Positions 1-37,150 of a DNA stretch of 37,150 nt are shown in pieces. Below the pieces are notes generated by a model. The model was not told where the DNA came from and ran no database searches. It was given only the letters and a program-made list of their open reading frames with translations. Where the stretch lies: IMG/VR virus record IMGVR_UViG_3300010403_000040, positions 1-37,150 of that record. One strand, written 5' to 3'. The DNA is from a virus. Position numbers and translations under genes: made by a program. Every line of letters starts with the position of its first letter. Positions within the stretch are counted from its first letter, which is position 1.

Positions 1-2
1 AA

Positions 3-293
3 GGCTTCATTTCTGAATTGGCTGCTACGACCCCCGCTGACGACCCAGTAGTTGCTCCGGCCGCTCCCCAACAGCCGCTGAAGCCCGGACTGGAAAACCT
101 AGCGGCACCGGGCAGAGCCAGAACTCCGGCGCAAATCAATGCCCCGGCTGAGAAGCAGATCATCACCTCTGCCGACGTCAACGCTTTCTATGCCGCCAAG
201 CGGCGCGGAGAGTACGCTGGACGCGAAGAACAGTTCGCAGCCGAAGAGGCGGAGCTTTTCAAAGCACAGCGCGAGGGACGCGTACGAGGGTAA
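3..293 (+). CDS. Capsid scaffold-like protein, C-terminal fragment
   Basis: The reading frame is open from the left edge of the window, so only the last 96 or so residues are present and the TTG at position 18 is probably internal. The fragment has a Pro/Ala-rich disordered stretch followed by a charged helical tail with the motif ITSADVNAFYAAKRRGEYAG, then a Glu/Lys-rich helix. Such a tail directly before the major capsid gene is typical of podovirus scaffold proteins, which guide procapsid assembly through a C-terminal coat-binding helix. The capsid gene follows after 36 bp. The scaffold role rests on position and tail composition; no enzymatic motif is visible. Confidence 0.6.
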   Translation, partial: GFISELAATTPADDPVVAPAAPQQPLKPGLENLAAPGRARTPAQINAPAEKQIITSADVNAFYAAKRRGEYAGREEQFAAEEAELFKAQREGRVRG

Positions 294-329
294 TCCAACC
301 CATCTCTCAGCAAAAAGGGCATCAACGCC

Positions 330-1346
330 ATGGCGTTTCCTGTCGCATCAGGGGTAACCACCCCTCCGATCTACCCCGCCGGTTCGGCGGGTAACGGCCT
401 CTCTGGCACCGGCTACATCCCGGAAATCTGGAGCGGCAAGCTTATCGAGAAGTTCTATGCGTCCACCGTTCTGGCCGCTATCTCGAACACCGACTACGAA
501 GGCGAGATCAAGGGTCACGGCGACAAGGTGAACATCCGCACCAAGCCGACGATCACCATCCGCGCCTATCTGGCCGATGCAGCTCTTGAGCTGGAGCGCC
601 CGCAGGGCAACAAGGTTGTGCTGAACATCGATCAGGGCAACTACTTCAATACCATCCTCGACGACGTGATGAAGGTTCAGTCCGACATTTCGCTCATGTC
701 GATGTGGTCCGAAGACGCTGCGGAGCAGATGAAGATCGTGATCGACCGGGCCGTTCTGCTCGGCATCAAGGATCAGGCCGCCGCCGCCAACCGTGGTCTG
801 ACCGCCGGTGCCATCACCGGTATGCTCAACCTCGGCGTCACCGGCACGCCGTTGTCCGTTGTCTCGTCCCTCACGGGCGCGGGTGTGGGCGACGTCGAAA
901 TCCTGACTGTTATGCTGCGTCTGGGTCAGGCCCTCGATGAGCAGAACATTCCGGAGAGCAACCGCTGGATCGTCATGCCGACTTGGGCAGCGACGATGGT
1001 CAAGCGTTCGGAGCTGCGTCAGGCCTACCTGTCGGGCGACGGCGTCTCGATGCTGCGCAACGGCCGGCTGGGCATGGTGGATCGCTTCACCCTGTACACG
1101 TCGAACCTGCTCCCCTTCGGTACCGCTGCCGGTCTGGCGGCGTCCGAATTCCTGATCTACGCCGGACAGAGCCACGCGCTCACGTTCGCGACGCAGATGA
1201 CGGAAATGGAGACCCTGCGCTCCGAACTGACCTTCGGTCAGATCATGCGCGGCCTTCAGGTCTTCGGCTACAAGGTGCTCGACGGCACCGCGCTGGCTCA
1301 GGCCGTGATCGTCAAGTCGGTCACCTCGGGTGCACAGACTGTCTAA
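330..1346 (+). CDS. Major capsid protein
   Basis: A 338-residue protein of the right size and position for the HK97-fold coat protein that forms the icosahedral shell. The N-terminus has a Gly/Ser-rich arm and then the stretch YIPEIWSGKLIEKFYASTVL, followed by GEIKGHGDKVNIRTKPTI, a pattern common in phage coat proteins. A middle segment (about residues 100-140) carries DQGNYFNTILDDV, and the C-terminal half has the typical RWIVMPTW and VDRFTLYTSNLLP strands. The start has an AAAGGG ribosome-binding site about 11 bases upstream. A strong hairpin follows the stop, which fits high expression of this gene. The antisense frame of this gene is also open for over 1 kb, which I treat as a composition artefact. 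Confidence 0.88.
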   Translation: MAFPVASGVTTPPIYPAGSAGNGLSGTGYIPEIWSGKLIEKFYASTVLAAISNTDYEGEIKGHGDKVNIRTKPTITIRAYLADAALELERPQGNKVVLNIDQGNYFNTILDDVMKVQSDISLMSMWSEDAAEQMKIVIDRAVLLGIKDQAAAANRGLTAGAITGMLNLGVTGTPLSVVSSLTGAGVGDVEILTVMLRLGQALDEQNIPESNRWIVMPTWAATMVKRSELRQAYLSGDGVSMLRNGRLGMVDRFTLYTSNLLPFGTAAGLAASEFLIYAGQSHALTFATQMTEMETLRSELTFGQIMRGLQVFGYKVLDGTALAQAVIVKSVTSGAQTV

Positions 1347-1352
1347 GTAGTT

Positions 1353-1374
1353 GGGGCCGGGTAACACCGGCCCC
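1353..1374 (+). terminator. Hairpin after the major capsid gene
   Basis: A perfect 8-bp GC-only stem (GGGGCCGG / CCGGCCCC) with a 6-base loop starts six bases after the capsid stop. The following bases (TTCCCT) are only weakly T-rich, so it may be a partial terminator or an mRNA-stabilising 3' hairpin that raises capsid output relative to downstream genes. Confidence 0.55.
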
Positions 1375-1395
1375 TTCCCTACCTACGAGGGCATC

Positions 1396-1737
1396 ATGGC
1401 GCTTGAGACGGTCGACAAATACGTCAGCTTCATCCGTGAGTTGCTGCAGGACGAGAACAATTCTCCCTACAGGTACTCCGACACAAGCATCGTCCGCGCC
1501 CTGTCCATTGCCATGCCGGAAGCGAAGAAGCTCCGCCCGGACCTATTTATCGGGGTCACCATCCCCACGTTCACGGTGAACGACACGACTGTTGTCCCGA
1601 TGGACGAGATGTACCGCCTTGCACTTGCATATTTCTGCGTGGGCATGATGCAGCTCCGTGACGACGAGGAAGTTCAGGATCAGCGCGCGGCGGCGTTCAT
1701 GCAGATGGCCACCGCCAAACTCACGCAGGTGGCCTAA
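1396..1737 (+). CDS. Head-tail adaptor-like protein (113 aa)
   Basis: A small, mostly helical protein starting MALETVDKYVSFIRELLQDE and containing YSDTSIVRALSIAMPEAKKL. Helical proteins of this size directly downstream of the coat gene act in podoviruses as connector/adaptor subunits between portal and tail. The ATG at 1396 is chosen because GAGGG sits five bases upstream; the in-frame TTG at 1351 would overlap the capsid 3' hairpin. Its stop codon overlaps the next start (TAATG), so the two are translationally coupled. The family is recognised only by general resemblance, so the adaptor role is inferred. Confidence 0.6.
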   Translation: MALETVDKYVSFIRELLQDENNSPYRYSDTSIVRALSIAMPEAKKLRPDLFIGVTIPTFTVNDTTVVPMDEMYRLALAYFCVGMMQLRDDEEVQDQRAAAFMQMATAKLTQVA

Positions 1738-2390
1738 TGTCCGCAGCTGACATCACCCGATTGATGAACAACGCGCGCATCCGGCTCGCCGGCGCTACTG
1801 ACGGCCTACTGCAGGTCGAGCTGTTCAACGTGATGGACGAGTTCTTCAAGACGTCGAATGTTTGGAATGAGGACATCGACTTCCCTGTCGGGGCATCCGA
1901 CCCAGCGAACACGATCTACGAAATCACGCCCTCGGGCCCGGCCCTGATCAATATGCTGATCGGGGTATACATCGTGGACCCCAATCACACGACCGAGCGC
2001 GGCCCGCTCACCGGTGCGTTCATGTCGACCCCCGGAGAGGTCACGCTGCAGACGCAACCCTCCAGCGCGGCCACCTACCGCGCCAGCGTGGTGTTGACGG
2101 TGCAGGACCCCACCAAGCGGGACGGGTATGTGGTATTCCCGGCGTGGGTGCTGGCGAAATATCGCGACGTGATCCTCGACGGGCTCCTCGGCAACATGAT
2201 GAGCCAGCCCAACAAGCCGTGGACGAACACGCAACTGAGTGTGTTCCATATGCGTAAATTCAAGAACAAGACCGCTGCCGCTCGCGTCGAGTGGACCCGT
2301 AACAATTCCTACCGCCGGCAGGCTTGGGTCTTCCCGGGCTTCGCCCGCGGCTCCCAACACGGCCGCCGCGGCTGGGGTGCCCCGCAGTAA
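1737..2390 (+). CDS. Putative head-tail/tail-tube structural protein (217 aa)
   Basis: The N-terminal helix (MSAADITRLMNNARIRLAGA) and the FNVMDEFFKTSNVWNEDIDF segment lead into a beta-rich middle region. The C-terminal half has VVFPAWVLAKYRDVILDGLLGNMMSQPNKPWTNTQ in one run, broken by predicted helices, and ends in a basic Gly/Arg-rich tail. This organisation, and the position after the adaptor, match the gatekeeper/tail-attachment proteins of podoviruses. No catalytic residues are seen. It starts on the A of the upstream stop codon and ends 9 bp before the next gene, which has GGAG as its ribosome-binding site. Confidence 0.55.
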   Translation: MSAADITRLMNNARIRLAGATDGLLQVELFNVMDEFFKTSNVWNEDIDFPVGASDPANTIYEITPSGPALINMLIGVYIVDPNHTTERGPLTGAFMSTPGEVTLQTQPSSAATYRASVVLTVQDPTKRDGYVVFPAWVLAKYRDVILDGLLGNMMSQPNKPWTNTQLSVFHMRKFKNKTAAARVEWTRNNSYRRQAWVFPGFARGSQHGRRGWGAPQ

Positions 2391-2399
2391 GGAGCGATA

Positions 2400-2843
2400 A
2401 TGTCCAAGAGCGACTTCCTCGAGAACGCAATTCTCAAGCTGATCTTCAACGCGACGGCCATCGCCAATATCGCGGACAACGCGGCGTCGTCTCCGCTGAC
2501 AAACCTCTACTGGTCGCTCCACACGGCGGACCCCGGTGACGCCGGCAACCAGTCCACGAGCGAGACGGCCTACGGCCTCTATGCGCGCCAGCCGGTCGCG
2601 CGCACCACCGGCGGAATGACCGCGGCCTCAGCGGGCTCCACCTCGCCAGTCGCCAACGTAGTCTTCCCCGCGGCCAACTCGCCTACGCTGCCGACCGTGT
2701 CCTCGATCACTCATGCAGGCATCGGTGTGGCGGTGTCAGGCGCGACGAACCTGCTCTACTCGGGGCCGGTGACGCCCAACATCAACGTGTCCGTCGGAGT
2801 GCAGCCGATCCTCACTACGGCGTCCACCGTCACGGAGGACTAA
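2400..2843 (+). CDS. Minor tail/fibre protein, LHTADPG family (147 aa)
   Basis: It contains LYWSLHTADPGDAGNQSTSE followed by YGLYARQPVARTTGGMT, a pattern I recognise from a family of phage structural proteins often annotated as tail-fibre or minor tail proteins. The N-terminus is a short amphipathic helix (FLENAILKLIFNATA), and the rest is predicted beta sandwich rich in Ser, Thr, Ala and Val. It begins the fibre block of the operon. Its exact position in the virion is unknown. Confidence 0.6.
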   Translation: MSKSDFLENAILKLIFNATAIANIADNAASSPLTNLYWSLHTADPGDAGNQSTSETAYGLYARQPVARTTGGMTAASAGSTSPVANVVFPAANSPTLPTVSSITHAGIGVAVSGATNLLYSGPVTPNINVSVGVQPILTTASTVTED

Positions 2844-3161
2844 ATGGCTGAACCCGAATTCGTGATCGACGCCACCACCGGCGAGCAGGTCCCTATCAAG
2901 AGGGTGGAGGCTGTTGCGGCCGTCTCCGCGGTTACTCGCGTGGGTAACTATGGGGGGGATTTGCCGCCGGACGCGGCCAAACGAATTGAGAAGGCGATGT
3001 CCGGGGCTGTGATGACAGCTATGGCGGAAGGCGTCAGTGATCCTGAGGCCATTAAACTAGCTATGCTGCGGGCGCGCGAGGACATCAAGGTCAGCATGCG
3101 CGCGGAGTGGAGGAAGTTCATTGCGCAGCAAATGGTAGCGGCGGCCGAACAGGAGAAGTAA
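2844..3161 (+). CDS. Hypothetical helical protein (105 aa)
   Basis: I do not recognise this protein. It starts immediately after the upstream stop (TAA ATG). It has a short extended N-terminus, a hydrophobic Val/Ala patch (VEAVAAVSAVTRV), and then a long charged helix from about residue 45 to the end with Met/Ala-rich faces (PDAAKRIEKAMSGAVMTAMA). No signal peptide or membrane span is evident. Its place between two fibre genes suggests a small virion component or assembly factor. Codons 30-35 carry one copy of the 18-bp palindrome described separately. Confidence 0.6.
   Translation: MAEPEFVIDATTGEQVPIKRVEAVAAVSAVTRVGNYGGDLPPDAAKRIEKAMSGAVMTAMAEGVSDPEAIKLAMLRAREDIKVSMRAEWRKFIAQQMVAAAEQEK
2931..2948. 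repeat. Dispersed palindrome, copy 1 (11/12)
   Basis: GTTACT-N6-GGTAAC, one mismatch to GTTACC-N6-GGTAAC, inside a hypothetical virion-module gene. Confidence 0.7.
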
Positions 3162-4604
3162 TTGGCACGTTTCGCTAACAGTGTGTACTTCACCCCGACC
3201 GCCGGGGGCACCAGCACGTGGACGCTGAGTGCCCTAGTTACGGGGTATATGACGCCAGCACTCGCCGGTGCAGCTGACGGTACCTACACCTATAGAGCTG
3301 AGAGCACCGATCTTTCACAATGGGAAATCGGTATCGGGACGCTGTCTAGCAGTGGTACAGTTTTTTCACGCGACACTGTCTACTACAACTCGTCGAACAG
3401 CGGCGTGGCTACCGGGCAGAGCGGCGCGGGCACGAAGATAAACTTCACGGTCGCCCCGCAAGTCGGTCTTATCCAGATGGTCCACGACACGCTGTGTCCG
3501 GATCAGGCAACTGCATGGACCTACCTGCAGAAGGCGCAGGCGAGGGCGAACATAGACGCCCTCAAGTATAATTACATCATCAACGGCGCGATGATGGTCT
3601 CGCAGGAGAACGGGACGACGGCATTAACCGGTGCCGGGTCCTACCCTGTAGATCAATTCCTTTTGGATTTTGCTACATCTGGAACGTTGTCTATCGCGCA
3701 AGTTGCAAGTGCAACGCCGGGTGGTTCACCGAACCGACTGCGCGTAACGGTTACGGCTGCGGATGCTTCTGTCGCAGCCGGCGATATTGTCTATCTGTCG
3801 ACTAAGATAGAAGGCCTTCGAGTTGCAGACCTTCTGCTTGGATCGGCGTCTCCCAAGACGTTCACGGTTCAGTTCGGAGTGAAGGCACCTGCAGGTACTT
3901 ACTGTGTGGTGGCCTCAAACGGTGGTGCTGGCGGCACACGTAGCTACGTCGCTGAGTATGTAATCTCCGGCGGCGAGGCTAATACCGATGTTGTTAAATC
4001 GGTCACGATAGCTGGCGACACGACGGGGACGTGGCCCAAAGATAATACTGCCGGTCTCGTACTCCGCTGGGGCTTGATGGCAGGCTCGACCTTCCAACAA
4101 GCTGCTGGATCGTGGGGCACCGTCAACGCTATTGGCTCATCGAGCCAATTCAATCTGATGGGCACCAACGGTAACGTATTCGAGCTGTTCGACGTCAGCA
4201 TGACCGAAGGCTCGGCTGCTCCGGTATTTCAGGTGCCGGATTTTACAACCGAACTCCTCAAGTGTCAGCGCTATTGGGAGAAATCCTACGACTACGCTAC
4301 GGCTGTTGCCGCCACTGTCACCCCGGGCAGCGAAACATCTACGTTGGTGATGTCGTCGGCGACCGTTTCGCAGGGAGGCTCGACCGTGTCCTTCAAGGTG
4401 CCTAAGCGCGCCACGCCTACGGTGACAGCCTACTCACCCACGACCGGAGCGTCAGGAAAAATGCGCGACGTACAAAACGTCGTCGATGTTAACGCCAATA
4501 TCGACTACGTCGGCCAGCGCAGTTGCCGAATTTATTCGAGCGCCATTACGGCGAGCTCCGTCCTCGCGCTTATCGTCCATTGGAAATCGGATGCGAGGCT
4601 GTAA
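3162..4604 (+). CDS. Tail fibre / receptor-binding protein (480 aa)
   Basis: The N-terminal 110 residues (ARFANSVYFTPTAGGTSTWT..., SRDTVYYNSSNSG) form a beta-rich virion-attachment region. Near residue 140 comes the fibre signature YNYIINGAMMVSQENGTTAL followed by YPVDQFLLDF. A jelly-roll-like carbohydrate-binding region follows, and then ELLKCQRYWEKSYDY, a tripeptide context common at the C-terminal head of phage fibres. The start is a TTG right after the upstream stop, with AGGAGAAG ahead of it; no better start exists nearby. Several stretches use more A/T-rich codons than the neighbours, as is common in exchangeable host-range genes. Confidence 0.8.
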   Translation: MARFANSVYFTPTAGGTSTWTLSALVTGYMTPALAGAADGTYTYRAESTDLSQWEIGIGTLSSSGTVFSRDTVYYNSSNSGVATGQSGAGTKINFTVAPQVGLIQMVHDTLCPDQATAWTYLQKAQARANIDALKYNYIINGAMMVSQENGTTALTGAGSYPVDQFLLDFATSGTLSIAQVASATPGGSPNRLRVTVTAADASVAAGDIVYLSTKIEGLRVADLLLGSASPKTFTVQFGVKAPAGTYCVVASNGGAGGTRSYVAEYVISGGEANTDVVKSVTIAGDTTGTWPKDNTAGLVLRWGLMAGSTFQQAAGSWGTVNAIGSSSQFNLMGTNGNVFELFDVSMTEGSAAPVFQVPDFTTELLKCQRYWEKSYDYATAVAATVTPGSETSTLVMSSATVSQGGSTVSFKVPKRATPTVTAYSPTTGASGKMRDVQNVVDVNANIDYVGQRSCRIYSSAITASSVLALIVHWKSDARL

Positions 4605-4936
4605 TGGCGCAATATAGATTGACCGCCAACGATATCGTCGTTCGAGCGAGCGACAACGCGAACATCCCGAATGACCCGGGCAACAGCGACCGGATCGTCT
4701 ACAATGCGTGGGTGGCAGCCGGTAACGTACCTGACCCGTACGTAAAACCACAAGAAGAGATCGATAGTGCAACGCGGAAGTCTAGCTTTGATGCTGATGC
4801 AACCCGGGCGGATTTGCTGGCGAGGCTTCGGACTGCTACGCCTGCGCAAATCAACACCTACGTCGACGCCAACGTGACGGACCTTGCCAGCGCCCGCGCG
4901 CTGTTCAAAAAAATTCTTTTGGTATTGGCGGTGTAA
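4604..4936 (+). CDS. Hypothetical fibre-associated protein (110 aa)
   Basis: The start at 4604 overlaps the last base of the fibre stop codon (TAATG); upstream in-frame codons lie inside the fibre gene and are not credible. The N-terminal half is polar and extended (LTANDIVVRASDNANIPNDP). The C-terminal half is helical, with DATRADLLARLRTATPAQIN and a hydrophobic end (KKILLVLAV). The context suggests a small accessory protein or assembly chaperone of the preceding fibre. I see no motif that fixes a function. Confidence 0.6.
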   Translation: MAQYRLTANDIVVRASDNANIPNDPGNSDRIVYNAWVAAGNVPDPYVKPQEEIDSATRKSSFDADATRADLLARLRTATPAQINTYVDANVTDLASARALFKKILLVLAV

Positions 4937-4945
4937 AGCAACACC

Positions 4946-5725
4946 ATGACAATGATTGCCGGCTACCCCAAATCGACGAGACCTATTGCCACCCTTCCTC
5001 GCCGGGCGGGAGCGGTGCAGTCGTTCGCTGTGCTTGCCGCCGCTGGCATAGGTGCGTTGGCAGCGGTGTCCACCTCGAAGGCGTCTGCCTCCACGGCGAT
5101 GGCCGGAGTAGGTGGACAGAGCCTCGTCCTGACGGGCAAGGCGTCCGCGTCCATGAGCACCTCCGGGATAGGCGCTTTCGCAGGCACTATCGTTGGGCAG
5201 GCGCTTGTCACGCTGACGACGTCCGGGGCGGGGAGCATGTCGTCCCCGAACGCGATCACGAAATCCTACATGGCCCTGAATGCCGCTGGCTCCGGCCAGA
5301 TGGGTGCGACTGGAATTTCGATCAGTCGTTCAGTGCTCAACGCTGCCGGCGTCGGAGCCTACTCAGGCATCATGCTTGCTCAGGTAAGCAGCGTGGTGAA
5401 CATCCAAGGTACGGGTGGCTTCGGCGGAGCGGACACTCCCACGAGTGTCGGTGTCTTCCAAGGCTTTGGCTCGTTCGCCGCTGTCGGCTACGCGTTCATC
5501 AGCGACACAGAGCGCGCGTGCCTCCACCAAGAGGTGCGGGTCGCCTTTGTCCCGTTCGAGTACCGCGTATTCCGCGTGCCCGGCGAGGATAGAACCTCAC
5601 TCGAGCCCGACGCTGTGGTCCCATTCGAGAACAGGACGGCTATCGTCCCGTTCGAAGACCGTGTATACCGAGTGCCGGGCGAGGCGCGAACCGCCGGCAA
5701 TGACCCACGAAAGAGGATTTGCTGA
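4946..5725 (+). CDS. Repeat-containing tail/structural protein (259 aa)
   Basis: Residues 25-180 are an imperfect tandem array of about 25-27 residues per unit. Each unit has a Gly-x-Gly turn (AAGIGAL, AGVGGQS, SGIGAFA, SGAGSMS, AGSGQMG, AGVGAYS, QGTGGFG) followed by a Ser/Thr/Ala/Val strand, the look of a beta-repeat or beta-helical shaft. The C-terminus switches to a second repeat, VPFEYRVFRVPGEDRT, recurring as VPFENRTAIVPFEDRV and YRVPGEART. It overlaps the next gene by one base (TGATG). A fibre shaft ending in an adaptor-binding tail is a reasonable reading, but it is inference. Confidence 0.65.
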   Translation: MTMIAGYPKSTRPIATLPRRAGAVQSFAVLAAAGIGALAAVSTSKASASTAMAGVGGQSLVLTGKASASMSTSGIGAFAGTIVGQALVTLTTSGAGSMSSPNAITKSYMALNAAGSGQMGATGISISRSVLNAAGVGAYSGIMLAQVSSVVNIQGTGGFGGADTPTSVGVFQGFGSFAAVGYAFISDTERACLHQEVRVAFVPFEYRVFRVPGEDRTSLEPDAVVPFENRTAIVPFEDRVYRVPGEARTAGNDPRKRIC

Positions 5726-6024
5726 TGGCTATCGCGAAATACGTCAAAGCAACGGGAGATCGGAAGCGATACCAGATCGACTATACGGACTGGTTGGACA
5801 CCGGCGAGCAGGTATCGGCGGTGGTGTTCACCATCGAGGACAACGCAGCGCTCCCGGTACTAGTGATCGACGGCATTCAAGTCCTCCCGACCGGCCTCGG
5901 CGTGCAGTACTACATTTCCGGTGGCGTCACCGGTGTCACCTACCGTGTCCTCGCTGACCTCAGCACGACTATTGGACCGCAGCAGAAGCGAGACGAAATC
6001 TTCGTCACGATTAGGGAACCGTAA
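5725..6024 (+). CDS. Phage fibre-tail adaptor protein (99 aa)
   Basis: A 99-residue immunoglobulin-like beta protein with the family pattern of small fibre-tail adaptors: YQIDYTDWLDTGEQVSAVVF near the N-terminus, then GLGVQYYISGGVTGVTYRV and the closing QQKRDEIFVTIRE. It probably links fibres to the tail hub. The ATG at 5725 is preferred over the TTG two codons upstream because AGAGG lies nine bases ahead and it overlaps the upstream stop by one base. It also overlaps the next gene by one base (TAATG). Confidence 0.72.
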   Translation: MAIAKYVKATGDRKRYQIDYTDWLDTGEQVSAVVFTIEDNAALPVLVIDGIQVLPTGLGVQYYISGGVTGVTYRVLADLSTTIGPQQKRDEIFVTIREP

Positions 6025-6881
6025 TGACCATTCAAATCAAACACTCGTTCACGTCGGCCAAGGGAGACGGTGGCGACGCCACGCTGGTGCGCCCGTCAAA
6101 CTGGAACGCTTCTCACACGACGTCGATGGCTAGCGGCTTTCTACTCGGCCGGCTCACCGCGGGCCCGGGCTCGTTCGAAGAAATTGCAGTTTCCTCCTAT
6201 ATGGCCACGGCGCTCGCCGCCGCAGACGCCTCGGCGCTCCTCGCCGCACTGGGCATCGGTGCCTACAAAGCTGGTGATATTAAAATATCTATCGATGGTA
6301 ACGCAGAGACTGGGTGGGTGGTGCTCACGAGCTCAGTCACCACCATCGGTAAGGCGGGGTCTGGCGCTACCTATGCAGCCGCCGATGCGTGGCCCCTGTT
6401 CAATATATGCTACACCGGCGTTAACGACGCTGGATGCCCCGTATCTGGCGGGCGCACTGGCAACGCCCTCAACGACTTCAACGCAGGCAAGACGATCACA
6501 CTGCCGTGGTTTTCCGGGAGGGCCATCGTCGGCCAAGGCGGTGGCGGCGGGCTCAGCACTCGAACAGTGGGCCTCTACGCAGGGAACGAGACGCATACGT
6601 TGGTGACGGGTGAGATGCCGTCTCACTATCACAGCGCTGGCATCTCCGACCCCACACACTTGCACAACACTGCAGGCGCAATGGTGACGAACGGTGGTAG
6701 CTCGACGGGTGGTGGCGGGTTCCCGGTCACTGGGACGAACTCCAACAGCATCCTCGCCGCAGCAACCGGTGTTCGTGTTAACAGCTCCAACGGGATCGAC
6801 ACGACGTACAGCACGGGTGGTGGCGGAGCGCACAACAACATGATGCCCTTCATCCCGATGTTCATTAAGGCGAAGCTATGA
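6024..6881 (+). CDS. Tail collar-type fibre protein with His-rich tip (285 aa)
   Basis: The N-terminus (HSFTSAKGDGGDATLVRPSNW) is a common virion-attachment motif of short fibres. From about residue 145 the protein has a tail-collar-like domain: TITLPWFSGRAIVGQGGG, then EMPSHYHSAGISDPTHLHN with two HxH motifs, and a terminal AHNNMMPFIPMFIKAKL. In T4-type fibres HxH pairs bind iron along the fibre tip; the same is plausible here. The gene starts on the last base of the adaptor stop codon and overlaps the lysozyme gene by 4 bp (ATGA). Confidence 0.75.
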   Translation: MTIQIKHSFTSAKGDGGDATLVRPSNWNASHTTSMASGFLLGRLTAGPGSFEEIAVSSYMATALAAADASALLAALGIGAYKAGDIKISIDGNAETGWVVLTSSVTTIGKAGSGATYAAADAWPLFNICYTGVNDAGCPVSGGRTGNALNDFNAGKTITLPWFSGRAIVGQGGGGGLSTRTVGLYAGNETHTLVTGEMPSHYHSAGISDPTHLHNTAGAMVTNGGSSTGGGGFPVTGTNSNSILAAATGVRVNSSNGIDTTYSTGGGGAHNNMMPFIPMFIKAKL

Positions 6882-8167
6882 GATCATCGCGCGCAGCAGT
6901 AGACCTGATCATTGAGTTCGAGATCGGCAGCAGGGACCAATACGACGCCAAATACAAGCGGCCCGAGTGGCCCGGCGTGTCATCGGGCATCACTGTCGGC
7001 ATCGGCTATGATCTGGGCTACAACGACGCGACGACGATCCTGAATGATTGGTCCAACCTGCTTGAGCCCAACGTCATCAAGGCCATGCAGCGCTACTCAG
7101 GGCTGACAGGCAGTGCTGCAAGCCACAAGCTGTCGGAGGCGCGGCAGAGCATCCTCGTGCCGTGGGACGCCGGTATGGCGGTCTTCATGAAGACGAGCCT
7201 CCCGAAGTTCGAAGCGATCACGCTGCGTGCATGCCCGGGCTCAGACAAGCTCCCGGCCGGTTGCTTTGGCGTCCTCACGAGCCTCTCCTACAACCGCGGT
7301 GCCAGCTACTCCAAGGAGGGCGACCGTTACGCGGAGATGCGTCAGATCAGGAAGTGGGTGGCAACTGGCGAGTGGGACAAGGTGTCGAGCGCGATCCGCA
7401 ACATGAAGCGCATTTGGGCCAATAATCCGAAGGCGCGCGGGCTTCTTCGCCGTCGCGACGCGGAGGCCAAGCTGTGGGACGAGAGCCTGCACGCTGCGGG
7501 GGGTGTGAGTGCGCGGGTTGACACTGGCGACGACCGCGAGCCGTTACCCTCCGAGGTAACGACCGATGACGTGGTGCCCGTGGAGACAGAGACCCCCGTC
7601 AACGTGCAGGTGTCGCACGCGAAGTATTCGCTGGAGGTGCAGCTGATCCAGAAGGCGCTGATCAGCATGAAGTATTTCGAGGTGGGAGAGCCAGACGGGA
7701 AAGTCGGCGGCAAATTTGTGGCCGGCGTCGCAGCGTTTATGACTGACCGCGGTAAGGACCCGAACAAGGGTCAGATCACGGACGCCTTGAAGAACGAGAT
7801 CAACGCGGCCATGACGGAGAAGTTGGCCGACGGCACGCCGTGGTCCCGGCCTATCGCGCCGGCACGCGCCAACGCCACAGCCGCCGATGTCGCGAAAACA
7901 GTCCCGTCGGTGAACGCGAATTTCTCCCAGAAAGTTCTCGCATACATCCTCGGCATACCTGCTGCCACAGGTGGGTTGCTAAAGGGATTTTTTGGTGACA
8001 AAGATAATCCGTCGGGGTACATCGCCCCGATCAAGGAGTTCTTCGCCGCCATCCCCTCAGAGTTGTACTGGTTCGCAATTGCTGCTATTGCGGTTGGCAT
8101 CTTCCTTGCAGCCAAAAAGGCACAGGACAGCACCGTGAAAGACTACCAGCAAGGAAAGATTAACTGA
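6878..8167 (+). CDS. Endolysin: lysozyme-like muramidase with PG-binding domain and C-terminal membrane anchor
   Basis: Residues 1-200 resemble the pesticin/T4-lysozyme-like phage muramidases: IIEFEIGS gives the likely catalytic Glu15, and YKRPEWPGVSSGITVGIGYDLGY supplies Thr39 and Asp45 of the active-site loop. A linker rich in acidic and Pro residues follows. Residues about 245-310 then match a peptidoglycan-binding fold (LIQKALISMKYFEVGEPDGK). Near the C-terminus a hydrophobic helix at about 394-410 (LYWFAIAAIAVGIFLA) is followed by a basic tail. The enzyme cuts the glycan strands of the wall during lysis. The terminal anchor is unusual for an endolysin. It overlaps the i-spanin gene by one base. 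Confidence 0.82.
   Translation: MRSSRAAVDLIIEFEIGSRDQYDAKYKRPEWPGVSSGITVGIGYDLGYNDATTILNDWSNLLEPNVIKAMQRYSGLTGSAASHKLSEARQSILVPWDAGMAVFMKTSLPKFEAITLRACPGSDKLPAGCFGVLTSLSYNRGASYSKEGDRYAEMRQIRKWVATGEWDKVSSAIRNMKRIWANNPKARGLLRRRDAEAKLWDESLHAAGGVSARVDTGDDREPLPSEVTTDDVVPVETETPVNVQVSHAKYSLEVQLIQKALISMKYFEVGEPDGKVGGKFVAGVAAFMTDRGKDPNKGQITDALKNEINAAMTEKLADGTPWSRPIAPARANATAADVAKTVPSVNANFSQKVLAYILGIPAATGGLLKGFFGDKDNPSGYIAPIKEFFAAIPSELYWFAIAAIAVGIFLAAKKAQDSTVKDYQQGKIN
7543..7560. repeat. Dispersed palindrome, copy 2 (perfect)
   Basis: GTTACCCTCCGAGGTAAC, inside the endolysin gene, in the linker between catalytic and binding domains. Confidence 0.8.
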
Positions 8168-8559
8168 TGCTCGCGTGGCTCGCGGTACCCGCTTTTCTCA
8201 AAGTGATCCCGGCATGGGCATGGAAGTTCATCGCGATCATCGTAGGCATATTGGCTATCTATTCGTACGGCTACGTGAAGGGTAAGAGCGTAGAGAAGGA
8301 GCGATGTGAAACGGCTGCACGTGCTGCTCAAAGGGCGGCAGACGCGCAGGACCTTCAGGCGGAACGCGAGGGGCGAGCGCAAGACTTGGAGATCACCAAC
8401 GCCCTGACGAACCAAAAGAAGGTGGACGATGCAAACATTGAGAAGCTCCAGAAACAGCTGGCGAACCGCAAGTCGACCGCTGCGTGTCTTTACGACAAGT
8501 CTAATGCTGACCCTGACGATCCTCCTGCCCGGGTGCGCAACGGCTCCCGCAGGCCGTGA
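8167..8559 (+). CDS. i-spanin (Rz-like inner-membrane spanin subunit, 130 aa)
   Basis: One N-terminal transmembrane helix (about residues 17-36, WAWKFIAIIVGILAIYSYGY) is followed by a long charged coiled coil rich in Ala, Glu, Gln and Arg, the standard layout of Rz-type i-spanins. It sits in the inner membrane and reaches across the periplasm to the o-spanin to fuse inner and outer membranes at lysis. The o-spanin gene starts within its last third in another frame. It starts on the last base of the endolysin stop codon. Confidence 0.82.
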   Translation: MLAWLAVPAFLKVIPAWAWKFIAIIVGILAIYSYGYVKGKSVEKERCETAARAAQRAADAQDLQAEREGRAQDLEITNALTNQKKVDDANIEKLQKQLANRKSTAACLYDKSNADPDDPPARVRNGSRRP

Positions 8560-8761
8560 ACCGGTCACACGAACCATCCCGGGCCCCCCGAGTTATCTCC
8601 AGCCGGTCGCAGTGCCGCCGGCGCGCGAAGGCGCGGACCCCTTTGTTGTATCCGAACAGCGTAAACAGGCCCTTGGAAAGGCAAACACAATCATCGTGGG
8701 TGCACGCTCTGCGTGGTCGAACATGAAGGCCACGTACCAGAAGAGCTTCCTAAAGCGTTAA
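8429..8761 (+). CDS. o-spanin (Rz1-like outer-membrane lipoprotein, 110 aa)
   Basis: This gene begins inside the i-spanin gene in a different frame and runs on past it, as Rz1 genes do. A hydrophobic signal (LMLTLTILLPGC) ends in the lipobox LPGC with the lipidated Cys at residue 36; the mature part is about 75 residues and Pro-rich at its start. The ATG at 8429 has AAGAAGGTGG just upstream and gives an Arg-rich n-region. The ATG at 8504 would give a very short signal without positive charges and lacks a Shine-Dalgarno, so it is less likely. Together with the i-spanin it completes the envelope-disrupting complex. Confidence 0.8.
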   Translation: MQTLRSSRNSWRTASRPLRVFTTSLMLTLTILLPGCATAPAGREPVTRTIPGPPSYLQPVAVPPAREGADPFVVSEQRKQALGKANTIIVGARSAWSNMKATYQKSFLKR

Positions 8762-8796
8762 CCGTCCGCCGGTGGGCGGGCACGGGGGAGCAGGTT

Positions 8797-9075
8797 ATGA
8801 GCGACGGGATGCCATCGGAAGAGGAACTCTTCCAACTTGCGCTCGGTGACACCGCCGATCCGGAGGTACGCTACAAATTGCTTTCTTACCGCGTCGCAGT
8901 CTTGACGCGCGAAAAAGAAGGCCTTGAGAAACGGATGGCTAAATTAGAAAAAGCGTATATCATGGGAACCGGTATCTTCTGGGCGCTTCCTATACTGGGA
9001 CTGCTGGTCGGATACCTTTCCTCCAATTGGGGTTGGATCACGCGACCGTGGCTCAGCCGAGGAGGTTCTCCGTGA
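8797..9075 (+). CDS. Small membrane protein with coiled coil (92 aa), possible holin/antiholin
   Basis: An acidic N-terminus (MSDGMPSEEELFQLALGD) is followed by a heptad-like helix (VAVLTREKEGLEKRMAKLEKA) and one membrane span (GTGIFWALPILGLLVGYL) before a short Trp-rich tail. The ATG at 8797 has GGGGAGCAGG upstream; longer in-frame starts would run back into the o-spanin gene. One membrane helix beside the spanins could be a pinholin-like or regulatory lysis protein, but the soluble coiled coil is not typical of holins, so I leave the function open. The last bases overlap the next GTG start. Confidence 0.6.
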   Translation: MSDGMPSEEELFQLALGDTADPEVRYKLLSYRVAVLTREKEGLEKRMAKLEKAYIMGTGIFWALPILGLLVGYLSSNWGWITRPWLSRGGSP

Positions 9076-9581
9076 TTTTGCACGATCTCCATCTGGTCAC
9101 CAATCTTCGCGAGCTTTGGACCCTAGAAAGTTTCAGAGCTCGCATTTTTATGGCCATCGTTCCGACGCTCGGTGCGGTCTTCTTTGGCTACCTGATCGCT
9201 GACACAACTCCCCCATACATCTTTCACAAAGAGGGCAGCTACATCGTGCCGCCACAAGGGCAGGGCGGCGACGAGATGACCGTTATGTGGAAGGTGACGC
9301 ACAACCGCACGTGCCCCGGCACCGTGACCCGTCGGCTCGTCGACCCCGTGACCGACGTAGTGCTCGCGGTGTATGACCCGCAACCTGCGGCGCTTCACGG
9401 CGTTAAGGCAGGGGACATGCTGGTGAAGACTTTCCTCCTGCCTCGAACACTTCAGTCCGGCATGGTCGGCTATCAGGCGCAGCTCAGCTACACGTGTAAT
9501 TGGTTGCAGGTGAGATTTCCCGATCTCTTCGGCATCAACTACACCACCCCAAAGCTGCTCTTTCGCTACGAAAAAGGATGA
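9072..9581 (+). CDS. Membrane-anchored periplasmic protein of unknown function (169 aa)
   Basis: The start is GTG at 9072, overlapping the upstream stop (GTGA), with a strong AGGAGG seven bases upstream. An N-terminal amphipathic segment leads into one transmembrane helix (IFMAIVPTLGAVFFGYLIA, about residues 25-43). A predicted periplasmic beta domain follows, with a Cys pair (NRTCPGTV and YTCNWL) that could form a disulfide. I do not recognise the family. Its location between small membrane proteins in the lysis cassette suggests a role at the envelope, in lysis or superinfection control. Confidence 0.6.
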   Translation: MILHDLHLVTNLRELWTLESFRARIFMAIVPTLGAVFFGYLIADTTPPYIFHKEGSYIVPPQGQGGDEMTVMWKVTHNRTCPGTVTRRLVDPVTDVVLAVYDPQPAALHGVKAGDMLVKTFLLPRTLQSGMVGYQAQLSYTCNWLQVRFPDLFGINYTTPKLLFRYEKG

Positions 9582-9586
9582 ACGAT

Positions 9587-9778
9587 ATGCCAATTGGTAT
9601 TCTGTTTTGGGCTATGATGCTCTTCTGGCTGATCTTCGGAGTTATCGCGTGGCGCAACCCACAGTGGGCTTGGGCACCTTTTGGTAATCAGCTGTTTCAG
9701 TGGCTACTGTTCTTTTTTCTCGGGTGGGCCGTGTTCGGCTTCATCCTGCAGGGTGGGCGTGGAAGCCCTTTTCACTAG
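9587..9778 (+). CDS. Two-span small membrane protein, holin candidate (63 aa)
   Basis: Two hydrophobic helices (GILFWAMMLFWLIFGVIAW and QWLLFFFLGWAVFGFIL) are separated by a short Trp/Pro/Asn loop, and the protein is rich in aromatic residues. Size and topology fit a class II holin, the protein that permeabilises the inner membrane to release the endolysin. The ATG at 9587 is preferred over 9578 because AAAAAGGA lies at a good distance only for the former. The assignment is by topology and cassette position alone. Confidence 0.6.
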   Translation: MPIGILFWAMMLFWLIFGVIAWRNPQWAWAPFGNQLFQWLLFFFLGWAVFGFILQGGRGSPFH

Positions 9779-9803
9779 ACGGTTCACAGCAATGCCGGTA
9801 CGT

Positions 9804-9834
9804 TGGTGGAGTAACTGATTGCTCCTCTCCACCA
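9804..9834 (+). other. Possible hairpin after the lysis cassette
   Basis: In the 103-bp gap between the holin candidate and the next gene, an 8-bp stem TGGTGGAG / CTCCACCA encloses a 15-base loop. There is no T-run after it, so it could be a weak terminator, an RNA processing site or chance. No convincing promoter is seen in this gap. Confidence 0.3.
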
Positions 9835-9881
9835 CTACCGCCGGCGGAGCCAGCGCCACCATCCATCTGTAGAGGTTGTTA

Positions 9882-10067
9882 GTGGCTAGGAAGAACCCAA
9901 ACAAAGTCGTCCAGCCGGGCCTCCACATGGACACGCTCTACCGGGCGATGAAGGACAGCTTGAAAAAACCCTACATTGGGGTTACTCAAGGTGGCTCGTC
10001 TCGCAAGAACAGCGGTGCGAGAGTTGCTGCAGTGATATCTAAACCAAAACAACCGAAAGGCATCTAG
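9882..10067 (+). CDS. Small basic hypothetical protein (61 aa)
   Basis: The GTG at 9882 has AGAGG six bases upstream, better placed than for the TTG two codons earlier. The protein is basic throughout (ARKNPNKVV, KDSLKKPYIG, SSRKNSGARV, KPKQPKG) with few hydrophobic residues, so it may bind nucleic acid or act as a small virion protein. The next gene starts directly after its stop. I do not recognise it. Confidence 0.55.
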   Translation: MARKNPNKVVQPGLHMDTLYRAMKDSLKKPYIGVTQGGSSRKNSGARVAAVISKPKQPKGI

Positions 10068-10448
10068 ATGGCTGAAGACACCAAGGCCCCGGCGGCAGCT
10101 CCCGCCACCGCACCGTTGACCCCCCAACAGCAGGCTGTATCCACCGCCAATGTGGCGCAGAAAGACGCTGATCAGGCGAAGGTCAACCGAACCGTCGTCC
10201 GCGCGTCGTCCCCATTGGTCACGAACCCCGCGCCGGCTGAACCGGAAGTCCCGGTCGAGAAGCCCCCGGAGACCCTCCCCGCCACAACCATCGCCGAAAT
10301 GGCGGCTGGCAAGGCGGCACTCGAGAAGAACAAGCCGGTGGCTGAAGCTCTCGAAGAGCACCGTCGCCGGCATAGCGACCAACGACAGGTCGCGACCAAT
10401 CCGGTCGACAACACTACCCGCACCGCCGAAGTCGCACCGAAAGTCTAA
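10068..10448 (+). CDS. Pro/Ala-rich, probably disordered protein (126 aa)
   Basis: The first 80 residues are low-complexity Pro, Ala, Thr, Val and Gln (for example APAAAPATAPLTPQQQA and PEVPVEKPPETLP). A short charged helix follows (IAEMAAGKAALEKNKPVAEA) and then a basic cluster EEHRRRHSDQRQ. It has no recognisable fold. Between the lysis and tail genes it might be a minor virion or scaffold-type protein. It is read without a gap from the preceding gene. Confidence 0.6.
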   Translation: MAEDTKAPAAAPATAPLTPQQQAVSTANVAQKDADQAKVNRTVVRASSPLVTNPAPAEPEVPVEKPPETLPATTIAEMAAGKAALEKNKPVAEALEEHRRRHSDQRQVATNPVDNTTRTAEVAPKV

Positions 10449-10451
10449 CGC

Positions 10452-12257
10452 ATGGTTGCCGCCCGGATTTCACCATTCGGCGGAATGGTGCCAGCAGTGG
10501 ATGATGCGCTGCTGGCACCAAACAATGCTGCGCTAGCGCAGGACACGTGGACCTATTCCGGGGCCGTCATGGGTCTCCCCGTGAAGAAGGCGATCTACAC
10601 GCTGGTCAACACCGCGGCCACGAAGGTCTACCGCCTCCCCAACAATTACACCGACGCTATCCACATGACGGACAGCAAGTGGATGGAGTTCGCGCACAGC
10701 GATACTGACGTGCTGCGCTCCCAAGTCGTTGGCGACATCTATGACCGATACTACTGGGCCTCGCCGCTCGACGTCCCGCGCTACATGACGTACGCGCAGA
10801 TCGCCGCCGCGGCCCCCGCGCTCGCCGGTGCCTACATACTGGGTATCCCGGCTCCCGGAGCAATCTCCGGCATCGTCGCTGGCGGTGCGAGCGCGACCCT
10901 CAAGAGCGTCGCCTATGTGCAGACGTTCGTATCTGCGTATGGCGAGGAAGGCCCTCCGAGCGCGCCAAAGACCTACACGGCGCAAAAGATCGACGCGACA
11001 TACACGATCACCTACGATCAGCCGGACCCGGGCGATCTCGGCACAGACCGCAACATCACGAAGATGCGGCTCTACCGAACCATCACAGCGACGAACGGCA
11101 CGACCACTTACTTCTTCGTCCACGAGGACCCAGTCGGTACGGTGTCGTATGCGGACAACTGCGCCACGAACACCGACGCCATTGTCGCATTCAACGCAGA
11201 GCTGGAAAGCACCAACTGGCAGGGGCCACCTGCGGACTTGCAGGGGTGGGTGAGCCTCTCCAACGGCATCGTTGCAGGCTTCCGAGAAAACGAGATTTGG
11301 TTCTGTGAGCCGTTCCGCATGCATGCGTGGCCGGCGATCTACACGCTGGCGGTGGAGTATCCCATCGTAGGGCTGGGCGTGCAGAACAACTCGCTTGTGG
11401 TGTGCACCGACGGCTTCGCCTACACGGTCGCCGGTGTGAACCCGTCCTCCATGTCGCTGCAGAAGGTTGGCGGTCTCATGCCGTGCACGTCGCGCGGCGG
11501 CATCGTGTCCACCACGGAGGGCGTCTACTTCCCGACCCCCGCGGGCCTCGCGCTCGTCAGCGCGGGCGGCATCGTGATCGCCACGAAGGAGCTGATCCGG
11601 AAGGATAAGTGGAACGCGCTCGTATCGCTCAACACGCTGCGCGCGGCGATGCTAGGCCCGGCGTACTACGCGTTCGGCCAGAAAGTCTTGGGCGTGTTCC
11701 AAGCCGACGCATTCCAAGCCAACATGGTGCAGGCGGATGACTTCGCCGGCGCGAGCAATGGAATGCTGATCGACCCCACCAGCTCGACGGTGGCGTTCAA
11801 CAAGCTCACGGCGGTCGCCCCGTTGACGAACATCATGACCGACGTGTGGTCCGGCGAAGTGTTTGTGATCCTGAACGGCGTTGTCCAGTGGCTGGACATC
11901 AGCGACACGGCGCAGGCGAAGGAGCCCTACATTTGGCGCTCCAAGCTGTTCCAAGCTGGACAGAAGAAGAATTTCGCTGCTGCCAAGGTGTTCTTCACGC
12001 TCCTGCCCGGAACGCCCGCGCTGAACCCGGTAGAGGTGCAGGGGCTAGTCCAGACGCTGCAGGCGGATCAGTACGGTCTCTTCCGGGTATACGCGGATGG
12101 AGTGTTGATCATGTGCCGGGAGATCAGGCGCAGCGGTCAACAGTTCCGGCTACCGTCCGGCTTCAAGGCGGACTACTATCAATTCGAGGTCGAGGCGCGC
12201 GTGCAAGTCGACAACATCCAAGCGGCTACCAGCCCAACCGAACTACAGGCGGCGTAA
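10452..12257 (+). CDS. Tail nozzle-like structural protein (601 aa)
   Basis: A large beta-rich protein. The N-terminus (ISPFGGMVPAVDDALLAPNN) and the SGAVMGLPVKKAIYTL segment recall the opening of podovirus nozzle proteins (the T7 gp12 / P22 gp10 class), in which a 'remove the offset, follow the template' segment precedes propeller blades. Around residues 145-240 a fibronectin-like insertion is seen (TYTITYDQPDPGDLG, ITKMRLYRT). Further blades include GWVSLSNGIVAGFRENEIWF, LVVCTDGFAYTVAG and ISTTEGVYFPTPAGLALV-type repeats. It probably forms the distal tail tube below the adaptor. The assignment is by pattern and gene order, not by a certain family match. Confidence 0.6.
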   Translation: MVAARISPFGGMVPAVDDALLAPNNAALAQDTWTYSGAVMGLPVKKAIYTLVNTAATKVYRLPNNYTDAIHMTDSKWMEFAHSDTDVLRSQVVGDIYDRYYWASPLDVPRYMTYAQIAAAAPALAGAYILGIPAPGAISGIVAGGASATLKSVAYVQTFVSAYGEEGPPSAPKTYTAQKIDATYTITYDQPDPGDLGTDRNITKMRLYRTITATNGTTTYFFVHEDPVGTVSYADNCATNTDAIVAFNAELESTNWQGPPADLQGWVSLSNGIVAGFRENEIWFCEPFRMHAWPAIYTLAVEYPIVGLGVQNNSLVVCTDGFAYTVAGVNPSSMSLQKVGGLMPCTSRGGIVSTTEGVYFPTPAGLALVSAGGIVIATKELIRKDKWNALVSLNTLRAAMLGPAYYAFGQKVLGVFQADAFQANMVQADDFAGASNGMLIDPTSSTVAFNKLTAVAPLTNIMTDVWSGEVFVILNGVVQWLDISDTAQAKEPYIWRSKLFQAGQKKNFAAAKVFFTLLPGTPALNPVEVQGLVQTLQADQYGLFRVYADGVLIMCREIRRSGQQFRLPSGFKADYYQFEVEARVQVDNIQAATSPTELQAA

Positions 12258-12258
12258 C

Positions 12259-12447
12259 ATGGCAGCAAAATATCCATCGATCCCGGCACCCGCAGCGGAG
12301 CCCGTGGCCCTCCGTGCGTCGTGCGACGCTCTCAAGGAGACGGTCGAGATACTCACCCTGAACCGTGGCAACCATCTACTCGGTGCGGTGACGTGGCAGG
12401 ACCTTATCGACCTAGGGTTGGCGCTGCCAACTCAGGTGCCTCGTTGA
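12259..12447 (+). CDS. Small conserved phage structural-module protein (62 aa)
   Basis: It carries ALRASCDALKETVEILTLNRG followed by AVTWQDLIDLGL in separate segments; the 'LKETVEILT-x-x-RG ... VTWQDLVDLG' pattern is familiar from small proteins encoded beside nozzle and ejection genes in many podoviruses. It has a helix, a turn and a second short helix, and no membrane segment. It overlaps the next TTG start by 4 bp. Its function is unknown. Confidence 0.62.
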   Translation: MAAKYPSIPAPAAEPVALRASCDALKETVEILTLNRGNHLLGAVTWQDLIDLGLALPTQVPR

Positions 12448-12890
12448 GGATCGTGATCAACAACATGGAGCATGGCGCGCTTATCGCCGCCGCGATCCCA
12501 CGCCCCTTCGATCCGAACAACAGCGTCGTGTTCAGCCGCGTTACCTCAGAGGGTAACCTGCTGGGCGGCGTGATATATGACGACTACACGAGGGGATGCA
12601 TCTTCATGCATCAGGCCTCGTTCGGCCGTAACTGGTTGACGGGGAACATGATATGGATGGTGTTTGACTATCCGTTCAACAATCTGAAGGTGAACAAAGT
12701 CGCCGGGGTGGTCAACTCCAGAAACCACGAACTTCTTGCATTCAACCAGCGGCTGGGGTTTAAGGAAGAGGCGCGGATCAAGGACGCATATGCTGACGGT
12801 GACATGATCATCCTCACCATGGAGCGCTCAGAGTGCCGGTGGCTGAATATCAAGCCGAAGGTTTATCAAAAGGACCCAACGGATGAGTGA
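12444..12890 (+). CDS. GNAT-family N-acetyltransferase (148 aa)
   Basis: The C-terminal half has the GNAT core: a long helix after MIWMVFDYPFNNLKVNKVAG, then VVNSRNHELLAFNQRLGFKE with the typical Asn and the 'LGF' turn before the last strand, ending in DMIILTMERSECRW. Such enzymes transfer an acetyl group from acetyl-CoA to an amine. The acetyl-CoA loop region is less obvious. TTG at 12444 overlaps the upstream stop and has CAGG seven bases ahead; ATG at 12465 is an alternative. Related acetyltransferases recur in tail/ejection modules of phages with unknown targets, perhaps virion or host proteins. A perfect 18-bp palindrome lies inside. Confidence 0.75.
   Translation: MRIVINNMEHGALIAAAIPRPFDPNNSVVFSRVTSEGNLLGGVIYDDYTRGCIFMHQASFGRNWLTGNMIWMVFDYPFNNLKVNKVAGVVNSRNHELLAFNQRLGFKEEARIKDAYADGDMIILTMERSECRWLNIKPKVYQKDPTDE
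12540..12557. repeat. Dispersed palindrome, copy 3 (perfect)
   Basis: GTTACCTCAGAGGGTAAC, inside the acetyltransferase gene. Confidence 0.8.
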
Positions 12891-14064
12891 CGAAGCCCCT
12901 GTCCCGAGCGCGCCGGACTACAGCCCCTATCTCTCTGCTTTCCAGCAGATCGCCACACAGGCGCAGCAGCACGGTGCGGATGCGCTGAAATGGGCGCAGG
13001 AGCAGGTCGCGAGCAACAAGGACTTGCTCGACCACGTCAACAAGGGTCTGATCGATACGCAGGACGCGTTCAGCACTGCCGCGAAAGAGAAGCTGGGTCA
13101 GGCCGGCGACATCATCAACACCGGTGTCGAAAACCTCAAGAAGCAGTATCAGAAATACACCGACCCGGCGTTCAAGGCGGATCGCATGGGAGCGGCCGGT
13201 GCCGAAGCAGCGCAGGCGACCGAAGCCGCGCGCAAGGCGTCCATGGCCGAGCTGGAGAGTTACGGCGTCAACCCCGGTGCGGTGCGTTTCGGGGGGCTCG
13301 ACGCTGCGGCACGGCTGCAGAGCGCAGCCACGCGCGTGGGCGCGGAGAATATCGCAGGACGGCAGGACGATGCACTGGCGGACCAAACGAACCAGCAGCT
13401 TATCAACGAAGGCAACGTCGTCGCCGGGCAGGCGAACCAGAACGCTGGCACGTCTGGCGCAGCTGGCACGGGCGCTGTTAGCGGTGCGAACTCGACGACC
13501 TCCACCGGCGGCGGCGTCCTAGGGACCGGCCTGCAGTGGACCGGCGCGCAGACGCAGGCCAATCAGGGAGCCACCGGTACGCTGAACACCAGCTTCCAGA
13601 ACCAGCTCGATAGCCAGAAGGCGAAGCAGTCGCAGGACAGCGGCTGGGGCTCAGCGCTGGGGCTGGTCTCCAGTGCGCTGGGTAAGGGCGGTGCCCTTGG
13701 CTCCGGCGGAGCGCTCGCGTCGGGTGGCGCGCTCGCGTTCCTTGAAGAAGGTGGAGCAGTCGATGACATTGGCGGCGGTGCAGTTCCTCTGGAGATGTCT
13801 CCTTCGGGCGGCGCGCAGACGGATGACGTCGTAGCGCAGGCACCGGGCGGCGAGGCGCGGCTCAATGGCGGCGAGTTCGTGCTCCCCAAAGATGTCGTCA
13901 GTTGGATGGGCGAGCAGCAGCTGCAGAAGCTGATCGAGAAGGCCCGCGCGCAGAAGGGCGAGGCCACTGCGAAGCCACAGACCAAACCAGCCGTTGGGCC
14001 TTCGCCGGCCGATCCAGCCTTCCAGCCACGGCCGCAAGCCGGTGGTGGGGCCCTACCCGTTTAA
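12883..14064 (+). CDS. Internal virion / ejection protein A (393 aa)
   Basis: Residues 1-170 are helical and Ala/Gln-rich (for example HGADALKWAQEQVASNKDLL), followed by a Gly/Ser/Thr low-complexity linker and a Gly-zipper-like hydrophobic stretch (LGLVSSALGKGGALGSGGAL). Near residues 325-350 stands EARLNGGEFVLPKDVVSWMG followed by GEQQLQKLIEKAR, a motif I recognise from phage internal virion proteins. With the next two genes it matches the three-protein ejectosome set (T7 gp14-16 type) that forms a channel through the host envelope. It overlaps the acetyltransferase gene by 8 bp. Confidence 0.65.
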   Translation: MSDEAPVPSAPDYSPYLSAFQQIATQAQQHGADALKWAQEQVASNKDLLDHVNKGLIDTQDAFSTAAKEKLGQAGDIINTGVENLKKQYQKYTDPAFKADRMGAAGAEAAQATEAARKASMAELESYGVNPGAVRFGGLDAAARLQSAATRVGAENIAGRQDDALADQTNQQLINEGNVVAGQANQNAGTSGAAGTGAVSGANSTTSTGGGVLGTGLQWTGAQTQANQGATGTLNTSFQNQLDSQKAKQSQDSGWGSALGLVSSALGKGGALGSGGALASGGALAFLEEGGAVDDIGGGAVPLEMSPSGGAQTDDVVAQAPGGEARLNGGEFVLPKDVVSWMGEQQLQKLIEKARAQKGEATAKPQTKPAVGPSPADPAFQPRPQAGGGALPV

Positions 14065-14076
14065 GGAGCAGCCGCA

Positions 14077-16029
14077 GTGAGCTTTTCAGCTGAGATGAAG
14101 GCGTTCCTCAATGCCTATAAGACTGGGCAGCAGATCAACGCGTCCCGCACCGATCAGGACTACAAGGAGCAGCGCACCGCTTCCGAGAAGGCGAAGATGG
14201 AGCGCGACAACGATCCGGATACGCTGAAGACCGCCGCCGATCAGGCGAAGGCCAATCTGGCGCTGACGCAGAAGCGCATGGGACAGATCGGTGCGGGCAA
14301 CAGCACCATCGCCCTGCGCAACCAGCTCCTTCAGGAGCAAATCCGTCAGGCGAAGGCAAACGGTCAGGGTGGTACGGGCGGTACGGGCTTCCTGCCGCCG
14401 AGTGCCGGTTGGTCCGGCCCGGGTGCGCTACCCATTGGCCCCTCCACCATGAGCGAAGAGCCGGCTGTCGATCCGTTCCCGGCCGGTAGCGAGTACAACC
14501 CGGGCGGCATGTACGCCGACGGCGGCCTCGTGGATGACGAGGAAGACGACGCGCTGCCGGAAGAGGCGATGCCCACGCAGGGCGTGCTGCCGACTGCACC
14601 CGCGCCAATGAGTGCGCAGCCCCCGATGGGCGGCCCGACGGATGTGAGCGCGCGCCAACGGACGGACCCGAGCTTCCGTGGTATCGAGGGCATCATTGCC
14701 CCGGGCGTGGTGAACGACGCGGTGAAGGCGGGCATGACGTTCGGCGCGCGCGAGAGCGGGCTGGCCAACAGTGGAGCGATTGCGTCCCCCCGCACCTTGG
14801 CCGTGGCCAAGCAGATTGCGCAGGGTGCCGGCGGCCTGTCGGAAGAGGAGATGAAGGCGGCGAAGGCGGCGGTAGACCCGGAAGGGAAGCTGACCGAGAG
14901 CCAGCGCAACATGGCGGCATTGGGCAGTGTCTATCAATACTGGGCCAATCAGGGCGACGGCCGGAAGGCCGAGAAGGTCGCGTTCCAGATGTTGCAGTAT
15001 TACCGTAACGCCTCTCAGCGCTACGCCGCAATCGCGGCGAAGGCGGCGGAGGGCGGCAACGTGGACCTTGCGACCAAGGCCGCGCTGCGCGCCTACCAGA
15101 ACGTGCCTGATGGCAACGACATGCATATGGAAGTTGGGCAGGACGGCCAGATCATTTACCAGCTGACCGGGCCCAACGGGGAGACCATCCGCAAGGGGGT
15201 CGCAACGCCCCAGCAGCTCGCTGCCAGTGCAATGGGCATGGCGACCGGCGGCTTCGATAAAGCGCTCCTGAGCGCTGCCGGAGCCCGCGAGCAGGCAGAG
15301 GGCGGCAAGGGAGCTGTGGGCGGCAAGGGCAAGACCCAGACGGCCTCCGACCGTGCCAAGGAGGAAGAGACGGCCATGGGTGCGGTGAACGCGCTCAAGG
15401 AGAGCTGGACGAAGGATGAGAAGAACAAGGGCAAGGAGCCCGACGAGACCATGTGGGAGCAGATGGGCAACGTCGCGACCCATATCATGCAGGGCAACAA
15501 GGTCACGTCGAAGGAGGCGGCGCGCGCCGCGGACCTCCTTATCAACCCCGGTCGCACCGACAAGACCAAGGCGGACTTCAAGCTGTCGATGGGCGACGAC
15601 GGCGTGAACACGATCAAATTCAACAACGGGCTGAAGATCAACCTCGACGACGATCAGCTGGAACAAATTCAGAACGCTCGCGCGGCGCGCATCAAGGCTG
15701 CGGCCGACAAGGACAAGGCTGCGGCCGACGAAGCGGCGAAGCCCGGTCTACTCTCCAAGGTGGGAGAGGGCGCGCTGCAGGTGGCCAAGGGCTTGAACGA
15801 AGAGGGCGACATCAACCCGGTGAAGATCGTTGCCAAGGCCGCCGGGCGCGGCGTGGCCGATGCGCTGAGCGCCAGCTTCGGCCAGCACATTCCCAAGAGC
15901 GTGACCGACGCCATTGTCGCTGCGAAGGGGGCAGTCGGCGATGCTGTTGACACCGGTGTGGATGCGGTGAAGGGTGCTGTGTCCAATCGCGGCGCTATAC
16001 CAGTGGACGCTGAAGACCGACCGCTGTAG
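14077..16029 (+). CDS. Internal virion / ejection protein B (650 aa)
   Basis: The GTG start has AAGGAG nine bases upstream. The protein is overwhelmingly helical. An N-terminal coiled coil (KTAADQAKANLALTQKRMGQ) is followed by a Gly/Pro-rich acidic linker (residues about 95-200) and then a large helical domain with YQYWANQGDGRKAEKVAFQM. Further on are a Lys/Ala-rich coiled coil (RAARIKAAADKDKAAADEAA) and an amphipathic C-terminus. It lacks enzymatic motifs. Size, position and composition match the middle component (T7 gp15-like) of the ejection apparatus. The long antisense frame over this gene is a composition artefact. Confidence 0.65.
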   Translation: MSFSAEMKAFLNAYKTGQQINASRTDQDYKEQRTASEKAKMERDNDPDTLKTAADQAKANLALTQKRMGQIGAGNSTIALRNQLLQEQIRQAKANGQGGTGGTGFLPPSAGWSGPGALPIGPSTMSEEPAVDPFPAGSEYNPGGMYADGGLVDDEEDDALPEEAMPTQGVLPTAPAPMSAQPPMGGPTDVSARQRTDPSFRGIEGIIAPGVVNDAVKAGMTFGARESGLANSGAIASPRTLAVAKQIAQGAGGLSEEEMKAAKAAVDPEGKLTESQRNMAALGSVYQYWANQGDGRKAEKVAFQMLQYYRNASQRYAAIAAKAAEGGNVDLATKAALRAYQNVPDGNDMHMEVGQDGQIIYQLTGPNGETIRKGVATPQQLAASAMGMATGGFDKALLSAAGAREQAEGGKGAVGGKGKTQTASDRAKEEETAMGAVNALKESWTKDEKNKGKEPDETMWEQMGNVATHIMQGNKVTSKEAARAADLLINPGRTDKTKADFKLSMGDDGVNTIKFNNGLKINLDDDQLEQIQNARAARIKAAADKDKAAADEAAKPGLLSKVGEGALQVAKGLNEEGDINPVKIVAKAAGRGVADALSASFGQHIPKSVTDAIVAAKGAVGDAVDTGVDAVKGAVSNRGAIPVDAEDRPL

Positions 16030-16038
16030 GGGTAGTTC

Positions 16039-19000
16039 ATGGCCGACAACAACTACCTCGCGGGCGAGTACACCACCCCGGAAGAGAACAAGTCGCTTGG
16101 CACCGCCGCAGATTTCGGCAAGACGCTTGGAGCAGGCGCTGTCGACATCGGCTCGAACGTTGCCGCGGGCTCGAGGTATTTCTACGAGCTAGGTGGGAGC
16201 GAGGCCGGCGCTGACATCGCGCAGGGCCTCCAGAAGATTTTCGGCTCCACTGCGGACAGCATCCGCGACACGATGAACCCCGAGACGAAGAAGCTGGCAG
16301 CAGCCACGCTGACGTCGGACGAGTTCTGGCAACACCCTGTACTAGGCGCGGCCCTGAAGACCACGGGCATGCTGCCGTCAGTGGCGGCGCTCGCGATCCC
16401 CGGCGGACTGATGGCGGACGCTACCGCGGCAACAATCTTCGCGGCCGGTGCGGGTGGCGTGCTCAACGCTGATGCGGGGCTCGACGAGTTCTACAAGCGC
16501 CTCGATGGCATGAGCGACAAGGAGCTGCAGGAGCAGTCCCCGAAGTATCGCGCCATGCGCGAGATGGCGGACGAGAAGGACGCTCGTGCCAAGTTCAACA
16601 AGATGGCGCAGGGCTGGGGCCCGGCGATCAATGCGGTGTTCGGCGCACTGTCCGGCGCTGTAGGCCCGGCGGGCGTCGCCGCGCGCGGCTTGGCTGGCGG
16701 TACGAAGAAGGCTGTGCTGGGTGCCACCGAAGAGGGCGCGCTAAAGGCGGCTGGGCTCGCCGCGGCTGAAGGCGGCCTGACGAACGCAGCGCAGGAGGGT
16801 GTCGGCGACATCGCGCTGCAGAGCGCGGAGCACGAGGCTGATCTTCGTCGGGAGTTCGACTACGCGCAGACCGCCAACAAGGCGTTGGAAGGCGGTGCGC
16901 TCGGTGCGCTCGTGGGCGGTGCCGTAGGTGCTGTTGCCGGCGGCAAGAAAGCCGCGCGCCCCCCGAAGATACCCGACGAGGTCGCAACCACCGACACGCC
17001 TGACGCACAGGTGAAGAGCGGCTCCACGGGTACCGCGGCGAAGCCAGCCGACTTTGAGGCGAACCCACAGAACGCCCCAACCACCACAGAGCGCGATCAG
17101 GGCAAGGACGACATAAAGACGTCCGCTCCGAAGAAGCCGTTCGTACCACCGCCGGTGCCTGTCGATGCGGCGGTTGCCGCTGCCGTCGGGGCCAACGAAG
17201 GTACGCCGGTCACCGCGCAGCCGACAGAAGCCGCGGCGATGAAGCCCGAGTTGGCTCCAATGGAGCAGCGCTCGCCGAACGAGACGCTGGACAAGCTCGA
17301 TCAGGAGGGCCGTCCATCTGCCCCGGTACCTCCCGAGGTAACGCCGGCTGCAGATACCGGGATGAACGTTCCGGAGCAGCCGGCGTCGCTCGTTGAGCAG
17401 GTCAAGCAGATCGGCACCGGTGGCCGCAAAGCTGTCATGTTGCCGGTTGGCACCAAGGTGCCTGCTGCGTTCACGAAGACAGCGTCTGGATTTAAGCGGT
17501 TCACCAATGGTCGCGGAGTGTTCATCTATGATCCCACCCTCACGAACATTAAGGAAATCAATAAGCTATCTAAGGTGGGACGTGAAAACGAACTCCTCGG
17601 TCTTGGTCCGGTCTCTAAGCCCGAGGCCGTGGCCGCTGTGTCTGCTGGGGCGACGCCTGTTGCGATTACTGAGAGGACGCCGGCCGGTACCGAAGTTAAG
17701 GCCGCCGCAGGTTCAACTCGAACTCTTCCCGAGCAAGTCGCTTCGCTCGAAGCCCAAAAATCACCGGGGAACGTGGTCGCTGTAGAGACCCCTCAGGCAG
17801 TCATAGAGAAGCGCAACGCGCAGGGTGGCCGCATCCTCGATACGAATACCGAGAACATCGTCAACCCGAAGTTCGAGGAGAACGAGGCTCGCGCTGCCGC
17901 TGCTGACGAAGTACGGCTAGCCCGCATCGCGAAGGCTGAAGCTGAAGAAGCCGGTAAGGGTGCCCCATCAAAAACCAACTATCGTGGCGAGCGCGGCCGG
18001 AAGCGCGACGAGGCAATCGCTATCGCGAAAGACGCGGTAGACAAGCATCCGCCGAACGAGGGGCGGGAGAAGGGTGCACAGGCGCTGAATGCACCGCGTG
18101 CCGCGCTGGTCGAGCGTGCGCGCAAGATGGTGGAGTACGCCGAGAAGAAGCTTGGCAAGCCGATCCAGTCGCAGATCAAGCTGAGCAAGGACGGTACCGC
18201 GCCGAGTGACAGCCCCGACGTGCTGACGCTGCGCATCGCCAAGGACTTGGTCAAGCAGGCCGACCGCAAGTCTCCGTCGATGAACAAGATCATCACGGAC
18301 TTCCAAGCTGATGAATTCCTGATCCGTCATGGCTTTAAGGAAGAGGTGGTCAAGCGCCGGCTCGAAGAGGGCAACCGTGAGAAGCAGCAGCATGGCGGCG
18401 ATGAGCAGCTAGCGACCGTCAAGGACGAGGAGGCCCGCAAGGGACTGGACGAAGAAGACTTCCCGCTGCCGGACGAGAAGACCGACGACGAAGCTCCGAG
18501 CCACGCCACCGGCGAAGTCACCAGTGTGGACGCCGACGCTGCGGTGGCCGCTACCAGTGATCTGTCCGAGCACGAGGCCGGTGAGATCGTGCAGGGGCCG
18601 AGCGTCGCGCACATCAAGGAGGTCGTGAACGAGAAGGCGAAGACCACGCTATCGGCACGCGAAGCCCGCAAGGCCGCACTGTCTGGCGTTGCCACGAAGG
18701 GCATGCCCGACCGCGCGCCGACGAAGAACAACGTACCGACGAAGTCTGCTGTCCGGGCCGCGGCGGAGCGCTACCTTGAAACCAAGGCGAAGCGGGTAAC
18801 CCGCGAGCTTGGGGAAACCACCGGCGAGTTGGTCAGTAAGTACGACCAGCTGGGCGAAGGCAATAAGGTCAAGACCCGGGAAGAGTTTGCCGAGTACGGC
18901 AAAAAATACGGGGTAGACACCGACGCCATACAGGCTGAAGTCGAGACTATCCTCTCGGAGGAAAGCAAAGAGCGCAGGGAGGTTGCTGACAACCGCCGGC

Positions 19001-22000
19001 GCATCATTGCCAACATGCGTTCCGAGCAAGTCCAAAACCTTAAGAAGGAGCAGGCGGACCTTAAGAAGGAAGCTCTCCGCGTCAACACCAACCCCACCCC
19101 GGCGCAAGCCGCAGCAGGCAACTACAAGAAGGGACACAAGACCGTTGAAGGACTTCCATTCACGATTGAGAACCCGGCGGGCTCTGTCCGTCGTGGCTTC
19201 GACGCCGACGGAAACGTCATCTGGAAAACCAAGATGCCAGCCGGGGTCGACTACGGATATTTTAAGGGCACTCGAGGTGCAGACGGAGATCATATCGACG
19301 GCTATGACCTTCGTACGGGAAACCGTAATTTTGTGGTGGATCAGCTCGACGCTCGCACTGGAGAGTTCGATGAACACAAAGTGTTCACCCGAGCCAAGGA
19401 CGAAGCACACGTCCTTGAGACTTATCGAGCGGCGTTCTCCGACGGCCGAGCCGACGACCGTCTAGGTAACCTCCACGAGGTAACTCGCGAAGAGCTGCAC
19501 GAGTGGCTGGACAAGCCGCAGACCGATCCGATCACGAAGACGATGCTTGAACGCGACATCGGCAATGTGAATTTCGACGTGCCGGAGGGCCCGCGGAAGT
19601 CTCACATTGCTATGGATGGGACTGAACTCAACCCGATCAAGAGCACCACTGCCGAGGCCATGCTCAACGAGATGGACCTGTCACAGGTGCCGGGCGTTCA
19701 CGGTGTGGTGTCGCGCTTCACGCAGGGTATGCTGAAGAAGCTGGCGAAGAACGTCGAGGTGCATCTCGTGTCGGAAGCCGACATGAATAAGCTCTCCGGC
19801 GTCGACGCGCTGGGGCTGCACACCTATCTGCCGGGCACCACCGATGCGAGCGTGGTCTACATTTCAGCGAATGCGAAGCCGACCGGCTACGGCGTTGGCA
19901 CGCGCAACCACGCGCTGCTACATGAGCTGGTGCATGCGGTCACCTCGCGCGAGATCAACAACGTCCCCGGTGCGTCGGCGCAGATCACCAAGCTTATCCA
20001 GTTGACGATCCAGCACGCGGGCAACACCGGTGCGCTGGAGAACATCCTGCAGAAGAAGGGCAACCTCTGGTATGGCCTGACCAATCCGCACGAGTTCATG
20101 GCCGAGGCCATGAGCAACCAGAAGTTTCAGGAGTTCTTGGCGACGGTGCCGATTGATCGCGCCACCGCGAACCATCTAGGCATCCACCCGCGGGGCCGTT
20201 CACCCAACGCATGGGACATGGTGCGCCACTGGGTGAAGAAGGCGGTCGAGAAGGTCACGGGCGTGCTGCCCAATTTCGACAGCGCGCTGGACGGCATCTT
20301 GCGCGTGGGCGACGTGCTGACGTCCAAGCACATGCAGCAGCACCTCATGCCGCGCGAGCAGGCCCGCTCCGCTCACGAAGTGGTGCGCAAGGACGCGTTG
20401 AAGATGGTCGACGATGCCGTCGATCTGGTGAAGAGCGTTGTGTCGCGGCCCGAGAACAACACGGCCGAGGGTACCGTGAAGATGCTGCGCTGGCGCACGT
20501 TCGACGACATCGCGCGCCTCGCGGATAGCTTCTTCACCGAGCACAACCCAATCCGCACCATCCACACCGCCATCGAGAAGATGCGTGTCCGTTACGAGCG
20601 CCTAGTCGAGAAGGCGGACCCCGTAGTCAAGGACTACGCGGCGCTGCGTGCACGTGACCCGGAGGCTTACAAGGAACTCACGTCGCTACAGCATGACGCG
20701 ACAATGGCGAACGTGCACCCGGATGTGCCGCTGACCGACGCCAAGAACGGCCACCTGAAGGGCAACAAACTCGTCGGCGACTATGTGTGGCAGAAGGCGC
20801 AGCACGCTGAACTGGCCAAGCGCTACGCCGCGCTGCCTGAGGATGCAAAGGCGCTGTGGTACAAGGCTGGACAGTATTATGCTGACCAGCAAGGCATGAT
20901 GACGAGCGGCATCACCAACAACCAAATCCTCAAACTGTTCGGGGTGAAGGATGCAGCGCTTGCAGAACGCATCCGTACGGATACTGTTACTGATGCTGAT
21001 CGCGCCCAGCTTGGTGGCAATCTGGAAATTATCCAAGAGGCTGGGAAGCTGGCGAAGATCGAGGGCTACTACGTCCCTCTGATCCGCCGCGGCGATCATG
21101 TTGTGCAGGCTGATGAAAAGATTACCTTGCCGGGTAACGCGAAGCCGGTAAAAGATGGCGCGGGGAAAGTCATCCCGAACGAAATGGAATTCAGTACCGC
21201 CAAGGAGGCGGAGGCGTATGCGAAAGCATCACCCAATAAGGCCACGATTGAAAAAGTGTGGCTCGATCCCAAGACAGGGGAGCGGTTGGGGGCCGACGAA
21301 CTGGACAGTGTTGATCGCTATCGGGTGTCGGTGCAAAACCGGCATGTCGAGTTCGTCGAAGGTAAGCGTGCGGCGGAAGCGCGTGCCGCTGAACTTGCTC
21401 AGGACGGAAGCCTTATTGTCCACGAGGTGGTTCCTCGCCGTGTCGACACCAACGCTCGACATGGTGCCGAGGTATCGACAGCACTTAGCCGTCTCATTAA
21501 GCGGCTTGAGCGTTCTGACGCTTATGAGCGAGCATCTCCCACCGAGCGAGCGACGATGCGTCGTGCCATCGAAGAAGCTGCCCTCGCATCGCACGGCTCG
21601 ACGCGGATAAGCTCGAAGAGCCTCCCCCGCCGCGGCGTGAAGGGGTACAGCGAAGACAGCATCCACAACACGCTCGACTATGCACAGGCGAGTTCGCGCT
21701 ACATTGCGAAGCTGGAGCACAGCGCTGAGCTTGAAGCTGGCATGAAGTCGATGGAGGAGCAGCTAGGAGTGGACCACTCCAAGGGTGGTCTCTACGCGCG
21801 CACGTCCATTGCAAACGAGGTCCGCCGGCGGGTCGAGGGTGACAACGGCTTCGAGCAGGGCGGCAAGATGGCCCCGTGGATCAAGCGCGCCATGAGCGCG
21901 AGCTTCACGGACAAGCTGGGCTCGCCGGCCTACAGCATCATCAACGCGATGCAGACGTCCATGATCACGATGCCCTACTATGTGGCGAAGTACGGCGTCG

Positions 22001-23442
22001 GGCGTTCGTTCGGCGCGATGACCAAAGCGTACGCTGATATCCAAGCTAGATCGATTGTCGGTAAGGGCGCGCGGGCCACTATCAGCCAGTTCGCGAAGCG
22101 CGGAGGCGCTGGCGATTTGATGGGTCTCGTCAAAGCGAACCTGTCAGCCGAAGAGAAGGCGATGATCGATGCGCATCTGGAAGTCGGTACGATCAGCCAG
22201 ACGGCGGGCATGGAGGTGGCTAACCTCGTCAAGGACTATACGGGCGTCGGTGGTAAGGTTGATGCAGTTCTGGGCTACCTTGAAGGTGTGACCCGGGAGA
22301 TGCCGCAAGCCATCGAAACGATCAACCGTTCGGTGACCGCACTGGCCGGATATCGGCTGGCACGCGCTGCCGGCGAGAGCCATGCGAAGGCGATCCAGAG
22401 TTCGATGGATGCTGTGAACGCCACGCAGTTCAATTACAGCCCGACCAACGCGCCGCCGGTGTTCAACCATCCTTTGCTCAAAATCGCACTTCAGTTCAAG
22501 AAGTACGGCCAAGGAATGTATCAGTTGATCGGTTCGCAGGTGGGCCGCGCGATGCGCAACTCGAGCCCGGGTGATCGTGCGGAGGCCGTGAAGATGCTCG
22601 TCGGTATCGCCGGTACGCACATGGCTATGGCGGGCGCGCTGGGACTGCCGACCGAGCCGTTCAAGTATCTGATTATGGGAGCTTCAGCAGCGGGGTTACC
22701 AGTTGGAACGTGGAGCGATGTTGAAGATAAAGTACGCAAAGTGGCAGCGCAAACACTGGGAGCGACGGGGGGTGAGGCGTTCTCTCGGGGGTTGCCTCGC
22801 CTTCTTGGTATTGATCTCTCTCGTATGGGCCTTGACAGCGTTACGTCCTTCGGAGAGCCCCGCGGACGAAAAGAAAGCGACGTCAAGTCGTGGCTCTTCG
22901 ACAGCCTCTCCGGCCCGGTCGTATCCCTAGGGGGCGACTTCATTAAGGGCGCGCAGAGTTTGGCCAACGGCGATCTCGGGAAGGCCGCTGAATACTTGAT
23001 CCCCCTGAAGGCCGCCAGCGACAGCCTGCGGGCCTACAGGCAGTCGACCGAGGGGAAGAAGACGGCGGCGGGCACTGCCAAGAGCGAGCCCTATACGCCC
23101 AAGGAGGCCGCCCTGAGGGTCCTTGGGTTCGGGAACGCGCGCGAGGCGGAAGAGGGAGCGAAGACCTCCAAATTCTTCCGGGAGAGCTCCCGGGCGAAGG
23201 AGGAGCGCACCGGGCTGGTGAACAGATGGACGAATGCCTCGCCGAGCGAGAAGACGAAGGCGTGGGCTGACATTCAGAAGTGGAACCAGACCGCTCCTAC
23301 CGAGAGCAAGATCAGCCCGAAAGAGTTGACCGACAAGGCGAAGCGTGATGCAAAGAGCGCCAAGGAGATGGTGCTTGGCATCAAGCCCAACAAACGTGAT
23401 AAGAGGTTCCTCGATGAAGGTCTCTACTACAACACCCGATAA
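16039..23442 (+). CDS. Giant polyvalent ejection protein with InPase-like and zinc metallopeptidase domains (2467 aa)
   Basis: The N-terminal 320 residues hold hydrophobic and Gly-zipper segments (GALGALVGGAVGAVAGG), likely for membrane insertion. Residues 320-1010 are mainly disordered or coiled coil. Residues about 1015-1160 form an inorganic-pyrophosphatase-like domain: GNYKKGH, YGYFKGTRGADGDHIDGYDL with the metal-binding Asp1082, Asp1084 and Asp1087, then FVVDQLDARTGEFDEHKVF. A zincin motif follows: HELVH at 1295-1299, with a third ligand probably in NPHEFMAEAM (Glu1352 or Glu1356). The remaining 1100 residues are helical with a hydrophobic region near 2180-2230. InPase and metallopeptidase domains of this kind are known from large 'polyvalent' phage proteins injected with DNA. 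It probably forms the large ejectosome component and carries enzymes into the host. No transglycosylase motif is seen. Confidence 0.8.
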   Translation: MADNNYLAGEYTTPEENKSLGTAADFGKTLGAGAVDIGSNVAAGSRYFYELGGSEAGADIAQGLQKIFGSTADSIRDTMNPETKKLAAATLTSDEFWQHPVLGAALKTTGMLPSVAALAIPGGLMADATAATIFAAGAGGVLNADAGLDEFYKRLDGMSDKELQEQSPKYRAMREMADEKDARAKFNKMAQGWGPAINAVFGALSGAVGPAGVAARGLAGGTKKAVLGATEEGALKAAGLAAAEGGLTNAAQEGVGDIALQSAEHEADLRREFDYAQTANKALEGGALGALVGGAVGAVAGGKKAARPPKIPDEVATTDTPDAQVKSGSTGTAAKPADFEANPQNAPTTTERDQGKDDIKTSAPKKPFVPPPVPVDAAVAAAVGANEGTPVTAQPTEAAAMKPELAPMEQRSPNETLDKLDQEGRPSAPVPPEVTPAADTGMNVPEQPASLVEQVKQIGTGGRKAVMLPVGTKVPAAFTKTASGFKRFTNGRGVFIYDPTLTNIKEINKLSKVGRENELLGLGPVSKPEAVAAVSAGATPVAITERTPAGTEVKAAAGSTRTLPEQVASLEAQKSPGNVVAVETPQAVIEKRNAQGGRILDTNTENIVNPKFEENEARAAAADEVRLARIAKAEAEEAGKGAPSKTNYRGERGRKRDEAIAIAKDAVDKHPPNEGREKGAQALNAPRAALVERARKMVEYAEKKLGKPIQSQIKLSKDGTAPSDSPDVLTLRIAKDLVKQADRKSPSMNKIITDFQADEFLIRHGFKEEVVKRRLEEGNREKQQHGGDEQLATVKDEEARKGLDEEDFPLPDEKTDDEAPSHATGEVTSVDADAAVAATSDLSEHEAGEIVQGPSVAHIKEVVNEKAKTTLSAREARKAALSGVATKGMPDRAPTKNNVPTKSAVRAAAERYLETKAKRVTRELGETTGELVSKYDQLGEGNKVKTREEFAEYGKKYGVDTDAIQAEVETILSEESKERREVADNRRRIIANMRSEQVQNLKKEQADLKKEALRVNTNPTPAQAAAGNYKKGHKTVEGLPFTIENPAGSVRRGFDADGNVIWKTKMPAGVDYGYFKGTRGADGDHIDGYDLRTGNRNFVVDQLDARTGEFDEHKVFTRAKDEAHVLETYRAAFSDGRADDRLGNLHEVTREELHEWLDKPQTDPITKTMLERDIGNVNFDVPEGPRKSHIAMDGTELNPIKSTTAEAMLNEMDLSQVPGVHGVVSRFTQGMLKKLAKNVEVHLVSEADMNKLSGVDALGLHTYLPGTTDASVVYISANAKPTGYGVGTRNHALLHELVHAVTSREINNVPGASAQITKLIQLTIQHAGNTGALENILQKKGNLWYGLTNPHEFMAEAMSNQKFQEFLATVPIDRATANHLGIHPRGRSPNAWDMVRHWVKKAVEKVTGVLPNFDSALDGILRVGDVLTSKHMQQHLMPREQARSAHEVVRKDALKMVDDAVDLVKSVVSRPENNTAEGTVKMLRWRTFDDIARLADSFFTEHNPIRTIHTAIEKMRVRYERLVEKADPVVKDYAALRARDPEAYKELTSLQHDATMANVHPDVPLTDAKNGHLKGNKLVGDYVWQKAQHAELAKRYAALPEDAKALWYKAGQYYADQQGMMTSGITNNQILKLFGVKDAALAERIRTDTVTDADRAQLGGNLEIIQEAGKLAKIEGYYVPLIRRGDHVVQADEKITLPGNAKPVKDGAGKVIPNEMEFSTAKEAEAYAKASPNKATIEKVWLDPKTGERLGADELDSVDRYRVSVQNRHVEFVEGKRAAEARAAELAQDGSLIVHEVVPRRVDTNARHGAEVSTALSRLIKRLERSDAYERASPTERATMRRAIEEAALASHGSTRISSKSLPRRGVKGYSEDSIHNTLDYAQASSRYIAKLEHSAELEAGMKSMEEQLGVDHSKGGLYARTSIANEVRRRVEGDNGFEQGGKMAPWIKRAMSASFTDKLGSPAYSIINAMQTSMITMPYYVAKYGVGRSFGAMTKAYADIQARSIVGKGARATISQFAKRGGAGDLMGLVKANLSAEEKAMIDAHLEVGTISQTAGMEVANLVKDYTGVGGKVDAVLGYLEGVTREMPQAIETINRSVTALAGYRLARAAGESHAKAIQSSMDAVNATQFNYSPTNAPPVFNHPLLKIALQFKKYGQGMYQLIGSQVGRAMRNSSPGDRAEAVKMLVGIAGTHMAMAGALGLPTEPFKYLIMGASAAGLPVGTWSDVEDKVRKVAAQTLGATGGEAFSRGLPRLLGIDLSRMGLDSVTSFGEPRGRKESDVKSWLFDSLSGPVVSLGGDFIKGAQSLANGDLGKAAEYLIPLKAASDSLRAYRQSTEGKKTAAGTAKSEPYTPKEAALRVLGFGNAREAEEGAKTSKFFRESSRAKEERTGLVNRWTNASPSEKTKAWADIQKWNQTAPTESKISPKELTDKAKRDAKSAKEMVLGIKPNKRDKRFLDEGLYYNTR
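17325..17342. repeat. Dispersed palindrome, copy 4 (11/12)
   Basis: GGTACC-N6-GGTAAC, inside the giant ejection protein gene. Confidence 0.7.
21121..21138. repeat. Dispersed palindrome, copy 5 (11/12)
   Basis: ATTACC-N6-GGTAAC, inside the giant ejection protein gene. Confidence 0.7.
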
Positions 23443-23617
23443 TCCCGGCGAAATTCCACGGTACCATGTGTATCCGTTGAACGATTTGCGGGAGCACGAG
23501 ACCAACGATCACACCAGTTGCTGGTGCAAGCCGACGATGGATGAAGACGGCGTCATCGTGCACAACAGTATGGATGGTCGGGAGAAGTTCGAGACCGGCG
23601 AAAGGAAAATGTCGTAA
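23414..23617 (+). CDS. Small Cys/His phage protein (67 aa)
   Basis: ATG at 23414 has AAGAGG seven bases upstream and starts inside the end of the giant gene. The protein contains YHVYPLNDLREHETNDHTSC, then CWCKPTMDEDG and VIVHNSMDGREKF. The spacing 'LREH ... CxCxP ... VHNSxDGRE' is familiar from a small family of unknown function widespread in tailed phages. The CxC with nearby His residues could bind a metal. Its stop overlaps the next start by one base (TAATG). Confidence 0.68.
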   Translation: MKVSTTTPDNPGEIPRYHVYPLNDLREHETNDHTSCWCKPTMDEDGVIVHNSMDGREKFETGERKMS

Positions 23618-23895
23618 TGCCGAAGGGTGTGCGCGATCCGTCATCGCATCGGACGCCTGAGCAGATCAGGAAGATGGACCGTGGCTACAACGCCACGCCC
23701 GAGATGCAGCGCCGCCGCGGCATGCAGAACAAGGCACGCGCCATCGTAGCGAAAGACCTTGGCCACGCAGCCATTGCGGGCAAGGACGTCGACCACAAGG
23801 TCATGCTTGACCACGGTGGCGGCAACGGCCGGTCGAACCTGCGAGTTCGTACGGAAAAACAGAACCGTGGGTGGCGTCGAAACGGGCCCGCATAA
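23617..23895 (+). CDS. HNH-type endonuclease-like protein (92 aa)
   Basis: The C-terminal half reads GKDVDHKVMLDHGGGNGRSN, followed by LRVRTEKQNRGW, matching the DH-x(8)-GG-x-N-x3-NL-x-N pattern of compact HNH (His-Asn-His) nucleases. The N-terminal half is basic and may contact DNA. It acts on DNA with a metal ion. HNH genes next to phage packaging genes assist terminase cleavage; here it sits at the end of the virion block, so packaging, homing or host-DNA cutting are all possible. Confidence 0.72.
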   Translation: MPKGVRDPSSHRTPEQIRKMDRGYNATPEMQRRRGMQNKARAIVAKDLGHAAIAGKDVDHKVMLDHGGGNGRSNLRVRTEKQNRGWRRNGPA

Positions 23896-23911
23896 TTATC
23901 AGGAGCATCAC

Positions 23912-24421
23912 GTGAAGAAATATCTGTTAGCGATAGGAATTCTCTGCGCGCTTTTTTCTGTAGCCGAAGCGCGGCCGAAGCAAACGCACCAAGTCCATCC
24001 CGAATGCAATGTCACAATGCCCTGCGAAGGTGTGGCGACTTCATCGCGTGGCCAGCGGGTAATCCTTGCGCAACATGGGTTCGGTTCACCGGTTATGACA
24101 TACACGCCGACGAGCACCGTGTCGTCTCACGACAATTTAGGTCCTCGACCGAGCAGATGGTGCGGATGGTACTTGCAGCAAAAAACCGGTGTTACCTCCC
24201 GGGGTACAGGCCTTAATCTGAACCGGGCGATTGAATGGGCCAAAGTTGGTCGTCCCAGCGAGCCAGCACCCGGCGTAGTCGTAGTGTGGAGACATCACGT
24301 AGGCGTTCTCGTAGCTCCGGCGGAACGTGGACTGTGGATGGTGCATTCGGGAAACGACGGCCATGCAGTTCGCACAAGACCGCGAGCAATCTCTGCTGCC
24401 GTTGCATTCAGAGCCCTATGA
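23912..24421 (+). CDS. Secreted CHAP/NlpC-like cell-wall hydrolase (169 aa)
   Basis: GTG at 23912 has CAGGAG seven bases upstream and gives a clean signal peptide (KKYLLAIGILCALFSVAEA, cleavage near residue 20). The mature part carries SRWCGWYLQQKTG with the candidate nucleophile Cys84, LNLNRAIEWAKVG, GVVVVWRHHVGVLV with His128/His129, and SGNDGHAVRTRPR with Asn148. This is the layout of the CHAP-like papain-fold family frequent in Rhizobiales chromosomes, which cleave peptidoglycan peptides or amide bonds. It is the last gene of the plus-strand block and overlaps the convergent minus-strand gene by 14 bp. A role in lysis or host-wall remodelling is inferred. Confidence 0.72.
   Translation: MKKYLLAIGILCALFSVAEARPKQTHQVHPECNVTMPCEGVATSSRGQRVILAQHGFGSPVMTYTPTSTVSSHDNLGPRPSRWCGWYLQQKTGVTSRGTGLNLNRAIEWAKVGRPSEPAPGVVVVWRHHVGVLVAPAERGLWMVHSGNDGHAVRTRPRAISAAVAFRAL
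24191..24208. repeat. Dispersed palindrome, weak copy 6 (10/12)
   Basis: GTTACC-N6-GGTACA, inside the CHAP-like gene; two mismatches, so chance is possible. Confidence 0.45.
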
Positions 24422-24698
24422 CGGTTTTGAACAGGTTGGTGATCTCGGCCATCTTGTCGAGCTGGCCGCGGCGATAAGCACTCTCCATCAGCTGCTCGAC
24501 GCGATCCAGCTCGTGCTTCTGGCGGGGCATCTCGAAGTCCAGCGAGGGCCACTGACCGCTCTTGGGTCGTAGCTGAACGCGTGTGGGGTTGTCGTTCACC
24601 CCGCACGCAAACTCGTTCGTGTTGTCTTTGTAGATGCCGTAGTGGTAGCGGCAGGAGAACTTGGTCTCCACGCAGTGCGGGTTGTCCGTGTTGTTCAT
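24408..24698 (-). CDS. Hypothetical protein at the end of the minus-strand operon (96 aa)
   Basis: The ATG at 24698 overlaps the stop of the upstream micropeptide gene (ATGA), with GGTGGA just ahead, so it is preferred over two upstream in-frame ATGs that lie inside that micropeptide gene. The N-terminal half has three Cys and two His (NPHCVETKFSCRYHYG, FACGVNDN), which might bind zinc. The C-terminal half is a helix-turn-helix-like hairpin (HELDRVEQLMESAYRRGQLD). I do not recognise the family. It overlaps the last plus-strand gene tail to tail. Confidence 0.6.
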   Translation of the reverse strand: MNNTDNPHCVETKFSCRYHYGIYKDNTNEFACGVNDNPTRVQLRPKSGQWPSLDFEMPRQKHELDRVEQLMESAYRRGQLDKMAEITNLFKTVIGL

Positions 24699-24778
24699 AT
24701 AATCCACCACGCAATGTAGAGCCATACGGCGAGAGAGATGAAGCCGAAGGTCCATAGCACTATTTTCACGAACTTCAT
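24695..24778 (-). CDS. Single-span membrane micropeptide (27 aa)
   Basis: The ATG overlaps the stop codon of the upstream 294-residue gene and the stop overlaps the next ATG, both as ATGA. The whole product is a basic start (MKFVK) and one hydrophobic, Trp-rich helix (LWTFGFISLAVWLYIAWW). AGGAG lies 11 bases upstream. The double overlap in a compact operon is strong evidence that it is translated. Small phage membrane peptides of this type often bind host membrane proteins; no specific role can be given. Confidence 0.6.
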   Translation of the reverse strand: MKFVKIVLWTFGFISLAVWLYIAWWII

Positions 24779-25659
24779 TTCACGATGTACTCCTGACGAG
24801 GCTGAAGCGGCTTGCCATCCCAATTCACCAGCATCGCTGCGATGGGCAGCACGTACGCTTCATGCCTTTCAGTCTTCGGGTAGTGCCTGACGTGAGCACG
24901 TCGAATGTGAGGCCGAGGACTTGCGTGTGTTCCGGGAACCCCGCTCTGTACAGCTTGGTTGTACACCGCGGTGTACACGCGCGTGGTGTAGGGGAGCAAG
25001 GGGCGGCCCTGTGCGGCCCGTGTCTTGTTCGGCTTAGCCGGCGGAGCCGAGCGCTCTTTCAGCACACCCTTCGTGTTGAGGATCATAGTGAGCCCCATGC
25101 TGATTAGCGCTCCCTCCGTGCACTGCCACTCCGTCTCCTTTTGATTTGGCAGCAGTCTGTTCCAATATTCCAGCTCGAACTGTGGGATTTGCATCTGCAC
25201 GCACATGCCCTCTTGGTTGAGCTGCGTGACCATGGAATTGATGCACGACGTGGCGAACACCCGCCCGTCTGTTGCCCGCACTATGCGGGTTACCCCCAAA
25301 TGCGGGCCGTCTCGCTCAGCATACTCCGCTGTCAGGATCGTCTGGCCGATGGTGGCGTTGTCGTACTTCAGTGCACAGCGGTAAAGCGTGTGCTGGTACG
25401 GCATCGTGAAACATTTGTTGGTTATGAAGTCGATGGCATCGAGCTGCGCAGCGCGGACTTCATCGAGATCAAGCGGGCCGAAGTTGAACTGTTCGAGCCC
25501 CATTGGCTGGCTCTTATATTTTATTTCACCCTTCACCAACTGATGGAGGATGGAGAGGCTCTCGTTCGAGCCGTAGGCGTTCTTGTTTTTGAGCGCCGTC
25601 GCGATGTCATCAAGCGTCGCTGGCTCCTTGAGCAGGTCTTCTGCTGAGTAGCGGCTCAC
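24775..25659 (-). CDS. Hypothetical protein with AcrVA2-reminiscent C-terminus (294 aa)
   Basis: GTG at 25659 has GGGAGG six bases upstream. The N-terminal part is helical (EDLLKEPATLDDIATALKN); the centre holds beta strands including KCFTMPYQHTLYRCALKYD. The C-terminus has SPRPHIRRAHVRHYPKTERH and then a beta strand ending LQPRQEYIVK. The HIRRAH-type motif and length resemble, from memory, proteins classed with the AcrVA2 family (which block Cas12a production) found on many mobile elements, but these also include members of unknown function. I therefore call it hypothetical. It overlaps the upstream zinc-ribbon gene by 50 bp. Confidence 0.6.
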   Translation of the reverse strand: MSRYSAEDLLKEPATLDDIATALKNKNAYGSNESLSILHQLVKGEIKYKSQPMGLEQFNFGPLDLDEVRAAQLDAIDFITNKCFTMPYQHTLYRCALKYDNATIGQTILTAEYAERDGPHLGVTRIVRATDGRVFATSCINSMVTQLNQEGMCVQMQIPQFELEYWNRLLPNQKETEWQCTEGALISMGLTMILNTKGVLKERSAPPAKPNKTRAAQGRPLLPYTTRVYTAVYNQAVQSGVPGTHASPRPHIRRAHVRHYPKTERHEAYVLPIAAMLVNWDGKPLQPRQEYIVK

Positions 25660-25900
25660 GTTTGCCTCCCCATGCTGCGGAAAATTTTCGTTTTTCGTAG
25701 ATGATGACCTCCATCGTCCGCCAACGATACCTGCACTTTAGGCACTGGCGTATTCGGACGAAGGTAACGTTTCGCTGCACCTTACCTCGCAAGGTAACGT
25801 GGCATGGCTTGCGGCGCGTCTCAACGACTTGGCTCTTGCCCAAGCCGGGAGGACGCTTCCCCGGCTTGGACCCTTTGCAGAGCGGGCAGATTGTGCTCAT
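25610..25900 (-). CDS. Zinc-ribbon protein with NrdR-like N-terminus (96 aa)
   Basis: ATG at 25900 follows the upstream stop by 2 bases. Residues 1-63 form a zinc ribbon: ICPLCKG (Cys5, Cys8), VVETRRK, and VRIRQCLKCRYRWRTMEVI (Cys53, Cys56). The order 'CPxC ... ETR ... RxRxCxxCxxRWxTxE' closely follows the NrdR repressor's zinc ribbon, but the ATP-cone domain is absent, replaced by a basic tail. It probably binds nucleic acid and could regulate transcription. A near-perfect 18-bp palindrome lies within the gene. Confidence 0.65.
   Translation of the reverse strand: MSTICPLCKGSKPGKRPPGLGKSQVVETRRKPCHVTLRGKVQRNVTFVRIRQCLKCRYRWRTMEVIIYEKRKFSAAWGGKREPLLSRRPAQGASDA
25781..25798. repeat. Dispersed palindrome, copy 7 (11/12)
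   Basis: CTTACC-N6-GGTAAC in the zinc-ribbon gene. A further half-site GGTAAC stands at 25763-25768, exactly 30 bp from the right arm. Confidence 0.7.
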
Positions 25901-25902
25901 CG

Positions 25903-26253
25903 CTATTGCGGGATGAACTTGCCGCGCTTCGGCCATTCGACGAAGCTGATGGCGACGACACGGTCGAGGTCGATCCAACCATCGAACATGTCCGCCTTAA
26001 TCTCGAAGAGCGACGGCGCTGCCTTCTTGCGCTCGCCTATGGAGGCGAGCCAGTCTCGGCGAGACTGCCACGCCTTCGCCACAGCTTCGTAGACCTTGCG
26101 GCCATCCTTGGCCTTGTTGAAGCGATAGATGGGTGCCGGCGAAGCGAAGTCATAGTTGAACACGATGTGCGCGTTCTCGGTCGGCTTGGGTTCGTTCTGT
26201 GGGACGGGCTGTTGCATTTGTTGCATCCTTGCGAGGTCTAGAATGTTGTCCAT
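25903..26253 (-). CDS. Hypothetical protein downstream of primase (116 aa)
   Basis: The start overlaps the primase stop by one base (TAATG). A Gln/Pro-rich N-terminus (residues 1-25) precedes a compact domain with YDFASPAPIYRFNKAKDGRK, a basic helix (AVAKAWQSRRDWLASIGERK) and a terminal beta segment (DLDRVVAISFVEWPKRG). No catalytic signature is visible. Coupling to the primase-helicase suggests a replication accessory role. Confidence 0.6.
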   Translation of the reverse strand: MDNILDLARMQQMQQPVPQNEPKPTENAHIVFNYDFASPAPIYRFNKAKDGRKVYEAVAKAWQSRRDWLASIGERKKAAPSLFEIKADMFDGWIDLDRVVAISFVEWPKRGKFIPQ

Positions 26254-29200
26254 TAGATTTCGTCCACGAAGTTAAGGTCGGGTGACGATGCGAGATCGAT
26301 CTGGATAATGTTCTCCTTGGAGAAGGCCAGACCGGTCCCTCCACCAAGGTATCCAACCACGTTGGTCATGGTCATGGAGGCTTTCAGTGCCTCCATGAGT
26401 AGATGTCTGGACTTGCCGGACTTCTTCAGCCACTCGCCGAACGCGCTCGACGAGATGCGCATCAGCTTGTCGTTCTGGCCGATCTGAACACAGATACCGT
26501 TCAACCGTGAAATGTCCGCCGGGCGGAAGACCTTCACAGCGTTAGGCGTGTTCGGTTTCGGGGGCTTGCCAACAGCTATGTGAATGCGATCCGTCCAGAT
26601 CACTTTGTTCGTCGCCTGCATGTCTTTCAAGAAAGAAGACATAATCGATGATATATTGATAGTACGCGTTAGGTCTACAGTCTGCTGACCCCGCAACACG
26701 CGCATAGTGTTCAACGAGCGCAACATAAAGGCCTTCAGTGACGGCTCGTCGAAGACCGCGTACCCCAACAGATTGGCGTAGCGCGCGCCCAGCAAGATAC
26801 ACGCAATCAGCGATATCCAAAACCGCTCCTCCTGATGCGAGTTGGTCTCGATGTTCAGCTGCTTGCTCAGTGCAGCCATATCACTTTCGATCTGGTGAAA
26901 GTTGGCTCCAAGCCACTGTGCATACTTCAGACCCACCGAACCATAGTTCGTGTTCAATTTTGATAGCCTGATCGTAGCTTCCGACGTATCGACTATACCA
27001 GTCTGCGACGGTGTAGCTGGAGTAACCGTGTATTCGAAGATGCGGTACAGTCCTGCCAGCGTTGTTTGGGTTTGCTGCGTCACGTGGTCGATCAAGCTGT
27101 CGTTCGAGGCAGAGATGACTAACGTCTGCCAGTGTCCGGGCTCTTTCATCTGTGCGTGCTGATTGAGCCGCGACTTCTCCTTGCCCTGTGCAATTTGAAA
27201 AGTCATGTTGACGAACTTTTTGGTGTCTTCGTCGGTCTTTAATTCGTCCCAGTAGATCGGCAAGGAACGAACTTCGCCGATTTTCTTCATCACAGAATTC
27301 TGCGTATCTGATAAGGACTGCACTGCGCGAATTGGATCGCCCCAGACTGCCTGCGCGATCCTTAATGCAGTAGACTTGCCGATGCCACTTTCCTTTGAGT
27401 ATGCGCTCATGAGCATACCCAGATGTCCAGTGAACATCACAAGGGGAGCAGCGAAAGCCGAAGCTACAATTGCTTCCAAATCGGGCCTGCCTTGCGACGT
27501 GACTAGCTTTACCGCATCTAGCCAATATGCGTCGGAGCCTCTGGGCTTGTACTGTTGGTTGACTACCGGGTTTGCGGTAGCGCTCGGCGAGCTTCCAGCA
27601 GGCGTCCAGAGCTGACCACCATATATAAAACCTTCCGTCTGGCCGTTTTTGTCGTGCCAACCAAAAGGAGCACTCGCCACGCTGTCTTTGATCATTTGAA
27701 GTTTTTTCACCCATGACACGAAAAAGTCTCCCGAGAATTTGTCTGTGGTCCCCAGCATGAACCCTTGGCTCTGCAGGATTTTGCGCATCTCGTTGGTACC
27801 GATGTACTCAAGATCGATGCTGATCTGGCCCACCTTGTTGCGCTCCACCACGCTGTCGAAGTGGAGAATGTTCGGGTCCTTCTGCAGCCAAGCATTCATC
27901 ATCGGATAGTCGCTGATGGGGATGCTGATCTGCTGCTGAGGGTTCGCGGGGTCGACTACCACACGACACACGATGTTCGCCGGCGTGCGGAGATATCCCG
28001 CCGGCAAATCAGCGTTACCTTGCGGGGTTACCTGCTGAAGACCTTGCGGTACGCCCGATGCATTGACTGCACCGCCGCCAGCTGTTCCTCCAATGGCTTG
28101 CTGCTGTTGTCCCACGGGTTGCCCGACGGCAGCTCCAAATCCGCCTGCTTGTACAATTGGATTTGGCACCGGCTGAGCTGCCTGATGGCCTGCGACCGCA
28201 GCCGCTTGGTTTCCACCAAGTACTCCTTGAGCCGGGCGTTGTTCGAAGTTAAGCGGGCTTTTTCCTTGAGCAAAAAGAGCACAGCCTTTGCAAGCTGTAC
28301 CTCCCGTTGCCGAGATGGTTCCGCAGCTGGGCCAGCCAAGACCGCGTTCGCGGCGCTCGCGATCCTTGCGGTCGTAAAACTCATCCGTGCTGTCTTTGGT
28401 GTAATCGGCATGCTTGTCTCCCATACGGTGAGCATCGGCACGCCCACCCTTTGTGAAGGTTGAGATTAGGGTGGTGATGTTCCAGAGCGGGTTGTTTAGA
28501 CCGCTGCCACCTGTGGCAACTGCATCACGTAGGAAGCCACACAGTGGAGTAACCAGATCAAGATCAGGAGAAGGCCAAAGCTCATCGAGCCCACTCTGAA
28601 GCTCAGAAGCTGGAGCGGTGATAACCCGTAGCGGAAACAGGGATCGGTCGACTGCCAGCGTTGCTTGTGCCTGTGGTACTCTTCCAGCATACGGCTGAAG
28701 AGGAGCAGATACACGCTCAAGGCTGTAATCGAAGTCAAGAGGGGTGCCAATAAACCGGACATGTCGCGCAGGCTCCTGCTTGCGGTTGAGAGTGTCGGGG
28801 ATGCGCAGCACGCGAACGCTGTCCACGGTGCACTGCGTGTCGCACAGGAGCCCGTTGGCCTTCGCAGCTTCGGCGAGGGAGAACGCAATCGGGAGCCATT
28901 CGTCGGGGCTGAGTGCGCGGTCCACGCACCAATAGAAATGGAAGCCGCCGCCGGAGTGAACGATCATCGTCGGCTTTGGGAGGCCAATCGTGGCGATGAA
29001 CTTCATCGTCTCCCGCACCGCGTCCTCGGCGGTGAGGTAACTCTTACCGTCCGGCTTGCCATAGTCGACGTCGAGGAAGAAGCTCTTGAGCGCGATGGCG
29101 TTGGTGGCGAGGCGGATCGGTGCGTTGTAGACGCGCGGGAATTTCCCCTTGGTGGTCTTGGCGTCGGCAGCGAGCTGCGTCGACATACAGGCGTAGACGT

Positions 29201-29411
29201 CGAGCGTGTTGCTTCCGGCCTTGAGGGCGAACTCGAGGGTCTTCCCCGCTTCACCGGCGGACTGCACGGCGCGGCCGGTCCACGCTGGCTTGCCGTCGGG
29301 TCGGGGTTTTGTCGGTGGGAAGGTCCAATGGATATTCACGAACCCGGGCTGGCCGGGCTCAGGCCACGGGAGAACCCGGGCCAAGTAAATTTTAGCATTC
29401 TCGAACGACAT
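26253..29411 (-). CDS. Primase-helicase: AEP primase domain plus DUF927-type ATPase (1052 aa)
   Basis: Residues 1-250 form an archaeo-eukaryotic-type primase: SFFLDVDYGK (metal ligands Asp114, Asp116), IVHSGGGFHFYW (Ser153, His158) and DSVRVLRIPDTLNRK. Near 355-375 four Cys (LGWPSCGTI, TACKGCALF) form a zinc motif. A Gly/Gln/Ala linker (about 385-460) leads to the ATPase, with Walker A SGIGKST at 675-681 and LPIYWDELKTDED as Walker B, followed by sensor-like ISASNDSL. The protein makes primers and unwinds DNA at the phage fork. A middle stretch uses more A/T-ending codons than the ends. Confidence 0.8.
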   Translation of the reverse strand: MSFENAKIYLARVLPWPEPGQPGFVNIHWTFPPTKPRPDGKPAWTGRAVQSAGEAGKTLEFALKAGSNTLDVYACMSTQLAADAKTTKGKFPRVYNAPIRLATNAIALKSFFLDVDYGKPDGKSYLTAEDAVRETMKFIATIGLPKPTMIVHSGGGFHFYWCVDRALSPDEWLPIAFSLAEAAKANGLLCDTQCTVDSVRVLRIPDTLNRKQEPARHVRFIGTPLDFDYSLERVSAPLQPYAGRVPQAQATLAVDRSLFPLRVITAPASELQSGLDELWPSPDLDLVTPLCGFLRDAVATGGSGLNNPLWNITTLISTFTKGGRADAHRMGDKHADYTKDSTDEFYDRKDRERRERGLGWPSCGTISATGGTACKGCALFAQGKSPLNFEQRPAQGVLGGNQAAAVAGHQAAQPVPNPIVQAGGFGAAVGQPVGQQQQAIGGTAGGGAVNASGVPQGLQQVTPQGNADLPAGYLRTPANIVCRVVVDPANPQQQISIPISDYPMMNAWLQKDPNILHFDSVVERNKVGQISIDLEYIGTNEMRKILQSQGFMLGTTDKFSGDFFVSWVKKLQMIKDSVASAPFGWHDKNGQTEGFIYGGQLWTPAGSSPSATANPVVNQQYKPRGSDAYWLDAVKLVTSQGRPDLEAIVASAFAAPLVMFTGHLGMLMSAYSKESGIGKSTALRIAQAVWGDPIRAVQSLSDTQNSVMKKIGEVRSLPIYWDELKTDEDTKKFVNMTFQIAQGKEKSRLNQHAQMKEPGHWQTLVISASNDSLIDHVTQQTQTTLAGLYRIFEYTVTPATPSQTGIVDTSEATIRLSKLNTNYGSVGLKYAQWLGANFHQIESDMAALSKQLNIETNSHQEERFWISLIACILLGARYANLLGYAVFDEPSLKAFMLRSLNTMRVLRGQQTVDLTRTINISSIMSSFLKDMQATNKVIWTDRIHIAVGKPPKPNTPNAVKVFRPADISRLNGICVQIGQNDKLMRISSSAFGEWLKKSGKSRHLLMEALKASMTMTNVVGYLGGGTGLAFSKENIIQIDLASSPDLNFVDEI
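28014..28031. repeat. Dispersed palindrome, copy 8 (11/12)
   Basis: GTTACC-N6-GGTTAC, inside the linker region of the primase-helicase gene. Confidence 0.65.
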
Positions 29412-29433
29412 AGTCGAAGTTTCCCCGCCTTAC

Positions 29434-29466
29434 GGGGGAGGACCATCCCTCCCCCGGCCGTTTTTT
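29434..29466. terminator. Hairpin with T-run between two minus-strand genes
   Basis: A perfect 8-bp stem GGGGGAGG / CCTCCCCC with a 6-base loop (29434-29455) is followed on the plus strand by GGCCG and six T (29461-29466). Read in the direction of the flanking genes the T-run comes before the stem, so it would terminate plus-strand (antisense) transcription rather than the operon; on the mRNA it is a strong hairpin upstream of the primase gene. Confidence 0.5.
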
Positions 29467-29467
29467 A

Positions 29468-30772
29468 TTAGCCGTTGATCAGCGCGTTCAGGCGGTCGTC
29501 GATGGAACCTTCAAAGGCCGACACCACACCGGGGGTGACCGGTGCAGCCGGAGCGGGTACTGGGGCCTGTGCCGCGGTCTCCGGCGGGATCACCTCCGGG
29601 GACACAGCACCGAAGCCTGTCATCTGAACGGGTCGCTGGGCGGGCTGCGCTGCGGCTTGCACAGGCTGCTGAGCATGTTGGACCTGAGCCGGTTGCTGGA
29701 CTGCTGCAGCCGGGCCAAAACCCCCTGCTGTTTGAGGAGCACCTCCACCGCCGTTGGGGGCGGCGACGGGTGCAGGAGCAGCTGCGACGGGTCCAAACCC
29801 ACCGCCTTGGCTGTTGCCTCCAGTAGATACCGCATGCTGTCCACCTGATGGCTGTACCACGGGTTGGGCCACAGGTCCGACCGGAGCGGGTTGGACGACG
29901 GGGGCGGCTGGAGCGGGTGCAGCTGCAGCGGGCTGAGCTGGATAGGTAGCTGGCTGAAGATGCACCTGTTGAGCCACCGGGGCCACAGCGCCCGCCGGGA
30001 CCGGTTCGAGGAACACCGGCTGCGCGGCCTGAGCCACCTGAGCCGGGGCCGGCGCGGTCCCCTCGCTGATCACGCGGGCGACGTCCGGAGACTTCTGCAT
30101 CTCGATCACGATGGCGGCCTCCGCCTCGGTGAGCGGCCGGATCGCGTCGAACTTGAACTTCGGGAAGCTCTCCGCCGGATCGAAGGAGACTTTGATCCCC
30201 ATCGAGAAGTACGGGTAGCCCATCTGATGGTAGCGCGCGTTGAACGCTGCCAAGTCCTGAAGCGACGCCGCGGGGCAGCGCAGCAAGAGCGGGCCGCCGA
30301 ACGTCTCGTTGCGCAGATCGGTCAACGGTACGATGGCCATCCGGCGGTGGTCGCCGCACGCCTTCCCCTTGCCGCCGTTCGGAGCCGAACCCCAAGCGTT
30401 GCGCGGGCACGTCGCGCAGACGTTCGACTGCTTCTTCGGTACGCCCTGATCCGGAATGATGCCGTTCGCAGATGCACAGTCCGGCGAGGCGTTCGAGTTC
30501 TCGTCCCAACCGTCCTCGTACCACGTCTTCGAGAGCGCCGCGTTCGCCTTGAGGATCACGATGTCGACGCTGCCGCGGGGGCCGTCGCCGTCGTCGCGCA
30601 TGAGGTTTTGGGAGTTGCCCTGATACTGGATCGACCAGACCTTGCCGCGGTATTTGAGGAGGCCATAGCCACCGGTGAGGCCACCTGCGAGATCATCCGC
30701 TGCCTGAACACCGGCGAAGGCTGCGGCTACCGGAGCGTTGAACGCTGCCGGCACGACGATTGCTGTAGACAT
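29468..30772 (-). CDS. Putative ssDNA-binding protein with zinc motif and disordered acidic tail (434 aa)
   Basis: The first 230 residues form a beta-rich domain: KYRGKVWSIQYQGNSQNLMR, then VDIVILKANAALSKTWYEDG, and a zinc motif with Cys99, Cys119, Cys122, Cys139 (VCATCPRNAWGS, GKACGDHRRMAIVPL). The last 200 residues are low-complexity Ala, Pro, Gln, Val and Gly, ending in a short acidic segment (FEGSIDDRLNAL). This resembles, in architecture only, SSB proteins with a disordered linker and an acidic tip, and T4 gp32's zinc-bound core. Position before the primase supports replication. The family is common in phages but not functionally fixed. Confidence 0.6.
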   Translation of the reverse strand: MSTAIVVPAAFNAPVAAAFAGVQAADDLAGGLTGGYGLLKYRGKVWSIQYQGNSQNLMRDDGDGPRGSVDIVILKANAALSKTWYEDGWDENSNASPDCASANGIIPDQGVPKKQSNVCATCPRNAWGSAPNGGKGKACGDHRRMAIVPLTDLRNETFGGPLLLRCPAASLQDLAAFNARYHQMGYPYFSMGIKVSFDPAESFPKFKFDAIRPLTEAEAAIVIEMQKSPDVARVISEGTAPAPAQVAQAAQPVFLEPVPAGAVAPVAQQVHLQPATYPAQPAAAAPAPAAPVVQPAPVGPVAQPVVQPSGGQHAVSTGGNSQGGGFGPVAAAPAPVAAPNGGGGAPQTAGGFGPAAAVQQPAQVQHAQQPVQAAAQPAQRPVQMTGFGAVSPEVIPPETAAQAPVPAPAAPVTPGVVSAFEGSIDDRLNALING

Positions 30773-30807
30773 ATTTTCTCCTGAGATACTAGGGTTGGTG
30801 GGTGTCG

Positions 30808-31230
30808 TTAAGAAGTCTTGCGGCGGACGCCTACATCTTGGAAGGAACTGAAATTCACTCCCGGCGGCGGGACGCCATGCTGCTCAACATACGCACGAAT
30901 TGCGGTCACATTCGGCTTTTTGTCAAGCATATCGAATTCAGCCTGCGTCACGACCCACGTCCAGAACATGTCGATGTCCGCGGCGCTTGCCGAATATTTC
31001 GTCGTCAGCGAAACGGTTCCGCTGGCGGTCTTCATATTGTCGGCGTTCACCGAGTGAAGCGCGGTCTTCAGCTCGTCCTTGATCATCTCCATTGTGTCGG
31101 TGATGGGCTTCATCTCCGCGTCGTGCTTCTCCTTCAACGCCGACTTCATGTCGCGCAGCATGACGAATTGCCCGACGCGCTTCTCGACATCGACCGGCGG
31201 TGGTGCAGTGGGTTGGGTGGGGTCAGTCAT
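30808..31230 (-). CDS. Gp157/Gam-type replication-associated protein (140 aa)
   Basis: An acidic/Pro-rich N-terminus precedes a long helix pair (LRDMKSALKEKHDAEMKPIT, ELKTALHSVNADNMKTA). Then comes a beta hairpin (ASGTVSLTTKYSAS) and a closing VPPPGVNFSSFQDVGVRR segment. A coiled helix followed by 'KTxxGTVSL ... PGV ... VRR' is the layout of phage Gp157-like host-nuclease inhibitors/recombination proteins, though sequence support is limited. GGAGGTAAC ahead of the ATG forms the ribosome-binding site and also one arm of a weak 18-bp palindrome. Confidence 0.55.
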   Translation of the reverse strand: MTDPTQPTAPPPVDVEKRVGQFVMLRDMKSALKEKHDAEMKPITDTMEMIKDELKTALHSVNADNMKTASGTVSLTTKYSASAADIDMFWTWVVTQAEFDMLDKKPNVTAIRAYVEQHGVPPPGVNFSSFQDVGVRRKTS

Positions 31231-31231
31231 C

Positions 31232-31249
31232 GTTACCTCCGAAGGTTAT
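31232..31249. repeat. Dispersed palindrome, weak copy 9 (10/12)
   Basis: GTTACC-N6-GGTTAT in an intergenic gap; one arm overlaps the ribosome-binding site of the Gp157-like gene. The only intergenic copy. Confidence 0.5.
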
Positions 31250-31276
31250 ATGTTTCAGTTTCCTTGCCACTCCGGG

Positions 31277-31528
31277 CTAAATTCGCCATTTCCCATCGTT
31301 GGCAGTGCGCCATGCGCGCATGTTCTTGGCGCACTGCCGCGCCTCGTCCACCATAGCGCGGTCGCCTTCCGGCCGCAGGCCCTGATCGATTGCGCTCTCT
31401 CGATTGTCAGCCCACCACTCGATTAAGGACGGCGCGCTCGGGTCACGGGCAAGCAGGATGAACATCGGCTCATCCGGTAACGCATTTGCGTAGCAGTCGA
31501 ACTTGCCCGGCTCGTTCTTAGATCCCAT
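31277..31528 (-). CDS. Conserved small phage protein, 'DEPMFILLARDPSAP' family (83 aa)
   Basis: The central segment KFDCYANALPDEPMFILLAR, followed by DPSAPSLIEWWADNRE, belongs to a small family widespread in phages and prophages of proteobacteria, with no known biochemical role. The C-terminal helix is polar with DEARQCAKNMRAW. AGGAGAG precedes the ATG. It lies between the helicase and the Gp157-like gene in the replication operon. Confidence 0.75.
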   Translation of the reverse strand: MGSKNEPGKFDCYANALPDEPMFILLARDPSAPSLIEWWADNRESAIDQGLRPEGDRAMVDEARQCAKNMRAWRTANDGKWRI

Positions 31529-31570
31529 TTCTCTCTCCTGTTTCAGTGTTTCGGACAGCCGGCCAGACCG

Positions 31571-33151
31571 TCACCACTCCTCGTTCGTGTCAGCGAACAA
31601 CTGTAAGAATTTCTTCTGTACGTCCTGCTTGTTCTGGAGCAGCTTGTAGATGCGCCGCTCCACCGCGGTACTCTGCAGGTGGATGATCTGCTGCTTGTGC
31701 TTCTGGCCTACTCGTCGGATGCGATGGTTCGCTTGATCATAGATTTCCAGCGAAGTGATAGGTCCGAACCATACAACAGTGTCAGCCGCAGTGAGCGTAA
31801 TGCCGTGCGCGAGACAGGCCGGGTGAGCCAATAGCACTTTGAGCTTATTGGTGTTCTGGAACATATTAAAAATATTGTTCCGCTCCTTAGCCGGCGTAGC
31901 ACCCGAGACAGTCGCATAATCGATTTTCTCCGCCATGAGTGCGCTACCGATGCCTTCTAGCGCGTGGATGAAGGGCACGAACACCAGCACCTTGCGATCC
32001 GTACTCTCGATGGCATCAACCAGCGCCTCGATACGCTTGATGTTGTCCAGCGGGATCGTCTTCGAGTTGCCCGCCTTATCCTGCGTGTATACCCAGCCCA
32101 TGCTGATCTGCATCAGCTTGCTCATGGCCGCGCCGGCGTTCGCCGCGGTGACCAGCTCGCCGTTCGTGAAGGCGCTCTGACAATGGGCGACGATATCCTT
32201 ATACACCTTCAGTTGTATCTTCCCCATCTCGACGTCTACGAAGCGCTCGATGCACTCGGGCAGCTCCTGCACCTCGTCGATGGTGAAGCGTACAGATGGT
32301 TGCATGACGTCGTAAGCGTTCTCGACGGCGTCCGCCTTCGGCACCCACTTGTTGAGGTTGCCCAGCGGGTACATTACCTGCGACCTGAAGTGCGAGAAAT
32401 ATCTCGGCACGCTGTCAGGCGTGACCACCTTGCACTGGTAGAACACGTCCGTCGGCGCGTTGGGCATCGGGCTTCCAGTCATGCCCCACACCCACGGGCG
32501 GTCCTTCGCCAACGCCACCATGCACTTGGTGCGGTCACTCTTGTTGCGAAACGCCGCCAGCTCGTCGATGACGATAACGTCGATGTCGGGGCGCGCGAGC
32601 AGCTCCTTCTCAAGGACCTTGATGCCGTCGTGATTGATCACGTAGATGTCCGCGGTCATGTCGGCCAACGACGCGCGCCGCTTCTTTGCGTCTCCGTGGA
32701 GCACCACCACCTTGACATTGGGATCGATCTCGAACGTCTCCCGTTGCCACACGAATTGCAGCGTGGACAGAGGCGCTACCACCAGCATCTTCGTCGCGCG
32801 CTTCTGCGTGACCAGATACAGGAAGCTCCAAATAGCACACTTCGTCTTGCCGGTACCCATGCCGTTCAACACATACGCGCGCCGCGCCATCGTCAACAGC
32901 GCAGCGGTTTTCTTCTGCACCTCGAACGCAGGCTTGCTCACCGTCTGAGGGAACGGATACTGCGTTAGGATCGGCGCGGGCGCTTCGAACCCCAGCTTCC
33001 GCAGCAGATAGACTTCCGTCTCCGCGTGTGGCACGAGTAGCCAGTCGCTGTCCATAAAGCGATGCGGCTTCCCGTTGGGGAAGAGGTTCACCACCGCCGG
33101 GTTGGCGGGGACACCGATCAGTTTATGCTTGGCGCTTACGATAGTCTGCAT
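31571..33151 (-). CDS. SNF2/DEAD-type helicase (526 aa)
   Basis: All main superfamily 2 motifs are visible, in order: YVLNGMGTGKTKCAIW (Walker A, residues 97-103), LVVAPLSTLQ (Ia), VIVIDELAAF (Walker B, Asp196-Glu197), WGMTGSPMPN (III), and in the second lobe KVLVFVPFIHAL, VLLAHPACLAHGITLT and YDQANHRIRRVGQK (VI). The pattern with a QAxxRxxRxGQ motif fits SNF2-like phage helicases. ATG at 33151 has AGGAA upstream and overlaps the nuclease gene by 29 bp; the longer GTG-type extension would cover most of that gene. VRR-NUC/SNF2 neighbours are typical phage replication-repair pairs. Confidence 0.85.
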   Translation of the reverse strand: MQTIVSAKHKLIGVPANPAVVNLFPNGKPHRFMDSDWLLVPHAETEVYLLRKLGFEAPAPILTQYPFPQTVSKPAFEVQKKTAALLTMARRAYVLNGMGTGKTKCAIWSFLYLVTQKRATKMLVVAPLSTLQFVWQRETFEIDPNVKVVVLHGDAKKRRASLADMTADIYVINHDGIKVLEKELLARPDIDVIVIDELAAFRNKSDRTKCMVALAKDRPWVWGMTGSPMPNAPTDVFYQCKVVTPDSVPRYFSHFRSQVMYPLGNLNKWVPKADAVENAYDVMQPSVRFTIDEVQELPECIERFVDVEMGKIQLKVYKDIVAHCQSAFTNGELVTAANAGAAMSKLMQISMGWVYTQDKAGNSKTIPLDNIKRIEALVDAIESTDRKVLVFVPFIHALEGIGSALMAEKIDYATVSGATPAKERNNIFNMFQNTNKLKVLLAHPACLAHGITLTAADTVVWFGPITSLEIYDQANHRIRRVGQKHKQQIIHLQSTAVERRIYKLLQNKQDVQKKFLQLFADTNEEW

Positions 33152-33497
33152 CGGAATTCCTGATGTGTGTGAGCATCGTCCGGAGCACGTCGCACCCGAA
33201 CTCCCCATCGATGACCATGTCGACGCCGCCGGCACCGATGGTCTCCGCGAGGGTCATCTCCTGACGGGGTTGTGGCTTCTTTCCGGGAGCCTTCACCTCG
33301 ATGGAAATGTATCGGCCATAGTAGCACACGATGCAGTCGATGTCGCTAGCGCCGAAGCCTGAAGGCACCGGCCAGAACTGCTTCAGCGTACCGACGACAT
33401 AGTCGTGACCGTTATAGGTGACGACCTTCTGCTCGTCGAATTCGCGGAGCACGTCCCGCACCATCTTCTTCACTTTACCTTCGGGGGTACCAGCCAT
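33123..33497 (-). CDS. VRR-NUC domain nuclease (124 aa)
   Basis: A single-domain VRR-NUC (PD-(D/E)XK superfamily) protein: TPEGKVKKMVRDVL at the start, PVPSGFGASDIDCIV with Asp52, then GRYISIEVKAPGKKPQPRQE with Glu67 and Lys69 as the D...ExK catalytic set, and AGGVDMVIDG. Such enzymes cut branched or structured DNA and act as phage-encoded resolvases/nucleases. It starts two bases after the upstream stop (TGACATG). Codons 3-8 hold a weak copy of the 18-bp palindrome. Confidence 0.85.
   Translation of the reverse strand: MAGTPEGKVKKMVRDVLREFDEQKVVTYNGHDYVVGTLKQFWPVPSGFGASDIDCIVCYYGRYISIEVKAPGKKPQPRQEMTLAETIGAGGVDMVIDGEFGCDVLRTMLTHIRNSDADYRKRQA
33474..33491. repeat. Dispersed palindrome, weak copy 10 (10/12)
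   Basis: TTTACC-N6-GGTACC at codons 3-8 of the VRR-NUC gene; two mismatches. Confidence 0.45.
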
Positions 33498-33498
33498 G

Positions 33499-33831
33499 TC
33501 AGCCTACTATCATCAGGAGTTTAGTTTTCAGATGGTCCGATGGGAATTCCAGCGCCGGCTCTTCGTGTCGGAAGATCAACGTATCGGGTTGGCCCAATAG
33601 TCCCGTACCGGATATCCATCGCGGGCCCCTATCAAATACTTCCGTCACGATTAGATAGCCGCAATCCACCGGGGCGTACTCGGTTTCGCAGTGCATCCCA
33701 AACTTACCGGCAACAATTGCCTCAAGCTCGCGTTGCCCTTTACGCTTTAGCTCCCAAGCTTTCTCTCGCCCCATGTTGTGCCACTGCTCTGCACGAAGCC
33801 GCTCGCCTTCGTATCGCTTTGCGCGTGTCAT
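33499..33831 (-). CDS. Paralogous small protein 5, FPSD motif (110 aa)
   Basis: This is one member of a tandem set of five small proteins in this operon sharing a C-terminal motif. It has a basic N-terminal helix (KRYEGERLRAEQWHNMGREK), a beta-rich middle (EYAPVDCGYLIVTEVFDRG) and ends EFPSDHLKTKLLMIVG. An 18-bp segment over EFPSDH is identical in DNA to the third paralogue. The ATG overlaps the micropeptide stop (TGATG). Function unknown. Confidence 0.65.
   Translation of the reverse strand: MTRAKRYEGERLRAEQWHNMGREKAWELKRKGQRELEAIVAGKFGMHCETEYAPVDCGYLIVTEVFDRGPRWISGTGLLGQPDTLIFRHEEPALEFPSDHLKTKLLMIVG
33532..33549 (-). repeat. 18-bp direct repeat, copy A (paralogous gene ends)
   Basis: ATGGTCCGATGGGAATTC (plus-strand reading) encodes the EFPSDH part of the fifth small paralogue and is identical to the copy at 34186-34203. 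Confidence 0.75.
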
Positions 33832-33908
33832 CAGAGCACCACCAGCAGGAACGCAAGGAAGCCGAGCACGATCCAGATACCTAGAGGGCCTAGGTCGAAT
33901 ATACTCAT
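33831..33908 (-). CDS. Single-span membrane micropeptide (25 aa)
   Basis: The ATG overlaps the upstream stop (ATGA) and the stop overlaps the next start (TGATG), so it exactly fills the space between two genes. The product is a short polar start (MSIFDLGP) and a single hydrophobic helix (GIWIVLGFLAFLLVV). No separate ribosome-binding site is strong; translation would be by coupling. Its composition resembles the 27-residue micropeptide at the other end of the operon, without clear sequence identity. Confidence 0.6.
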   Translation of the reverse strand: MSIFDLGPLGIWIVLGFLAFLLVVL

Positions 33909-34150
33909 CCGAGCACCATCACAAGTTTAGTCATTAGTACCTCGATGTCCTTTTCGCTGGAGCCTCCCAGCTCGATGGCTGCAAGCTCCTTCGCGCCCAC
34001 TGCGGGGATGCTACTTCCCCTCTCGCAGGCGTCGTATATAAAAATGCAGTAGCGCCGGGTCTCCGGGTGGATGCCCCAAGAGAATGGTACTCCCGGCCAC
34101 CGCCTGCTCACCTCCGGTGCTATCTTGCCATACATCAAACTGAAGCTCAT
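33905..34150 (-). CDS. Paralogous small protein 4 (81 aa)
   Basis: Member of the tandem small-protein set. It has SLMYGKIAPEVSRRWPG, a beta segment (TRRYCIFIYDACERG) and the C-terminus EKDIEVLMTKLVMVLG, which aligns at the 'TKxxMxxG' end with the other members but lacks FPSD. ATG overlaps the previous stop (ATGA) with AGGTGG close upstream. Function unknown. Confidence 0.6.
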   Translation of the reverse strand: MSFSLMYGKIAPEVSRRWPGVPFSWGIHPETRRYCIFIYDACERGSSIPAVGAKELAAIELGGSSEKDIEVLMTKLVMVLG

Positions 34151-34458
34151 GTGCCACCTGTCACGAGTAGGATTTTTGCTTTGAAATGGTCCGATGGGAA
34201 TTCGGAGAACAACTCCTCATGATAGAAGCTCCCACCTTGGGCGGGTAGCACTTTCGCCCGTGCCATGACACGGTTGCCGATCATCGTACGGTAGGCAATG
34301 ACACCGATGCGGACCTTGAAATGCAGGCTCTGCTCAGTCAGCCACCTCTGCACGCGCTTCGAGCCCTCATCGTTGAACACCATATTGATGACGGCGTCCT
34401 CTTGTGAGGTATCGCGCCCCACCTGCTCCAGCGTAATCTCGTCGAACACTTGCACCAT
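34147..34458 (-). CDS. Paralogous small protein 3, FPSD motif (103 aa)
   Basis: ATG at 34458 has GAGAA upstream; GTG at 34470, overlapping the previous stop, is a plausible alternative adding four residues. The N-terminus is MVQVFDEITLEQVGRDT; the middle has a basic amphipathic helix (EGSKRVQRWLTEQSLH) and beta strands (VRIGVIAYRTMIGN); the end is EFPSDHFKAKILLVTGG. The EFPSDH codons are identical at DNA level to those of the fifth paralogue, showing recent duplication or recombination. Function unknown. Confidence 0.62.
   Translation of the reverse strand: MVQVFDEITLEQVGRDTSQEDAVINMVFNDEGSKRVQRWLTEQSLHFKVRIGVIAYRTMIGNRVMARAKVLPAQGGSFYHEELFSEFPSDHFKAKILLVTGGT
34186..34203 (-). repeat. 18-bp direct repeat, copy B (paralogous gene ends)
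   Basis: Same 18 bases and same reading frame, in the third small paralogue; points to duplication or gene conversion. Confidence 0.75.
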
Positions 34459-34466
34459 GCGGGTTC

Positions 34467-34793
34467 TCACGAGATCATCAAAATTTTTGTAACGGTAAGC
34501 TGGCTCACAAAGGCTTCCGCCTTCTCCGTCACCGTAAAGATTGGGCCCGCCCATTTCGGTGGATTGACCGCGGATGACCGATATACGTTGAGGGTAATCG
34601 TCAGCTTGTCCGTGTCCCATGACGTGAAGAAACGCAAATCCTTGGCGGGGATATTTTCGCGCAGGAACCGTTCGCCCTCGTCGGCCCACTGCGCCAGCCT
34701 GATGGGCTTAAAGTTCGCCATACCAATCGCCATGCGGCCGGCCATCATCTCGTTCTGCGTGCTCAGTGGGTACTTTTGCCATTGTGCGGGCAT
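34467..34793 (-). CDS. Paralogous small protein 2 (108 aa)
   Basis: ATG at 34793 overlaps the nuclease gene by 31 bp; ATG at 34748 inside it is a possible shorter start. The protein has MANFKPIRLAQWADEGERFL, a beta region (FFTSWDTDKLTITLNVYRSS) and ends AFVSQLTVTKILMIS, aligned at the TKxxM tail with the other members of the set but without FPSD. Function unknown. Confidence 0.55.
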   Translation of the reverse strand: MPAQWQKYPLSTQNEMMAGRMAIGMANFKPIRLAQWADEGERFLRENIPAKDLRFFTSWDTDKLTITLNVYRSSAVNPPKWAGPIFTVTEKAEAFVSQLTVTKILMIS

Positions 34794-35482
34794 GACTTCA
34801 CCGCACACCAGCTCTTGCACATCCCGGACGGCGTTGGCGGATAGTTCGTGTGCTTGTGCGCCGTCTCCATCGCCTCGATCCGATGCCATATCGATCTCCA
34901 CATTGCGGGCATGTCGTCCCTGTAAAACGTTTCGCTGCTCTCGCAGTCGTCCTTGAGCCACACGTAGGTGGAGCGCACCGCTTTCACCTGCGGGAACTTG
35001 GCGAAGATGCATGCGGCGGTCAACGCGAGCTGCACGCTGTCCTCGAGAATTTTGCCGGTCTTCCAGTCCACGGCGAGCGCCACATCTCCGACCACGCGCA
35101 TGAAGTCGCACTTGACGCGGAGCCAGACGTTCGCATCGAAGTTACCCACCGAGGTAAATTCCTTGCTCATGGCAAGGCCTTCCTCGACGTAGACATCTCC
35201 AGTGGAGCCAAGCACCTTCATGGCCCACGCCTCCGCGAACGGCATCGCCGACACCAAGTCTTTGGGGAGAGGCACGCGGTTGGGGCCGCAGCGATCAGCG
35301 AGCGCCTTATGGACGAAGTTGCCCCACCGGAGCTGCTCGCCTTCCGGCTCCTTGACATTCTTCGCGAGGTCGATCTCGTAATGCCGCTTCGGGCACACCT
35401 CGAAATTCTTCATGCGGGAGAAGCTCCACGCGAAGGGCTTCTGACGAATTGCGCCTGTGCGCGTGGAGGTAACGACTGCCAT
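34763..35482 (-). CDS. Cas4/AddB-like Fe-S PD-(D/E)XK nuclease (239 aa)
   Basis: The N-terminus reads SFSRMKNFEVCPKRHYEI, the C-terminus GMCKSWCAVKSCPHNG: Cys30 with Cys222, Cys226 and Cys231 form the 4Fe-4S cluster site characteristic of Cas4, AddB and related nucleases. Between them lie GNFVHKAL (His58), VKCDFMRVVGDVALAVDWKT with Asp126, Asp139 and Lys141 as the metal-binding catalytic set, and a Gln-containing motif (DSVQLALTA). Such proteins are 5'-3' exonucleases for recombination or end processing. ATG at 35482 has AGGAAGG seven bases upstream and overlaps the previous stop. Confidence 0.82.
   Translation of the reverse strand: MAVVTSTRTGAIRQKPFAWSFSRMKNFEVCPKRHYEIDLAKNVKEPEGEQLRWGNFVHKALADRCGPNRVPLPKDLVSAMPFAEAWAMKVLGSTGDVYVEEGLAMSKEFTSVGNFDANVWLRVKCDFMRVVGDVALAVDWKTGKILEDSVQLALTAACIFAKFPQVKAVRSTYVWLKDDCESSETFYRDDMPAMWRSIWHRIEAMETAHKHTNYPPTPSGMCKSWCAVKSCPHNGKSTH
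35141..35158. repeat. Dispersed palindrome, copy 11 (11/12)
   Basis: GTTACC-N6-GGTAAA, inside the Fe-S nuclease gene. Confidence 0.7.
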
Positions 35483-35886
35483 CACATAGCCTTCCTGAGT
35501 TCAGGGTCCACCTTGACGAGGGGGTTTTCGGCTTTGAGCGCGCGGTCAGTCATCGACGCCAGATCGCGCGACACTTGATGAAGTTTTAGTTCGAGCTCGC
35601 GCTTCTCGTGCCGGGCCCCATTAACTTCGGAGCGAAGCCTACAGTATTCGTCGCGAGCTTTATTGAGCTGTTGTCGAGCTAGCTCCAACTCCCGCTTCAA
35701 TGGCGCATCGAGCTCGTCGAGCTTCCCCTGCAGCGAGTTGAGGGCGTCGACGATTTTCTCGGCGGTCTCCTCGTTGTTCGCCAGCGCGATCACATTGAGA
35801 CGATCCCGCGTGCCGATGCGCCGGCTGCACACCGCCACCTTCTTAGTACCCGGTTGCTGCACCGTCATGTAGATACTCTTGGACAT
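35482..35886 (-). CDS. Coiled-coil protein (134 aa)
   Basis: An N-terminal beta portion (SIYMTVQQPGTKKVAVCSRR, then DRLNVIALANNEETAEKI) is followed by a long charged coiled coil from about residue 55 to 115 (ELELARQQLNKARDEYCRLR). ATG at 35886 has GGGAGG seven bases upstream; GTG one codon earlier is in frame. It sits between a paralogous small gene and the nuclease. It may act as a dimeric partner in replication; no motif specifies this. Confidence 0.62.
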   Translation of the reverse strand: MSKSIYMTVQQPGTKKVAVCSRRIGTRDRLNVIALANNEETAEKIVDALNSLQGKLDELDAPLKRELELARQQLNKARDEYCRLRSEVNGARHEKRELELKLHQVSRDLASMTDRALKAENPLVKVDPELRKAM

Positions 35887-35888
35887 CA

Positions 35889-36308
35889 CTAACCTCCCAT
35901 CATTCGCACTTTAGTGATCAGGGCATCGCTGGGGAAGAGTGCGGGGTCATCCTCCAGCACAATAGATTGAGCATCGCTGGTCAGTATCCACATGAACGCT
36001 TTCTCGCCGACCATGCGGTATTCGACGAAAGCAAAACAATTCGGAATGCATCCGGGCTGCCAACCCATCCGCATCTCCATCTTCTCTTGGTAGTTGTACA
36101 CGCGCGGCGGCGATTGTGGAGGCGGAATTGGTCTAGCATAACCACCAATAGCTATGCCCTGCTGATCATCTATCGCTCTGCCTGCCTGCTGCATCAAGCG
36201 GGTCGCTAGCGCCTTCTTCAGCTCTTCAGCCTCACGCTTTGAGGCTGCGCGCTTAAGCTGCGCGGTGAATTTATCGATCTCGTCGTCGCTCAGGTTCGCG
36301 CCACTCAC
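35889..36308 (-). CDS. Paralogous small protein 1, FPSD motif (139 aa)
   Basis: GTG at 36308 overlaps the polymerase stop (GTGA) with GGAG six bases upstream, so translation is coupled; the longer reading upstream lies inside the polymerase gene. The N-terminus is a charged helix (DDEIDKFTAQLKRAASKREA). A Pro-rich turn (ARPIPPPQSPPRVYN) follows, then a beta domain (GCIPNCFAFVEYRMVGEKAF) and the shared end ALFPSDALITKVRMMGG. It is the longest and first member of the set. Function unknown. Confidence 0.65.
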   Translation of the reverse strand: MSGANLSDDEIDKFTAQLKRAASKREAEELKKALATRLMQQAGRAIDDQQGIAIGGYARPIPPPQSPPRVYNYQEKMEMRMGWQPGCIPNCFAFVEYRMVGEKAFMWILTSDAQSIVLEDDPALFPSDALITKVRMMGG

Positions 36309-37150
36309 TTCGCATCTCCATAGGTGGGACCGGACTTCAAGTCGCACGCCAGCGGCAGGTCCGGTGCCCACGCCGGGCGGCGGTTCATCTCTTCTCGCAT
36401 GATGTTACCCACCGCGGTAACCAGCGCATCCGGCATCACGTAGGCCAGCGCGTCGTGCACCTGCAGGGCGAGCTGGATGAAGCCCCAGCCTGCTGCTTTC
36501 AGTCGCGCAGCGATCCGGGTGCTTGCGTCCATGACGATGCAACGCGCAAGAGCTTGCACGATGTTTTCGAGTAGAGCGCCACCGTAGAGCCGTCGCGGCT
36601 TTCCAGCATGATCGTAGAGCCACTGCCCATCAGGGGTTTGTCGGAGATTATGGTAGTACAGGAACAACCCGTTGGGGAGAGAAATGCGTCCTTTGAAGAA
36701 TACGCAAGGGCCAATAGAAAAAGCGCCGGGCCCGCCAGCAAGGATAGGGATCGCATTGTTCAACGCCCTCCACATCGCGGGTACGCCGGTGTAAGTCCCA
36801 CGGTACGTGTTGACGATCAACATGCTCTGTTGATCTTGCAGGATCAGCTCCTGACCCTTACCAGTCAGCTTGACGGCTTCCAATGATTTCACGCGGACTT
36901 GGTGCTTAAATTTCACCCAGCCCAATCCGAACCCGAGACCCAAGATCGAAGTCTTACCCAAGAACCGCTGCTCCGGCGTTACCTGCGAAACGTCCACATG
37001 GAACACCTTCGCAGCGAATATTTTGTATGGATCGAGCCCGCGCGCGAACTGATCCAGCAGGTCCGTCTCGCCACACAGCCACGCCACGATGCGCGCTTCG
37101 ATCTGCGAACTGTCCGTGTTGACCACCTTCCATCCGAACCACGCCATGAG
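36305..37150 (-). CDS. Family-A DNA polymerase, C-terminal fragment
   Basis: The frame runs off the right edge; the ATG near 37147 is internal to the polymerase domain. Motif A is VVNTDSSQIEARIVAWL, motif B covers EQRFLGKTSILGLGFGLGW, and motif C reads LALQVHDALAYVMPD. The catalytic Asp residues of A and C and the Lys of motif B are kept, but the Glu after the motif C Asp is Ala here. The protein extends the DNA chain at the phage fork, and it heads the minus-strand replication operon in this window. A perfect 18-bp palindrome lies near its 3' end. Confidence 0.85.
   Translation of the reverse strand, partial: LMAWFGWKVVNTDSSQIEARIVAWLCGETDLLDQFARGLDPYKIFAAKVFHVDVSQVTPEQRFLGKTSILGLGFGLGWVKFKHQVRVKSLEAVKLTGKGQELILQDQQSMLIVNTYRGTYTGVPAMWRALNNAIPILAGGPGAFSIGPCVFFKGRISLPNGLFLYYHNLRQTPDGQWLYDHAGKPRRLYGGALLENIVQALARCIVMDASTRIAARLKAAGWGFIQLALQVHDALAYVMPDALVTAVGNIMREEMNRRPAWAPDLPLACDLKSGPTYGDAK
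36404..36421. repeat. Dispersed palindrome, copy 12 (perfect)
   Basis: GTTACCCACCGCGGTAAC, inside the DNA polymerase gene near motif C. Confidence 0.8.

Follow-up and report, generated by a model that had tools for sequence, protein, structure and literature searches.

A dispersed 18-bp palindrome in one family of rhizobial phages: putative sites of a phage-encoded dimeric protein

An 18-bp palindrome, GTTACCY-N4-RGGTAAC (in representative letters GTTACCTCGCAAGGTAAC), is dispersed across the genomes of one family of phages akin to rhizobium and Bradyrhizobium phages. The array is conserved within this family and confined to phage and prophage DNA. Its copies are dyads at the DNA level, they peak just before start codons and they are biased toward early genes. 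We favour the view, with a probability of roughly 0.55, that the copies form an operator- or stoperator-like network for a phage-encoded dimeric protein. We infer from sequence comparisons that a phage protein binds the palindrome and that this binding controls transcription.

The palindrome in the analysed window

The stretch of DNA that we analysed (the window, 37,150 nucleotides) is a partial IMG/VR record. Its parent phage has a genome of about 60 kb and is kin to Rhizobium phage RHph_TM3_14A. An earlier note had listed twelve copies of the palindrome in the window, and all twelve lie where it placed them. Counted over the 12 half-site bases, three copies are free of mismatches (7543, 12540 and 36404), six have one mismatch and three have two. 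The edges of the spacer are also as claimed: the first base is a pyrimidine in 12/12 copies and the last is a purine in 11/12 (it is C in 36404).

In the left part of the window GTTACTCGCGTGGGTAAC (2931..2948, one half-site mismatch) lies within the ORF 2844-3161(+), GTTACCCTCCGAGGTAAC (7543..7560, perfect half-sites) within the ORF 6878-8167(+) and GTTACCTCAGAGGGTAAC (12540..12557, perfect) within an acyltransferase-like ORF, 12453-12890(+). The gene of a 2467-aa virion protein, 16039-23442(+), contains both GGTACCTCCCGAGGTAAC (17325..17342) and ATTACCTTGCCGGGTAAC (21121..21138). GTTACCTCCCGGGGTACA (24191..24208) occupies non-coding DNA where gene blocks converge, and CTTACCTCGCAAGGTAAC (25781..25798) is flanked by the called genes 24775-25659(-) and 25903-26217(-). 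Further right, GTTACCTTGCGGGGTTAC (28014..28031) is within the primase/helicase gene 26253-29411(-), TTTACCTTCGGGGGTACC (33474..33491) within the start of a VRR-NUC-like gene, 33123-33497(-), and GTTACCCACCGAGGTAAA (35141..35158) within a RecB/exonuclease-like gene, 34763-35482(-). GTTACCCACCGCGGTAAC (36404..36421), again with perfect half-sites, is within the 3' portion of 36305-37147(-), the gene for DNA polymerase A. The remaining copy, ATAACCTTCGGAGGTAAC (31232..31249, read on the minus strand), abuts the ATG at the start of ORF 30808-31230(-) and carries GGAGG at the Shine-Dalgarno position.

The constant 6-base spacer holds as well. When gaps from 0 to 12 are scanned, gap 6 yields 14 copies and any other gap at most three. 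These 14 include two weak sites with two half-site mismatches each, GTCACCACCATCGGTAAG (6336..6353) and GTGACCGTTATAGGTGAC (33405..33422), which are possibly due to chance. Dinucleotide shuffles (n=100) contain on average 1.96 and at most 6 copies with up to three mismatches, compared to the 14 observed. An unbiased dyad search (arms of 5 or 6 bases, gaps 0-24) ranks TTACC-N6-GGTAA first, with a p-value of about 1e-12.7 before multiple testing.

Codon-preserving shuffles, named beforehand as a refuting test, fail to reproduce the copy number. There are 3 perfect copies compared to a mean of 0.06, 9 copies with at most one mismatch (shuffles: mean 1.67, maximum 5) and 14 with at most two (mean 7.3, maximum 11). 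The test is conservative because intergenic bases were left unshuffled. We can thus reject a protein-motif artefact, as the earlier note did: codon shuffles do not yield the copies, which occur in genes on both strands and in non-coding DNA.

Conservation within one phage family

In each near-complete relative the palindrome occurs 30 to 100 times; its half-sites are 6 bp apart, or 5 bp in some lineages. The strict pattern alone gives 28-41 copies in relatives and the reverse-read control gives approximately none. If both spacers are counted, there are up to 100 copies, in 58.7 kb (G055). A 16-base form of the motif, searched in 2.9 million viral contigs, matched 10 of them. Seven of these carry the capsid of the family; another, fragment G062, has 16 sites together with the gene for EarlyX, an early protein described below. 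The palindrome is absent from G050, a relative whose capsid is 67% identical. A literature search by motif letters found no phage precedent.

Several relatives of the window phage are temperate. An integrated prophage with a serine recombinase is present in Bradyrhizobium sp. 139, and further members encode tyrosine integrases. Integrases are detected in some family members only, among them G061, G029 and G036.

In two Bradyrhizobium chromosomes the palindrome, with at most one mismatch, is practically missing: one genome (8.7 Mb) has a single match outside the phage contig, and in the other (7.9 Mb) no match lies beyond the prophage. This bears on the idea that phages co-opted the sites of a host-encoded regulator. 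The identified hosts of the family are alphaproteobacteria, and other alphaproteobacterial phages use sites of the host protein CtrA (PMC9437464), which likewise occur in many copies. However, CtrA sites read TTAA-N7-TTAA and cluster in gaps and terminal repeats (PMC9437464), whereas our top dyad is TTACC-N6-GGTAA, is spread genome-wide and is rare in host chromosomes. The motif also drifts among related phages: the spacer has 5 or 6 bases, and in G043 the bases adjoining the half-sites are R...Y. We reject a host regulator as very improbable, given the near absence from both chromosomes.

The loss of copies in close relatives, another outcome that the earlier note had set against its own claim, is not what we find. 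Aligned sites are kept in 8/9 cases in G008 and in 6/8 cases in G012, with flanks about 74% identical. The copies at 12540, 21121, 28014, 33474, 35141 and 36404 are retained in both genomes and those at 17325 and 31232 in G008; the copy at 7543 is absent from both. Across four genome pairs, half-sites are conserved at 0.87-0.96 compared to an aligned background of 0.74-0.84 (p of 0.0036, 0.0068, <5e-5 and <5e-5). Conservation of the spacer is near background, at or just above it in three of the four pairs and below it in one. Positions are conserved both between genes and within genes. The scaffold-like gene has 21 co-located site pairs compared to 1.0 at random, and the SNF2 helicase has 16 compared to 1.4.

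How mismatches are distributed separates a DNA site from an RNA hairpin. The earlier note had offered a 7-bp RNA hairpin as a possibility, which might sequester the Shine-Dalgarno sequence or be the target of an RNA-binding protein. Many sites do overlap the ribosome-binding position, and folding is feasible for the perfect copies (-5.5 to -6.9 kcal/mol). However, for several copies in the window the fold is no better than that of shuffles, and there was no Rfam match. No covariation between half-sites was found in the recognised bases, so these pairs lack compensatory changes. In the sense orientation A.C mismatches are as frequent as G.U and there is no strand asymmetry: pair 7/12 is CA in 37 cases and TG in 34, and pair 6/13 is CA in 16 and TG in 26 at gap 6 (16 and 11 at gap 5). 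A.A at pair 3/16 is frequent in start-proximal sites, and the mismatches of intragenic sites are distributed over both halves. Furthermore, intragenic copies and intergenic copies between convergent genes have no role in ribosome binding. An RNA-level function is therefore hardly probable, and this suggestion of the note goes unsupported. An intrinsic terminator is rejected too, since the stem is uncompensated and no T-run was found in the site flanks. Conservation restricted to half-sites, the absence of covariation and the equal frequency of A.C and G.U together argue for a DNA-level dyad, the putative site of a symmetric dimer.

Placement of the sites along the genome

Non-coding DNA holds 209/549 sites (~38%) and makes up 10.8% of the genome (p 2e-62); the majority of sites fall inside genes. 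With many copies at gene junctions, the palindromes might serve as homology boundaries that promote the recombination of gene modules between related phages. Yet 18 bp is short for homologous recombination, spacers are not conserved as the half-sites are, and intragenic positions are retained. We regard this reading as very improbable.

Site centres peak at positions -15 to -6 relative to start codons, with 62 and 68 sites per 5-nt bin, compared to mostly about 10 in the adjoining bins. About a quarter of sites (130/501) are start-proximal. Exact GGTAAC half-sites near starts have a partner (at most two mismatches) at gap 5 or 6 in 101/118 cases; at control gaps the same half-sites have one in 1/118. 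Judging by its position, the AGG of the half-site can act as a Shine-Dalgarno sequence at start-proximal sites. In the flanks of 192 intergenic gap-6 sites no promoter-like hexamers were found, so that classical operators are a tentative reading.

Site density is 1.20/kb on the early strand compared to 0.56/kb on the late strand (p 1e-17); early and replication genes have about twice the density of late genes. In site-rich genomes the spacing is more even than random. The coefficient of variation is 0.71 in TM3 compared to 0.97, and 0.62 in G055, where 0/2000 uniform draws are as even; in G061 the p-value is 0.008. In G008, G016, G031 and G036 the spacing is not significantly more even than random.

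Even spacing would suit a role in genome architecture, where a dimer coats or loops the phage DNA (for condensation, nucleoid exclusion, packaging, partition or protection) and has no direct role in transcription. Sites also occur in every gene class, whether or not an integrase is detected in the phage. However, evenness may partly mirror gene spacing. Neither the twofold early density nor the start-codon placement and the long-fixed intragenic positions are expected of purely structural sites. We consider a purely architectural role unlikely, though worth keeping in mind.

A putative dimer and its known analogues

For the network that we favour, the palindrome would be the binding site of a phage-encoded symmetric dimer. 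Each subunit would read one half-site, NTTACCY, with the half-sites 5 or 6 bp apart. Sites would lie at many gene junctions, with more inside long genes and the highest density in the early and replication half. A bound dimer would most probably block or tune transcription, at some sites as at an operator and at others by blocking elongation like a stoperator. The outcome would be a silent genome in the prophage, damped early genes, or both. Near start codons the AGG of the downstream half-site would double as Shine-Dalgarno sequence, and since it is shared, the site would need no extra bases. The inverted-repeat operators of phiC31 and the c1 operators of P1 are analogues.

The leading candidate for the putative binder comes from the EarlyX family, all-helical early proteins of about 250 aa (in RHph_TM3_14A gene 28, 18372-19100, protein QIG67493.1). 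EarlyX occurs in all motif-bearing genomes that cover the early region and is absent from the motif-free G050, a co-occurrence owed to shared ancestry and, in essence, a single loss. EarlyX has no recognisable DNA-binding fold, and PDB searches by sequence and by fold found no match. Its alignment offers too few conserved segments to reach distant members. Its gene is early and on the lytic strand, and the protein is not an obvious lysogeny repressor. An HTH search yielded two other candidates, neither of them universal. We rejected the three-HTH proteins, confined to TM3 and G055, and an OmpR-type winged helix, which is present in eight genomes but undetected in the window, G008, G012 and G048. 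No ParA/ParB family member was found among the scanned proteins of the window and of TM3, nor, among the PHROGs matches listed, for 81 early G055 and G061 proteins. A second early protein of G048, considered as a partner of EarlyX (two proteins for two motifs), shows no significant link to it.

A bolder proposal, which we regard as speculative and doubtful, is that EarlyX is an abundant dimer with a new, HTH-free all-helical fold that occupies 30-100 sites and controls transcription genome-wide. Its sites would double as ribosome-binding sites at gene starts and interrupt long genes at intervals, so that a single protein would set the transcription of an entire phage genome. Two palindromes would be used in parallel in G043 and G048.

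The closest likeness is to the Cluster O mycobacteriophages (Corndog group), whose genomes carry more than 30 copies of the 17-bp dyad TGTTCGG-N3-CCGAACA (PMC4351075). Many of these are intergenic, about a third lie in coding regions, one genome half is denser, and host genomes lack them. The authors read them as sites of dimeric proteins with unassigned function and judged control of transcription initiation unlikely (2015; PMC4351075). Both arrays consist of tens of near-perfect dyads, intergenic and intragenic, spread genome-wide and scarce in the host. Our phages are unrelated, however, and their palindrome has another half-site and a spacer of 5 or 6 bp instead of 3 bp. It also goes beyond Cluster O in copy number (up to 100 per genome), in its marked peak at start codons and Shine-Dalgarno positions, and in its conservation over greater divergence.

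Cluster A stoperators (L5, Bxb1) share 20-30 or more sites genome-wide, short intergenic gaps, motif drift and temperate relatives with our array. They are asymmetric 13-bp sites that point in the direction of transcription and are recognised by a repressor monomer (PMC6550527, PMC9283540), and in L5 this orientation is required for silencing (PMC9283540). The rhizobial-family site is symmetric instead, both halves share the mismatches in intragenic copies, and its binder is putative. Start-Associated Sequences of Cluster K likewise place a repeated sequence at the ribosome-binding position a few bp before starts. They are asymmetric, one-directional and limited to starts and the non-structural genome half (PMC3203893), whereas most of our palindromes are not near starts and some are in late genes.

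Two suggestions of the earlier note can be judged from this, and its interpretation is supported in part. A site for a phage DNA-binding protein gains support from the dyad with its free spacer, the conservation of half-sites, the absence from hosts and the restriction to one family. A stoperator-like character would fit the layout and the temperate relatives, though L5 stoperators are asymmetric.

The array is a second family of dispersed palindromes, unrelated to that of Cluster O and far more diverse, with the same architecture. RHph_TM3_14A is a cultured Rhizobium representative and a Bradyrhizobium lysogen is cultured as well. With these, the motif-free G050 and the conserved intragenic positions, the function of the array is directly testable.

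The palindrome array in the window and in related phages

All twelve palindromes claimed by the earlier note were found in the window where it had placed them. With up to three mismatches allowed there are 14 matches, compared to a mean of 1.96 and a maximum of 6 in 100 dinucleotide-keeping shuffles. The array also stands out from codon-preserving shuffles (9 copies with at most one mismatch vs 1.67 per shuffle, maximum 5). When gaps of 0-12 are scanned, a gap of 6 alone is enriched, and TTACC-N6-GGTAA is the top result of an unbiased dyad search. Individual intragenic window sites persist in related viral records: 8 of 9 are retained in G008 and 6 of 8 in G012.

The window is complete as an IMG/VR record (37,150 bases) and incomplete as a phage genome. 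It encodes a capsid with 71% identity to its counterpart in Rhizobium phage RHph_TM3_14A (TM3; circular, 60,889 bp) and 63-96% identity to those of many viral contigs, some of them 58-68 kb long. Virion genes occupy 1-23.9 kb on the + strand, including a polyvalent 2467-aa virion protein (16039-23442) with an inorganic-pyrophosphatase-like domain (PF18823) and LPD39. The replication block (24.4-37.1 kb, - strand) encodes a DUF927 primase/helicase, an SNF2 helicase, a RecB-like exonuclease, DNA polymerase A and, as assigned by synteny with the TM3 annotation, a VRR-NUC-type nuclease. A TM3 gene labelled 'putative integrase' (42239-45322) looks misannotated, since its homologue in the window (26253-29411) is the DUF927 primase/helicase. 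Comparison with TM3 indicates that a small-gene early region is missing from the window record. In TM3, 21650-25026 and 33759-34052 hold a small early paralogue family with a common 'A-M-L-L-G' motif.

In a first set of relatives, the richest ~60-kb records carry 30-41 copies each by a strict pattern (0-1 in a reverse-read control). If sites with a spacer of 5 are also allowed, counts reach 64 in TM3, 73 in G034 and 100 in G055. Spacer 5 occurs alongside 6 in TM3, G034, G037, G048, G016 and G029; beyond these two, enrichment is seen at no spacing in the relatives examined. Of 2.9 million viral contigs scanned, only ten match the pattern GTTACCTCNNGAGGTAAC, and seven of these have the capsid of the window's phage family. 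An eighth, G062, is a fragment that carries 16 sites within 10.9 kb; the last two have merely two sites each. The relative G050, which shares the replication genes and has a capsid at 67% identity, lacks the array. Matches in two Bradyrhizobium assemblies all lie in phage DNA, apart from one elsewhere in 8.7 Mb of the first (zero in 7.9 Mb of the second).

Two of the relatives carry two motifs. The early region of G043 (13604-19390) has nine perfect copies of TTTCCCASTGGGAAA, confined there, beside its TTACC-N6-GGTAA array. The early region of G048 (10149-21061) contains a gap-5 form, GTTACCCANTGGGTAAC, that is often centred on an ATG start codon, and thus many early proteins begin with MGK or MGN; the gap-6 form lies mostly outside this region. 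Puniceispirillum phage HMO-2011 has a dyad of its own, AGTCCG-N4-CGGACT, in five exact copies.

Two half-sites over a free spacer

The earlier note had proposed either a binding site for a phage protein or a 7-bp RNA hairpin. Half-sites show no covariation among intragenic sites in sense orientation. At the spacer edge of these sites C.A is as common as T.G (37 vs 34), hence the edge acts as two independent half-sites. Deviation is restricted to the two central adjacent bases, as a dinucleotide preference. Across 501 sites, picked by consensus similarity so that base frequencies are partly built in (cross-genome comparisons are unaffected), A4-C5 and G14-T15 are near-invariant, C6 accepts T, T3 accepts A (chiefly at starts), position 1 is weakly constrained, and Y...R is favoured at the spacer ends.

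Between relatives, half-sites are conserved above background (0.875 vs 0.740 for the window and G008; 0.960 vs 0.837 for G031 and G036), and spacers evolve close to the background rate. Over longer distances, co-located site pairs in aligned genes exceed random expectation in a scaffold-like gene (21 vs 1.0), the SNF2 helicase (16 vs 1.4) and the large virion protein (18 vs 2.0). This pattern points to a protein dimer that would read two half-sites over a free spacer, and it speaks for an element of the DNA and against the RNA hairpin. We consider it very likely (probability about 0.9) that the palindrome is a site for a dimer.

A candidate binder

By distribution, the best candidate is EarlyX, a family of ~250-aa proteins whose genes open the early block (TM3 18372-19100). 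Every motif-bearing genome that spans the early region has a copy, with diverged forms in G043, G048, G062 and G021; G050 and HMO-2011 have none. As evidence this association is weak, since the genomes share ancestry and G050 is a single loss. An ATPase/VWA pair and a 257-aa protein have a similar distribution. A site lies just upstream of EarlyX, typically within 60 bp, in TM3, G034, G031, G036, G029, G048 and a Bradyrhizobium prophage, several of which also have one just downstream; G008, G012 and G013 have none just upstream. EarlyX is all-helical in its AlphaFold model (pLDDT 80.6, six sequences), for which Foldseek returned zero PDB relatives and two phage homologues only. In G008, a tRNA-like sequence, called by eye, directly follows the EarlyX gene (just after 8016).

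Helix-turn-helix proteins were found, yet none is universal. Two, in the site-rich genomes G055 (8490-9578) and TM3 (24216-24767), contain three tandem helix-turn-helix repeats.

Placement of sites and a possible role in transcription

Site centres fall in non-coding DNA in 209 of 549 cases, although only 10.8% of the sequence is non-coding (p 2e-62). Density is higher on the early/replication strand than on the late strand (1.20 vs 0.56 per kb, p 1e-17). Centres show a sharp peak at 6-15 bp upstream of start codons, with 130 sites in two 5-nt bins vs mostly ~10 in neighbouring bins; there the AGG of the right half-site falls in the Shine-Dalgarno position. Of 118 start-proximal exact half-sites, 101 have a partner at gap 5 or 6 (control gaps, 1 of 118); therefore the dyad is kept, beyond a plain ribosome-binding site.

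The closest described system is the 17-bp palindrome array of Cluster O mycobacteriophages: Corndog has 34 copies, about a third in coding regions, without an assigned function (PMC4351075). Stoperators share the dispersed layout but, unlike our palindromes, are asymmetric and oriented (PMC6550527, PMC9283540). Start-associated sequences of Cluster K share the ribosome-binding position (PMC3203893). The TTACC-N6-GGTAA array joins features of all three and by sequence is a member of none.

Bradyrhizobium sp. 139 contains an integrated prophage relative on two contigs, both parts with phage genes and sites. One runs from 29.2 kb of C111 to the contig end (61.0 kb), the other covers the beginning of C166 as far as a large serine recombinase (23,486-25,165) at the prophage edge (~25.2 kb). 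A methyltransferase and a polyprenyl synthetase flank one side, an S49 peptidase and glyQ/glyS the other. G061, G029 and G036 encode tyrosine integrases. With an integrated prophage and integrase genes among its members, the family's repertoire includes lysogeny, as seen in relatives of the incomplete window record.

The main rival to transcriptional control is a structural role of the sites. Spacing is evener than random in the site-rich TM3, G055 and G061, less clearly in G034 and G012, and not in the remaining genomes tested. Site flanks show neither a T-run nor promoter-like hexamers. Weak points of the transcriptional model are that it lacks promoter association and that its repressor is only putative.

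We slightly favour transcriptional control. A phage dimer would occupy many sites and, once bound, would limit transcription at and between genes, the sites serving as operators and elongation blocks. This model accounts for the placement at gene junctions, the early bias, the positional conservation and the temperate relatives. It also accounts for the symmetry, since a symmetric site would work in both gene directions.
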